Notes under the pieces: model-generated
What the model was told of the DNA's origin: nothing
The model's database searches: none
Seen by the model: only the letters and a program-made list of their open reading frames with translations
Program-made: the position numbers and the translations under genes
Assembly (NCBI RefSeq): GCF_019649055.1
Contig: NW_026570307.1
Coordinates: 248,001 to 312,000, forward strand
DNA: 64,000 nt
Source: Paramacrobiotus metropolitanus
Taxonomy: Eukaryota > Tardigrada > Eutardigrada > Parachela > Macrobiotidae
Direction: 5' to 3'
In this document: piece by piece, positions 1 through 64,000 of the stretch
Position numbering within the stretch: position 1 is the stretch's first letter
Layout: every line of letters begins with the position of its first letter

Positions 1-1951
1 GAGCAAAATTGCTTATGATAATTATGCAGTGTAACATACTTGATCATGACGTACAGTATCTATATTCAACACTGCATAATGTTGTTTTTATCGAGCTTTG
101 CCGATACCGATAGTTCCCATCCGATTGCTAAAGCAATCTACGTAGTTGTTATAATCTACACGCGCCTTAGTTATCTACTCTATCCTATTATTGTCAGAAC
201 TGAACGCTCAACAATTGCCAATGAACAAGAGGCACAATGGAGGCAACCGAAAGATCAAGCAACTATAAACAATAAGAATTTAATAACTTCGAATTGCGGT
301 ATACAAGAAAGAATGGATCGGGTAGAAAACTAGCGCCTTCAAATTTGTTGTGCAGAGACAGCAGAGTAAGTAAGTAATTAAAAAACATCCTACAATTCTG
401 TCAGATGATTCCGCTTTTTAAATTGCTCAGTATTACGGTGCAAACAAGTACGAGTACTATTGTCCTGTCATCCCTCATCTGTTTTGGTACTTCAGTTTGT
501 ACTTGTACTGCGGTACTTATTAAAGTCATTAATTTAGTGTTCAACCAATACTATTCCTGCTCATGGTACATCTCCAGCTGTCTGCCAGCAGTAACATTAT
601 TCATTAATTACAAAATAGTCTGAAAAAGCCAGTAAGATATCACCCGGCCTTGTCCGGCAAGTATGCATGCAGTGTGACCATGTATTGCAGCTTATAAGTG
701 GTGTCACTTTTAACCACTTGTTGAACACACGGCAAATCCACTTATTTGTCGACAGCAAATCCACTTATTTTATTCGTATAATTAAATATTCCGAGAAGAC
801 CAATAATATATTTACTAGACAAAAATACAAATGCCACCGATACACGATAAACAAACATACGATAGTCTGATCTGAAGGTATGCAAAAGCAGTCTCGAGTG
901 TAAACACTTTTTTAACTACACCCAACTCATGGCCCGGCACTGATGCTTGGAATGTATAAAAAAATTCCTCAATAAACGAATAACGACCACCTGGAAGATT
1001 CTGAACACCTAATATCGATGCTTCCGTTAACAACACCAGTTGGATAAACGAACCTAACGGGGTATTCACACCACTTCGAAAAAGACCTCCCATCAAGTCC
1101 GTAAACTCAAGGAACTTCTAAGCACCACAAAGGACGCCGGTGAAATGCTGCATATTTATTTAATACGAGATCTGACCCTGGTGCTCCAATCCCAAAATTT
1201 TTAAGAATTCAGAAAGTACCACAGGGGATTAATGCAAACTGGACTCAAGAGTCTCGTTTTCCACCCACGCAGGATCAATCAGAATAATTTTAATACCATT
1301 GCTTGGAAACAACACTTCTCTCGTAACATTTTTTTAACAAGTGAAATGCAAAATCTGATGTCAGCAGAAGCACTGTAAAGAGGGAGTGCAACACAGAATT
1401 CAGAATCCACAAACAATCTGGGCATATAATAACAAAAAAAGAACCAAGTTTTAGCAGCAAAAAAAAGGAAACAGAAGTCCAGGATCATAATAATGCAATC
1501 GACAAACTGTGTCAAAAGTAGCTGATTTTACCACAACTGCCAACTAACCCATACAATGAAAACGCGACGTCGATGAGCGATCCATCCATTAAAGGCGATA
1601 TAAATTCCGGTAAATCCGAAACGCTAATGGAGTACCTGATGATTATCATCCACAAATTGACAGCTGAAAAGCAAAATTTTACCATTACAACAGATTCAAA
1701 TACATATTTTCCTACACTGAAAAAGAAACAGTCATGGTCGTGTCCACTATTTAGCAAAAACTGCTTCGTTTGCTGCTGGACTGATGAGAACCAAACAAAC
1801 TTGCACAAAACGCGAACAAACATTGCAGGAACTTGAACGAAGTGGAAATAAGCGACGAAAATACGATTTAGCAACGTTTACCGTTTGCAACTAGAAGTTC
1901 CCGTTTCAGATAGGAACGAACGATTATTTTTTAGGGCAAGTCAATCTCACC
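1..1951. other. No supportable gene
   Basis: AT-rich sequence without a convincing gene. A plus-strand frame at 1573-1836 and a minus-strand frame at 815-1096 are open for 87-93 codons, but I see no family signature and no consistent splice partners. Decayed transposase is possible but not demonstrable by eye. Confidence 0.4.
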
Positions 1952-2068
1952 TTATTTTTTATAAGTTTCCTGTTTCAGAAAAGCCGTAGGCTTTTCATTA
2001 GTGGCCTTCGTGGATGTCCCAGTCGATACATCGAATCCCAGAATCGCGGATTCTTTTCCAGGTAAAAC
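1952..2068 (-). CDS. Possible terminal exon of a host gene, product unknown
   Basis: A 38-codon frame on the minus strand that starts immediately after a pyrimidine-rich TTTTTATAG acceptor (just above 2068) and ends in TAA at 1952. The peptide is Ser/Thr/Lys-rich (it contains GFDVSTGTSTKATNEK) and looks protein-like rather than random. It may be an alternative or further 3' exon of the gene at 2293-2738, or belong to a separate one. No family is recognised. Only the splice acceptor and open frame support it. Confidence 0.25.
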   Translation of the reverse strand, partial: VLPGKESAILGFDVSTGTSTKATNEKPTAFLKQETYKK

Positions 2069-2292
2069 CTATAAAAAGCGAAAGTCTGGAAACATTTTTG
2101 GATGTGTTATAAAGCTCGCAGGCTGCTTCTAGCATACTAAATCTGTACTAAATAAATAAAATATTTATAATTTATTGGCAACCAAATAACAAAAATGCAA
2201 GCGCTGGTGCACTACTCGATAGTAAAATTTTAAACATTAACAACCAAATTCTGTCGTCTCTCGGGTTAAAAGGTAAAGTACAGTACGAGTAC

Positions 2293-2738
2293 TCAAAAGT
2301 GCCGTAGCATTTCTTTTAACAACAGCAAGACTAAAAGGCTGCTTGTAAAAAGCAGTAGAACGCGTTTCGCCAGTCTAATCCCGAATTTTGCGACCTATAA
2401 AATGTACCAGTTCACTTGAAACCACAAAGTAATGCAAACACCAGTCTTGACCAAAAGAGCAATCTGCCCTTCCCGGTACGGTCACGACAGACAGTAGGGC
2501 GAACCAGCACTGAATGGGACTTACGTCTGGAAAAAAAACCCCCGCTCGCTCATCAAGAACCATCCCCTTGAATCCTTTAACAATCCCCTCAATGTTTTCC
2601 GTAGTAAAAATAGTATCATTGGTCAGCTGATTACGCGGATCTTCACAAGGTCGATTACGCCAGTATTCACCAGACCGACCACATTCTAAATCATCATAAG
2701 TCCATTTGCGATGAGCTTCACAGTGTGTTGAATTTAAT
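2293..2738 (-). CDS. Two exons of an unrecognised host gene
   Basis: Exon 2738-2525 follows a TTTTTTCCCAG acceptor and ends at a consensus GTAAGT donor. It encodes about 71 residues including CEAHRKWTYDDLECGR, WRNRPCEDPRN and FTTENIEGIVKGFKG, with four cysteines. It joins in phase to exon 2394-2293, which follows TTTTATAG and encodes 33 residues ending in TGA with a hydrophobic Leu-rich stretch that could be a membrane segment. The intron would be 130 bp. The 5' exons were not found; the first exon here needs a phase-2 donor upstream. I do not recognise the family. The paired splice sites and phase match are the evidence. Confidence 0.35.
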
Positions 2739-2934
2739 CTGGGAAAAAAACGAGAACACTGGCAAATCAGCTCGCTCTAAGCGCAAAATCTCTTAAAGCG
2801 GCGAAGTAAATTAGAAATAATCGATGTGAATCAAAACGAAAATAAGGTCACGGGCAAAATTTTTTTTAAATATATACGTATTGCATAAAGTATTTTAAGT
2901 ATGTACGACAATAATAAACGAAATCTGTAAATTG

Positions 2935-4137
2935 TTACATTTTATTTTCGATGTCCAAGAGAAACGCGTCAGGAATTTTCTCCGCATGACCAAACAGACA
3001 GAACCACCACCGCTGTCGATCTGCTACTAAAGTAGTATCCCAACTGCACAGGACGCGGTGTTCCTGTAGACATCCAACTAAACGGCTGGGATAAACTGCA
3101 AAAAATACAACAAAATAAGGCAATATACCAGACTGTCAGATAATAACCTAGTCAATAAATTTTGTAACAAGTACTTACATGCTGACGGGTATCTCGACTG
3201 GTCACGTACGACAATACAAATCAAATGATATCCAAAACAATGGTTCCCTATATTAAAGTAAAAACCATCAATTTCATTCAATGCAGAAAGGTTAACTGCG
3301 AAAAATACTGGTGAAAAGCAACTATGTGTTAAATGCCGAGATTAGCTGTAAATAAAATTAAAAGTCGGGAAACGATACTGCAGAATTGAGATTCTAATGA
3401 CACGTACTGACCTTTCCCTTGGCTACCGTCACCACGTACACGTGAACTGACGGGAATCGGAACGTTCCCTTTTGTTTTGGGACCTGTTGTGGTGGGTTTC
3501 TTCCGAAGATCATCACGCTCCGTTGGCCGTTCTGGAGGAACGTAGTTCACTGGTCGTGGGCGAGATTCTATAACAGAAAACATTAATAAAATTCGATTAG
3601 CGCAAGTGTAGAACTCTAGCCCTTTTGATAAAGATTAAATGCTAAGATTTACAATTACACTAACTATTCAATTTACATTATTCAATTAAATCATTATTTA
3701 AATGCTAAGAATATTCAGTTAAATAATGAAAAATTTCTAGTGTTGATTGCCGAGGTGGAAACGAAAGTACAATTGAAATTCTAGTGGCTGACCTTGCCCT
3801 TCTCCGCTTTCTCCTCCGCGTGCTGGCCGCTCCCCACGGTCGCCATCTCCTCCCCGGGGCGGTCGCTCGCTACGGTCGTCATGCTCGTTGTGGCCCGAAC
3901 GGAAATCACTCCGATCCTCATCACGGTTGCCACGGAAACCACCCTGTTCGCGATCTCCCCGATTCTGCTGGCGACCGCCGCGGTCCTCTGAATTTCTTTC
4001 GAAACGGGATCCCCCGCCCCGATTACCATCGTCCCGATTGCCAAAACGGCTGCGCGGCTGATCCGATCGATTGTCATCCGCATCGCCTCCGCCTTCCGCT
4101 GTGGTGTCCGACGACCCAACGCGAGATCCGAATCTAC
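2935..4137 (-). CDS. RGG-rich (putative RNA-binding) protein, three 3' exons
   Basis: Three minus-strand exons with matching phase-1 junctions: 4137-3793, 3567-3412 and 3095-2935. Exon 1 follows a CACTTTTTTAG acceptor and encodes about 115 residues dense in Gly, Arg and Asp, with repeated RGG/RGN pieces such as DRGGRQQNRGDREQGGFRG. Its AAG/GTCAG donor joins in frame to an exon encoding SRPRPVNYVPPERPTERDDL, rich in Pro, Lys and Arg. A third exon ends in TAA at 2935. RGG boxes typically bind RNA and are arginine-methylated; that function is inferred from composition only. A further upstream exon may lie near 4190-4255 (open frame FYSPERKHEYTNEG after a TTTGCAG acceptor). The family (eIF4B/4H-like, SERBP1-like or other) cannot be fixed. 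Confidence 0.5.
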
Positions 4138-4933
4138 CTAAAAAAGTGAAACCAAATCATCGTTACTTTTGACAACTGCCGAAATGAGCAATGTGTTCAT
4201 TGTATATGGGTCCTTCGTTCGTATACTCATGTTTGCGCTCCGGAGAGTAAAACTGCAAAATGATGATCACTTAATTGATTGAATAATCTGTATTGCACAA
4301 AAGAGCAGATAGAACTGTAGAGCACACAGAAAACTGAAATATAAAAAGTGGGGACTTCCGTGTTTGGGAAATCAAGAGATCAACAACCGGAGCTGAAAAA
4401 CGAAAAACGAAATTCTGACAAAGCAAAATTTTCGAACCGAAAGGGCACCGCTGTCAGTTGGCCAGTCTTTCCACTCTACTCTTGTCGAACTCGAGATCGA
4501 TATCGAGTCGTCTACGTACAGCAATTATTAGAAGCGCGCCACACTACTGCTCAGCAAACTAAACGAATCTTTTCGTGGCGCGCCCTGGAAAAGCCCTGTT
4601 AACGAAGCCGAATGCCGATTTGCCCAGTGAGTGGAATGGGCTTTGCTATTCGACGTCAGTCGCGTCACCGTGGAAAAAATGCTTGGCAGCTCGGCAGACA
4701 CCAGCTTCCTCTTATCTATTCGATCTCCTTTGTCTGCACTTCTCACTATCTCACTGTTTGCTTTTAGAGCTTTTTAGAGCTTCATTCTTCAAGTTTTTTC
4801 TCCCAGGTTCGGAATCGAAAAGTGTGTGCGTTTTCGAAGAAATTTTGTTATCATGATATCATTTATCTAAATTCGTGGCTTTACGCAACTTTTGTCAGGA
4901 TTTGAGCATAGCTTGGTTTGTGCAGTTGGTACG

Positions 4934-7900
4934 ATGCCTGTACAGCTGCGCCATGTTTCGGAGTTGGACAACAAGCGGTTTCTGGAGAATCTGCCCATTG
5001 CACCTCGACAACGGGAAGACGACGAACGGACGAAGGATTACGATCCAGGGCACCGTTTTGTCACCAATGGCGCCAAACGATCCAACGGGACCGGGTCATC
5101 GACGCCGAAAGGCGGCTATGCGCGTTTCATCGCGCTTACGGTGGAAAACGAGTGCCGACGCGGCGTGCGACCAGAGGATTACGGGAATGCCAGATATGGC
5201 AAAATGTGGCAAGTGGGTGATTCTATTGTATTTGCACTTCTACACATTACAACACATAGTCTCTATGCTGTACCTAATTAAAATTAAAATTTGATAAGAA
5301 GCATCGTAAGGTTAGCGAAATTTTGCCCCATGCTGGTGTTTTTTTCGGATATTTCGGTGAGTTTTGTCAGTTCATTACGAGATTGCTACTTTAATAGAAG
5401 TTATATCTATATTTATACGTTAAATTGTACTTGTTTTAGGAGTTTACTGCTTCTACACTACTGTACTAGCTAAATTCTACTTATATTTGAAGTTACTACT
5501 TGAATTCTCGTTGAAGGATTGCTGATTGTTGAATGTTTTTGTTGTGTTTTACTGTCCGAAAAATATTTACGTACCGGTTGTACCACTGCAGTCTTTATAA
5601 TAATTTCCATTCGGCTAATTTTTGCTGTGAAATTTAAATTTTGGTATACTTCCATTTGTATTGTTGTTCCGTTTTGGTTAGCGTGCGTTTTGTACTTAAA
5701 ATCACTGATTTTAAATAACCCGTTTGACAAATGCAGGGAATGAAGAGTGAAGAACGGGCAAAACTTAATTGCCACTCACCGGAAGATAGCGACACCGAGG
5801 ATTTACCGGAAAGAAAGCCCGAAGAGATCCTTGCTGAAAATGTAGCAAAATGCGATGCTTTGGACGAGGTGCGAATGAAGGTCGGTCTGAAGGGGATGTC
5901 GGATCTGGACGCGATGGAGCTGTTCCACCCGTCTGCGCCGTCGGAACTACCGTATATTCGAGGCCGTTTTGCTGCGGAGGATGTGGGGACACTGCGAACG
6001 CTGTACATTCTTGAGCAAGCGGAGCAGAGGAATACGGAGGAAAAATGGATGGATCAGCTGGCGGAGCGATATTTACCGCACAGTAATGAACCGAAGATTT
6101 TACGTACATTTTGTAACTTATCAATACTTATTAATTTATTTTGGCGTTTTTCATTTGGTTTAATACGATTATCTTCCCGTTAACTTGCTATTCATAAACT
6201 AGTTATTCGTATTCTGAAGTTAAAATTTCGGAATTTTAGACGGAAAATAATTATTTAATGCGAATATGGTATTGTAGACTGCAGTGTCGAGCTCAAGTTT
6301 TTTACTTGTGTTCTATAAATTTGTGGTAGTTTAATCACTTTAATTTGTATTAATATTACTTGTGTATTTTTGGTTTTAGATTTCCTTTCTCAGTGTATTT
6401 TCATGTATTCCTTTGAGCAGTGACCCCAACCCTGTGAGGTGTGTGCATAATCCTCTGGAATTTTACTTGACTTCGTTTTCTCTGCAAAACGGATTGGATG
6501 ATTGGGCCTATCATTCGTTTGTGCTGGCCGGCGACGCACTGGATTGGATGGCTTATCAAAAGAACAAAGACAACACACTGAAGGCGGATGAATTTAAACG
6601 GGCAGTCGAAAAGGCTAGTGAAGCCGCTTGGAAACAGGGTAGATAGTAGAGTCGAGTATACGAACAAGAATAGACAGTAAACATTTGGGAGTAAAATACA
6701 GTACCATGAATAGTTGTTAGGTGTTTTCAGTTTTTTTGTGAGTAACCGTTGCATTTAAGTCACATAAACTTTTTTTATTGAGTTGATTCAGTTTTTCGAA
6801 GAATATAAGAGGTTAGTGTGTTGTTTGTTGACTTTAATTCATTCATTTTTTTATTGACACAGCGCATTTTCACCATAACATCCTCTACGAAGGTTTCATT
6901 CCGTTTCATCCACGGTATGAACTGGACTGCATCGAACTGGATCGACAGTACGATGGTTGGGACATCGCCGCTCTCAAGAGCATAAATCGCAGCTGCAATT
7001 ACGTAGAGATGTTCCAGACCATTACAGACTTATTACGCGACAGTGTCGGAACCGATGATGTGCCACCGTTAATTTTTACGTTACTAAAAGACTGTGAGAT
7101 GGTGAAGGAGTGTTTTGTATGGCTGCGTGAAAGAGCTGTAGAACAAGCAGAGGACAGTAACATTCAGACAGGTACGTTTGTCACAAGTCAACGTAGCCTG
7201 GATTATTTCAGCAACGATAATTTTGGTTTATCTGAGGCTTATATTTCGAGAAATCGTACTCAATTCTGTAATGTATGTATCAAAATATCGCTAAATGAGT
7301 TACTGGAAGAAAAATTAATTAAGTCACGAGATTTTAGATGTCATATTGGATTCGCCATTGGTGTGTTCTCTGGAAAATCTACTGTGGCATATCTTTGGCT
7401 TACTCGGTATATCGTGTGACGGAAGACGATCGAAGAGGGATTGAATGCTGAGAACCTCAAGGAAACCTTTGGACTGCAACGGTGCGCCTTTAATTGAGCC
7501 AACACTAAGAAATGCCAATTAATTTAGATTCTCATCATTCTGCATAGGTATTTCTGCTTTTTATAGGTGCGCTTACCACGAAACTCGCCCTCCTGAAATT
7601 GTTTGTGCGCGTTCCAAGGCGCTGCTCACTGTGTAAGCAGAGTATCTGAGTATCTAGTTAATTATTGTTGTACATAACGTATCGACTTTTTACGTTCTAG
7701 AAAACACCGTGTATATCAATCTTTTCATAGTGTCAAAAATGCCGAAGGAATGCATCCATACTTTAATTTTTGATTCGACAATATACAGTTTATGAATTAA
7801 GTATGCCAGCTTAACCAAAATACAAAGTACAATATATTATGTAAACCATTAAACATAGTTTGGCTTGAGGATAGTATTATTGTACATTTTTACGCAGTCA

Positions 7901-8062
7901 GCGTCTTGTCTTTAGATTCAACGTGTTCCAGCTGATGAAGGACCAAGCAGGAATTAAGCTGTCTGCAAAACATCGTCCGGCGGATGTAGATGACGAGTGC
8001 AAGGAAGATATGGACGAAGTTAGTTCAGAAAGTGAAACATTGAGTCTAATTTTGCATGTTTG
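4934..8062 (+). CDS. Multi-exon host gene of unknown product
   Basis: A chain of protein-like exons. Exon 1 runs 4934-5212: ATG at 4934, basic N-terminus, 93 codons, phase-0 GTGGGT donor. Exon 2 starts at 5737 after an AATGCAG acceptor (acidic, Glu-rich, to about 6100). Exon 3 lies at about 6380-6638 and contains NGLDDWAYHSFVLAGDALDW. Exon 4 runs 6863-7171: CACAG acceptor, GTACGT donor, contains FHPRYELDCIELDRQYDGWD. Further pieces lie near 7568-7630 and 7918-8062; the last ends in TGA at 8060-8062 with an acidic Ser/Glu tail. Junctions 1/2 and 3/4 are phase-consistent. Junctions 2/3 and after exon 4 do not join in phase by any GT/AG pair I could find, so a small exon is missing or the gene is damaged. 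No domain is recognised; it looks like a soluble helical protein. Confidence 0.45.
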
Positions 8063-9045
8063 ACGACATGGTGCTGTCGATTTCTGTCCTTGATGTCATT
8101 ATAGCTTACTTCTTATGCTTTGTACAGTATTACGTAGTTATATTATTAAGGCTACTCTTTTGTTTCGATTGGTTTACATTCTTGTGTTATCCACATTTGC
8201 CACACTGTGATAACGTTCTTACGATCTCGCTATCGTTTTCTGTATTTTTGAAAGTCAGCCGACTTTGTAAACGTGAATCGTAACTGATTATGAAGTGAAG
8301 AAACCTGTATGAATAATAATAAATATTTTTTCGTAAGAATGCGTGCTTAAATTCGAATTCCGGCTTCCCTACAATGTCATGTACTCTGTAGTCTGTACTT
8401 TGTAACACGGATGGTGAGAATATTTTAGTGGCGCAGTTGAGTGAAATTCGATAAACAGATTCGTGAACAACAGAATGTTTTTTCTATTTTTGTTATTTCA
8501 AATACTCGTATTGGTACAAAATGGACTGCGATCGTACCGGTATAAATGCAATTTGTGCACCACAATGTGGTTCATCCAAAACGCACTGGTGGCTGTTCTT
8601 ACACCAGACGCCAACGCGGTGTTCACTATTCAGTAAATCACGTTAGCATACCATAACGACTAAGAAACAAATAAGTTCCCACAGGGAATTAAAAGAAAAC
8701 CTGTTACGATGTTACGGCTTGTTGGTTCGCAAGTCATTCGATTGATGAAGAAAGTCATTTCTACGTGTTTGGTGTAGTGGATAACGCTGATAACTATAAA
8801 TAATTAGCGATTGCATAATATGAATGAGTTCAACAAGAACATAACTAATGCGATACAAAGTGCACATTGCAAGGAAAAAACGGCGAGTCGAAATTCTGCA
8901 GTTTTGTGTAGTAAAGGTGTGCTATGGAATGGTTTTTTAGCTGGGTCCTTATTTATAAATAATTACCTAGTGAGGATTACTAGAACACGGTCGAGATCTT
9001 CTTAATTATTGTGAGCTTGGAAGGATTGTACCGGTCAAGCGAAAG
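8063..9045. other. Intergenic, no feature seen
   Basis: AT-rich spacer between the gene ending at 8062 and the ATG at 9046. No ORF with protein-like composition and no repeat was identified. Confidence 0.4.
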
Positions 9046-9065
9046 ATGTTGTGGTACGTTGCCGG
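9046..9065 (+). pseudogene. First 20 nt of a host signal-peptide exon, split by the LTR element
   Basis: ATG at 9046 opens a frame (MLWYVAG) cut after 20 nt by the LTR element. The same frame resumes at 33338, directly after the second CCGG copy, and continues for 52 codons to TGA at 33495-33497. The joined N-terminus has a long hydrophobic stretch typical of a secretory signal peptide. It lies upstream of the astacin-like exons at 33981-35976 and is most simply their first exon. Confidence 0.55.
9062..9065. repeat. Target-site duplication, left copy (CCGG)
   Basis: CCGG directly precedes the 5' LTR and recurs at 33334-33337 directly after the 3' LTR. A 4-bp duplication is within the Ty3/gypsy range. 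Confidence 0.85.
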
Positions 9066-9402
9066 TGTGAGCGGGGGTTCACTAGCGTTCACGTCCGCGA
9101 CGCTGCGCCAGCTGGATTACGTGTCTGTGTTGTGTCTCGCTCTGATTGGCTAGTGGGCGCGGCTTAGCACGTGCTGCACAGTGTTACACACTGTTGAATT
9201 GGCTCTAGGTTTTGCGATCGAGCTGCGCCGATCACTTGTTGATTATCTGGTCTCCAGACTTTTCAATATTAAAAAGTCAGCGATTTACGGTGCGACGTTT
9301 GTGTTTCCGCATAGCTCGCGATCCAGATCGTATCGCTCGCTTCCACAGGATAGATTCTGTTTCTGTCTCTGTCTCTGGATCCATTCTGGATCTAGCATTA
9401 GA
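9066..9402 (+). repeat. 5' LTR (337 bp)
   Basis: Begins TGTGAGCGGGGG and ends CTAGCATTAGA, matching 32997-33333 at all but one position. It begins with TG but does not end with CA. A CCAAT box in reverse (ATTGG, 9145-9149) and a TATTAAAA stretch near 9267 are candidate U3 promoter elements. No AATAAA is seen. Confidence 0.95.
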
Positions 9403-9413
9403 TGGTAGCAGAG
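9403..9413 (+). promoter_or_regulatory. Primer binding site, initiator tRNA-Met type
   Basis: TGGTAGCAGAG starts at the first base after the 5' LTR and equals the complement of the 3' end of animal initiator tRNA-Met (ending CTCTGCTACCA, from memory). Plant copia-type sites read TGGTATCAGAG instead. Complementarity stops after 11 bases. It would prime minus-strand DNA synthesis. Confidence 0.75.
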
Positions 9414-9581
9414 CCGACAGCGGTTCTCTGATTGATTTAATTTGATTTGTCAGGCATATTTGGCCTGTTACTCAACGTGTTATCCGCGACCAGCAAGGCG
9501 CAGGTCTGTCACACAGCAAAGTGCAACACCACAAGCGGTGCAAGTTCCTCAACTGACGTGGATTACCAGCTTTGGTTTTCG

Positions 9582-9732
9582 GTACAGTGTCTTCAGCGAA
9601 GACCTGTGCTGTTTCCTCAGCTGTGAAAGAGTTCAAGAGTTCAGTCGGCAGTGTTCCTCGGTACGGAGTCTTCAGCGAAGACCCGTACTGGTGTCATTGC
9701 TACTCGGCAAGGCTTCAGCGAAGCCTAAGCCG
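9582..9732 (+). ncRNA. Three covarying AGC-loop hairpins in the leader
   Basis: Hairpin 1: stem 9589-9594 GTCTTC, loop AGC, 9598-9603 GAAGAC, with outer pairing 9582-9587 to 9604-9609. Hairpin 2: 9668-9673 and 9677-9682, same inner stem and loop, with a perfect outer stem GTACGG (9661) and CCGTAC (9683). Hairpin 3: GGCTTC (9711), AGC, GAAGCC (9720), outer CGGC (9705) and GCCG (9729). The loop and inner YTTC-AGC-GAAG are constant, while paired positions change together. A packaging, dimerisation or translation element is a guess. Confidence 0.6.
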
Positions 9733-10298
9733 TGGGCCACAAGAGGCGAAGCGCCGAAAGGGGCGCACGGGAAAAGACAGATTAGACTCCTCCAAACTGG
9801 TTGTAGAGCACTACTGTTGCTACGGCACAGCCGGCACAGTACTAGACTGATAGCGCGAGGCACGCTACGGAACAGCGGCGACGCGGGAGCGGAGTTGGAA
9901 GAAGAATCTGGATCATTTGGATCATTTTTCCCGAGGAACGGACGAACGTGGAACGGACGGACGGTTAACAGGTAGAAAACCGTTAATAATCACGGGATTG
10001 GTTAGACGGTAAAATCGTCAATTTTCATTGGTCCGTACTGAGCTGAGCATAGACGTAGGCGGAGTTTTGCACACGGCGCGCATGTCTCACCGTTGACCGT
10101 GACGTCAGACAGATATAGATTTTTAGAGGAGCAACGTGATTGGTCAGTTATCTGAGCTGTGATTGGTCGAGATTCGAACTGAATAATTTGAGCTAGCCGA
10201 CCAATAGGAAAGAGGTAAACAACCCGAATGGGGATTTTCCGTTAAACTTGAGCGGTAATGGGAAATTCGATTTGAGATGAGATAATTGAGACAGAAAG

Positions 10299-10728
10299 TG
10301 ACCTTTTGAGTTTAGACAAAGGAAAAGTGACCTTTGATCAAAATTGAGCTGAAAAGTGACCTTTAATAGAATTGAGCTGGAAATTGACCTTTAACTCGAA
10401 TTGAGCTGGAAAGTGACCTTTGAACAGAAATTGAGTCGAAAAGTGACCTTTACCAAAAAGTTGGAATCGACCGAATTGACTTAGTTGAGTGACCTTTATG
10501 ATCTGAAAGTGATCAACGTGACCTTTATCGAAGTTGAAATTGGGTTGTAATAGTACAACGATATTAGCAGCAGTAGGATCTCATTCGTAAACGTGTTTTA
10601 AACTGTAAAAGCGGATTCGAAGTTTTGTCTGAAAAGTGACCTTTAGGGCAAATCTCTCGAAGTTTTTATCGAAAAAGTGACCTTTAAACGGAACTTAGCC
10701 GAAATTTTTCAATCAAAAAGTGACCTTT
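10299..10728 (+). repeat. Array of 11 TGACCTTT motifs, about 29-bp spacing
   Basis: Copies start at 10299, 10328, 10357, 10385, 10414, 10444, 10490, 10519, 10637, 10678 and 10721. Seven of the first eight are spaced 28-30 bp apart within degenerate units resembling GAATTGAGCTGAAAAG plus the motif. TGACCTTT is the complement of AAAGGTCA, which contains the nuclear-receptor half-site AGGTCA. Confidence 0.85.
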
Positions 10729-10803
10729 AGGACAATTGAATAAACCATACAATAACGTGTGTGTGAGAACAATTGGCAGGAGCGTCCAAGTTATCCGATC
10801 AAC

Positions 10804-13800
10804 ATGGACAAAGACAACATGGAACCAACATCCAACAGCAGCCAGGGAAGCAGGAGCTCCCGAGGATCACAGCAAAGCGCAGTTGATCCTTATAAAAAGG
10901 AATACAAGTCGCTCGCACGTCCAGTCGGACATGACAGACAGACCCGAGCGGCTGTGACCTTTGCAAGGAAGGACAGCAAAGGCAGCGACAGCACATACCA
11001 AGTGGCGCTTGGGGCTATACAGAACGAAGAGAGCTCCAGCGGAGATGGAAAGCAAACCCCCGCGTCTGTGGCGGGAGGTAAACCGATGAACCAGACAAAG
11101 GTCACTGGGGAGGATGGAACCACAGAAAAGGGAGCGGAAGCAATTGGGGCATCACAGTCGGATGCTCCCACAGCCGGAATGAATGAGCAGGATAAAAATG
11201 CGAACCTGACTCAAGTGGAAATGGAAAAGACAAAGGCTACCGAAGAGGAATTGGCTGAGCTTGGATTGAGTGACCTTTCGCTGAATGACAAAGCGGCAGA
11301 CGATGACCTTTGGGCAACTCCAATGGTCTCAGATGAGTCCAATGAATCATACTTCACGGACGATGAAACGACCATGAATATGTCATTCCAATCCGCAATG
11401 AGACAAGCTGACCGTGCTGAAGGGATGACACCTTTCAAAGAGATACCGGAGCACCTTATTGAACGGACAACAACAGGAAAGGTCATCAATGTACGACCAC
11501 CGTCACCGAACAGTCCCACGTCAACTCTGAGGAGACGTGTGAGTGAATTGGAAAAGGAACTTGAAAATAACGAACGTCACGCGGACAAGCGGAAACAGGA
11601 ATACCGGGAAAGACTGATGACCCTTGAAACCCGCCTGTTCGATCTGGAGCAGCAACAGGGTGACCTTCAAAGTGCCGCCGACGGTTGGAAAGTGAAATAT
11701 GAAAGACAGAAGGAATTGGCTGACGAATACTTGAAAATGGCAGATGACAGAGAAATGGAAGGTCATCTTGCAGTCAGTGACCTCAACGAGAGCATGTCAG
11801 AGGATTCAGCAGAAAGGTTACGGCACTTAGCCGAATTGAATGACGAATGTGACTTATTGAAACAAAAGGTCACTGAAGCGGAGGCTAAGAGAGACGAATA
11901 CGCGGGCAAACTCGTTGATGCGACTCAACGGTTGCTGGCAAACACTAACGAGGTGTTCAAGCTGAGAAACGAATTGAAGCTGCGAGACGAGAGTATCGGA
12001 ACCCTTCAGAAGGAATCGCAGGATCATCAAAGAAGAGCCGACGATGCCGTCAAAGTGGCTAAGGACTTGAGAGACCTTACAGCCACCGAAGGCGCACGGT
12101 TGAACAAGGAGATAAAACAGGTGATGGAGGAGAACAAGGCGTTGAAGGAAGATAACAAAAAGGTCACGGAGGAAATTAAGGAGCTGAAAGAAGCGGCAAA
12201 GACGATCGCCGAACAAGGCATGAGGTGGGAGCATGAGGCACACCTCTTGGACGTAAAGGTCACGGCGCTCGAACTGAAAGACAAAGAGTGGCAACAATCA
12301 GCCCACCAGCAGACACAGGAGATCATCAAGCTCAACACGGAGCTGATTGATATGACCCAAACGGTAATGACAGGGGAGGACGAGCTCACCCAGACGAAGA
12401 ATCAGCTGAAGGCAGCAGCCGAAGAATATACGAAACTGGAAAGAGATGTGACCCAGTTGGTGGAACACATAAAAAAAGTGGAGAATGACACTGAAAAGGT
12501 CATTCAGGAAAAGACTTTCCAACTCCATCAACACATGTTAAAGGTCAAGGAGGAGAATCAGAACTTGAAAACTGAGAAAGAAGAATTCCAGCTGAAAGTC
12601 AGACGCCTCGAGGATGAAAATAAGGCGCTCAACATCTCAAACAAACATAAAGACGAACAGCTCCTGCAATATGGAGTTCGAACCGCAATAGTGGAATCAC
12701 CGCCGCCCAGTTACAGTAAAGCACATGAAACGGGCGCGGGCAAAAGCTACCACTTTGAGATGCCGCTGCGAACTGGTACCGGCAGAGGAAGTGTCAAAAA
12801 CGAAAAGGATGGTGAAAAGGTCAAAGATGACAAAGAGCCACCATCAGGAGGCTATCCGCACACGAGTCACGGCGATCCCTCGCATATCGAAACGAACGTG
12901 TACATCGACGAAGGCCGACGGGACAGACCCTCCAGCCGTCAAGAGCGCCCACGGAAGTCCCGTTACGGAAAGGCGAAACGAAACCAAAATGACGATGAAA
13001 ATAGCGAAGAGGAGGATGACCCGACAGCAGAATCGACAGCGGCGCAATTGACAAAGGCACTCAACTCGATGGCTCGGAAAACGACGTTAGTGACCTTTGA
13101 CGGAAGTCGCGATGCAGTCAATGGCTGGACACAACTGGTCCGAGACACTCAGCGAACTTATCAACTTACGGACGACCATGTCCTGATTGAAATAGCTAGC
13201 GCGGTGAAAGGACCAGCAAAAACTTGGTTCGAAGGCGAGAGGGAAATCGCACTCCAGGAAGAGATGGAGTATACGATAACAGAATGGATGACCAAATTCA
13301 AGGATGAATATGGCGACCGTGATGAAGAAGTCCTTGGCTTACGAGAAGCCATGGCAAGGAAATTCGACCTTGGAAAAGAATCACTTGACCAATTTTATCA
13401 AGCGATCATGAAATACAAGGCAAAAAGAATCATTACTGAGAAGCAAGCAGTCGGCTTCCTTATCGAAGGATGCAGAATCGACAGTGACCTTTATAAGGCA
13501 CTGCGTACACAGCAGTGCAGAACGCCAACCGAAATTAAAGATTTCTTCCGACATTGGTCAGCTGGAGAAGAAAAGTACAAAGCACCGAAAGGTCAACGCA
13601 ACCAGGACTATGTCACAATTCGCACAGGACAAGTTGAAAATGTGCCACAACAAAGGGTCGCGGCAGCACCAGTCCAGCAGCTGGTTGAATACCGAAGGGA
13701 GGCCCCGGTGCAAGAGGTCACCAAGGAAGTGACCTTTATCGACAGCCAGACGGGACAGCCACTTACATATGCGATGGTTGCTGCGATACAGGCGGAGGCT

Positions 13801-14601
13801 CAAGTGAGACCGGCTCGGAATGTCGCACCACCGGCACCACAGAATGTGGCCCCTTTGAATGTGGGGTTACCGCAGCAAGGAGTGGGCAACGGAAACTTCG
13901 GTGGAAACGGATATGGAAATGGAAACTGGAATGGAGGTCAAGGGAACTTCCAAAACCAAGGTCAAGGCAACTTTCAACCAAACAGAGGAAACCAGAATAA
14001 CTTCCAGCAGAATCAGGGGTCACGAACGGAATTCAAGTTTCAAATGATTGATGGATGGGTCGCAAACGGTGTGCAGATGTGCCAATACTGTATGTATGGC
14101 AATCATCAGACCCAGGGATGCAAGTTCGCGAATACGCCGCCGGATCAGAACCCGAACTTGTTCGCCTTCAGAGAGTGGCAACGGCTGCGCAATTCGGGCG
14201 GCTGGCGACAGGCGGTGGCAAATGGATATGACCTGATTGCGCAGTGGTACCAGGCGAAAGCGAACTTTCAAAATCAGAATGGAAACGGAAATTACGGAAA
14301 TGGGAACGGAAATGGCGGCCAAGGTGGTGGCAATCGTGGTGGCTACCGTGGCGGCTTCAGAGGAAGAAACAGAGGCTTTGGCCGCGGAAATTGGAACGGC
14401 GGCAACCGAAACGGCGGAAATGGAGGTGGCCAAGGAAACTACCAACAGGGTGGTGGCCAAAATAATGGTGGCGGCCAGAATAACGGAGGCGGACAAAATT
14501 ATGTCCCGGTAAATAATGGCGGACAAGGAAATGTACAAGGAAATGTGCAAGGCGCGCAACAAGGTGGAGCGCCGGTTCAGGGAAACGGGCAAGATCAGTA
14601 G
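10804..14601 (+). CDS. Gag polyprotein
   Basis: 1265 residues from ATG 10804. The frame stays open a little upstream, but without an earlier ATG. The N-terminal ~240 residues are polar and disordered. Residues ~240-620 form a long coiled coil. Residues ~760-930 resemble a retrotransposon Gag capsid domain (VTFDGSRDAVNGWTQL, then KGPAKTWFEG and LGKESLDQFYQAIMKYK). A zinc knuckle near 1092-1106 has exact CX2CX4HX4C spacing (CQYCMYGNHQTQGC). Flanking Gly/Asn-rich tracts (about 1020-1075 and 1150-1265) include RGG pieces and are likely nucleocapsid. It would form the particle and bind genomic RNA. At 1265 residues it is several times longer than usual Ty3/gypsy Gag, mainly because of the coiled coil. 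The stop TAG lies inside a perfect hairpin. Confidence 0.85.
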   Translation: MDKDNMEPTSNSSQGSRSSRGSQQSAVDPYKKEYKSLARPVGHDRQTRAAVTFARKDSKGSDSTYQVALGAIQNEESSSGDGKQTPASVAGGKPMNQTKVTGEDGTTEKGAEAIGASQSDAPTAGMNEQDKNANLTQVEMEKTKATEEELAELGLSDLSLNDKAADDDLWATPMVSDESNESYFTDDETTMNMSFQSAMRQADRAEGMTPFKEIPEHLIERTTTGKVINVRPPSPNSPTSTLRRRVSELEKELENNERHADKRKQEYRERLMTLETRLFDLEQQQGDLQSAADGWKVKYERQKELADEYLKMADDREMEGHLAVSDLNESMSEDSAERLRHLAELNDECDLLKQKVTEAEAKRDEYAGKLVDATQRLLANTNEVFKLRNELKLRDESIGTLQKESQDHQRRADDAVKVAKDLRDLTATEGARLNKEIKQVMEENKALKEDNKKVTEEIKELKEAAKTIAEQGMRWEHEAHLLDVKVTALELKDKEWQQSAHQQTQEIIKLNTELIDMTQTVMTGEDELTQTKNQLKAAAEEYTKLERDVTQLVEHIKKVENDTEKVIQEKTFQLHQHMLKVKEENQNLKTEKEEFQLKVRRLEDENKALNISNKHKDEQLLQYGVRTAIVESPPPSYSKAHETGAGKSYHFEMPLRTGTGRGSVKNEKDGEKVKDDKEPPSGGYPHTSHGDPSHIETNVYIDEGRRDRPSSRQERPRKSRYGKAKRNQNDDENSEEEDDPTAESTAAQLTKALNSMARKTTLVTFDGSRDAVNGWTQLVRDTQRTYQLTDDHVLIEIASAVKGPAKTWFEGEREIALQEEMEYTITEWMTKFKDEYGDRDEEVLGLREAMARKFDLGKESLDQFYQAIMKYKAKRIITEKQAVGFLIEGCRIDSDLYKALRTQQCRTPTEIKDFFRHWSAGEEKYKAPKGQRNQDYVTIRTGQVENVPQQRVAAAPVQQLVEYRREAPVQEVTKEVTFIDSQTGQPLTYAMVAAIQAEAQVRPARNVAPPAPQNVAPLNVGLPQQGVGNGNFGGNGYGNGNWNGGQGNFQNQGQGNFQPNRGNQNNFQQNQGSRTEFKFQMIDGWVANGVQMCQYCMYGNHQTQGCKFANTPPDQNPNLFAFREWQRLRNSGGWRQAVANGYDLIAQWYQAKANFQNQNGNGNYGNGNGNGGQGGGNRGGYRGGFRGRNRGFGRGNWNGGNRNGGNGGGQGNYQQGGGQNNGGGQNNGGGQNYVPVNNGGQGNVQGNVQGAQQGGAPVQGNGQDQ

Positions 14602-14622
14602 GCGCCGGTGAGCCTACTGATC
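14593..14622 (+). promoter_or_regulatory. Hairpin enclosing the gag stop codon
   Basis: A perfect 11-bp inverted repeat (14593-14603 GATCAGTAGGC and 14612-14622) with an 8-nt loop. The gag TAG (14599-14601) is inside the left arm. It could influence termination, reinitiation or RNA stability ahead of pol. The pol frame is +1 relative to gag and opens just downstream. Confidence 0.6.
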
Positions 14623-14716
14623 GCCCCGACCCGAAACCACCGGATAAAAGGGGAACGGAAGGTCACCACTGCAGAATGGTACTGCAGTGAATGTGACGAA
14701 GGAATCGGCTATATGG

Positions 14717-17700
14717 ATGCCGCCACAGCAAAGCGAAACGGCTAAATGGATGTCGTCATTGCAAAAGGAAATTGAAACGGCTATAAGGATGCCGTCACAG
14801 CAGCAAAACGAACTGGTTATCGGGAAACCGGTACAGATGGATAAAAGGTCACCGCAGAACGGTACTGCGAGTGGAAATTGTCATGACGGTAGCGCGACAC
14901 TGCGAACAGCACAGCAAAAGGAAAGGTCACCGTATTGCAGCGAAAAGGTGTTAGCTGAACGCCGTGCATTACGCAATGCGAAGATTCAACAAGCGATGCT
15001 GAATCAAAAGAAGCCGCAGAATAGCACTACAGAAGAGGATGAAGAAGTGCACCATTCGAAATTCCGAGAGTATATGGAAGAACACGGCATACCGAATCGC
15101 CAGAGGTCACCTTCCGTAGGAAAAGTCCAAGTGAAAGGTCAAGGAGTGAGTGCGAACGCTAAAGGTCACGGTGAAAGCGCCGTGTTAAAAGGTCAAGAAA
15201 TAGACTTGACACTGCGAACAGCGCAGCAGAAGAATAGCGAACCGGCACAGCAGAACTCCGATGACTCCCTTGTGGATGCAGTAACGCTGCAACGGAAGGA
15301 AATATGGCGAAAAGTGGCCTACAGACCGAATGGGAATCACGGAATGTGGATACCCGTAACGCCGAAAGCGAAGCAAAAAGCGGGAATGTCACAAGAAGAT
15401 TACTGGGACATGCGAGAACTGCGAACGCAACATGAGAGAAAACGACTGAAAGAATTGGTTACCGGGATAGAAGTCAAAAGGTCACCGAACATTGCTCCAG
15501 TATTCAATGCAATTGAATACAAGAACGCACAAGCTGACCTGAATAACTCGCGAAACGCTCCGCCGGAAGATAAACCGCTGAATTATGGAAAAAAAGTCCC
15601 CATACAAAAGTTGACAGGCGGCGGATTTGTTATAAAGCGCAATGAAAGGTCACAGGACTTAGCGCAAAATGAACAGAAAGGAGGGTCAAATGAGATGGCG
15701 CAAATACAACAGAGTAGCGCAGCTGAAAGGTCACGGGACTTATCGCAAGCATTACAAAAGGACGCCAATGACAAGTCACCAGCCCGAACAGATGGAATGT
15801 CTTCGCAAAGCGACCCAACGAAAACGAACAATGAAGTATCTGCAAAGGTGATTGAATGGATGACCGAAAAGGGATATGATATGGTAACATATGAAAGGTC
15901 ACCAGACGAGATGAAAGACAACGAAGCAGATGAACTGAAGCGAGCCGACCAAATAACAAATGAAGTAATTGAGAAGCTGCGAGATAAGCGAAATGAAAAC
16001 CGCAAAGAGGAACTGATCCACGAGACGATAAATGAAGTGACTAAAGGTCATGTGGACAGCACAAAAGCAAATTCGCAAGTGCAGAATAACGAAAAGGTCA
16101 CCAGCGACAAAATGGCTGCAGAGAAGCAAGCGGATAAGAAAAAACCGCAGAAATTCTACGATGTCCGAACCGACGTGCCACACAGGATTGACAAGTTGAG
16201 GGAGATACTGAAAGGTCATAGCACTCTGGCGAAAGGACAAGTGCCTCCCGACATGGATCCGGGACCGGTATCTCTAATTCCTGTGAAATGCAAGATACAC
16301 ACATTGAAGATTCAAAACGGAAAATTGCCCAAAAGAATTGAAGCGTACACTCATGAAGTGAAAGTGGGAGACATAAAGGTCAACGCAATGTTGGACACCG
16401 GCGCTGAGACGTCGCTGATCAGCAAACCATTTTGCGAAAAGAATGGACTGCACATGCTCCCATTGCCACCAGACAGATTGGTGAAAATAAACGGAATTAG
16501 TGGAACGTCAGGATTCCTGGTGACGCATTACTGCGTAGCACCAGTGACCTTAAGGAAAAAGACTAGTGAACATTCATTCTACGTCCGACCGAAGTGTGAC
16601 GATGTACAGGTGCTACTGGGATTCGACTTCTTGGAGAAGAAGTTCGTACTAATGGATAATGAAGGCGAAGAAGAGAAAGAAGATGACCCGAAACCGATCG
16701 CCAAAGTTCAAGTCGGAAAGGTCACCGAACTTGTAAAACAGACGCGAAATGTTCAAACGGTCAATAAAACGCTAATCCCAGTACCAGAGGCACCGGGAAA
16801 GGTAAAGGAAACGAGGGCGAAAAAAGAATTGTCAACATTTGAGCAGTTGAAATTGATCCAACAGGAGATTGAAAACACACTAAACCGGACAACGCTGACA
16901 CAAAAGGGAAGAGAAAAGGTCATCCCAGTACCAGAGGCACCGGGAATGACGAGAGTGCAGCAGAACGAGACTAGCCAACGGACAATCCCGGTACCAGAGG
17001 CACCAGAGAAGATAAGTGAAAATGGAAATGTCCAAAAAGTGAACGAGAGGAAAAAGGAGCCGTTTGCGCCAGATACGGATGAGGCGATCATATTTCTCCC
17101 GGACGGGAGAAGTATGATCGCAGATAACTATGAGCAAGGAGCCACAGAAAAAGAATGTGTTGAAAAAGTTATCCCAGTACCAGAGGCACCGGGAACGAAG
17201 GATGAAAGGTCACCAGTTGAGAACTTGGCGTCAGAGCTGGATCCGAAAAACGTCAGCAAGACCTTTTTCGAACCACGATCTGCTACCGAAAATGAAATCG
17301 AAGAAAAAGATTTGCAGAGAGTACCAGAGCGTACCCCGAACTTTTTCGAACCTCGATCTGCTACCGAGAATGACGAAAGGTCACCAGCACTTGGAGAGAT
17401 AGCTGCCACACAGAAAGAAGCGACAGCTGCAGCGAAACAATCGCTTGTACCTAACACAGAGTGGGCAAAGCCTATCCCAGTACCAGAAGCACTGGGAGTA
17501 AAGTCGGCCAAAGTAGGAAAGGATAAAAAGAGTGAAAGGTTACGGATATTGAAACGAATAGCTGAAGAAGAACAGATGTTCGCGAGCGAAATCCGCAACA
17601 AAGCGCTTGAACAGTTGAAAGGTCATCAACTGAACAATGAGACAGAGATTATTGAACTATCCTCCGACGAAGCCAGTATAACAGAAATCGAATGTGAGCA

Positions 17701-20700
17701 GAAAACCACAACACAGGAGAAGGTGGTCGCTAACCCGCAAATGAGTCGAAGGATATTAACTCCAGAAGAACGAATGGGGAGCTGCGGACACGGTTATTAC
17801 GAGGATCCGTGCAGAGTGCAACCACAATGGGAATGCACTGAATGTTGCCAAAACGCCTCCCAAGATGACCTTTCAGAATGGCCGAGATGTAACGCCGCAC
17901 TGGCAGATCTTAAAGGTCATGTTCAAAAAGAAGTGAAAAGCATCATGCGAACAAACGAAATGTGGAAGCCACACATTGAGCGGTATCATTGGAATAGATA
18001 TCGGACCTGGTTGTCATGTGTGAAAAACTTCATCACGGGGAGAGGGAAATGGTTAAACCATTGGCAACAACGCGCGGATAATGGAATTCAAGATCCCTTT
18101 GACCCGGTAAAAACGAAAAGGAAACTTGAAAGGGAAATGGAGGTAATGAATGAAGAGGTGCAGTTGTGGGAAGAAGCGCGGATAGAACTGTTCTGGGACT
18201 TCCGCATAAACCACATGTACAAAGGTCAAGGGAGAACAATTATATTCCCAACAGGGCTTGGCATACCGGTATACGAATCGGTGGTGGTATTCTGTAAAGC
18301 ACTCAAAGACGATAACTGGGAGATATTCGACGAATACTGGAGGAAATTTGAAGCGGAGATTCCGATATTCGACACAAAGGAGATGCGCGAGTTACAAGTA
18401 ACCCGGAAAAGAAGGTTACCGGGATTGATGGAGAAGAAAAAGGTGACCTTTGCACCAGATCCAGATGGAGTCGAATACCCAGAACGAGGCGGTGATACAT
18501 GGTTCATGTATGAAACGATTCCGAGTGACGACTGGGTCACCGAAGAGCTGATGGCAAATTGTGTCTTTGTCGGTCCTAAACGACCTAAAGGTTATAAAAC
18601 GGTCCAACAGGACGAAGTGGAAACAGCTGAAGGAGGATCGAACGAAATAGAAGAAAGTCCCAAATCAGCTTTCGACATTGCACACATGTTAACGGACAGA
18701 GGAGAAATGTGGAAAAAGTTCAGAGAGGAAGTTGAAAGGATATCAAATGAACAGCTAAACCCAGTAACTGAGGCAAAAAACGGGGAAAGGTCACTCGATA
18801 ACGGTGAGGAAGGTCCGCCGGTCGAGTTGACCGAAAAGCCATTAATGAGCCTTGAAAAGATTGACGATTTGGAAAGGTCAAAGCAGGTGGAAGAAGGGTC
18901 AAACTCTGATCAGTCGGAAAGGTCATCAACAAGAATCCGAGTAGTGAGGAGCCATCCGAGAGTCGCTACACGAAACGGGCGACAGGCAAAGGAAACGGAC
19001 AAACCTCTGCTCAAAAATTCGAGAGCGAAAAAACTTAGGGATTCGCGAAAAAACGGAAGTGACCTTTCATCAGATGATGAAGGAGTTGATGAGCGCCCAC
19101 TTGAAAAGGCTGACAAGGGTCAAGCCGCTGCACAAGAATACGAGAGCAGCGATTCGGACTCGGAATGGACGAGTTCAAGTGATAACTCAACGACTACGGA
19201 AGATTCAGGTGTAAGTGACCTTTCAGAACAAGAGGACTTAATGGATCTAGATGAAGATGACGAAGTGGACGAAGAAAAAGAAAGAGAAATTAAAGTCAGA
19301 AGATTGAAAGTGGAAAAGGCTAGAATGTCGAAAGACGTGATTAAAGTCTACAGTGACCAAAGAATTAAATTGAAACCGTCAAACTGCACACGGGTAAAGG
19401 TCAAGATGGGAAAATATGCACCGGCACAGAACAAGTTGATGTTTACACCGGTCCCACAAGTGGAAACTGAAGTGCAACCGTTGGCAGGAGTGACGGATCA
19501 CAGGGGAAAATACTTCGAAATCGTCATCGCGAATCACAGTAGCAAATACCGAGTCGTGAAGAAAAACCAGCTTCTCGGATACGTTGAACCGTATGAACAT
19601 ATGGAAAACGTAAAGGTCAACGCTGGGACAGTAAAGAACGTGCTCGAAGACCCAGAGGTGGATGACACGACGAAAGCTGAATTGACAAAGATAATCGGCA
19701 ATCTGAAACTAGGACCCGACCTAACTGAGGAACAAAAGAACGACGTGTATAACGCGTTCTGGGAATTCTGGAAGGTCTTACCGACATCAAAGAAACCGTA
19801 TGGAGATGTGAAAGGAGTCACTCACGTTATCGATACGGGAGATGCGAAACCAGTTAAATGTAACCCGGCCAGAACGAGTTGGACAGGCCGCGAATTCATA
19901 ACGAAGGATATCGAAGAGATGCTGGCACAAGATGTAATTGAACCGTCAGATGCCGAGTGGAGCTTTCCAGTCGTGCTTGCTGTGAAAAAGAACGGCGACG
20001 GAACGATGGGGACCAGATTTTGTGTCAACTACATCATGTTGAATAAGTTAACGAGAAAGAACAGTTACCCGTTACCGAATCCGGACGAGTTGCTAGATGC
20101 GTGTGCAGGCAACAAATATTACGGGAAAATGGACTTACAAAGTGGATTTTGGCAGATTCCAATGGACCCGGCGTCAATCAATAAGACGACCTTTGTCACG
20201 CAAGATGGAATGTACCGGTTTAAAAGGATGCCGTTTGGAGTCTGCAATGGACCAGCGACATTCCAATTGTGCATGGATAAAGTGCTTTCGAAGGCGAAAA
20301 GGACAGGTTGCGTCTTCGGGTACATTGACGACGTGATTTTCGCTGGAAAAACTTGGGCGATCTTCATGCAGAATTTGAGAAATGTATTGATGAGCCTAGT
20401 CGAGGCGGGATTTACAATAAAGCCAACGAAATGTGAATTTGGAATGAGACAAATGGGATTCCTGGGCCACATTCTCAGCGAAGACGGAATCAGAATGGAT
20501 CCTGAAAAGGTCACTGCAGTCTCAGAATTTAAACGACCTCAAACAGAAAGGCAGTTAAGATCATTCCTCGGACTGGCGAATTATTATCGCAAGTTCATCA
20601 TGGGATATGCACAGAAGACTTGTCATTTGTACGAGCTGTTGAGACAAGACAAACAAGTGAAGAAAGACTGGACGAAAGTGCACGAAGACGAGTTCAACAG

Positions 20701-21265
20701 TTTGAAACAACTGTTCTGTGAAGGTCCGGTATTGGCGAAGTTTGACCCCGCGAAGCCGACCGTTATTGAATGTGACGCAAGCAAAGAAGGGATTGGAGCA
20801 GTGTTGTCACAAGACGGACACCCGATCGCATACGCGAGTCGCGTTTTACACGGAGCCGAAAGAAATTACGGTGTAACGGAATGGGAATGTCTGGCAGTAG
20901 TGTTTGCTGTCAGAAAATTCAAGCCATTTATTGACTATGCGGAATTCACCGTAAGAACGGATCATCAGGCGCTGACCAACTTGTTAAGGTCAGAAACGAA
21001 TAAAGTTGGTATGAACCCGCGCCTGACGAGATGGGCGATGGCATTACAAGGTCATCAGTTCAAAATTGAATATAAACCCGGAAAGTACTGCGACAATGCG
21101 GACGCGTTATCGAGAGCGCCGATCGAGGGCCAACGTGTCACGAAGAAGAATTTGATGAAATTCCGAACTTCGAAGATTACAAGAAGGAATTTGACACGAA
21201 GGAACCGGCAATCGAGATTGGCCAGTTGTTCTTACAGATGGCGGAACAACGAGAAAAACGATTAA
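14717..21265 (+). CDS. Pol polyprotein: aspartic protease, reverse transcriptase, RNase H
   Basis: About 2182 residues from the first in-frame ATG at 14717; the frame is open from 14648, so recoding or a near-cognate start is possible. A long low-complexity N-terminal region (~1-520) is followed by a retropepsin at ~555-650 (LDTGAETS, later LLGFDFL). A ~1000-residue linker has five IPVPEAPG-type repeats and FFEPRSATEN repeats. A Ty3/gypsy RT at ~1710-1970 has YIDD near 1867 and GLANYYRKFI after it. RNase H at ~2013-2130 has ECDASKEGIGAVLSQDG and RTDHQAL. These parts mature Gag-Pol and make cDNA. The frame then leaves integrase, which continues in the -1 frame, so the last ~45 residues are probably not native. 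Confidence 0.9.
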   Translation: MPPQQSETAKWMSSLQKEIETAIRMPSQQQNELVIGKPVQMDKRSPQNGTASGNCHDGSATLRTAQQKERSPYCSEKVLAERRALRNAKIQQAMLNQKKPQNSTTEEDEEVHHSKFREYMEEHGIPNRQRSPSVGKVQVKGQGVSANAKGHGESAVLKGQEIDLTLRTAQQKNSEPAQQNSDDSLVDAVTLQRKEIWRKVAYRPNGNHGMWIPVTPKAKQKAGMSQEDYWDMRELRTQHERKRLKELVTGIEVKRSPNIAPVFNAIEYKNAQADLNNSRNAPPEDKPLNYGKKVPIQKLTGGGFVIKRNERSQDLAQNEQKGGSNEMAQIQQSSAAERSRDLSQALQKDANDKSPARTDGMSSQSDPTKTNNEVSAKVIEWMTEKGYDMVTYERSPDEMKDNEADELKRADQITNEVIEKLRDKRNENRKEELIHETINEVTKGHVDSTKANSQVQNNEKVTSDKMAAEKQADKKKPQKFYDVRTDVPHRIDKLREILKGHSTLAKGQVPPDMDPGPVSLIPVKCKIHTLKIQNGKLPKRIEAYTHEVKVGDIKVNAMLDTGAETSLISKPFCEKNGLHMLPLPPDRLVKINGISGTSGFLVTHYCVAPVTLRKKTSEHSFYVRPKCDDVQVLLGFDFLEKKFVLMDNEGEEEKEDDPKPIAKVQVGKVTELVKQTRNVQTVNKTLIPVPEAPGKVKETRAKKELSTFEQLKLIQQEIENTLNRTTLTQKGREKVIPVPEAPGMTRVQQNETSQRTIPVPEAPEKISENGNVQKVNERKKEPFAPDTDEAIIFLPDGRSMIADNYEQGATEKECVEKVIPVPEAPGTKDERSPVENLASELDPKNVSKTFFEPRSATENEIEEKDLQRVPERTPNFFEPRSATENDERSPALGEIAATQKEATAAAKQSLVPNTEWAKPIPVPEALGVKSAKVGKDKKSERLRILKRIAEEEQMFASEIRNKALEQLKGHQLNNETEIIELSSDEASITEIECEQKTTTQEKVVANPQMSRRILTPEERMGSCGHGYYEDPCRVQPQWECTECCQNASQDDLSEWPRCNAALADLKGHVQKEVKSIMRTNEMWKPHIERYHWNRYRTWLSCVKNFITGRGKWLNHWQQRADNGIQDPFDPVKTKRKLEREMEVMNEEVQLWEEARIELFWDFRINHMYKGQGRTIIFPTGLGIPVYESVVVFCKALKDDNWEIFDEYWRKFEAEIPIFDTKEMRELQVTRKRRLPGLMEKKKVTFAPDPDGVEYPERGGDTWFMYETIPSDDWVTEELMANCVFVGPKRPKGYKTVQQDEVETAEGGSNEIEESPKSAFDIAHMLTDRGEMWKKFREEVERISNEQLNPVTEAKNGERSLDNGEEGPPVELTEKPLMSLEKIDDLERSKQVEEGSNSDQSERSSTRIRVVRSHPRVATRNGRQAKETDKPLLKNSRAKKLRDSRKNGSDLSSDDEGVDERPLEKADKGQAAAQEYESSDSDSEWTSSSDNSTTTEDSGVSDLSEQEDLMDLDEDDEVDEEKEREIKVRRLKVEKARMSKDVIKVYSDQRIKLKPSNCTRVKVKMGKYAPAQNKLMFTPVPQVETEVQPLAGVTDHRGKYFEIVIANHSSKYRVVKKNQLLGYVEPYEHMENVKVNAGTVKNVLEDPEVDDTTKAELTKIIGNLKLGPDLTEEQKNDVYNAFWEFWKVLPTSKKPYGDVKGVTHVIDTGDAKPVKCNPARTSWTGREFITKDIEEMLAQDVIEPSDAEWSFPVVLAVKKNGDGTMGTRFCVNYIMLNKLTRKNSYPLPNPDELLDACAGNKYYGKMDLQSGFWQIPMDPASINKTTFVTQDGMYRFKRMPFGVCNGPATFQLCMDKVLSKAKRTGCVFGYIDDVIFAGKTWAIFMQNLRNVLMSLVEAGFTIKPTKCEFGMRQMGFLGHILSEDGIRMDPEKVTAVSEFKRPQTERQLRSFLGLANYYRKFIMGYAQKTCHLYELLRQDKQVKKDWTKVHEDEFNSLKQLFCEGPVLAKFDPAKPTVIECDASKEGIGAVLSQDGHPIAYASRVLHGAERNYGVTEWECLAVVFAVRKFKPFIDYAEFTVRTDHQALTNLLRSETNKVGMNPRLTRWAMALQGHQFKIEYKPGKYCDNADALSRAPIEGQRVTKKNLMKFRTSKITRRNLTRRNRQSRLASCSYRWRNNEKND

Positions 21266-23568
21266 AGGTCACCTCAGCTACGGCGAATGAGTCGGCTGAA
21301 ACGGAAGCAAAAGTGAACCGAGTTAAAAGCTGGTTGCCTACCGTTAGTGACTTAAAGGTCACCGGACTTGCAGCGGATATTGAAGCTCATAATGGAAAGG
21401 TCACCGGACTTGACGAAACGGTGGAAATTCGAGATGACCTTTGGGAAACAGACAAAGTGACACAAGCACTGAACGAGTGCCCGATCAAGTTGTTGAGATT
21501 CCCAAAACAGACGAAAAAGAGATACAAACCGTTACCGCGGTGTAAGGTCATCAAAGATTGGAATGAACTCAGTACGGCGACAGTCCGCATTGTCAACCTG
21601 CAAGGTGATGAAGAAGAGGAAGACGACTCGAACTTGCAGTTGCGCAATAAACAGTTGAAAGATCCCCATCTGGCAATGATAATAGATGAACTGGAACATC
21701 TACCAGATGCTGAAACGAGATCGAAATTTGAAGTGCATTACCAGTTATGGAATGGCATACTGTACCGAGTAAAGGATAAAAATGGAAAACTTGAAAGGTC
21801 ATATGTGGTGCCGTTGTCAATGCGAAGAGCGATAATCCACGCATTGCACGACGAGAAAGCGGCAGGACATTTGGGATTCGAAAAGACATTGACAGCAATC
21901 CGATTGAGATATTATTGGGATCGAATGAGTACAGATGTAAAGAATTATATAACTGCCTGTCAGGGATGCCAGTTTCGTAAGACACCGAGGAAATGCCCAC
22001 CCGGGAAATTGCAAGAGATTAAAGTGGGACATCCGTTCTTCCGAGTTTACGCGGATCTGAAAGGACCGTTGTTACCAACGAAGAAACGCGGATATAAATA
22101 CATAGCGGTGTTCATCGACCAGCTGACGAAGTACGTGATTGCCGTACCAACGAAGACGGCTACAGCCAAAGAATTTGCCAAAGTGTTCGTCAAACATGTG
22201 ATATTGGTACATGGAGCGCCGCACATCCTGCACACGGATCGTGGACGACACTTCACAGCTGAAGTGTTGACAAAGGTCACCAATGTGTTCAAGATTAAAC
22301 ACACATTTGGAACAGCATATCATCCAGAAGGTCAAGGCCAAGTGGAGAGACAGATGCAAACGATTGCGGACGGTTTGGCACAGTACCTGAAAGCAGGAAA
22401 CGAAAGAAAGTTTAACAAGTACCTTCCATATGTTATTTCGGCGATGAACAGAGTCGTACATGCCACAACTGGATATTCAGCATATTATATGCTGCACGGC
22501 AGAGAAATGACAATGCCGGAAGATGTGGTCACAAAAACGAACATCCCAGACGATTATGGGACCCCAGATGAATGGGTGGAGACCATGAAAAAGAATTTGA
22601 CCTTTGCCGAAGAAGTGGCGAGATGCAACATCAAAGATGCGTATGAAAAGAACGCGGAAATCTACAACAAGAAGAAATCCGAGCCGAACTTCAAAGTCGG
22701 CGACTTTGTATTGATACGACTCCCAAAGGATACGAAACAAGGAAAGAAAGAGAACCAATCGGACTTCAAATCGAAATATGACAAAGTATGGAAGATCATT
22801 AGCTTCCCGCGAGCAAACGAAGCGGAGGTGATTGAGCAAAATCCAAAGAAGGAAGCGGACTTAAAGGTCGTCTCAATCGACCGCCTGAAACCATGGCATC
22901 CACCATTGCCAGATGAAAAGTTGGAAGGCAATCTTCAAGAAGAGATGGAATCAGAGCGAAGCCCACAAAATGATTTGGATCCCCAACGCAAATCATTTTT
23001 CGAACCACCTCCGCTACCCGAAACGGATGAAGTTCGGACGAACAAGAGTGGAAACGAAGATAAACCAACAAAGAAAAGAGGAAGAAAAAGGAAAGAAGAT
23101 AAGGATTTCGAAACAGCAGTTACAATCAAGTTAAATACAGAAGCCGGAAATTTGGCAGAAAGGTCACTAGGAACTGAAGATGAAGTAGCCGAACGCGCTT
23201 CGCAAAAAGAACTTGAACCGAATCAAGATCCTTTTTCCGAACCACGCACTACCGGAGACGTCGACGACCTTTCGAAACGGCAGATAGGCGCCGAGATACC
23301 AGAGCGCGATCCGAAATTTTTCGAACCACGCACTGCTACCGGCAATGAAAACGACCTTATAAGAAAGAGAAAAGAGGAGATAGAAGCGGTCAAATCAAAA
23401 GCTGAGCAATTGGGCCGTGATATAGCGAAAGCAATCGACGAGCGAAAAGTCAAACAGAAGAAAAAGAAAATAACTCCTACAGAATTGCTGACCCAGCAAG
23501 GTGAAGTGGAAGATGCGGCCGATAAAGAACTCCTTGATCGGATAACTAAAGGACGCAAAGACAAATAA
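21148..23568 (+). CDS. Integrase portion of pol, in the -1 frame
   Basis: The coding signal moves from the RT/RNase H frame to the -1 frame between about 21118 and 21150 and is open to TAA at 23568 (about 806 codons). An HHCC zinc module (HALHDEKAAGHLG, later CQGC) precedes a DDE core: D in YADLKGP (~22050), D in HTDRGRHF (~22235) and E in QGQVER (~22340). A GPY/F-like module ends near SIDRLKPWHPP. The C-terminal ~200 residues are charged and repeat FFEPRTAT-type motifs seen in the pol linker. Integrase inserts the cDNA; both catalytic and zinc residues are present. One base deletion or a programmed -1 frameshift explains the frame change; no classical slippery heptamer is obvious. Confidence 0.9.
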   Translation, partial: EFDEIPNFEDYKKEFDTKEPAIEIGQLFLQMAEQREKRLKVTSATANESAETEAKVNRVKSWLPTVSDLKVTGLAADIEAHNGKVTGLDETVEIRDDLWETDKVTQALNECPIKLLRFPKQTKKRYKPLPRCKVIKDWNELSTATVRIVNLQGDEEEEDDSNLQLRNKQLKDPHLAMIIDELEHLPDAETRSKFEVHYQLWNGILYRVKDKNGKLERSYVVPLSMRRAIIHALHDEKAAGHLGFEKTLTAIRLRYYWDRMSTDVKNYITACQGCQFRKTPRKCPPGKLQEIKVGHPFFRVYADLKGPLLPTKKRGYKYIAVFIDQLTKYVIAVPTKTATAKEFAKVFVKHVILVHGAPHILHTDRGRHFTAEVLTKVTNVFKIKHTFGTAYHPEGQGQVERQMQTIADGLAQYLKAGNERKFNKYLPYVISAMNRVVHATTGYSAYYMLHGREMTMPEDVVTKTNIPDDYGTPDEWVETMKKNLTFAEEVARCNIKDAYEKNAEIYNKKKSEPNFKVGDFVLIRLPKDTKQGKKENQSDFKSKYDKVWKIISFPRANEAEVIEQNPKKEADLKVVSIDRLKPWHPPLPDEKLEGNLQEEMESERSPQNDLDPQRKSFFEPPPLPETDEVRTNKSGNEDKPTKKRGRKRKEDKDFETAVTIKLNTEAGNLAERSLGTEDEVAERASQKELEPNQDPFSEPRTTGDVDDLSKRQIGAEIPERDPKFFEPRTATGNENDLIRKRKEEIEAVKSKAEQLGRDIAKAIDERKVKQKKKKITPTELLTQQGEVEDAADKELLDRITKGRKDK

Positions 23569-23692
23569 CCCACATAAACATGAATAAGGGTTCACTTCAT
23601 TAAAAATAGGAGTTGGGAAGCTGTAAAAAGGTCATCATCGTTATGACAGCTAACCATTATTGTTTCATTGTTACAGAAGGTAAGCCCAGTTA
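23569..23692 (+). promoter_or_regulatory. Spacer with splice-acceptor-like site before ORF3
   Basis: TTGTTTCATTGTTACAG ends at 23676, 17 nt before the ORF3 ATG, and fits a 3' splice site. AAG/GTAAGC follows within a few bases, so an acceptor and donor lie nearly back to back. This suggests ORF3 is expressed from a spliced subgenomic RNA, as env is in retroviruses. Confidence 0.4.
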
Positions 23693-26600
23693 ATGGATAG
23701 ATTGGAACGACAGAATTCAGAGAATTCGGATTCGGAAAGTATTGGAAATCCATTAAAGGCATCGACCCCGAAAAGAATGGAAGGTGAATACGGATACGAC
23801 ACTTCATATGGCGAAGGGTCGACGTCGTCAGCAGGAACGGCACAGAACGAGCCAGGCCAGGGAGGTTATTATGGCGGCCCGGAATATTATGTGTATCACG
23901 ATCCGGGACAGCAGACGACTTATCAGGACACGGTAAACTGGGTGCACCACGGCTTACCTGCCGGAACCCAGTATTCGGGACAAATGATGAGTGCCCCTTA
24001 TCAACCGCATCCAGGAGCGTATACCCCACCGATGGGACCGCCGCAAGTGATGGGACCGGCAAGAATGTTGATGCCGCCACCGCAACAGACTACACCAAGT
24101 AGATTTATGGGACACGGAGGATTTGGCGGAATGTTAGCGACCCAGTCGCAAAGGTCATCTCCGATATTGCCGCCTTTCCCAGAATCGGGAGGCCTATCAT
24201 TGTTAGATATCGGAACGCCTCGTATGAGAACGCCACAGCAATTGGGAGCGCAACGATTTCACAGGAACTCGCCACAAAAAGGAGGGAGGCGAGGAGGAAA
24301 CCGGTTCGATTCACCACGACCGCGAGGCGTACTGCCGTCGCTGGGCCCAAATTTGGAGCAGGCCGGACCAGATGGTCTACGGGCAACGCCCCCGGGTGAA
24401 CCAACGGTGCACGATTATTCACCGAAACTCCCGCTCGACATGAAAGACGATGATGCACGACTAAACGTGATAGTGGGCGATGAAGAAAGACTGACAACGG
24501 CTGATACAGCGGCCATCCAGGATTTCAACCGCATGTGTAGGGATCTTTATAGAATTCACATGCGAGTCGAGGATGAACATGCATTCTACGGGAGATTAAT
24601 GAGTCTGGACGCGATCATTGAAGCAGTCCATATCGCATTGAAGGAAAAGACTAAAAGCATCACAGTGAAACGTAAAGAGTTGGCGATCAAGATTGCCTCA
24701 ATGAAACAGTACCATCCGGCTCTAACCAACAGAAAATGGCCGCCGATGATCGAGAAGATACAGATGTTCCTTAAGACGATTCCTAAAGAAACGGGACCCT
24801 CAGCAAGCAGCGCGGCAGGGCCATCACGGGCATCAGTCGAAGCACCAGTAGAGGAGATGTCGGATAGTGCTCTCATGGAAACAAAGAGAAAGATTGAGAT
24901 AGAATTAACCGAACGAGCAGAAAGGTCACGGGCCAGTTCAATCGCAGGATCAGTACGCGGACGTACCAGTTCGGTTACAGAGCCGTCTAGCGGGACCGTA
25001 AAAAGCGGAAAAAGAGTAAGGTCACCGACGACAAGTCCAAAAGAAAGCGACAAGAAGGAGCAGCGGACGAAAAAGGTCACGACGAGTAAAGCACCGATTC
25101 CAGTGGGTAGAAAGAGTGCACCACCCACACCGCCGGATCCCGAAGCTGCTTCAGTTCGACTTCCGAAGTGCCGGACTTTTACAGTCAAATACACTGGAAC
25201 TGACCATAACGAACGAAAGGTCACCGCTCGGATAGTCGATAAAAGAACGAATAAGGAGATTGACTCATATAATCCCTTAGCGGACAAATCAGTCAAAACT
25301 GAAATTGGAGAAAGGGCAAAAACAGAAGTCAATGAGGCATTACAGTTCATCCCCCCGGAGGAACGTCATAATCCGAGAGTCCTCATTCAGATGATGAAGC
25401 ATGTGGTGTCCAAAGTTGCGGTCGAAGAAAACGCGTGGATCCGTATTAAGGTGGGCACAAATGACGACCACTTAGCATATACATACACGGTGGACGGGAA
25501 ATTGCTGACGAAAGAGAGAATTCGGCCGAAACCAACAGCAGACCCAGATCCGAGTAGGCGAACGTTAGACGATTACGAATCGACCCTGAAATATACCGAT
25601 GGAACAAGCAGGAAAATGACGCTAACACTCCACTACGGCGATGGAACAACGGATTGCATAACCGCAGTAATCGTCGACCCGATAACGGGAGATCCGATCC
25701 CATACGCTCCATGGGATGCGTCAGAAGAGAGCGCCGAACACGCCAACCGGGCAGCACTCGAACAGCTGTGGAATTTGATACCAGTGAGTGAACGTCAAGA
25801 TCCTTTGATTCAAGCGAATACGCTGATCAGCATGATGCGACATCGAGCGGAGATAGATGAAGCACATTTTCGACTTACAAGAAAAACGGAAAACGGAGCG
25901 TATAAAACGGTGTTTTACGACACGAAGAAAAATCCCCTGTGGGAGATCGTTACACAAGCACCGGCTAAAGAAACACCACATTTGGAAATTCAGGCCCAAG
26001 ACCCGGCACAAGAAAGTGGAGCCGGAGAGATGGCAGAGGCCTCCGTAGCCGGAGTGGCAGGAACGGAGAGTACCCGGAGACCATCGAAACAGGACGAATC
26101 AGAAGAGGAGGAAGCCAACGACGATTCGGCAGAGGAACAGGCCGACGAAGACGATAACATGGCCGAAGAAGATAATCAGCCCCTCAAAGTGGTCGTTAAA
26201 CCGAGGAAAGCGGCTAAACTAGAAGAGGCCATGAACCGTGAGAAGGTCAAGAAAGGTGACTCCCTAAAGAAACAGAAGGAAGAAGAAGATAAGAAGAAAA
26301 AGAGCGGTGATGAAAGCGAGAGCAAAAACACCCGGAGAAAAAAGGAGGAGAAAAAGAAGAAAGACGAATCGTCGTCTCACGATGTAGAAATATTGGACGA
26401 ACCAGTCGGTGAAGTGGAAGAAAGGTCATCCGCACCTATTATTCCAAAGAAATTTGTCATTGAATCGGCTACATCGAAGTCAAAGGTCACCGAGCCTGAG
26501 CCGTCAACATCGAAAGGGAAGGTTATAGCTGTGAAACAGATTGTCCCAGTCGTCATCTCGGCATCTACTACGAAAGAGCGTAGGGAAAAAAGAACGCGAG

Positions 26601-28597
26601 AAAAGGCAAAACGAGAGACGTCTCGTGAATCGGAAGCATCGGAAGTGAGCCTCCCAAGCACTTCGACGGTTAGTACGAGGTCACATACGGACCCGAAAAC
26701 GACTAGACCCAGAACCGCGGAGCCAGGAAGCCTAGCGGAGGCTCTTGAGAGAGGGAAAAAAGCAAAGAGCGAACCCGCAAAGTTGAAAAAGAAAGGAAAA
26801 GAGGCCATGAAAATTGATGCATTGGCAATGGCCACTTACATCGAACCGGACGGTGACAGTGAACTTGATTACTCGGGCGATGAAGCGGAATTCGAAGATC
26901 CAGACAGTGATAATATGACCACGATTGACGAAATTATTGATGCGTTCAACGGAGCAGAGAAGCATTTTACACGAGTAAGAACCACATCAGTAACGTCAAA
27001 ATTCAGAACGGGTTTAAAGAAATATCTGCGGAAGGACAAGCACCGTAGTTTTACCAAACAGAAGTTCGATGTGGTATTGGAATACGCTCGGAATGCGGGA
27101 AAACTCCTCCAGAAACATCCGAATTTCGCGTATAAGGCTAAACTATTCAGACCGTCAAGCTCGGATAAGTCGCTGACGACTCCCAATGAAGATACCGCAA
27201 TGCGAGTGGAAAGGGCAATCGCGGGAATGACAAGCCCGTTGGGGTCAACGAGTCACCGGATCAGCCAATATATCAACGCTGTTTGGAATGACGGAAAAGG
27301 GTTGATAAAGGAAATCGACACAGCCACTGAACGCGCGTTGCCAAGGATGATAAAACAGAATATCCTGTCCACAACGAACGCACATCAAGGATACCCGATC
27401 CGATATACGAGAGTAGGCCTGATACCGCCGGAAAAACAAACCCGTTGTAATATGTCCGACAGTCAGGAGATGGAAAGAGTGCCATCGAGTGGAGACCCGA
27501 CAACTCCCATACTGAATCGGATCGCGCAGTTAACAGCCGAGGAAGGATCCGTACGGGTTAAACCACAAGTATCGAAAGTACCGAAAAAGAAGGGACCCAT
27601 GGATTCCGAATCAGAGGAGAGTGACGACGACACCTCTGCTGTCCGTGCCTCTGGAACGTCTCTGGAACCGGACACAGAAAATCCTAAAGGTCAAGAGACA
27701 CCAGCAACTGCGACAGACACAGAAGTAATTCAACCGAAGGGTCACGAAACATCAGAAAAACGGGAGAAAGAAAAGGTCATGCTCCCGATGGACAAGGCCT
27801 CGGCAGAAGCAGAGGCAGCCTCCGCGCGACAAGTATATCAGAAATCATTGTTCATCCCACTGAAGGATGCTTACGAGAAAGAACGGTCAAAGTCAGCGGG
27901 AGAACTGGGAGGTCCTGAGACTTTACCACAGGAAGAGAAAACGATCGAACCGAAATCTGCCCAGTCATCATCAGGCTCGTTGGCAAAATTGAAGATAGAT
28001 GAACAGGCGACTGATGCAACGGACTCGGCAAAATCCCCCCAGAAAATGGAAACTAAAGAGGCGACAGATTATTCGCTCGGAGCGCCGTTAGATGTGAATA
28101 ATCGGACATGGAACGAAGTCCAAGCTGCACTCCAGAGTATTCGAGAAAAAGAAATGCTTGGTACCGATCTCAAAAGACAGGTCGCGGTAAACTCGAACGG
28201 AAGATCGTCACTAAATATGACCGAACGAGTCCTGAAACGGGCATATAAGGAAGGAAGACTGGGATGTAAATATAACAAAGATAACAAAGTCATCTACTAT
28301 CTTCCGAAACAGGGCACGGAACGCACGCCCAGACTAAAAATGGAACTGGAGGCTTGGAAAATAGCCGTTACAGATGTGGCTTTGGACGCCATTGGCGGCA
28401 CCAATGGAGCGTCATGGGGTGACCTTTCGAATTTCATGGCCGTCCATTATGAGTTGGGAGAATTGAATATTGAGAACGATAAGGAATGGATAAAGAATGC
28501 CGTAGAAGCATTGGTTGCAGACGAGGTGCTTCATGTCAAACAGGATGGCCGAATTGACTTCAAACCATATCAACCGCCGGCGAAGGAGTCTGAGTGA
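23693..28597 (+). CDS. ORF3, giant accessory protein of unknown function
   Basis: 1634 residues from ATG 23693. The N-terminal ~160 residues are Gly/Pro/Tyr/Gln-rich, followed by a Pro/Arg/Gly segment. A helical region sits near 250-370. Two ~95-residue repeats (about 490-605 and 640-760) each contain an IVD..T element, a helix ending in IP..ER and an LI.MM(K/R)H helix. Next comes a long Lys/Glu-rich acidic-basic tract (~790-1040), then a helical region at ~1080-1240. The C-terminus (~1470-1634) has two compact helical segments ending in short strands that recall winged-helix or linker-histone folds (weak inference). No signal peptide or membrane anchor is seen, so it is not env. The decayed element at 50.9-57.5 kb has a comparable region containing an LLRH-type copy of the repeat helix. 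Confidence 0.85.
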   Translation: MDRLERQNSENSDSESIGNPLKASTPKRMEGEYGYDTSYGEGSTSSAGTAQNEPGQGGYYGGPEYYVYHDPGQQTTYQDTVNWVHHGLPAGTQYSGQMMSAPYQPHPGAYTPPMGPPQVMGPARMLMPPPQQTTPSRFMGHGGFGGMLATQSQRSSPILPPFPESGGLSLLDIGTPRMRTPQQLGAQRFHRNSPQKGGRRGGNRFDSPRPRGVLPSLGPNLEQAGPDGLRATPPGEPTVHDYSPKLPLDMKDDDARLNVIVGDEERLTTADTAAIQDFNRMCRDLYRIHMRVEDEHAFYGRLMSLDAIIEAVHIALKEKTKSITVKRKELAIKIASMKQYHPALTNRKWPPMIEKIQMFLKTIPKETGPSASSAAGPSRASVEAPVEEMSDSALMETKRKIEIELTERAERSRASSIAGSVRGRTSSVTEPSSGTVKSGKRVRSPTTSPKESDKKEQRTKKVTTSKAPIPVGRKSAPPTPPDPEAASVRLPKCRTFTVKYTGTDHNERKVTARIVDKRTNKEIDSYNPLADKSVKTEIGERAKTEVNEALQFIPPEERHNPRVLIQMMKHVVSKVAVEENAWIRIKVGTNDDHLAYTYTVDGKLLTKERIRPKPTADPDPSRRTLDDYESTLKYTDGTSRKMTLTLHYGDGTTDCITAVIVDPITGDPIPYAPWDASEESAEHANRAALEQLWNLIPVSERQDPLIQANTLISMMRHRAEIDEAHFRLTRKTENGAYKTVFYDTKKNPLWEIVTQAPAKETPHLEIQAQDPAQESGAGEMAEASVAGVAGTESTRRPSKQDESEEEEANDDSAEEQADEDDNMAEEDNQPLKVVVKPRKAAKLEEAMNREKVKKGDSLKKQKEEEDKKKKSGDESESKNTRRKKEEKKKKDESSSHDVEILDEPVGEVEERSSAPIIPKKFVIESATSKSKVTEPEPSTSKGKVIAVKQIVPVVISASTTKERREKRTREKAKRETSRESEASEVSLPSTSTVSTRSHTDPKTTRPRTAEPGSLAEALERGKKAKSEPAKLKKKGKEAMKIDALAMATYIEPDGDSELDYSGDEAEFEDPDSDNMTTIDEIIDAFNGAEKHFTRVRTTSVTSKFRTGLKKYLRKDKHRSFTKQKFDVVLEYARNAGKLLQKHPNFAYKAKLFRPSSSDKSLTTPNEDTAMRVERAIAGMTSPLGSTSHRISQYINAVWNDGKGLIKEIDTATERALPRMIKQNILSTTNAHQGYPIRYTRVGLIPPEKQTRCNMSDSQEMERVPSSGDPTTPILNRIAQLTAEEGSVRVKPQVSKVPKKKGPMDSESEESDDDTSAVRASGTSLEPDTENPKGQETPATATDTEVIQPKGHETSEKREKEKVMLPMDKASAEAEAASARQVYQKSLFIPLKDAYEKERSKSAGELGGPETLPQEEKTIEPKSAQSSSGSLAKLKIDEQATDATDSAKSPQKMETKEATDYSLGAPLDVNNRTWNEVQAALQSIREKEMLGTDLKRQVAVNSNGRSSLNMTERVLKRAYKEGRLGCKYNKDNKVIYYLPKQGTERTPRLKMELEAWKIAVTDVALDAIGGTNGASWGDLSNFMAVHYELGELNIENDKEWIKNAVEALVADEVLHVKQDGRIDFKPYQPPAKESE

Positions 28598-28957
28598 ATG
28601 GGATGCGTGTAATGTGCAGCGAGTAATGAACCCTGCATATTACAGAAAAGCATAAAATAGTTAAAAACGAACGAGAAAAGCTTTATGGAAAATTGAAAGT
28701 GAAAAGGTCAACTCGAGAAATAGCGGCGATAAGACTAATAGAAAGGTCACGGTAGTCAGAAAGTGCTGATAACGTGAGAAAGGTCACCACGTTACAGTGA
28801 TAGAAAGGGCAGCAGGAGCTAGGAAAGTCTCAGCTCAGTAGCGGAATAGGCGTAAAAATGATAGAAAAGCCTTGATGATGAATAAGAATGGAAACGATTT
28901 ACGCGGAAAGGTTACTATGATGGAGTGTTTTCTGATTGCAGATTCAAAACGGAGAAA
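28598..28957 (+). other. ORF3-ORF4 spacer with motif copies and a splice acceptor
   Basis: 360 bp. A stem pairs 28608-28617 with about 28635-28644, with one mismatch. Three AAAGGTCA copies lie near 28704, 28742 and 28780; the last is in the loop of an AACGTG...CACGTT hairpin. A consensus acceptor TTTTCTGATTGCAG ends at 28941, 16 nt before the ORF4 ATG. Confidence 0.45.
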
Positions 28958-30400
28958 ATGGCACAGAAAGGTCAAGCCACTCCTAAAAGCGCAGGACCCG
29001 CATCAGAGATAAACAGATCTACGGGCTATAATCCAAAGTGTCCGGACTGTTTACGGAATAACCGAAAAGTTGACAAGAAGTTCCCGTGCTATTCATGCGT
29101 TCATAAGTTAGGAGACCCTAACACTGTTTCACTCGTGGGACTAATGAAAGCCAAACGGGGGAACATGGACGTTTTTCGAAACCTCATTAGCGCGAGGAAT
29201 TACGGCAGCATCCCAGTAGAAGAGCGAATGCTACTCGAGGATCGTTACCGAGAAGCAATTCAGAATAACGAAAGTGGCTGGGACGAGACTTTGGAGCCGT
29301 TGAAATGTCCACAAACGGACGCATACCGGAAGAAGTTTGAGGAAGATCAGGAGAAGATGCGACGGCAACAGTTGGAGGATGAACTCCGGGCAAAGATCAA
29401 CGCGGCGAATCAAAAGGCGAGCGAACAGGCCGCAAGAGAGGCGCTGCCAAATCCGTCGAGTTCAACTGTACCGACAGCCAGCTTCAACGACGACGAAGCC
29501 CAGTTGATACGCCAGTCCCTGATCATCCAGATTGATACGCTGACCAGCGATTTAGCGGCTATGCAACAGGAACTATTTGATGCGCTGTTGCGGGAGAAGT
29601 TGAGACTGCAGAAGAGTTTCGCTCCGGCACCGTACATAAAGAAGGCAGTTGAGGAACGTATGGAGGAGCTGCGTAAATCCCGTCAGAACGAGAGTAATGT
29701 TCTCCAGGCGCTCAGAGGATTCAGACGAGATGACGTGTTTACACGACCTCGTTCGCCCCCGCATAGAGAAAGGTCACGCGGACACTCACGCGAACATGAA
29801 CGGACCTCTGAAAGACGAACCGAAAGGTCACGTGAACACTCCCGGGAAAGGACACGGGATTATCGCAGTGAAAGGTCACGTGAACGTTCTCATGATAGAG
29901 ATTACCGTGGTGGAAGAGGATGGGTGCGCCATGGAAACGAGATAACCGAGACGAGTATTCAGCGCAAAATCGATACGGCAAAGATTTTGGCCGCAACAAG
30001 AGGACGTGAGGAACAACGGCGTGCAGAGACTTACCGCACAGAGCCTGAAAAGAAAGGTCATCAGGTGCCGTTGGAAGTTGGATTCCGTAACCGCAATGTT
30101 AGGATGTCAACACCCGAAAGGTCATGGGACAAAAGACGCGAACATACGCGAAATCGAACGCCAGACCCACAGGATAAACGCTGGCAGGAAAGAGCCAGGT
30201 ATTATGCGGGTTTTGAATCTGGCGCGAGCAAAAGGTCATCGAGCGCAGAAAGGGAAGATTCACCCCCGAAGTATCAGCGGATGGAATCGACAGTCCACGT
30301 AGATCGTGAACGGTGGAAGGGCGCGAAGTGCGGTCGGCGAACGACTTCCCGAAGAAATGTGGTCACAGTGACCCCAACCATCCACATCGACGGGTATTGA
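28958..30400 (+). CDS. ORF4, CxxC zinc-ribbon-like protein with an RS domain
   Basis: 480 residues from ATG 28958; the frame is open further upstream but lies beyond the splice-acceptor-like AG. Two CxxC pairs near residues 25-45 (CPDC and CYSC) suggest a small zinc-binding fold. Residues ~130-260 are Glu/Lys/Gln-rich and likely coiled coil. Residues ~270-330 are an Arg/Ser/Glu/His tract of repeated RSRE/ERSR units, like RS domains of splicing factors; this tract overlaps several AAAGGTCA copies read as ERS. The tail is basic. Role unknown; a nuclear RNA-binding or splicing-control factor is an inference. A diverged copy with CQQC and CAEC is at 50655-50353. ORF5 follows in the +1 frame, which is open across the ORF4 stop. 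Confidence 0.85.
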   Translation: MAQKGQATPKSAGPASEINRSTGYNPKCPDCLRNNRKVDKKFPCYSCVHKLGDPNTVSLVGLMKAKRGNMDVFRNLISARNYGSIPVEERMLLEDRYREAIQNNESGWDETLEPLKCPQTDAYRKKFEEDQEKMRRQQLEDELRAKINAANQKASEQAAREALPNPSSSTVPTASFNDDEAQLIRQSLIIQIDTLTSDLAAMQQELFDALLREKLRLQKSFAPAPYIKKAVEERMEELRKSRQNESNVLQALRGFRRDDVFTRPRSPPHRERSRGHSREHERTSERRTERSREHSRERTRDYRSERSRERSHDRDYRGGRGWVRHGNEITETSIQRKIDTAKILAATRGREEQRRAETYRTEPEKKGHQVPLEVGFRNRNVRMSTPERSWDKRREHTRNRTPDPQDKRWQERARYYAGFESGASKRSSSAEREDSPPKYQRMESTVHVDRERWKGAKCGRRTTSRRNVVTVTPTIHIDGY

Positions 30401-30446
30401 ACCGCCGCACACGAATCGGCGCGAACCGGATCGCGCGCGATACGAT

Positions 30447-31559
30447 ATGCGCGACACCGATGAACAAAAGACGGAAATCTGCCGATATATGGGGATCGAA
30501 GACGATTCGGCGGATGCGAATAAGATCCACACAATTTTGAATCAGTTGCGTCAATTCTTATTCGATTCGGGCTATGCGAAAGAAATTAAAGAGGGAGTCG
30601 AACAAGGGCTTTTTCGTCAACTATACATTCCCCGCGACTCAGCAAGGGATTGTTATCTTCCTATCCGACGAAACGGATTACATAGCCTGTTGGACTTGAA
30701 TCTGTTGGACGTGCCACTGGATACCACTGACCCAGTCGGGATGACACAATTCTATTATAGAGATTATCCCGAACGACAAGAATATGTGGCTCAGTTCGTT
30801 TTACGACACGTGAATCCAGCCTTCAAGTTGCTCGCAGCAAGAGCATCGATCGGATTACAAGTGGATCCTAAAGACCATGCCGCAAGAAGGATGGGGCAAA
30901 AGGTCTTTGCTGCGAGATTGGCTCATTATAAGACACATAACCAGTTGGTGTCCAATACCATGAAGGACGATATCCCACCACTTTTCCGACCTCACGTGGC
31001 GAAATTGGGCGAACCCATGGAACATGTTGGAATAGCCCATACGGCAAGAAAGGCGCTGAAAAAGTGTAAGATACGAATGGAAAAGGGCAATCTTACACAA
31101 CGCCATGCCTCCCAGGTAGAGGAGAGGATTAATAAGATTAAAGACACCATGGGAAGTGACTACGTCGAACCTTTTGACGGAGTTGAAATGTACATCGACG
31201 AATTCCTTGTGAAGAAAAGCGACCGACGCCCAGAACGCGCTCCTAACCAGATAGGACGACGCGGCTTAAGAAACCAGCAACTCCGCGATAACCTCGCTGA
31301 CGTGCAACGGAGATTGGCGGATGACCCTAACAACCGGAGACTCCGGTTGGAGGAGAATGATGCACGCCACCGGGTCGAGGCGGTCAAAAGAAGTCGCCAA
31401 GGGAAAGGTCGCGGTCAGCGAGAAGTTGACCCGGAAAAGGTGATGGTAGTTGGTCCCATGGAACCGATTGACCGGACTTCTGACCAAAACCAACCGAGGA
31501 GTAATAAGAAGCGCCCGCCGAGAGACGGTGAGGAAGACGATTCAAACGAAATGGAATAG
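30447..31559 (+). CDS. ORF5, unknown helical accessory protein
   Basis: 370 residues from ATG 30447. The same frame is open from about 30370, overlapping the end of ORF4, so a frameshift fusion is possible. Landmarks are LNQLRQFLFDSGY near 30-45, LLDLNLLDVPL near 80, a YPERQEYVAQFVLRHVNPAF helix, and FAARLAHYKTHNQL. The last ~130 residues are strongly basic and Arg-rich with an acidic end. No signal peptide or membrane segment. I know no family. The minus-strand pseudogene at 49707-48778 is a clear homologue. The TAG stop lies in a hairpin. Confidence 0.85.
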   Translation: MRDTDEQKTEICRYMGIEDDSADANKIHTILNQLRQFLFDSGYAKEIKEGVEQGLFRQLYIPRDSARDCYLPIRRNGLHSLLDLNLLDVPLDTTDPVGMTQFYYRDYPERQEYVAQFVLRHVNPAFKLLAARASIGLQVDPKDHAARRMGQKVFAARLAHYKTHNQLVSNTMKDDIPPLFRPHVAKLGEPMEHVGIAHTARKALKKCKIRMEKGNLTQRHASQVEERINKIKDTMGSDYVEPFDGVEMYIDEFLVKKSDRRPERAPNQIGRRGLRNQQLRDNLADVQRRLADDPNNRRLRLEENDARHRVEAVKRSRQGKGRGQREVDPEKVMVVGPMEPIDRTSDQNQPRSNKKRPPRDGEEDDSNEME

Positions 31560-31584
31560 TGTTGATCGTTAGGATCACACTATT
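31555..31584 (+). promoter_or_regulatory. Hairpin enclosing the ORF5 stop codon
   Basis: AATAGTGT-T-GATC pairs with GATCACACTATT (31573-31584) around a 5-nt loop, with one bulged base. The ORF5 TAG (31557-31559) is in the left arm, as for gag. Confidence 0.55.
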
Positions 31585-31748
31585 AAAATGACGTCTACGG
31601 CATTTTGTCGGCACGTCACAAAAATGAAAAATGGTGTTGTATATGAGGGCGATATGACTTGTTTACATAAGCTGTATTTGTGTAATTGTTGTTTTCAGCG
31701 TTTATAGCACAGAACCGCCAAGGATAAAGAAATCATGTGGAGCAACGA

Positions 31749-32201
31749 TTGGGGTTGAAATTGATTCGGTCTATAAAGCCGGCCCCAAGGGAGTTGCTAC
31801 GGCAGTTAGCCGGCCCTCCTCCTTAAGCGAGTCAGTGTTATAAATTTGCAAGAGAAACTACGGTAATCAAGCCGGATCTCTTGAATACGAAGTGGGCCAC
31901 AAGCGGCGAAAAAGAGAAAGACAACAGGTGGAAATATTAATGAGGTAAACTCGATGCGGCAGTCAGCCGGTCTCATTAGAGTTGCTACGGTAAACTATGC
32001 CGGCAATCTCTCCGAGCGACCCAGTGTCATAAGTCAACGAGAGAAATAGCGGTAACCAAGCCGGATCTCTCGTACGGAAGCTGGGCCACAAGCGGCGAAC
32101 AAGAGTAAAAGATTTCATGTGGAAGCGTTATGGGGTAAATTTAATGCGGTAGCAAGCCGGCCCCACCAGAGATGCTACGGTAAACTCTGCCGGCACTCTG
32201 G
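31749..32201 (+). ncRNA. Tandem ~190-bp array of covarying hairpins (3' structured RNA)
   Basis: Eight hairpins in three-hairpin units with period ~190 bp (starts 31749, 31939, ~32131). Type a: TTGGGG/CCCCAA, AATGAG/CTCATT, TGGGG/CCCCA. Type b: GGAG/CTCC, AGAG-TTGC/GCAA-CTCT, CCAGAG-TGC/GCA-CTCTGG. Type c: CAAGAGA/TCTCTTG, CGAGAGA/TCTCTCG. All enclose a conserved CGGYA...GCCGG core. Stems differ between units while pairing is kept, which is covariation visible by eye. Location between the last ORF and the 3' LTR suggests a role in RNA export, stability or replication. No known RNA family recognised. Confidence 0.7.
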
Positions 32202-32996
32202 CCGCTCGAGGCATATTGAAGTTGGATGTGCGACGGAAAGGTCAACTTAAAAGTTTTACCAGGGAGGCAAGCAAAGAAGTGCTTGAAGGCCGCAGAAAAA
32301 TCGGCTAAGTTCCTCCATGACCTTTACCGGAGATTTGAAGAGAAGATGGATGACCTTTGGGATCATTATTTCCCAACAGAGTCATCGTATTGGAATCTAA
32401 GTCGCATGACCTTTTGGGACCATTAACCCATAACGAGTCGCACATCTCAACGGATCATCTCAACAAAGGATGACCTTTATCAGGGAGGAAGCGAACTACG
32501 CTTGTCTACATGACGTCCCTCCATGACCCTTATGGATCTCATTTTGAAGTCGTACAATAGATACGCACCTTATTCCAAAGATGAAGCAGTATTCCTAAAG
32601 TCGTACATTGATACGCACCAGATTCTCAAGCGGATTGTGATGAAAGTCGCACTATGGATGCGCGGAATTGCTCAAGCGAGCGGAATGGGCCAAAGTGCGG
32701 AAAACGGTGGACAGGACCTGTGACCTTTACGAGTCAGAAATGGAGGATCCTAGTCTACATTTGATTAATACTTTTATTGATCTTATAACTGTTGATCTGT
32801 TTTTGTATTAGAATTGATATGGAATAGTATTTTAATACAGATCTCTTTATTTCACATTGTGCATTTGGAATTATGTGATTAAATGGATTAAGAGATTTGA
32901 TGTTTTTGAGCACGCACAGACACCGGCGACCGCCGTCTTTTCGTGGATTCGGGAGTATGTTCAGCCTCAACGGAGCTCGGCATCCCCCCAGAGGCA
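32202..32996 (+). other. 3' tail of the LTR element
   Basis: Noncoding. It contains one AAAGGTCA (32238) and TGACCTTT near 32319, 32349, 32470 and 32721, plus two AGGGAGG...CCTCCATGACC blocks (about 32262-32323 and 32484-32527) and a repeated AAGTCGTACA-type segment (32549, 32599). The sequence just before the 3' LTR (CATCCCCCCAGAGGCA) is not a normal polypurine tract. Confidence 0.5.
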
Positions 32997-33333
32997 TGTG
33001 AGCGGGGGTTCACTAGCGTTCACGTCCGCGACGCTACGCCAGCTGGATTACGTGTCTGTGTTGTGTCTCGCTCTGATTGGCTAGTGGGCGCGGCTTAGCA
33101 CGTGCTGCACAGTGTTACACACTGTTGAATTGGCTCTAGGTTTTGCGATCGAGCTGCGCCGATCACTTGTTGATTATCTGGTCTCCAGACTTTTCAATAT
33201 TAAAAAGTCAGCGATTTACGGTGCGACGTTTGTGTTTCCGCATAGCTCGCGATCCAGATCGTATCGCTCGCTTCCACAGGATAGATTCTGTTTCTGTCTC
33301 TGTCTCTGGATCCATTCTGGATCTAGCATTAGA
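32997..33333 (+). repeat. 3' LTR (337 bp)
   Basis: Same sequence as 9066-9402 with a single difference (A at 33036 versus G at 9105). Followed directly by the CCGG duplication. Confidence 0.95.
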
Positions 33334-33337
33334 CCGG
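33334..33337. repeat. Target-site duplication, right copy (CCGG)
   Basis: Matches 9062-9065. Restoring a single CCGG keeps the host reading frame open across the site. Confidence 0.85.
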
Positions 33338-35976
33338 CATCGTTCTGTGTGCGCGCGCGGTATTGTCGATGGTCATCAGCTTCCCGCCTTACGCAGCATT
33401 ACGCGAGGGAACTAGTAGTACGTTCGGAGCGCAAAGCTTGGATGATCGCTACTACATATTCATGGAGAGATCCCAGAAATATTTTATACTATATTGATGA
33501 TTCTTACAGTAAGAGGAATTTCCTGAAAAATAATAATCAGTAACAGGAGCAACTACCGGGTTTTGGGAAATACCGGGTCTCGACACGTGATCCGCTAATT
33601 CCGGTTTAATTACTGCAGAAAAATCGTTCGGGCACAGTTATGATAATAATTATGGTATCCATGATCCAAGCGTATATAACGATGTTAATCGCTGTAATAA
33701 ACAAGATGCTGATTAAAACTTCTTATAGTCACAACAGATTGCGACTATTTTGTAAAAAAGTGTTTTACATTCCTACGAGGTGCAAGTGGCCTTCGAATTC
33801 TACGTAGAGATTTGAATTACTTGCTCTATAGCTACAGAATGTCAAATACGCTTGGTATTTGATTACATAATTCTTTTAGCAGTTGTCTAGATATCTTTTA
33901 TTGTCGCATTGGTTTTTGCCATCGAAAATACTCAAAGAAAATATCCGCCATCCGTAAATGAAATAATTTAATTGTGGCAGATGAAGGCGAAGCAGTGATG
34001 TTACACGGCGCGATGATGTCGGTGGCGGATAATACGAATCAATGTTTGCACTTCCGTGAGTACGATCCCGATACGGATGCCGGAAAAGCTTTTTTATACA
34101 TCTCCAAGACGCTGAATGATGGGTAAAAGGATTTCACAATGAATTCCATATCCTGAGCGTATAAATTACAGCGGTTATTAAATCAATATTATATCAATAC
34201 TGCACTGATTGCAGGACCACACCGCCCACCTGTGTGACGTTTCTGGGTCGCGTGAACCGCGCGGCGGGTCACGGTCAGAAGCTGGTGATCCACAACGGCG
34301 AGAACGGATGTATGGGATCGTTGCGGGATCTGATGCGTATCATAGTGAATGCACTGGGACTGCGCAATGAGTATCGTCGGCCCGACCGCGATCAGTACAT
34401 TGATGTCTACCCGGATAACTTAGCTCCTGGTCAGTGTTCGTTAAATTAAAAGAATTTTATAAGCGAAATGCGTACAAATTGACTACCGCGATGGATTGCA
34501 CACAATGCACAGTATACAGTGTATGCACAGTATATTTATATCAGTCTTGCACAAAACAGTAGATATAGGAATAATAAATCATGGCGTATGAAATAAAGTA
34601 TAATAAAGGCGTTATATATGTATGCATTTGCTTACTTAAGTATTTGGCGGGAAGATTTCGTACATAGAAGTGTAAATAAGCAGATGTTCCTCATTTTAAT
34701 TAAAACTCGGCGGGATTTTCAGTGCGAGATCTCTTCCACACCCTTAGAATTAATTATATTGTGCAATACACAGGTGCAGCAAACCTTTTGTAAGTCGATA
34801 TTGCCGGTATAGAGATGTTTATGGATAGATTGGATTAATTGGAAAACATCTTTTCTTTGTCAATTTCCATCGTCTCAAATTAATCAGGCGCGTGCTTTAC
34901 GAATAACCGTTGCTGATAAATGTGATAATATGACACTGAATTGGCCTAGACTCCAACTCTGACTCTGATTCTGACCACTCAAACTCTGACTCGGACTACT
35001 CAAAGTCTGACTCTGACCGCTCAAAGTCTGACTCTGACTCTGAAGGTTTCTTAGGTTTCTTAGGTTTCTTAGGTTTCTTAGGTTTCTTAGGTTTCTTAGT
35101 TTTCTTAGTTTTCTTAGGTTTCTTAGGTTTCTTAGGTTTTTTAAGTTATTCTTAGGTTATTCAGTCAGAGTCAGAGTCAGAGTTTGGACAGTCAGAGTCA
35201 GACTTTGAGTAGTCAGAGTCAGAGCTTGAGCGCGGGCCCACTGAATTGCTTTGTCACCGGAGCAAGTGTTTTCCACTTTAAGGAGACAAATCTACACTTC
35301 CATGAACATCAGTATCCTGTAGTAATGATGCTGTGCCACTTGACTCAGGGTGACTCTGTGATTTTTTGCTGCAGGTTTAAAAGGTAGCTCATTACTGGAT
35401 GAAATGAATCGGATGCCTATTACGATAACTTCCCGTTTGATTATTTCTCCATCACCATGCCCTCCGTGACTAAGTACGCGGCCGACAACGCCGTCATCTA
35501 CAGTACAGTCTGCCGGGAAATGGTACCATTGCTTACGTGGAACATCTCAGTCGGGATGACTGCATGGGATTGGCTTGGATGTACGGCTGCGATGCACAAA
35601 ATTGCACAGATCGTAAGAAACATGGATAATCTGATAGTCATAAAATCTAGTTTTTGGGTACTATCGATACTTTATCTTTCACGGCATCTTCCATACAGAT
35701 ATACGTATGTTTGCAGATTTGCTTGTGGTCCACACAGCTAGTTGTATATATGCAATAAATTCAGCAAATTGCTTAATAGTTAATTAACTTGTTACTAACT
35801 GTCGCGAAGAAAATTAATAATAAATATCATTGTTTAAGAAGTAAAAGAAAATGAGACCAGTAAATAATAAGATAAAGATGATAAAGAAAAAGAAAAAATA
35901 AGACAAAGATAAAGATCATGCAGGACTTTGTAACCGTAGCGTACCAAGATGTGGATGTGGATTTCTCGCCGCCTAA
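33338..35976 (+). pseudogene. Astacin-like (M12A) metalloprotease gene, inactivated
   Basis: After the rest of the signal-peptide exon (to 33497), exons 33981-34122 and 34215-34429 join in phase and read as an astacin catalytic domain: CLHFREYD, then FLGRVNRAAGHGQKLVIH, then NALGLRNEYRRPDRDQYIDV. The family zinc site HExxHxxGxxH followed by E.xRPDRD aligns here with RIIVNALGLRN, so all three histidines and the catalytic Glu are replaced. Exon from 35375 keeps the Met-turn region (FPFDYFSITMPS) and the end (VEHLSRDDCMGLAWMYGC), but these need two frame changes. A final exon 35924-35976 joins in phase and is Cys-rich. Active astacins are secreted zinc endopeptidases; this copy cannot be one. 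Confidence 0.6.
34943..35239. mobile_element. Foldback MITE with GGTTTCTTA core, copy 1
   Basis: 297 bp with 8-bp duplications ACTGAATT at 34935-34942 and 35240-35247. Long terminal inverted repeats are made of TCTGAC/GTCAGA simple units, with ends GGCCTAGACTCC and GAGCGCGGGCCC. The centre is a tandem GGTTTCTTA array. It lies in an intron of the astacin-like gene. Confidence 0.75.
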
Positions 35977-35979
35977 AAC

Positions 35980-36691
35980 TTCGGACGAGCGCAACGCAGC
36001 TACGTACTCCTGGCACCGGCGGATACAGTGACCACCCTGACCCGACCATCCGGAAAAAGCGACAATATGTTCCACGTCATGGCCCTGGACAAGAAGGCTT
36101 CCAATATCCTTGGCAAACAGATGGGTTTGTCGGGTGACGCCATGAGTGGACAAGTGAATGTGACCTTTGTCACGACCGCGAAAAACAGCAGTGCCGATCA
36201 GAATAGTTTTGTGCTCAACAGTCAGTCATCGGTGGCCGGTGTCCAGCCCCAATCCGGCTCAGCGGTGACGCTTAATTTGAAGAACGTGTCGAACGCTACG
36301 ACGTGGATTGGTACGTAATTTTGCTGACATAATGAACAAATCAGTGATAATGATAAACACTGACAGAATGAAAGTTGTATTACTTGTATTTATTTTGTCA
36401 CGGACCCACGGTGCATGGCTTATCTTGTTTTCGTGTAAGAAGACCTTTTTTGTGCCAGTAAAAAGCTTTCACAAATAGTGGCTAACTTTAATAGCAATCT
36501 TCGAATAACTCAAACCAGTTAACAGTTTATTACATTTATGACAGTTGCGCTTGATGAAGTATTTTGTGTATTAATGTACGTCTGTGCGTGTACGCGCGCT
36601 TACCTCCCAGACAGGCCTGGCCCCACAAAGCGCATCCCTTGGACATCCTCCTGACAGCTCTGACGTTGGTGTACTCGCTGGAGTTGGCTGA
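35980..36691 (+). CDS. Possible last two exons of a host gene, unrecognised
   Basis: The frame ending at a GTACGT donor (36314) encodes a Ser/Thr/Asn/Val-rich segment (LLAPADTVTTLTRPSG, then MALDKKASNILGKQMG). It joins in phase to 36615-36691, after a CCCAGACAG acceptor, which ends in TGA. In the 35924-35990 stretch a different frame (DFVTVAYQDVDVDFSPP) also looks coding, so the start cannot be fixed and an indel is possible. It could be the true 3' end of the astacin-like gene or a separate gene. No domain recognised. Confidence 0.35.
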
Positions 36692-38195
36692 GCCTAAGAG
36701 TAAATTACACAATACGGTTACGATACTTCACGGTGCAGGCGGTTCACAAAACAGAGTCAGTGACGTTTATTCCACGAAGTACTTTGTTCAGTATGATAAA
36801 AACTGCACTGTGGCCTTTCCACAAAACGTTCAAATCCATATAAAATTAATCGATACTTATGCGCTCAGTACGGTATTATGTTGTTAACATAAAAGAGTAG
36901 TGACCAATCATGCGCCGATTTATAGGTGTTTATGCAAATTGTATAACTTACAATGTCCTCGTAAACATTCGAATGCAGAAAACAAACTACGATCTGTATG
37001 TTTTGCTATAATAGAGTTTATATCGTATCGTTTGTATCGTATCGAAGTGTTGTAATAGAGATTATGTCTTAGCGTTATCGAATATTACTGTCTTAAAATT
37101 AGATACTTTAATTTCGTGAAAGTGAATTCTGTGAAAAGATTAATTGAAAATCATCACAGGAATTAGTACATAATCGAGTTCTAGTACTTAACTTTTCTGT
37201 ATTTTCTCCTTGCGAGTGCGTCATGGGGCCATTGAATAACACAGGACTTAATTAATTTTCAAGGATAACGTTCGACGCATTTTGGCAACCTTGGAAATTA
37301 AGGATGTGTAGAAAAATTAACAACGTCTCCCTTTACCGGATACACGTGATGCTAGCAGCCATTGTTTTGGCCTAAATGCATAAAGTCGTGCAAACCCGGG
37401 AGATTCAGAACAACAGTAGCGCGACTCCAATCTCATGTACACCCGGTTCACGCCTGTGTGCCCGCGTGTCATCGTTACACACGCTGACACATTGGACAAA
37501 CTGCTCTCCTGGGCATCGTATAACACAGTGTAATATTTCCGCTACTGGCTCATCCTGCAGTGTAATTATCAGCTCATTACGACGGCGATATGTACCACCG
37601 GCATGCATCGGTACATGTGTTGTCGCCTGAGTATCAGGAAGTGAGTCCTACTTGGCTGAGCATGAAAAAACACTGCACCGCCCAAATCAAATGCTAACTC
37701 GAGTCTAATCTTCCCAACTGGTAAATGTCGTGCTCGCCTAACTCGGGTTCCCATTTACTCTTGGTGAACGTGGTGTTCCGATAGCATACAATTACGTACA
37801 ATAAAAATTATGTTAATTTATAAGATAGACCAGACAGTAGTTCTTAATCAGGTTCATGTCAAATATTTACAAAAGTGTTGTGCAAAGCCTGAATGCAGTA
37901 GTACTCGTACAGTTGTACCTATACCCAGTTTCATCCTGTGCTACGTAAAACCGTACTTGGGAATGCCAAAGCTGTGACCCGTTATGATGTTGTAACGAGG
38001 GCGGGTTGTTGTAATTTAACATAATCTGTGTTGGTTGTAGTTAAGCATTCAGCCCGGCGGCTTTTGCATTTGCACCAGATTACACGCGATTATGCGTAAT
38101 CCGGAGGATAAATTATAAGGTCACGGGATGGGTAAAGTCCAGATCAAACAGCAATCAATTTTATGAGGAGAAAATAATTTAAATTGTCTGTACTG
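36692..38195. other. Intergenic, no feature seen
   Basis: AT-rich sequence without protein-like ORFs or obvious repeats. Confidence 0.4.
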
Positions 38196-38228
38196 GGTTT
38201 GTTAGGCTATTTAATAGCCTAACAAACC
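38196..38228. repeat. Near-perfect palindrome
   Basis: 16-bp arms (GGTTTGTTAGGCTATT and its complement) around a single base. Confidence 0.8.
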
Positions 38229-38439
38229 TGATAAGCCGACTGCTGAATTGACATATTCGTATGAGTGCGCCTCTTTAACCCGGCCAAACGATGGTCCCCA
38301 CGATAATAATTATTTTCTGTGTTGATTACAGTAAACTTTCAACTTTGAAAAGCGGAGATTTGTGCACTCTGCATCCTCTGTGAAAGCAAAAACAGAAAAA
38401 CATTTATTTCGCCTAATAAGTACTACTGTGTATTATTCT

Positions 38440-38991
38440 ATGGCGTACCAAACGGGCCAGAGTTTTTCCAGACAAATGCTGATGACAAGTGCTTTTTTGT
38501 TTTCAATCAAATGTTACTGACAAATGCTTTTTGCTAGCAGACAAATGTTTTTAAAAAAAATTTAACAGACAAATGTTTCTGACAAATGGTTTTAACAAAA
38601 ATTTTACAGACAAATGTTTCTGACAAATGTCAGAAACATTTGACAAATGTCAGAAACTTTCAGACAAATGTTTCTGACAAATGTCAGAAGCCTACCACCG
38701 CAAATCTGAGTGCGGAATGAGTGGTTGCGCACTGGCACACTGGCAAAAAATGTCAGAGTCCGTAGTCGCGCTTCCGGCGCACGAGACGGCAGTACAATCA
38801 CATCAAGACATTTGTCAGTAACATTTGTCTGAATGTTTCTGACATTTGTCAGAAACATTTATCTGTAAAATTTTTCTTGAAAACATTTGTCTGGTAGCGA
38901 AAAACATTTGTCAGTAACATTTGATTGAAAACTAAAGAGCATTTGTCATTAGCATTTCTCTGGAAAAACTCTGGCCCGTTTGGTACGCCAT
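38440..38991. mobile_element. 552-bp MITE with 8-bp TSD
   Basis: Starts ATGGCGTACC and ends GGTACGCCAT; long inverted repeats extend inward more than 80 bp. Flanked by ATTATTCT (38432-38439, 38992-38999). Internally it iterates GACAAATG/CATTTGTC units. 8-bp duplications fit hAT-type mobilisation. No coding capacity. Confidence 0.8.
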
Positions 38992-38999
38992 ATTATTCT

Positions 39000-39688
39000 G
39001 CATTTTTCAAGACTATACATAAAAATTTAATGCAGGAGTGAACAAAGTTATGAATTTTCAAAGATTTACATTAAAACAGCCTGTGGCATGGGCCACCGCA
39101 CGCGTGCTTCTGTTACGTTGCCGCTCGACAACTGGAGGGTCCACAGATGGTGCAATGCCAGTAAAATCGGCAATAAAACTGCTTAAGGTGATAGACTGGT
39201 TTGTGAGTCAATTGTGACATGCCAATTGCTGATGTGCGCCGGAATGGCAACCGCCGTAGACGTTGTTTCGCACGTCACGAATTACAGGAATTACACAGTG
39301 CGCCAAAATGGGAACTACGCATACGCTGCGTATCACGTACAGATTGGCGCATGGTAGGCGCACTGTAATACCGGGGCCACTAACTGACCGCACAATTTAC
39401 CGAGCACACTACTTTTTTTTATCATGCATGTGTCTTTCGCTTTGTAGACCTTGGTTTTCTGTTAATTTTCATGTGCCACCCGTATTTGCAGACAGCACGG
39501 TTTGCAAACGCGCCCTAATTAAAAATTACAGTAGGAGCACGCGTTGCTATGGAGCAGCCACGACTTCCCGGCTACTGGAAGGCTACTGACTTCCAACCGC
39601 CCCCGGGCTCCGCACCGGCGCAGATCAGCAATATTTATGGCTGCTTCGAAATTTTTTTCTGCGCCTTGGTTTGGTCCGTTTTTGAAGT
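39000..39688. other. Spacer, no gene supported
   Basis: No repeat or convincing ORF identified. An open frame at 39263-39589 is not supported by family or splice evidence. Confidence 0.35.
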
Positions 39689-39692
39689 GTAT

Positions 39693-39992
39693 GAGGACAA
39701 TTGGGTGCTATGAACATACCCTTCACGATTAGGGTGCAATGAACATCCGACTAGTCTGCAGCTCGCAACGTTACTGTCCTCGTACTGTTCATATTGAAAG
39801 GAAAGAAGTTTCATGCACATTACATATTACTTCTAAAATGTGGTTTGAAGATACATTAATTTTTTTGTGGACCGTAATTTGTCGAAACAGACGGGAAAAT
39901 ACTCGAGTAAATAAAGTTTTCTGTATAGTTAGTTCCCGGGTGTTATCGCACCCTAATCGTGAAGGGTATGTTCACAGCACCCAATTGTCCTC
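39693..39992. mobile_element. 300-bp MITE, GTAT duplication
   Basis: About 47-bp near-perfect terminal inverted repeats starting GAGGACAATTGGGTGC, flanked by GTAT at 39689-39692 and 39993-39996. No ORF. Confidence 0.7.
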
Positions 39993-39996
39993 GTAT

Positions 39997-40716
39997 AGGC
40001 TCATTAGCAAGCTCAAAAATCGCATTTTTTAACAGATAAATTTTCAACAGCAGCGCTAAAAACACAAATGCTACAAAACTTTTTATGTTGCGTTTGCCCT
40101 AAAAAACCTTATCCAAGCACCAAATGGAACCATGTTCAGGTTCGATGTTTCCAGTTAAAAGATAAAATTATTTTAGACACTGGGTTTATTTGAAAAAAAT
40201 CTTGAATGAAAAGCTAAAAAGTTACAAATTTTTGAACATAGAACCAATTCTTCTTACCGAGAAAACCACTGAGCGTTGGAGTTCGAATGACTCCATCGCA
40301 AAACCAAGAAAACCCAGTGTGTAGAATGATTTTCTCTTTGCAATGATACCAAGAACAGCCAATTCCATTGCGGCAATGGAGTACAAGACGCGCAAAACTG
40401 TCCAAACTTTATTGACAGTAAATTAAGATTTTCGTGTTTTGAAAATGGTCCGCTGCATCGGTGCACGAGTGCTACTTTTTTATTAATAATCAACGCACAA
40501 TTCTGGTAAAGAAAAGAAAACACGCAGTGCTATTCACAGCAGCAAAACTTCATTTAAACTATCCAAACCATCCATGGTACCCAAAACAGATGCTGCGTTT
40601 CCGCGCTGAATCTCAAGCGATAATCGTTGACGTAAAAATTCGTGCGATCGACGCTCTCCAGTGTGCTGTTGCAGTCTTTTTCCCAATTCCTTCACAATAG
40701 CGATAGCCGCCGGCCC
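39997..40716. other. Spacer downstream of the LINE fragment
   Basis: AT-rich in the first 500 bp. The last ~100 bp may still belong to the 3' coding or untranslated end of the minus-strand LINE. Nothing else supported. Confidence 0.35.
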
Positions 40717-42585
40717 CTATGGACCCACTGTTTCAAAAGCGATGGGAGAAAAGATGTAACGCCCTAGTAGATACGCATACAGTCGGGACTTCTTTTCTTC
40801 TGCTTGTACAGCAGCAGCTCCTGCCGTAGCCGATGTCGATGGGAGATGGGAAAGGGCCATTGTGTCGACGCACGTCACATCCCAGGCCAGACACATTCCT
40901 CTTTTCCAGGCAAACGTTGTGCAACCGTCAGGACGTTGATCTGTGGTGGAGGACGTTACGCGCGGTTCGAGCTTAGCGGGAACGCCGGCTGAGACACAGG
41001 CCCGGCATACAATGCTGTTTAAACCTCCGTGGCGCGCGTGGCTACCGGCCGAATAGCTGCAAGATAAGCCGTGGTGTCCTAATTTGTCAACGTGCTTCTG
41101 ACATTTGGTGCAATTATGAGGCTGGCAAATATCTGCTCCTAAACGCAAGCCGATAGAAATCTTAATCGTCTCGTCGTCGAGGAGGTTGCCGATGTGAGCA
41201 GAAAGCAGCGCATTCAGCCAAATACCGGCTACGGGTCGGGATTGCGCAAGAAAACGGGCTGTATTAACGGCGTCGCCGCGAAACAAGTCCAATAAAACAG
41301 AAACCGACACGTTACAGAGCGGTAAGTCCCATGTTTTTTGGAGCTTTCGGAAGCCAACTTCTGGAACTTCTGCTTGCCGGGCTTTGGTTTTCCATAACTC
41401 CACCGCTTCCGAGGCGTCTACTGCCGGAAAGTTAGGAAGCATTGACAATAACAAATCAGATGCAGAGTGAATCGAAGCCAAGTAGGCTGGGAGTGCTAAT
41501 TCCTCCGCACGACGTATGCCAATACCTCCTCGGCTGACCGGGAGAGTCGCTTGTCGCCAGCACGGGTAGTCGTCAAGGTTTACGCGAACATTACTGAGTT
41601 CTTGAAAACAGGAGCGAAATTACTCGTCGATTTGATACAGCAGTTTTCGATGTCTCCAAGCGTTGCAACATCTGAGCATATAGATTATCTTCGGGGCGCC
41701 TAAACAGTGTCTAAGCAGATATAGCGCATGGTGGCGAGGAAGGAGTTGTAAACGTTCGCAAGCTCTCTTTATGGCGCTTGATTTCTCGACAAGAGTTTCA
41801 CCAATCGCATCGTCCAGAACCGGGGCACCTAGCAGAGTTAAAGTTGAGCTTGACATAACACGGAGTTGTGGGTAGTGCGAAACAAAATCATCAACAACTT
41901 CCAGCCGTTCGTTCTCGGAACCTCCCGATACAAAAAGCTCACATTTGGATTCCTTTATGTCTAAACCAATGGCACGTGCGGCTTCAATGACCCGTTTGAA
42001 GTTTTCTGCCACTATCGCCGGCGCACTGCCCAGGGTTCCGTCGTCAAGGTACCAGGCGTTAAGCTCGGTGTTCAACGTGGCAATTACGCGGAGCAAAACC
42101 AGGCAGAACAGCAGCGGACCCAGCGGGTCACCTTGTTGTACCACAGACTCTGACGACAGCATCGTTTGATCAATGAACAGGGAGGAATGATGCCCATACG
42201 CCGACCAAAAGAATTCATCATATTCGGGAAAATGAGTATGCACAGCTTCCAGAACCGCTTCTCGAGAAACAGTATTGAAGGCGTTTCGAAAGTCGATCTT
42301 CACCAGCGCTTTAATGCCCTCCGGTGAAGACTGGACAAAATGTCGGGTTGCGTGCACGATGGCTTCGGCTCCGCCCCGGACGTTGAAGCCCGACTGCTGA
42401 GGAGTAAGCAAGGTGGTTACCCGGTCCGCTATTCTGTTGCAGATTAACTGGATTGCGGCGGCTCTCAAATCGCTACAAATCAGGGATAGTTTGCATTGCA
42501 GAGGCAATAAAAATGGCAAGCGGTCTAAGTCAGACCCCATCTGGCCTGCAGACCGTCCTCTGCAACGCTCTGCAGCCCGGTCCAA
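40717..42585 (-). pseudogene. Non-LTR retrotransposon ORF2 fragment (RT plus PD-(D/E)XK-like C-terminus)
   Basis: One minus-strand frame of about 622 codons interrupted by a single TAA at 41620-41622. The first part is RT: KIDFRNAFNTVSRE, QQGDPLGPLLFCL and the active site YLDDG. The second part has CTKCQKHVDKLGHHGLSC (zinc-like) and RPDGCTTFAWKRGMC...WDVTC, resembling a PD-(D/E)XK-type endonuclease core of LINEs that lack an APE domain. The 5' half is missing: the frame starts around RT motif 0/1 near 42540. The product would nick target DNA and reverse-transcribe the element RNA. The in-frame stop and truncation make it dead. Confidence 0.8.
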
Positions 42586-43592
42586 ATCGCCTTTTTGAAC
42601 ATGTTGGTCCTGGTCGTCTGCTGCGTTCCCTGTTCCCTATCAAAAGACACAGGAGAGGGCAAAGTCGCTCGGACTGGTCCAAACGCATATGGTCTGAGTG
42701 TAGAGCGTAAGTGTATCTGAATGTGAGTGGAAGAGCAGTCCACATGTACCCCGTTTCCCTATTGTTATTGTATGCGATGGCGCACGTTTTGTTTCGCAAG
42801 TCTTTTTCAAGCAGCAGACCAACGACGTCTTTCTGTGCCAGACGGCAGCGGCATTTGGAATGCAAACGTTGGCTGCTCTGCAGCGATTCAGAGCCGCCGC
42901 AATCCAGTTATTATTTTGGCGAGTAGACGACGCAACGACAGTTCTACCGCTATGGGGCGCAGTCCGCCGTCTTTCTTTCGTAGTGCCAGTAATCTACCTC
43001 CAAAGAAATCGGTCGTATATCTGCGGGTATTTTACCTTGTAAAACCAGCGTCAACACCGAGGCAATGGCTTCGCATAAGGGAACGCTGCACGAGTTAGAG
43101 GAGACAACCACGCTACCTGCAGGCTGCGCATGGCGTTCAGGAAATGGCAGCCTGCGCACGGTCGCACTGCTACGCAGACACGCAGCCCGCGTGCGGTTGA
43201 ATATGATTCGATTCGAACTGTGGTGGCAGCTACGTGAATCGAACCGTGCTGCTGCACCCTTGCGTCATTTTAGACCCCCGGTACCCTTTGGTTTTAGTCA
43301 GATTTGTGTTTATATTCAGTTTCCATGCTTTTCAAAAGACCTCTCATTTTAAAGAGCATTTTTTTCTATTCTAGAAAATGTAGTTACTGTAACTTCTCTA
43401 AGAATGAAGCAAAACCAGTCTATCGCCTTAAAACGCCACTACTGTACAATAACATAGTATGCACTCGCACAACCATATCCAGGCCAATAACGTCAATAGC
43501 TACAGGGACGAGCTGGATGTCGCATTGAATAAGCTGGGTATCCGGACAAGGTTTATCTACTGATATGCAGAACTCAGTATTTTGAATATTTT
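42586..43592. other. Spacer between LINE and ORF1-like fragments
   Basis: Several overlapping open frames of 60-120 codons on both strands, none with a family signature or splice support. Confidence 0.3.
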
Positions 43593-44519
43593 GTGAAAAT
43601 GAGCTTTCTTGAGTTTCCTCGGTCTCTGTATGACTTAAATGGATCGAGTATTATTTGGACAAAATTTATACCGCAGTTTAAAACTTTGGTGAGCTATGTG
43701 GAAAGCCTGAATGAGAAAGTTGAGCAGCTGTCGGCCCTCAACAAGGCTCTAACAGAGCAGTTGGTTCAGCACGTGAACGGGTCCTCTTCTTCTGTGGCTC
43801 ATCCCCCATCTGATGCATCTCTATCTTCAGATAATGTGGAAGCAATTGATAAAAATATTGAGGAATTGTGTGAAAGAGTGTTTCTGGTTGAGTGTGCAGT
43901 TGGTCACCAGTGGAATGGGATGGATGAATACATGAAGTAAGACCCTGATTATGTGAAAACTGTGGACCAACATTTTGGAGTGACGGACTATTCGGAAGAC
44001 ATTCCTGGCTTGAAGCAAGCGGGAAAAATCTGGAGCCCTAAGAGGATTGTCCCTGCGAAATTCGGAAAAGGACAGCTTGCCCAGTCACAATCGAAGAACC
44101 CCACCGCATCCAAGAACCATTCTACCCTGGCGCTGAAACCACAGTCTTACGCATCAGCTATCAAGAAGGCACCGAAGGTTGTGCGTGGCACGCGTACTGG
44201 AACGAGTGAGGGACCCTCGGGAGAACTGACAGAAACACTACAAGCCAAGCACCAGCCACATGCGGACTTTTGTGTGAGAGGTATCCCACGGGTTGAGGAT
44301 TCGAAGTTTTACAGTGTTAAGGACTACAATGCGTTCATTGCCAAACAGCTGGAAGATGTAGGAGTTCCCACAAGATTTGTGAGTGTATACGTTCCTGCTC
44401 GTGGAGATAAACGATGTTCCACGTTTGCCCGCATTGGTACGTTTAAAGAAATGGCGAAAAAAATCATGGAACCTGAGATTTGGCCAACAAATGTGTTTGT
44501 AAGGGAGTGGGTGTACTGA
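43593..44519 (+). pseudogene. LINE ORF1-like protein with an in-frame stop
   Basis: A single frame of ~308 codons broken by TAA at 43938-43940. The first part has a coiled-coil-like heptad region (LVSYVESLNEKVEQLSALNK). After a basic Ser/Lys linker comes an RRM-like segment (DFCVRGIPRVEDSKFYS, then FVSVYVPARGDKRCSTF). This coiled coil plus RNA-binding layout is typical of non-LTR ORF1 proteins, which bind the element RNA. It is on the opposite strand from the RT fragment at 40.7-42.6 kb, so not the same insertion. ORF1 identity is inferred. Confidence 0.45.
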
Positions 44520-44758
44520 GTTGTGTGTGGTGGTGTTTAAATACGCTACAGTATTCTTGTTTAAAGCTGCTATATTATTGTTTAAAGCTTGATCTGTAAT
44601 ACTGTGTATTCTGGAGAATTGTTGTTGTTGTGAGTGTCTGCTGCCTTGAATTGGGATTTTTCCCTGAATGTGTGCGGACGTTAAACCATTAAAGTTAAAC
44701 TTAAATATATACTCTGCTATGGAGCGTGTAGTCTTGACGATCAGTTACAGTAATTGCA

Positions 44759-44798
44759 GCACCAAGCGCGAAGGCACCTCGCGCTTCGCGCTTGGTGC
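44759..44798. repeat. Perfect 15-bp hairpin
   Basis: Arms 44759-44773 (GCACCAAGCGCGAAG) and 44784-44798 with a 10-nt loop. GC-rich in an AT-rich setting. Function unknown. Confidence 0.7.
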
Positions 44799-45339
44799 AA
44801 ACTAATGGCTCGCACTGGCCTACTTTGGGCGTTAGTGTTCCAGCTTTATCTTGTCATAAATAATAATCTAATTTTGTAGCGTTGTTAGAGTAATAAAATT
44901 TATTGTTATGACAGGGCAGGTCCGGATACAGGCAGTATCAGTGGCTTGTTACGCATCGCTAGAGTAGCTCGCATATTAGCGCGGCTCTAGTAAAGTGCTG
45001 CGGAAAATCGATTTTCTCACTTTTTATATTTCTGTTGAATGGGATTCGAACTGCAAAATATGCATACTTATTATCTCCCTCTATTTTATAAATCTGAAAA
45101 CCCTTAAATGTGTAACTTGCATGCATCAAAATCAATTTCCCACTAATATATCAATTTCCCCATACGAATGCAGTGTGTAGCACCGTGTGCAGCAATTGTT
45201 CACACTAAATCTTCGATGCGTGATTTTATATCTCGATATTCTCCATGTAAATTAGTACCAAATGTAACAGACAATGGCGAGGAGATCACGAGTGAGCTCT
45301 GTTGTGCAAATAAAGGGCTGCGTAATAGCAGGAAAACAA

Positions 45340-45666
45340 GTACGGGGCAAGCGACAACTCTTTCCCATCGCTTTAGTAAATTTTATCACTTTCCCTGCTG
45401 CATCTTACCCGTGTGCAGGCGCTCACGTGATACTTGATTTCAGCCGTTTCACGTCGGTTTGCAGCTTGCAGCTAGTTGATTGAGCAAACTAATAAAGAAT
45501 ATAGAGAAGAGCATGGCAGGCGAGATTTTATCGCCGGCTCAGTAAGCGCTGATTACAATGGATACGATATCAGTATCACGAGAGCGCCTGCACACGGGTA
45601 AGATGCAGCAGGGAAAGTGATGAAATTTACTGAAGCGATGGGAAAGAGTTGTCGCTTGCCTCGTAC
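45340..45666. repeat. Foldback repeat with 94-bp arms
   Basis: 45340-45433 and 45573-45666 are inverted copies differing at about five positions, separated by ~140 bp. No clear TSD and no ORF. Probably a foldback transposon fragment. Confidence 0.7.
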
Positions 45667-46439
45667 AAAGCACGTCTGACTAGAATAGCAAGTGGTTGCT
45701 AAAGGGTTCTTGAGCGTCTGTCAAGGCGTAGAAAGAATGCTGGCGGCAACCACGTGCGTGATGCAGTCCAGACATATCAGCTGTGTGATGCGCTGACTGG
45801 ACTCGATCCAACGCGAGCGTATGAACGCTGATTGGTGCTGCGAGAGAGGGACGAGAGAGCAGTCCACTCAGTGTATGCGCTGCGTACATCCGCTTCAGCG
45901 GATGAGTCAGTGCAGCAGCACACATACGTACAAGTGAGAGAGGCGATATGTGGCATGCAAGTGAGTGCAAGTACGCCCTATGTGGGCGGAGCACACGCGC
46001 AGGCTCATACGCCTGACATGCCTTTGGGCGGGAATCCGAGCCCCTGCGATGGATGCTTAGACTCGGTACCGCACCAGTACCGCACTCTCTGGTTGGACCC
46101 ATATGGGGTCGCCGGTACGCGTCCTCAGGCAGCGGGAGTCCGGTGTCTGGTCGACCGTCCCATCTTCACTTCCGAACCCGTGAGAGGAAGCCACTCACGG
46201 CCGAGAAATCCGGAAGTCGCTCGGGCGTTTCGTTGTACCGGTGATGCATCTGTGGGCTGGCTTCTTGCTTCTGTTGCCATCGGAGAACAATGTGAAAAGA
46301 AAATGTAATGAAAGTTTATGGAGCGCGAAAGAAAAGTATGAAATAAAGTTCCAGTGAGCAAAAGGGGTTACAAAACAGATCTGTTAAAGATATCGAACTA
46401 GAAAAATACAATTCCGTTTGTTAGGAAAGAATGCTAAGA
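45667..46439. other. Spacer with short hairpins
   Basis: No gene supported. Hairpins such as GACCC-ATATG-GGGTC (about 46088-46102) resemble those of the neighbouring element, so its 3' end may extend into this stretch. Confidence 0.3.
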
Positions 46440-48777
46440 AAAGGCAAAAATTTGTCCGGGGGTCCTATTCCGACTAGAATGACGTCCACGGGGTGCTTGA
46501 GTCTCCGCGGGGTCTCCTGTCCAAGTTCATCCGGTGAGCTGGGTCCGGGGCGTCGGTTCCCGAGTTACCCGTCATACCGGTTAAGTTCACCGAGGTCGGA
46601 TAAGCACGGTTGAACACTTACTTCCGACTCGTATCCGTCCGTTAAGAATGGAGAGGCACTGTTGCTGTTGCAAATGCCGAAGCACCCTCTCTGAATGGAG
46701 GAGATTAGACCGAGGTCGGCTACCAGTGAGTCGACCGGCGGCATGGAAATCAGGCTAAGTTCTGAATTCCTAAAGTCCAGGTCGGAAAAAGGCTGTGCTA
46801 CAGTCATGCGACCTGTGTGGTCGTCAAGTACAGCGGTCCCGTTCAAAAGTGGTCGGTAAAAACCGTTCATTCTGCTACCACGAGCCTGGTTATGGGGTCA
46901 TCCGATACGAACTGACTCGAAGGTCCGGTCGGAAATCTTTGGTTTCTTCGATGGAAATGTCCAGCCGACTTCCATCTGATGCGTTCCGTTGTTATCCGAC
47001 CTGTAGTCGGTCGCAATGTTATCCGACTCGAGGTCGGTTATTCCATCCCTCGATAATCGATCAGGGTTAACTTGCAATATCATGCCCATGTGGGGTTGAA
47101 CAAGTTCCTTTTGATCGAGTTCGTCGATCGCGATGTGGTTATCCGTCTTCTTCCGTCATATTGACCGAGTTAACCGACCAAATGTTGGTCAGTCAACGTA
47201 TCCGACTTGAAGTCGGTTATCCGTGTTCCGAGGTCGGCTATAGTCGACTTTCCATGGTCGGGTGAAATGTGTTTCCATCCGTCCAGAAGCTGAATTCTTC
47301 CGCTAGGAGGTCGACGTCCGACTTCCGGTTACTTTTCCGACTTGTTGCCGCGTATTTCCGACCTCCGTTTGGTCGTGGTCCGTGGTCGACCAAGACGACT
47401 TATACCGTTACGCCCATGTGGGGCTAGTCGGCACTCGTCAAGTCGACTTCGTCCTGACATGAACTTTGGGTCGGATCCGACCTTCTGTTGGCCGGTTAAT
47501 CCGAGTAACATGTCTCCGGATGGTCGGAGTCCTCATGCAATTATGCTCGCTTGCAACGTTAAGGGGCCTTTGTGGTCCCAGTTTACAAGATGAGCTCTTT
47601 GGTTGAATTTTCATGCACATGCAAATCCCTGAGGTGATCAGATCTAATTCTTCATTTTTTTTGCGCGAACCTGAGACGCTTATCCGCTTCTGTTGGGGGT
47701 AGGCAACCCAGGTCCACGAGGGAAATTCTTTGCCGCTGACGAAGGACATGTGGCCGCTTCTGTTGCGGGCACCTGCTTTTCGTCGACGGACTGGGCTGAA
47801 TTCAACCAAAGAGCTCATCTTGTAAACTGGGACCACAAAGGCCACTTAACGTTGCAAGCGAGCATAATTGCATGAGATCGACTTCTCTGGTCGGCTACCA
47901 TTTTCGACCTGTGTGGTCAGCTAAGGTAGCGAATCGTGGCTCTGCGATCTGCGTCGTTGCAGTCCAAGGGATTCACAACCGACCTTTGTGGTCGGGTTAC
48001 ACAACCGACCTTTGTGGTCGGTTAATGTAGCGGCGTCCGCAATGTCTCCAGTTTATAAGCCAAGTACAAGATGGGCGTAATTTATGGGCGTAATCCTCTA
48101 GTTAGTCGTTCTGCACTGTTGGCAGCTCGGCCGAGGGATATCTGCTTATACAATGGTGAAGGCTGCTCGGCTACTCGGTTCCAAAGTTGGCCACGGGTGC
48201 CTGGCAAACATCGCCTTGAATACACGCAGCGCTGTATTCCAGGCAATGTTAGCGTAATCCTCTCGGTCTATGCTCCGGAGTCGGTTGGCCGGAGTAATCT
48301 TCATAGCTGATCGGGGTCGTTGGGGCAGTCTGGTCCATGTAACGCGGATGGGTGCTTCTGTTGGCCCCAATGGTAGCAGATGTGGTTCGAGCGATCTGAT
48401 CATGCCATACTGGGGAACTGCGGTCGGTTTGCCCAGTTCTTTCCAGGGGATTCCTCGGAGGACGTACCGGTGCGGTGAAAGAACCGAAATACCCAGGTCT
48501 AACCACTCGTTTCCGGGTCCGACCGAAGAATCTGGCCAACTGGTGTAGTCGGTACAACTGGCAAAGTCAACGTTGACGTCCGCTGTATACGTGGTTGATC
48601 GGTTTATGTAAAAAGAACTAAAGAAAAAGTGTCCACTCCGAAGTCGTCTCTCGACGGTGCTGTTTCTCAGCTAGACTGTTTCTCAGTAAGGTCGGTCCTC
48701 GACCGTGCCCTTTCTCGGCGCCAAGTCCCCTTAGGTGTTCCAAGAAGGGGATCGGGTTCGAACGTGGGAGCCCGATC
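46440..48777 (-). other. 3' hairpin-rich noncoding region of the decayed element
   Basis: Dense in CCGAC-loop-GTCGG hairpins (46996-47010, 47023-47037, 47202-47216) and CC-TTTGT-GG hairpins (47979-47995, 48003-48023). Position matches the hairpin array downstream of ORF5 in the 24-kb element, though the sequences differ. Confidence 0.6.
47534..47874. repeat. 76-bp inverted repeat
   Basis: 47534-47609 and 47799-47874 are near-identical in inverse orientation, separated by ~190 bp. Each contains a CC-TTTGT-GG hairpin. Could form a long cruciform or dsRNA. Confidence 0.8.
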
Positions 48778-49707
48778 TTAACCCAATGGGTCGTTAACCG
48801 GCGGTTTGCCGCCGAAGTAATCTTCTTCGTCTGTGTCGTCATCTGGCCGAGGTCGGTGATGTGGCCGTAAGGTCGGTTCGTGGGTATAAAGCAAGTCGCG
48901 CATCCAGACGGCAAGGATAACGCTTCTCATCGGTGTGTTAAGTTGAGCCACGAGGGTTTCCAATGCCGCTGGTATCAGCTCGTTCTGACAGAGTCCGTAG
49001 AGAGTGTAATGGCAAAAGTAATTGCCAATCCTTGCTGCAAAAATAAATCGCACGAATGCCGTAATTCCGTCCTGAGTGAGGTCGGCCTGCCCTTCTGGGA
49101 GATACTGGAGTAAATCCAGTGCTGTCCGTGTTGCGGTGATAACGAAGGCCGGGTGGGCGTCCGTGATGACGTATTGGGCTATACTTTCCAACTCGTCGTG
49201 TGGATATTCACGAGCACCTAGTTGGATCGCACGCGTTCCGTCCGGGCTGTACAGCGGTACGTTCAACAAGACCGAGTCGGTCATCGACGGTAACGCGTTC
49301 GATCGGGTATATGGATGTTCGACGTTCGGGGAGGTGTGGGCATTCATGTTAAAATCCGGTTGCCATTGATGCTGTTCCAGCAGCGTCTGATATCCGGATC
49401 AGATGAGGAATTGCCGAAGGTTCTCTACCATCCGCCAAACTTGTGGGCGATGTCGTTCCTCATAATTCAGAGTGTTCATGATGAAGTCCGTCCGTTCGGT
49501 CGGATGTTGCATGACCACCTCGATTCCCTGTTGTCGGGCATGGTCGTAACGAGAATGTTCTCGGGCCGGCACTTCCACTTGTGGTAGTTGTGCCATTTGA
49601 TTGGCCACGTCAACATCCATCTGCTCCGGTTGAGCTGCCGGTTCGGCCTGAGCTTCGGCCGCTGGTTCTGCCTGATGGGCTTCCGGCTGTTGCTCGGGTT
49701 GGACCAA
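48778..49707 (-). pseudogene. ORF5 homologue of the decayed element
   Basis: One minus-strand frame with a single TGA near 49396-49398. Alignment by eye to ORF5 of the 24-kb element: NLRQFLI-stop-SGY against QLRQFLFDSGY; SVLLNVPL against LNLLDVPL; YPHDELESIAQYVITDAHPAF against YPERQEYVAQFVLRHVNPAF; FAARIGNYFCHYTL against FAARLAHYKTHNQL. Order and spacing match. The stop replaces the Asp of FDSGY. The N-terminus is extended by an Ala/Glu/Pro/Gln-rich stretch. The acidic C-terminal tail differs from ORF5's Arg-rich tail. Confidence 0.75.
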
Positions 49708-49739
49708 GTTACGTTTTGACTTATTTGTTAAGTCGACCG

Positions 49740-50655
49740 TCAGTCCGATTCCCGTTTCTCCAGATCCGGTTCGTTTACCTGGTGGATATCTGGTTGGCTC
49801 TTTGCCGACTTCTTGGATGACAGCTCGTTGTTCCTCGATTCTGTGTCGAAGATCATGGCCAAGCCTATGTCGGAGGTCGTGTCCGGCAAGGTTTTTTGCT
49901 GGTCGGCGCTGCTGCTGTTGAGTCGCCGGTGAGGCAGTTGGTCGTGCCGAAGGTCCAGGTTGCGGGATCTGCTGGGGAACAGTTGACGAGCCTGTGTAAC
50001 TACTGGCATAGCCCTTTGTGGGATTGCCGTCAACCGTTCCTCTGTCGCCGGGACAGGGGTAACCAGCTGTTGAGTTCCGTCCGGCATATTCACCATCATC
50101 CTCACTGATGTATCGTTCAACGGTCGGTGTAGATCTCCGACGAAGACATCACGTATGTTGCGGATCAGCTTTTCAGTGTCCGAGCGACCCTGTGTGGGCG
50201 CCGGTAACCGAATTTTTGTCTCCGGTTCGTAAGAAGTCGGCGGTGGATGGCCTTTCATGGAGGCGATTCTTTCGTCGACCTCCTTGATTTGCTTCTGTTC
50301 CGCCAATTGTCGTTTATGTCCTGGGTCTGCCGGTACTTCCACAGTCTATCTGTTAAGACTGGTGGCCGAATTCCTCCCATCTCGGGTCGCGGCTCCGTTG
50401 GCGGTGGGTTATGGCCAGATTGTCCTGTTCGTGTGATTCTGATTCTAGCTGGTCAGTCAGAGCTTCGTCACCCGCCAGATATCGATACGCACTCAGGTTC
50501 TCAGCGACGACGTTTATGTAAAGAGCCGCTGCCTGGGCGTGTGGTCGTTGTCCCCTGTTCACGGTCCGTTCGTTGGTGAATGAGACAATACATTCCGCGC
50601 AGGTCAATCTGTTGTTGTTACGTGTCGCGTTGTCTTTGCACTGTTGGCAGTCCAC
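49740..50655 (-). pseudogene. ORF4 homologue of the decayed element
   Basis: Two overlapping-context frames: 50655-50353 and 50342-49740. The first starts MDCQQCKDNATRNNNRLTC and continues AECI, giving CxxC pairs spaced like CPDC...CYSC in ORF4, followed by a similar helical stretch. The second has a Lys/Glu-rich helix and a polar tail ending in a Lys/Ser/Asp/Glu-rich segment. A stop or frameshift separates them. No RS domain comparable to ORF4 is seen, so that tract may be specific to the first element. Confidence 0.6.
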
Positions 50656-50893
50656 CGTATAAGCTTCCGTACGGTTCTGTCAAAACAAAAGTTAAGCAAA
50701 CCGTTTCTCGGTTGCGTCCTATAGATTTTAGACCCTATAATTACTCGGTCGGGCCAGGATGGTTCTCGAACTGTTCCAAGGCGCCTTTGTGGTCGCCTGT
50801 TCAGGTAAGTCGACTTCTGCTGGTCGATGACGCCTATGTGGTGTCAATGGAGGTAGTCGGTTCTGCAACTCCTCCGACGCATTCTGCGTCTCC

Positions 50894-53800
50894 TCATTCC
50901 CGTGTGGGTGCTTCAGTCGGTTCTGGACGACTAACTTGGAGCGAGTCGGTCGACTCAGTCGGTTGCTCCGAGGTCGGTCGCTCCTTCGGTAAATGTCCAT
51001 GACGGTGAGTTGATGGATTACAAGCCACGAACCGCCGTCCACCCTGGATTGCGTCGGTGTTCGAGGCGAATCTTTTCTGGAAGAATCCCGTCGTCAGGAC
51101 GTATTCCAAGTCGTCCTACAGGTGATACTTCTTTCGTCCCCGCTCGTTGGGGTCCGGTTTGGCCTTGTATTTAGGGTCGGTTAACTGGGGTTCTTCAGCC
51201 TTCCATTCAAACTCAAACCGTGCCGTAAGTTGGTTTAGTATTTCTCCGCGGGTCAATCCTTCAAGATGCCAAGACATTTCCATGCATGCTCCGATGGCAT
51301 GCACCCATCCTTCATATATTGAAAGGTGTACGTACGTATAAGTCTTCGTGCATGATATCCCATGTCGCAGTATTTCCGTACCAGGCTGAGACTTAGTTGT
51401 CTCCAGCCTCCGCCGATTTCATTCACCTTCCAATGTTGGAGGAGTTTGAAAAACGATCTTTGGTGTGGCAAACTTCGGTCTACACGTCGCAAGCCTTCAA
51501 AGCGGCGAATGTGTACATCCATCCGGGGTCGTATTCCGAGACTCTCGGCTGCGGTGTTTGGGCAGTTTTGATACCAGTGTACGTCACGTTTACATTGGCT
51601 AACTGAGGAATCTCGTCCGGTAAGAGTTCCATGGTATCTTCATTCCATTCAGAAAACAGTCGCTGTGGGTCGGAATCGGGCGTCACCGGTATCCGTTAAC
51701 CGTAGTGACGAGGGGCGTATACTCCACCGTCGTCTTCTTCTTCCTTAGGATCGTCGGCCTTGTCGCCTCCGCCCTTTTCTTTGGGTTGCTTATCCGATAT
51801 CTCCGGTTCGCCCTGGGGTGCCGGAGCCGACGGTGGTGGTTTACCGTTGTCGTCGTCGTCGTCGTTATCCGATCCGTTTTTTGGTGTATGGTAGTCGAAC
51901 GAATCGCCCTCATCGTCGTCTTCGGATGAGTCCGTTTCTTCCTTCTTCTTAGTCGGTTTCTTCTTTTACTTCGTCGATTTCGACTGACTTCTATGTTGAT
52001 TCCGGTCCTCCGGCGCCGGCAAAGTCTCCATGGGTGAGGTCGGTGGAAGCGACTGTACGTCCTTCGGTATAAACCGTCTTTTCGTACTCGTACTTGCTCG
52101 TCCCGTCGGAGCAGATGCCGTGCCGACATATGTTGTCGGTTCGAAAGGTGCTCGAGATCGAGCTTGGATTCGTCTTTGTGATGACTGTCCAGCCGCTCGA
52201 GCGACATGCAGCATGTCAGCTGCTTCACCGGACGGTTGTTCGTTCGTCTCGCTGTATACTTCGGTAATTTCCGTACCCGCTGGGGGTTTCTCTTTGTTGA
52301 CGTAAGACATCCGTAGGTTAAATTCACGCCGTTGCTGTTCCGGTATGAATCCCTGTACGGTGTACCGAAGAGGTACATCGCGTTCCGCGTTGGTCGTCTG
52401 AAGGGTGTTTTCCTCGACCATGGATGCGATGCGGTCAGTTATTATGTTGTTGGTGATGTCGTCAATGTTCCCCTTTTTGTCCTTTTTGTCCTTTTTGTGT
52501 CCATCACGTTATATACACGGGCAATTTGTAACAACGTCGATCCACGGGGGTTCCGAATGTATCCGATGCACCGTACAATTCTAGTCGGTGTGTCGTCCGA
52601 GTTCTTCCGCTGGTACTTTTGAGCGCCTTAATGACATCTGGTGGGAGCAGCTCGGCCATCCGTCCCTATTGTCGGTGGACACCTACAGCTAATCCAAAGT
52701 CCAGAGTCCATGCGACGACTTGCATCATAAATTGATGTGTCAACCATGTTCCGCTTTGACCTCGGACTTGGATGTTAGTTGACAAGTCTCGCACCAAGGG
52801 CTGGTAAATGTCCGCGCCGTTTGTCTTGGCATTTTCGATGCTCCGTACTACTTCGACGTGTACTCGGACGGTACGGATTACTATACCGACCGAATCGTTC
52901 TCCTGTTCGTCTGGGAGGCGCTGGCGTACGTCGTCTGGAGCCGGCCATTGTGATTCATCGGTGTCCGCTCCATACTTGAAGATTTCCTTCAAGTCACCCT
53001 TAAATCCTTCATATGGATCTTCCTCTCCATTGTCGGAGATCGAATCCTTTGTCTCGATGTCCAAGATCTGGTCGGATTCCTCATCGGATTGTTTCGATGT
53101 CGAGGGCTCGGGGTCTTTAGTCGACGTCGACGGCTTGGATGATTTGGTCGGCTGTGTGCCGGCCCGTTTCATCACTTCTTGGATTCTAGGCTTCGCCGCT
53201 TCTTGGTCGTATGGTTCTCGAGTTTTCTCTTTCTGCTCGGTCCTTTGTGGGCCGGCGTCTGAGATATCGAGGCCGTCGGATGACTTATGCCTCTTAGGTG
53301 CTTTAGGTTAAGAGTCTTCACCGTGGAATCCGACTTCGGTTTGGTTGATTCCTTGGTCTCCGACTTCACTTGTTTCTTCTGAGTTTCCGTCGGTTGCGGT
53401 TTGGCGGGTTGTTTCGCCGCTTCCTTCTTAGCCTACCGTTTATCCTTCCGTGACAACTTTGTCCAGTTGGCCGAGTTGATGACCCGTACGTCTAAGGCAA
53501 GGTCGTCGTCGATCTACACGGAAGGTTGTCTGGTTGGCGGAGGAACTTTCATCTTAATGACGGGTCGTTGTACCGCCTTCTCAGTCGACTTGGGTTCCGG
53601 AGCGGTGATTTTGTGTCGGACCGTAGTAGCCTCTTGTAGTGCTTTCGGCCGACTCTTTTCCGCCCGGTAGTGTTCTCCCATTCGCTTCATAACTTCAACC
53701 ATTTCCAGGTAAGTCGGTCATGTTCCTGACGAGCTTGTGTAGTATGTCCGACTATGCTGGCGCGACGGATTCTCAGCGAGTGCCACAATTCCCAGTCTTC

Positions 53801-56800
53801 TGGGTCTGCCATGTCAACGCAAACATCCTTCTCCGACATCGACAAGTCATTCACGTGCTGTAAGGCAGGGTCGTCATGGAATTCGCGCGACGAGTCCTGA
53901 GGTAGTTTTTCCTTAGTCGTACTCCTTTTGGTCGGTATGGTTGCCGCCTCATTTGTCCGAGTTTCGTCTATTGTTAGACGTAGACCGGAGTGTACCAAAG
54001 TCGTTTCGTCCTTTGTGGTAGCGTTTCGAGCGGTAATCCGACTCGCGCTTCCGAGGGAGATGGGTCCATCTCCTCTTGACTTTTCTTCGGTTTTGTCGGA
54101 GTATTCCGGGGTGAGAACCTGCGTGGTTTTTCCATCGTTGGCTGACTTGGCAGTTTAGTCGGCTGAGATGCCGATCGGTTCGGCGAGATCTGTTTTGCCG
54201 GCGATCGACTCCGTCTTGGCGTGGATACCTTCGGTGGTAGCGCCGCTTCTTGCTGAACCGAATCGTCTGTTTGGACGTTGTCTTCGTTCTCTTCATCTTC
54301 GCTACTATCCGACATTGTTATCGGAATCTTTTCTGTTACCTCTTGTCCAGGCCGAGGTTGGATTTCCAGTGTATAAGCTGCCGGGTTGATGCTAGGGTGA
54401 CGAAGGAGTTGGATCGTCTTTATAATGTTTGAGTACAGCGGGAGTTGTCGTAACTCCTGCTTTCCGCACCTCAAAGCAGCCGTCTCAGAGCTTTATCCCT
54501 ATCCTGGATGGTATCGTGGATCTTTTGAGCTAGTTGAGACTTGAGGTCTGCTCGTCATCGGACATAGTCCGATCTCGGATGTCTCCTTGAAGTTGTGCTT
54601 CGTAGAGTATTCGTTGAAGGTCCAACGTTCTGGCTTGGCTGACCAACTTCTTATGGACGCCTGGGGTGAATAAAGCTTTCGCCCCGATCACGGCTGATTT
54701 CCGTGATTGACTCGGTTTTTCTTCTGCGGGAGTTGAGGAAGGATTCGCTTTGATCAGTTCCAAGAGTTGTTCCTTGATTCTGGCCGGTGGTGGCGACTTC
54801 GACGGGAAGAGACGTCTTCGGGGACCGTGCTCTTCGATGTTGTCGGTCATCTTCGACTTCCTCGCGAATTTAGGTGATCCCGATCCACCTGGTTGGAGGA
54901 TGAGTCGACTATCTGGTGTTCGTTCACCCGTCTGAGGTTCTCTTTGTGAAAGCCCAGGTAGAGTCGTTGGTAGTTCAAGTGACTTAGGTCGACTAGCTTC
55001 TGTCGCTCCGACTTCCTCCGACGTGTCCATCGGTTCATCTTCATCCTCTAGCGGTGGTACCGGTAAGTCGTTCATCGGCTCGTCTTGGTGACTCGCCGGT
55101 GGGACTACCTCCATCAGTTTGACAGGTGTCACCTTAGGCTTCTTGGCGGACGTCGGCTTTTCAGCTTTTGTCGCTGTTCTTCCTCCTTCCGTTTATAGAA
55201 GTGGTCCACAAATAACTGGATCTTGGCCGCTAGGATTTGCAGCCGTTCGGAATTCTTTGCCGAACATACTGTTGTTGGTCGTAATATGAAGCGGGCTTCC
55301 TTGGTGTTGTTCTCCAAGTGTCCCAAGTCAATATCGATCCGGCAATACTGCGGACTCTGTTGGTCAGTCGCATCCATCATCACTCGAAGTTCGGAGATGA
55401 CTGCGTCTGCTCGCAGTAACTGGGTATGGACTTCTTTTACCCACTCCAGGTCATGTTTTGCAGGGGGACGTTCGTCTTCTGTCGGGTCGTTCGTCTTCTA
55501 TCGGGTCTACCGTGCCACCTTAATGCTTTCGCCGTCCGATGGTGTCACGTTTATGAAAGATCTCTGGAGGTCTTCCAGTAAGTCCCATCCGTCATGGATT
55601 GTGGCGAACATCTGTTCTTGGCGATCCTTTTGCATCTTCGTATGCATCTCCGCCGCGGATGAAGTCGACGGTAAAGTTACCGGTGATGTCCCATCATCCG
55701 TCCTTGCCGTTGGCGTAACGACTTGTGTAGTCGGTAACGGTGGCGTTGATATCGGCGAAGTTATGACGGCTCCTGGTAATAACGCCATCGGTTGAACGTT
55801 ACTCGTTTGTGAGGTCGAAGATTTCTCCGCCAGGTCAGCCGTCTTCACTCGATCCATAAATGTCCGAAGTCGGTATTTGTCCACCTCTGTTGTGGGCAGA
55901 CCGAACCGCGTGAGATTTTTCGCTAGCCTTATGTTGGCGTTGAGATCGTTAACTTTCTTCACCGGATCCAGTTCGGTAGGATGTAAGTTCCGCTAGCGAT
56001 GCCTTCGTAAATGTTCTGGATGGTCTTTTTACCGTCGAGGATAGTCTTCCAGACTTCTGTCGCCTGGCCATCCTCTCCAATCTGAAGTGCCATAGCATGG
56101 TATCTGAGCAGGGGGACCTGTTGTTCGGCTCCTCGTGTTTCGCTCTGGGTTATCTGTTGAATCGTTCGAACATGCTGATTTAGTCGGATAGCCTCATCGT
56201 CCGTGGTTGGGCCGGGTTCCATTAATCGGCGAGCCATTCTGATGCTCCGACCAAGGTCGTTCGCTACTTGCACCGTGTTGGAAAGAGCTACTCGATCCAT
56301 GCCTGGCTTCATTCTCAATCTGTCGAGGACTCTTTCTCCGACGTCAATAATGAATTGTACCTCTGCCGATATGGGTATCGGTACATTTCGTGACAGTCGT
56401 TCGGCCGCGTCCAAGTTCAGGGCAAGCTGAGGGTGCTGAGCTACTCTGTTACGAGCATTCTCCATTCTCGTCCGAATTGTCGTCAACAATGTCGGATCCG
56501 TCGGCATACCGGTATGCAGGTATGATTGGAGCCCTTTCGTATGGTCATGAATGGCTCTTCGGTCGTTATCAAGGCCTGCCTACTCTTCGGTTCCCGTTGG
56601 TGTGTCTTCCAGGGTTGTGCTGATCCGACCGATGACTATGTTAGTCATCCGTAGGAGTTGATGCAGCTCCTGTACTGTTGAGAGTGGTTCCACGGGTGGT
56701 CCTTGTGGGACTTGCTGCGTCGGGTTCAGCTGTATGGTCGGAACTAGAATCGCAGGGTTCGTATTGAGTGCCATCAGGGGTGAGAGTTGGGCCGTCGGGA

Positions 56801-57475
56801 CCACTGCTGGTTGAGTCGTCACTGGTTGTAACGCCCGGATCTCGTTATCCCTCTCCGTCAATTTCTTGTTCCAATCCGTTATCTGGTCGGAGAGACATGC
56901 TACGAATACCGGGTAGCTCTGGTTGGTCGGGTCGAGTCCGGCCAATCGTTTCTTCAATCCATTTATAGCGTTGAGCGCCTCGTTGCGCCGTCCCGCTAAG
57001 CTATCCATCCGGGCAACTCGGAATTCTTCGTCGATCACCGCCTTTGTGGTCGGTGTCGACGTTCCTGGCGGGCACAGAATTTGTTCCTGTGCTCGAATCT
57101 GTCGTTCCAGGTCGGCTGCGAAATCGATGTGTCGGCGCTCCTGTCGGCTTATCCTACCCAGCTCGGCAGTATTATTCTCCGTGGATACGGGATACGGGAG
57201 GTTGCGAGTAACTCATGCCGAGCTTCACGGACTGTTTCATGGCTTCCTCCTTTGGTACCCTCAGTTTTCCGATCTCCAGTAACGGTATTCGGCTAGTCGT
57301 CTGTTCGGCTGCCGAAGTCGACGGAGTGAGCCTGCGACGTCGACGTAACGACTTGTGTAGTCGTAGCCGAAGTGTCTTCCTACAGTCTCTGAGCCACCTG
57401 CTGGGCTACTGCCTGCTGGCAGATTCGGAGGCTTTCCTGTTGTCTAACGTAGAGCATTTTGTTGGCGTCGTTCAT
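50894..57475 (-). pseudogene. Broken long ORF region (ORF3-like) of the decayed element
   Basis: Begins at ATG 57475 (MNDANKMLYVRQQESLRIC) and runs through many protein-like frame fragments, among them 57038-56580, 56507-55959, 55962-55507, 55383-55129, 55132-54530, 54474-53974, 53175-52666 and 52421-51966. Consecutive fragments continue across single frameshifts. Content is Gln/Glu/Arg helical near the start, Pro/Ser/Thr-rich in the middle, and acidic later. The 54474-53974 fragment has IIKTIQLLRHPSINPAAYTL, matching the LISMMRH...AHFRL repeat helix of ORF3. Homology over the remainder is not demonstrable by eye, and the region is longer than ORF3. Confidence 0.5.
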
Positions 57476-57816
57476 GTTGTTTTCATGGTACGCAATTTGA
57501 CCCAAGTTGGCGTACGTTTCAGATTAAAAATAGCTTCGGATTAAAAGGTGCATGCTTCGGCAATTATATGCCGAGGCCAGAGAGTACTGCATTTCGGCAT
57601 CTTTCCTGGAAACTGGTTTAGATAGGTTGGCTTCCTATTATTTTGTCCATATATTCTTCCTATTATTTATGTAGATAGGTTAAAGACGGATCGAGCTTTG
57701 CAAGCACTTGCCTGTTTTAAATTACTTTTAAATTTAAATTACTTTTTAAATTAAATTTAAATTTTTAATGCTATTTCATTCTTTTTTAGGCCCCTTTGTG
57801 ATGTGCAGGTCGGCTT

Positions 57817-57834
57817 GCCCTTTTTGCGGCGCCA
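57817..57834 (-). promoter_or_regulatory. Primer-binding-site-like sequence
   Basis: On the minus strand TGGCGCCGCAAAAAGGGC follows AACATTT. TGGCGCC is the common start of Lys-type LTR-element primer sites. It sits about 340 bp upstream of the first ORF, as expected. The LTR itself could not be verified. Confidence 0.4.
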
Positions 57835-57841
57835 AAATGTT

Positions 57842-58593
57842 GCCTTGTTGTCAATTACGTAGCACTTTGTTTATTATTTTCGGGAAATTGTGAATTACTT
57901 TGTACATGTACAGTATTGACGATCTTGAATTGTACCAACCACAGGACAATAAAGGCTGAGACACTGCTCCTACCGGCTAGTGACGGCGGCTACCGGTACC
58001 CGATGTACCATTCAACCAAGGTAACCGTACCATGGTACCGTAGTTTGTACCAATAACTTTTACAAAATTTTTCTTTATTTTGTATTTTGTTACCTAGTGG
58101 CCATGGGCAGTAATATTATCGTTCACCACTAAAATATTAAATTTTGCTACAGCCGCTGGCTGGCGGTCAGTGGCGCTCTAGTCCAACCGACTTCACGAAA
58201 AGACCAAACGTGGCGGTGCCAAACTCCAAACGGCTTACCATTGTGCCTGTTTCGTTGAGGTTTGCCGAAATAATTTGTTTGCTCTGTTTTAAAAAGTTTT
58301 TAGAAAAACTGGCCTTGGCTTTGAAAGGTTTGAATGTAAATGGCATTGGCTTGTACAAGTTGATAATAATCGTAAATATATTTTAGTGATACTGTTAACT
58401 GGTCGGCATTAGCCATTACTTGCTATTCTTTCAGCTGGTAACAACAGCTCGACTATATGGTCTTGGTCTTGCTACGACTATATGGCCCCCGCCCAGTGTG
58501 GCCGTAGCAGTCGATACCGATTAGGTAGCGACGGCAGCTACCGCTTACTATTATGTAAGCGGACAACCACTCACGGCGACGTTTTACTTGACT
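57842..58593. other. No gene; possible LTR sequence of the decayed element
   Basis: AT-rich with short GC palindromes around 58020-58050. No ORF supported. The part next to 57841 could be an LTR. Confidence 0.3.
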
Positions 58594-58660
58594 ATGGCAA
58601 GCCGAGCCTCTTATATATTATGGCAAGCCGAGCCTCTTATATATTATGGCAAGCCGAGAG
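58594..58660. repeat. Short tandem repeat, 26-bp unit
   Basis: About 2.6 copies of a unit starting ATGGCAAGCCGAGCCTCTTA. Confidence 0.75.
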
Positions 58661-59301
58661 GCTTTCGGCAATAGACACCATATCCATCCCTTAACCATCC
58701 CTTATCGAGTCGTGGTGGACCGCAATGGAGGTGGCAGTGTATGCCATGCTCAGCTGAAGCGCTCTCCTGACTTCTAGGTGCCTTCAGATTTTATTTTTTC
58801 TCTCGCACTACATGGCGCGGCATCATTCGAAAAAATTATATTTATGTTCATTAATGTTTTCTGTATTATAAAAGTGCACATCGAGTGCAGTTTGATTGTA
58901 CAAATGTTAAGAGGAGCCGTTGGAAGTCGATCACCATACGACGCGTGTGTATGGTATCCGCACTTACCATACGCTCGCCCTTAACCATACAGTATGGTTA
59001 GTGTATGGCTATGGTTAAGCGGAGCGTTTGCCGAAAGCCTCAGAAAGAGGCCAGCCAATTATACTGTACGCTAGCAATACCGTAGCATCGATTAACAGAG
59101 TGCAGGGTATCGATTGACAGCATTCCTTTTACCCGAGTTGGGCTCCATCCCTCTCATCAGTCGAATGTGTTTGTTATCAATATTCGGCGAATACATAACG
59201 TACAGGCACATCAAACAAAACCCAGCCATCGTGAATTTATTAATATTAATAATTTTAGAGAATTATGTAGAACTTAATCTTACTCTACACGCGCACAGAT
59301 C
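58661..59301. other. Spacer upstream of the FMRP-like gene
   Basis: Inverted CCATAC/GTATGG motifs cluster at 58930-59010. No ORF supported. It may hold the promoter of the gene at 59302. Confidence 0.3.
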
Positions 59302-60192
59302 ATGGACAATTTTGTATTTTCTCAGATTCACAAGTCTCCCCTAGTAACAGGTGTCTACAGTCAATTTGCAGTCGACATTGTGGAAGAGGAAGACGGAAAA
59401 ATATATCGAGGGTATGTTTGTGGAATGGAAAATGAGCAATGTTGGCTGCGCATCGGCACTATGCAGCAACTAAGGCTGATCTCTATAGACAAGCTGTACA
59501 AGGTAGGCCTTTCAAGAAGCATCCGGCCCGAGGAATTTGGGGATGAAGTCGATCTCCTTGTCAGTATTGGCGAGAATGAACCTGAATCATGGCGGCCTGC
59601 ACGTATTTTTGATGGGTTTTGGTGTGAAGCCTTTAGTCTGTTAAATGTGGATGTTACCATGCCAAATAACGCCGTTACTCGGTACTCCGTTTTGGACGGC
59701 AATGGTTCCGTTTGGAAGCGCATTCGTCGCCAGGGACAACTCGGACCGCCCGTTACAACGCAGACCTTTCGCCACGTGCTAATCCCTTTCTCCATGTTCA
59801 CGCACGTTATCCCCAACATCACAGACACGCTCGATCGCGTTCAGAAAATGCATCAATTTCGTAGTCATTTCTTGTATAGCAGTGCTTACAAGCAAATCAT
59901 GTTTCTCGGGGTGGTGAATGCGTGTATTGCCGTGTTAGTTGCGAAAGGTCCTGGTAGAGGCCCTACTGATGAGGACATTTTGGAGCACTCGATCTCTGCT
60001 ATTATCCAGTTTACTACAATTGTTACCACGAGCAACCCAAAAAATGTACTCCGAATTGCCGAAGAAATGTTAGACGTGATTGCGGCAACGGAAGGTAAGC
60101 AAACACCTCAAGTAACAGAATATTTATCATTAGAATCGCCATGGCTCTGCACTCCCACAAAATCGGTACACAGAATGGACCATGCGTGCTGA
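59302..60192 (+). CDS. FMRP/FXR-like N-terminus (Agenet/Tudor pair plus KH0-like)
   Basis: Frame of 296 codons from ATG 59302. Residues ~15-60 (KIYRGYVCGMENEQCWLRI) and ~75-120 (GDEVDLLVSIGENEPESWRP) match in pattern the two Agenet/Tudor modules of FMRP. Residues ~155-245 (IPFSMFTHVIPNITDTLDRV, later YKQIMFLGV) resemble the KH0-like segment. A consensus donor GAAG/GTAAGC at 60094-60095 probably ends the exon, making the last ~32 codons intronic. KH1, KH2 and RGG modules of FMRP are not found in the 3.8 kb to the window end. FMRP proteins bind RNA and repress translation. This may be a truncated or very divergent paralogue. Homology is by pattern only. Confidence 0.5.
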   Translation: MDNFVFSQIHKSPLVTGVYSQFAVDIVEEEDGKIYRGYVCGMENEQCWLRIGTMQQLRLISIDKLYKVGLSRSIRPEEFGDEVDLLVSIGENEPESWRPARIFDGFWCEAFSLLNVDVTMPNNAVTRYSVLDGNGSVWKRIRRQGQLGPPVTTQTFRHVLIPFSMFTHVIPNITDTLDRVQKMHQFRSHFLYSSAYKQIMFLGVVNACIAVLVAKGPGRGPTDEDILEHSISAIIQFTTIVTTSNPKNVLRIAEEMLDVIAATEGKQTPQVTEYLSLESPWLCTPTKSVHRMDHAC

Positions 60193-60469
60193 TTCTCCGG
60201 CCGCATAGTACCGTCACGGTAATCAGGAATTCTCTGGTAGCGCAACACATTGTAGGAAAATTCAGTACTTTTTTCCGTCACACTTCTATCTATCTCTTCT
60301 ATACCGTGGAACCGTATTTGGTTCCGCGCCCCAAATTGCCGGTCGTGCATTTCGAAAACAGCTGATGAAAATTCGGTCGCAAAGGCACTATGGTAGACAA
60401 TAGGCACAATCATGTTGATTGAGCAGGCACTGATTAGCACACCTTCGCCCAGTGGACGGGCCCATGACG

Positions 60470-60884
60470 GCCTAGACTCCAACTCTGACTCTGACTCTGA
60501 TTCTGACCACTCAAACTCTGACTCTGACTACTCAAAGTCTGACTCTACCACTCAAACTCTGACTCTGACTACTCAAAGTCTGACTCTGACCGCTCAAAGT
60601 CTGACTCTGACTCTGAAGGTTTCTTAGGTTTCTTAGGTTTCTTAGGTTTCTTAGGTTTCTTAGGTTTCTTAGGTTTCTTAGGTTTCTTAGGTTTCTTAGG
60701 TTTCTTAGGTTTCTTAGGTTTCTTAGGTTTCTTAGTTTTCTTAGGTTTCTTAGGTTTCTTAAGTTATTCTTAGGTTATTTAGTCAGATTCAGAGTCAGAG
60801 TTTGGAAAGTCAGAGTCAGACTTTGAGTAGTCAGAGTCAGAGTTTGAGCGGTCAGAGTCTGAGTCAGAGCTTGAGCGCGGGCCC
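60470..60884. mobile_element. Foldback MITE with GGTTTCTTA core, copy 2
   Basis: 415 bp. Same ends as copy 1 (GGCCTAGACTCC and GAGCGCGGGCCC), same TCTGAC arms, longer central GGTTTCTTA array. No matching 8-bp flanks are seen. Confidence 0.7.
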
Positions 60885-62009
60885 CACCTAATGCCTATTT
60901 GTACGGCTACCCTACTCAAAATGCACATACGCAAGGTTTTTCTACTATCAAATACAACGATGAGCGCTGGCCGTTTTTGCCCAGGTCACATGAAGAATGT
61001 GGTGTTCACTGGTCACCTTCATTCTTGGTAACGTGTCCAGAGGCGAGGTAGCCAATACTGGCGGTGTGCGGTGTGCTGCCTACTGACGCTTCAGAGATAT
61101 TATTATTATTATTATTATTATTACGGCACAAGAGCAGACAACCCCAAGGGGACTTCATCTGGTCGAATATAATAGTTCTTTGAGTTGAAGGTTAGCATTT
61201 TACATTATACCTTAAGTATCTTTTCATCTACATCACCAGTATACGATTGTGTTGGTTCATTGGTCACCGCCACCCAACTTAAAAGGGTGGTGTATCTGTA
61301 CAGATACCTTCATATTCGGGGCTGTGGCAACCGTCTGTTCTTTTTTTGTTTACCGATACAGCGGTTCCCTTCTACCATTGCACTATTTGTTGCTAAAGTT
61401 ATTTTGAATACTGTAACCCCTCGTACTGTATTTCGAATACTGTAACTTGGATGACAAAGGCTGGTTAGTAAACGTCACAGGTGCTCGGTGTGAAAAGCGC
61501 AATATCGGCATGGACAAGGCTGCGTCCTGGCCTGACAGCAATGAAGTTTCATGGAGGGCTACAGTGGTCTAACGTAAAAGTATTTATAAAACCGTATTTA
61601 TTAATGAGCAAGTGTCACAAATATGTTGGTATTTCGCCGGGAACGTTACCACCGGCGCAATCGGTATACTCGAATGGTCAACGAGTAAGACAATCAAGAC
61701 TTGCAAACGTCACCCGATTTGTCAAAGATGAAATTCGGAAATTTAACTAGGTATTGCTCGGCAACACGTCCGTAACCGGTGCAACCATGCATCCGTCGGA
61801 TCAGATGGACCTCCACACTGTGGAGTCCACAGTAATTCAGACCGTAAATATTTTTCTTCAAGTAGAGATGTACAGGGCATTTTTCAATTTTGCCGGCCGA
61901 AATAACTCATTTAAAATTTTTGCTATGTTCCGAGAGCAGCGGGATATTCATCTATCCGGGAGTTCTCACCCGTTCCAGACTTTCCTCTTCATACTTCATA
62001 ATCGTAATA
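60885..62009. other. Spacer with ATT microsatellite and possible exon fragments
   Basis: ATT repeats at about 61099-61123. A frame around 61441-61570 (DDKGWLVNVTGARCEKRNIG) looks protein-like, but has no verified splice boundaries. Frames at 61481-61750 and 61754-62032 are unsupported. Confidence 0.3.
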
Positions 62010-62568
62010 CTGTAGTGGCTCGCACATCTTGAACCACAGAGTTGGTGTACGGGAAAAATGTGCATCCGATATACACACTCTAACCGGGCAAAATTCACGG
62101 CTGCGAAATAATGCTTGATTTGATTTTAAGATGAATACTCTTTCTGGAGTCTGCCCAATAAATCAAACCTTTTCATTTTTCATTAAAATTGCTATTCACC
62201 CTAGAAAACGATCTGTATCTGAGAGCTCGAATTGTTCTGCATAATATGTAGAATGTTGTCGCTGAATGTGCCCCTACCCCCACCAGGGCACCCCAAAAAC
62301 CACAACAAATCAGTTTTTGAATTCGAGCTGACTGCAAAGCTCTAAGTTATTGGCTGCTTTGGAGCATAAATATAATTAATAATTATTAGAGCTCTAATTT
62401 TTCTTAGTATTCAAGAAGGTTTTCCAGACCAGTTATTGTGAGACATCAGAAACTTATCAGTGCACACCAACTGGGAATCGTGCGTTTGGCCCTGTTAGAG
62501 TGTGTATATTGGATGCGCGTTTTTCCCGTACACCAACTGTGTGGTTCAAGATGTGCGAGCCACTACAG
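62010..62568. mobile_element. 559-bp MITE, TA duplication
   Basis: Terminal inverted repeats of ~75 bp starting CTGTAGTGGCTCGCAC (62010) and ending with the complement at 62568, flanked by TA on both sides. TA target fits Tc1/mariner-type mobilisation. The interior has no useful ORF. Confidence 0.75.
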
Positions 62569-62570
62569 TA

Positions 62571-63920
62571 TACTTTTACAAATTTGTGCTACTAGATAAT
62601 TAGGTAAAAAATATCTGTACATTTACTGCTACGCTTCGGTCAAGCAGTGCCCGCCTAAAGCGAGTGCACTTTCCTAGTTAGAGTTTACGTTTAAACTTCA
62701 CAGAAATTTGACGAGCACGTTTCAGTACAGGACAAAGCTTCAAAAAGAATTGCTTTCAAAAATTTCAGTAATTCAAAGTTTCCTAAAATTATTATCTTCT
62801 GAAAATTTATAGCAGTTCTTAAACTAATACCCTGTGTTGCAATCGTTTGTTACGCGCCAGTTGACCTTTGTAGATAAATTTTCCACTACTGTACAAGCCG
62901 GCCCGGATGATGAGCGCGATTAAATACAGCGGAAAATGTAACTTCGTGGGCTACGCCAAATTACAGAATCCGGCGCGCGACGCCACAATGTTTACGCTTT
63001 ACATGCGTTTGGCATGGTTAGTGACTGCCAAATATAATGTAAAACTAAATCTTGGAGGCATATAAATCTATCTATCTATCTATCTATATAAAAGAATAAG
63101 AAGGTGCACAATATTTGTGTGTGTCAGGGTCTAAGTCATAGACACGTTCAACCAAACTTGAATATCTTAGTACCGTTCGATAGCCCTGAATGTGTTGATT
63201 TGTACAAAGTTATCAGATTTCAGAAGAACAAAAACAGTTTTGAGAAAAAATTCAAAACTCTAACATGGAAAGTCTATGGGACGTCAAAAATTAGTTAACG
63301 GAGCAGAGTTAAGTAAGTAGCTGCCACCTGGCGCAGGTTGTGGGGATCTGCTGACTTTACCGTAACGGCCAAAAAGTATGGCTGAGCCGCTGCAGCTTGC
63401 AACACATTTATCCCGTTTGTTACGGTTTGTAGTCGAGTTCGTTTTAATTTGCGTTTAAATTTTTGAGAGTAAAAGGCACACGTTTAAACTTTAAAGTAAG
63501 TTTAAACTTCCAGGTGTCATTTCTGCAGATTTTTGTAAAACGTACTGTAAAAAACTTCACATAGTAAGCTAACAGCTATTCCCGTTACGAAAATTGTTGC
63601 AGTTACTGCAATAATTTGTACACTTGCTACACGCAGAAACTATAAAAAACCGGGAAATTTTGCGTATGCTGTGTTTAGTTTTTGTGAGTGTGGAAACTTC
63701 TTGCGAGCTAGGCCGCGTTCGGGTTTCAAACCTCATGTTACCCTATTTGTTAGTTTCACGGGCAGGTGACACGGAGCGACACGACACGAGCGGCTCTCGA
63801 GGAACAACGAGCAAGCATTCTGCGTAGTGCTTCACAATTCCGTGGCACAGTAAAGGCCAAATGGTTCACGATTCACGAATGATCGTTTCGTTTGGTTCAC
63901 GACCGATCTCACTACGTTCC
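62571..63920. other. Spacer with one possible exon
   Basis: The frame at about 62905-63023 (MSAIKYSGKCNFVGYAKLQN, then ARDATMFTLYMRLAW) looks protein-like and is followed by GTTAGT, but no acceptor or partner exon is clear. A CTAT-type microsatellite lies at about 63065-63090. Confidence 0.3.
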
Positions 63921-64000
63921 GGCCCGCGCTCGCGCTCAATCTCTGACTCTGACTGCAAAAAGTCTGACTACTCAAAGTCGGACTCTAACCGCTCAAAGAA
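63921..64000. mobile_element. Foldback MITE, copy 3, cut by the window end
   Basis: Starts GGCCCGCGCTC, the complement of the right end of copies 1 and 2, followed by the same CTCTGACT and CTACTCAAAG units. Confidence 0.6.

Follow-up and report, generated by a model that had tools for sequence, protein, structure and literature searches.

A giant Ty3/gypsy element of the tardigrade Paramacrobiotus metropolitanus carrying two accessory genes and a dense octamer array in its coding sequence

The window, as the whole analysed stretch of 64,000 nucleotides is called here, contains one young member of a family of giant Ty3/gypsy elements in the tardigrade Paramacrobiotus metropolitanus (Table 1). 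As had been predicted, its LTRs are equal in length, with a single mismatch in an ungapped alignment, and CCGG is duplicated on both sides. Two further copies have the 4-bp duplications CCAG and AAAC with LTR pairs that differ by 2 and 0 positions, and LTRs plus a 4-bp target-site duplication were present in 3/3 copies examined. A primer binding site had also been predicted; it begins at 9403, is the same in three copies and presumably matches initiator Met-tRNA. The sequence preceding the 3' LTR ends with CCCCCCAGAGGCA, without a clear polypurine tract. The full set of protease, RT, RNase H and integrase was recovered by Pfam (PF13650/PF13975, PF00078, PF17917/PF17919, then PF17921 and PF00665, in this order), including the zinc domain and the core of integrase, and the element belongs to the Ty3/gypsy LTR retrotransposons (Metaviridae). 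The integrase ORF overlaps the preceding ORF by 28 nt. Pfam hits to SWIRM-assoc_3 and AdenylateSensor in gag were under their cut-offs and were dropped, and an Rfam search over the element gave no matches. A nematode host was considered and rejected: the spliced-leader SL1 pattern had 0 matches, and the tardigrade was identified from database hits.

Table 1. Features of the window element (positions in the window; strand "." where none applies)
Feature	Position	Strand	Remarks
Target-site duplication, left (CCGG)	9062..9065	.	
5' LTR, 337 nt	9066..9402	+	
Primer binding site TGGTAGCAGAG	9403..9413	+	identical in three copies
Leader array, 11 TGACCTTT octamers	10299..10728	+	6/10 gaps 28-30 bp
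gag, 1265 aa	10804..14601	+	CCHC knuckle 14080-14121; 9 sense, 6 antisense octamers
Octamer field, 73 octamers from gag start to ORF5 end	10955..30238	.	all three frames
PR-RT-RNase H ORF, 2182 aa	14717..21265	+	26 sense, 4 antisense octamers
Domain, PR	16355-16636	+	
Domain, RT	19988-20476	+	
Domain, RNase H	20744-21049	+	
Integrase ORF, 776 aa, other frame	21238..23568	+	6 sense, 2 antisense octamers
Domain, H2C2	21808-21984	+	
Domain, integrase core	22078-22326	+	
ORF3, 1634 aa, accessory gene 1	23693..28597	+	dN/dS 0.11-0.17; 8 sense, 1 antisense octamers
ORF4, first half of accessory gene 2	28958..30400	+	7 sense octamers
ORF5, second half of accessory gene 2, another frame	30447..31559	+	octamer-free in window copy
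3' non-coding region	31560..32996	+	duplicated 94/80-nt repeats 31826-32209; 5 TGACCTTT, 1 AAAGGTCA
3' LTR, 337 nt, one difference	32997..33333	+	
Target-site duplication, right (CCGG)	33334..33337	.	

ORF3, ORF4 and ORF5 have 1634, 480 and 370 codons. The original prediction counted about 2480 fully open codons in them; the total is 2484 and each ORF is open, but they represent two genes, the second of which is broken. A database protein of 912 aa (P0017) matches 28958-30301 with its residues 1-449 and 30375-31556 with its residues 490-912, in different frames, and the ORF4 codons past about 449 are out of register with other copies. The window's subfamily has 53 ORF5 matches of nearly full length; 28 of them sit in a frame of at least 850 codons, and 25 of these 28 have no stop within the match. 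Judged by the match to P0017 and the long frames of other copies, ORF4 and ORF5 are the two halves of a single 912-aa gene that is frameshifted in the window copy, which is thus not wholly intact as had been supposed. ORF4 contains a CxxC-x12-CxxC motif at about 29039-29098 and an RS-rich stretch.

Selection on these ORFs had been predicted from their openness, which in a young copy proves nothing by itself, but it is supported by comparison between copies. The dN/dS of ORF3 is 0.11-0.17 (28 pairs of 8 copies, the seven non-window copies having been picked for absence of stops) and far below 1 throughout (0.046-0.232 per window of 100 codons); medians are 0.093 for ORF4 (430 pairs) and 0.070 for ORF5 (435 pairs, 30 loci). 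The yardsticks are 0.013-0.096 for RT and 0.058-0.086 for integrase (6 pairs of 4 copies each). These ratios show purifying selection on both accessory genes near the level of integrase.

ORF3, ORF4 and ORF5 gave no Pfam match at curated cut-offs, and their highest Kyte-Doolittle means over 19 residues are 1.16, 0.81 and 0.81, in agreement with the predicted lack of env features; a TMEM61 hit in ORF3 was under the cut-off and was dropped. PDB sequence searches with ORF3 and ORF5 returned no match. In the protein database, 5 proteins were found with ORF5, 13 with an ORF5 profile (best 7997 candidates scored) and 11 with ORF3 (best 7983 candidates scored); all of the named ones are from P. metropolitanus, and the sole protein without a species name, P0007, is the window's own. 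Structure prediction, by which these ORFs were to be identified, yielded poor models (mean pLDDT 37.5 for ORF3 and 46.1 for ORF4/5), and Foldseek found 0 matches to either at E 0.001. In the ORF3 model, a beta-beta-beta-alpha-alpha-beta-beta-beta unit is predicted twice, with low confidence at about 25178-25528 and with moderate confidence at about 25574-25954. The C-terminal region of ORF3 gave a linker-histone-like Pfam hint in 3/9 copies (best E 0.017, below cut-off); this identity was rejected after hhalign against host H1 returned a probability of 1.5%. The best PDB matches of the C-terminal profile are Arc repressors (E 0.02-1).

Fifteen LTR pairs of the family were found. Ten are spaced 22-29 kb apart, every one with an ORF5 match. 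The original prediction named copies lacking ORF3-ORF5 as an observation that would speak against it, and this is partly the case, because the other five pairs are 17.5-17.8 kb apart (about 17.7 kb) without an ORF5 match. Three of these five, read in part, retain scraps of ORF3 and have no ORF4 or ORF5, so that the short form is probably derived from the long one. Since the short copies have one structure in common and keep pol and the octamers described below, they seem to form a derived subfamily that replicates and do not prove neutral decay. In total there are 113 ORF5 matches, and an ORF5 relative (30% identical) is present inside the window. A second subfamily, subfamily 2, is close to that of the window in RT stretches (89-90% identity) and integrase residues 1-572 (82-88%), and diverged in gag (54-56%), ORF3 (39-41%), ORF4 (43%) and ORF5 (53%).

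A feature overlooked in the original prediction is an array of the octamer AAAGGTCA, which occurs in the window element 61 times in sense (1.5 expected) and 29 times in antisense orientation (0.22 expected). Against the 11 octamers of the leader array, 200 shuffles averaged 0.055, and three other copies have 11, 11 and 9 sites there. The leader holds a 29-bp tandem repeat (10322-10452); part of the array and one ORF4 stretch consist of small tandem repeats. In the octamer field, 69 sites lie within ORFs and 4 between them, with a mean gap of 268 bp; regular spacing was rejected (coefficient of variation 1.01, random mean 0.98). The ORFs contain 56 sense and 13 antisense octamers, where synonymous shuffling leads one to expect 4.87 and 0.42; by this measure the two strands of the octamer rank first and second among all octamers. 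Where the amino-acid sequence is compatible with the word, it is used at 56/76 sense (0.74) and 13/17 antisense positions (0.76), compared with a median of 0 and a maximum of 0.375 for 60 permuted octamers. In some sets, two arbitrary control octamers fill as much as 0.28 of the compatible positions, which places the threshold of "saturation" above zero. The excess of sense sites within ORFs is due to the amino-acid sequence, which allows 76 sense and 17 antisense positions; the window copy is saturated with the octamer without strand preference. In 29 other copies, the ORF4-5 loci use 3/21 antisense and 171/242 sense compatible positions, an observation that speaks against strict strand neutrality.

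None of the 24 one-mismatch forms exceeds 5 occurrences. The base at +8 is G in 0/90 window sites and in 0/570 sites of other subfamily-1 sets and L070, and the base after AAAGGTCA is C, T or A. The genome contains 42,562 octamers and 15,522 copies of the reversed word. Among the open-licence PMC papers listed, titles and abstract openings gave no description of the octamer in a retrotransposon, or of this element; PMC11071193, on tardigrade transposable elements, covers two other species in the part available.

The octamer is conserved across copies and persists in short copies devoid of the accessory genes. The window's eight ORF3 sites recur unchanged in, on average, 0.77 of 7 copies, compared with 0.26 for other 8-nt windows. 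At positions where the word is present in half or more of the copies, 226/246 instances are exact, a figure conditioned on sites that a majority carry, and the flanks vary between copies while the octamer stays constant. The parts read of three short copies contain 32, 36 and 37 sense and 11, 10 and 11 antisense octamers, with 21, 26 and 26 of the sense sites within 1.5 kb between integrase and the 3' part. A relative with 36% identity in gag (residues 2-374) carries 15 octamers within 2 kb. In subfamily 2 (56% over gag residues 1-513), 1.6 kb of the gag region contains a single octamer, and 5/46 and 0/16 compatible positions are used.

The octamer is identical to NBRE, the response element of NR4A (NGFI-B), which is bound by receptor monomers (PMC3386274). 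The host encodes a receptor of the NR4A type: 44 residues of one exon in L069 have NGFI-B as their best PDB match (1cit, E 3e-21), followed by the RXR group (2.8e-16). The best explanation overall, to which we give slightly less than an even chance, combines accessory genes, a coding-sequence array for an NR4A-type receptor and proteins acting in trans; the sequence suggests a second role for the element as a docking array for the receptor, by which it would be kept active. The products of ORF3 and ORF4/5 would serve the life cycle of the element, while its coding sequence would double as a dense array of double-stranded sites, AAAGGTCA then C, T or A. A nuclear receptor of NR4A type, acting as a monomer, would bind these candidate sites along the whole provirus, most strongly at the 11-site leader array, and may keep the 24 kb open and transcribed in the germline or under stress. 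The accessory proteins would act in trans on nuclear steps, either on transcription or on the export of long RNA that is left unspliced; short copies could therefore lose the genes and could not lose the sites.

Several observations do not fit easily with an NR4A receptor. Arrays of transcription-factor sites usually contain degenerate variants, and the octamer is all-or-none. NR4A2 matrices prefer C at +8, and the exclusion of G is not accounted for by known features of NBRE. The sites spread through the coding sequence without clustering at a promoter, and subfamily 2 gets by without octamers in the same host.

Instead, the element might encode the protein that reads the sites (ORF3, ORF4/5 or Gag), which would bind the octamer along the element's own copies and lift silencing specifically, by analogy with VANC of VANDAL transposons. 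VANC21 binds a 9-base motif, which is dense in its own elements and uniformly oriented in arrays, and VANC motifs vary among related families (PMC5735166). Likewise, subfamily 2 has no comparable octamers despite its closeness in RT, short copies, like non-autonomous partners, have retained the sites without the candidate factor genes ORF3-5, and the all-or-none specificity points in the same direction, as does the sub-cut-off hint at the ORF3 C-terminus. We nevertheless regard this as doubtful: that hint fails against host H1, the octamer equals a known receptor site, and 69/90 sites lie inside ORFs, whereas VANC motifs are mainly in non-coding DNA. The octamer is also retained in the lineage whose gag, at 36% identity, is more divergent than the same part in subfamily 2 (56%), which favours a constant host factor. 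A signal at the RNA level, in which sense AAAGGUCA and antisense UGACCUUU pair or bind protein and thereby compact, circularise, export or package the 24-kb RNA, appears improbable. UGACCUUU occurs 11 times in the leader and 5 times in the 3' non-coding part, where antisense sites dominate (16/17), and coding sites are mostly sense, so that the two are complementary in the RNA. Hairpins formed by the flanks of sense sites average -2.18 against -1.41 for shuffled flanks (z -4.8), with 18/61 below -3 as opposed to 8-10/61 at random positions. In 36.6 kb of two subfamily-2 copies, GGAAGGTC occurs 13 times in sense and 0 times in antisense orientation, with some sites in common; 11/13 are in loops of hairpins stronger than -3 kcal/mol (mean -8.78, shuffled flanks -2.97), and eight CACAAAGG sites of the distant relative average -4.98 against -2.23, with 4/8 below -3. 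An accessory protein, CERV of Cer1, can serve export of genomic RNA (PMC10309623). On the other hand, compatible positions are used equally on both strands of the window copy, 13 antisense sites lie within ORFs, the sense excess tracks the positions that the amino acids allow, and no compensatory flank changes were seen by eye in eight aligned site groups. A hairpin around each subfamily-1 octamer was rejected, being weak in bulk and without backing from the alignment, and GGAAGGTC was rejected as a saturating word of subfamily 2 (8/31 compatible positions).

That the octamer is functionless for the element, having arisen by biased mutation, gene conversion or spread of short repeats, is disfavoured and seems very unlikely. 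One word dominates, and the tandem repeats of the leader and ORF4 would suit such an origin, but the sites occupy three frames in varied surroundings, the word is constant while flanks change, subfamily 2 lacks it at a comparable level and one-mismatch forms are not similarly enriched. We consider it just as improbable that ORF3-ORF5 are captured host genes or dispensable passengers and that the short form is the real element. Five of the 15 LTR pairs are too short for these ORFs, but the low dN/dS all along ORF3, the ORF5 relative in the same window, the 113 ORF5 matches and the scraps of ORF3 in short copies are at odds with it, and the protein database searches found, among the candidates scored, no homologues of ORF3 or ORF5 outside P. 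metropolitanus.

Planarian Burro has an internal region of up to 25 kb and the plant element Ogre one of 11-13 kb (PMC6431247), so that 23.6 kb between LTRs of 337 bp is near the record, in keeping with the exceptional size predicted. Burro and Ogre are also Ty3/gypsy elements with extra coding capacity of obscure role, and a length of more than 20 kb is common to the window element, Burro and the largest Ogre; in the window element, by contrast, the LTRs are short and the extra genes are separate ORFs 3' of integrase. The Burro domains (BIR, ankyrin, BCL2 and MATH) had no Pfam match in the six ORFs at E up to 1, and the available part of PMC6431247 does not mention an octamer array. VANDAL/VANC shares with the window element a dense, subfamily-specific short word serving as cis sites (PMC5735166), but it concerns DNA transposons of Arabidopsis; here the host is an animal, the element a retrotransposon, the sites lie within ORFs in every frame, the factor is putative, and the octamer is common to a lineage with only 36% gag identity. 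The insulator of Drosophila gypsy, likewise a Ty3/gypsy element, lies in its 5' LTR (PMC3827471), and at the 5' end of both elements there are sites for a DNA-binding protein of the host, which in our case is a candidate. For NBRE the octamer is the same, and PMC3386274, as far as its excerpt goes, treats single promoter sites; binding by a tardigrade receptor is putative. Cer1 of C. elegans is also an invertebrate Ty3/gypsy element whose accessory protein CERV acts in the nucleus on genomic RNA (PMC10309623).

Cer1 is smaller than the window element. In the gypsy insulator, some twelve Su(Hw) sites form one array in the leader, while the window element has a leader array and 69 sites within ORFs. 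We tentatively propose that its entire coding sequence has been rewritten, synonymously and by tolerated amino-acid changes, into a nearly saturated array of NR4A sites, so that the gene body would serve both as proteins and as an open-chromatin domain, and that derivatives which are no longer autonomous discard the accessory genes and gain more of the sites. In a more radical form, ORF3 or ORF4/5 would read the octamer and be an animal counterpart of VANC. How very large retroelements remain transcribed and escape silencing is an open question. In this family of a stress-tolerant animal, with more than 100 ORF5 matches, long and short forms exist side by side and the cis signal is discrete and can be counted, which makes motif, factor and silencing directly testable. 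The octamer is a strong constraint on coding DNA that is invisible to analysis at the protein level: the recurrent peptides KGH, ERSP and KV resemble protein motifs and are the octamer translated in three frames.

As had been predicted from its sequence, the LTR retrotransposon of the window has a primer site, protease (PR), reverse transcriptase (RT), RNase H and integrase (INT), a 4-bp target-site duplication (CCGG), and LTRs of 337 bp each with 1 mismatch. It is assigned to Ty3/gypsy by its PR-RT-RH-INT order, and its gag has a CCHC knuckle. Two pol layouts coexist in the element family; the RT-RNase H and INT frames differ in the window copy and the short copy L052, and form one continuous frame in the short copy L039. 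The original prediction of an intact element with ORF3, ORF4 and ORF5 holds for the anatomy, but ORF4 and ORF5 are one gene in the database proteins P0017, P0018 and P0019 (912-913 aa), which a frameshift splits in the window copy.

Features in and around the element (window positions, C87:248001-312000 of the 169.8-Mb assembly, except for L039)
Feature	Position	Strand	Description
Single LTR retrotransposon	9066-33333		5'->3': primer site, 1.4-kb leader, gag, PR-RT-RNase H, integrase, ORF3, ORF4, ORF5, 1.4-kb 3' part
Integrase frame, overlap with RT-RNase H frame	21238-21265	+	28 nt, different frame
Repeats in 3' non-coding part	31826-32209		two diverged 94/80-nt repeats; cores CTACGGTAA...GCCGG and GGGCCACAAGCGGCGA
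Maelstrom-like open frame	6838-7419	plus	weak match (piRNA pathway), E 8e-4, just below Pfam cut-off; 1.6 kb upstream of insertion
RT fragment of another retroelement	41620-42540	minus	RVT_1, E 4e-16
CTCTGACT-type repeat	34950-35260, 60482-60877		also adjoins 3' LTR of short copy L039 (7599-7911)
Decayed third relative	45700-57600	minus	ORF5-like and ORF3-like stretches
Third relative, ORF5-like	49443-48889	minus	30% identity, E 1e-15
Third relative, ORF3-like	52577-52275	minus	E 1e-4

At least 41 LTR matches exist in the genome (40 of 303 candidates scored), grouped by reading the match table into 15 same-strand pairs and 11 singles. Among the pairs found, the LTR starts lie 22.2-28.7 kb apart in 10 and 17.5-17.8 kb apart in 5. 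Copies without ORF3-ORF5, which had been named as evidence against selected functions, do occur in part, in that the 5 short pairs have no ORF5 match, whereas all 10 long pairs keep one (two matches partial). In three long copies the two LTRs show 1, 2 and 0 base differences, though synonymous distances between other copies and the window copy are 0.3-1.5 in ORF4 and ORF5; several old lineages of the element thus moved recently.

For ORF5, scoring 111 of 493 candidates gave at least 113 matches, of which 88 contain no internal stop, and ORF3 has at least 39 (29 of 1344 candidates scored), 14 of which cover residues 1-1634, 11 being stop-free. By pairwise Nei-Gojobori estimates (own script), median dN/dS is 0.070 for ORF5 and 0.093 for ORF4 in all 30 fetched loci, stop-containing ones included, and 0.108-0.172 for ORF3 in 8 copies, 7 of which were picked as stop-free, a bias against decayed copies. 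The corresponding values in four copies are 0.013-0.096 for RT and 0.058-0.086 for INT. The comparison between copies that had been proposed thus yields values far below 1, and the accessory genes are under purifying constraint nearly like that on integrase. Structure prediction, likewise proposed, gave models of poor AlphaFold confidence (mean pLDDT 37.5 for ORF3 residues 435-1634 and 46.1 for ORF4/5), with no Foldseek match at E 0.001. The ORF3 model has a predicted doubled beta-beta-beta-alpha-alpha-beta-beta-beta unit at about residues 496-754, with block means of 58-82 in the second copy only. No relatives of ORF3 or ORF5 outside P. metropolitanus were among the candidates scored in protein database searches; every named ORF5 relative in the database comes from that tardigrade, which is the host.

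The element is saturated with one octamer. Its internal region holds 61 sense AAAGGTCA and 29 antisense TGACCTTT, against 1.5 and 0.22 expected under an order-2 Markov model; 11 antisense octamers fall in a 430-bp stretch of the leader, and the leaders of three other element copies have 11, 11 and 9. In the six ORFs, 56 sense and 13 antisense octamers stand against 4.87 and 0.42 in synonymous-codon shuffles, the two most over-represented of all octamers. A protein motif is ruled out because the sites occupy all three reading frames; the peptides KGH, RS(P) and KV are translations of the octamer. The word is present at 56/76 sense and 13/17 antisense amino-acid-compatible positions, while 60 permuted octamers have a median realisation of 0 (best, AAGGTCAA, 0.375, itself overlapping the word). 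Each of the 24 one-mismatch variants occurs 5 times or fewer (expectation 0.4-2), and no regular spacing was found. Outside the element the window has 3 forward and 0 reverse octamers; genome-wide the octamer occurs 42,562 times and its reversed form 15,522 times.

In other copies, the word fills 65/94 sense and 9/17 antisense compatible positions in ORF3 and 35/50 and 13/14 in the short form, against 0-0.28 for two arbitrary control words and 3/16 for the word in 16 nuclear-receptor loci (open frames). On average, 0.77 of 7 copies share the window's 8 ORF3 sites unchanged (other 8-nt windows, 0.26), and at shared aligned positions, defined as those with the word in at least half of copies, 226/246 instances are exact, though synonymous distances are near 1 and flanks vary. 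G never follows the word in the window (0/90), short copies (0/137), ORF3 copies (0/74), 3' loci (0/344) or the locus L070 (0/15), and does so in 1/6 cases in subfamily 2.

The short copies separate the word from the genes. Three of the five short pairs (L039, L052 and L053) were read, in their 3' part only. They form a subfamily, since aligned pieces are 86-96% identical to L039, and they keep RT and INT, with 83-99% identity in the main matches. ORF4 and ORF5 are absent from these 3' parts, and ORF3 survives as scraps of 126-138 residues each, with one more of 45 in L039. Their roughly 8 kb nevertheless carry 43, 46 and 48 octamers, of which 21, 26 and 26 sense ones, plus 1 antisense per copy, sit in the stretch of 1.45-1.52 kb that separates INT from the 3' part, the place of ORF3-5. 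Loss of genes with retention of sites is the pattern of a cis signal with a trans factor, not necessarily encoded by the lost genes.

Subfamily 2 (L047-L051 and L072) carries the word at 5/46 sense and 0/16 antisense compatible positions. Its RT stretches are 89-90% and INT residues 1-572 82-88% identical to the window copy, against 47-54% in the INT tail, 54-56% in gag, 39-41% in ORF3, 43% in ORF4 and 50-56% in ORF5 (where 13 of the 25 nearly complete matches lie in frames of at least 900 codons), which suggests mosaic exchange. It has GGAAGGTC in sense only (13 vs 0 antisense in 36.6 kb of two copies), with 11/13 sites in loops of strong hairpins. The third relative, in which tblastn at E 0.01 found neither gag nor pol of the window element, carries CACAAAGG, 4/8 sites in hairpin-like settings. 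Both words look like RNA signals with a common AAGG or AAAGG core.

Pairing or packaging at the RNA level might be considered for the octamer itself. Recognition in double-stranded DNA predicts that both strands are used equally, as in the window copy; the ORF4-5 loci, with 171/242 sense and only 3/21 antisense compatible positions, count against strand neutrality. The RNA-level reading is the least probable of the three ranked here, below the still unlikely one of an element-encoded reader like the Arabidopsis anti-silencing protein VANC. Ahead of both, tentatively and at somewhat less than even chances, stands binding of the array by a host NR4A-type receptor, a ranking based on site identity, the host receptor and gag comparisons. 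The octamer equals the NBRE, to which NR4A receptors bind as monomers (PMC3386274), and an exon of such a receptor lies in L069 (best match NGFI-B, among 16 fetched of 63 zf-C4 matches). The octamer is kept in a lineage whose gag has 36% identity over residues 2-374, as a constant host factor would explain; subfamily 2, with gag 56% identical (residues 1-513), does without it, which shows it to be optional.

A role in RNA export or splicing like that of CERV, the accessory protein of Cer1 (PMC10309623), would fit the ORF4/5 protein with its RS-rich stretch and zinc ribbon. The array, if bound by the host receptor, may keep the chromatin of the element open.
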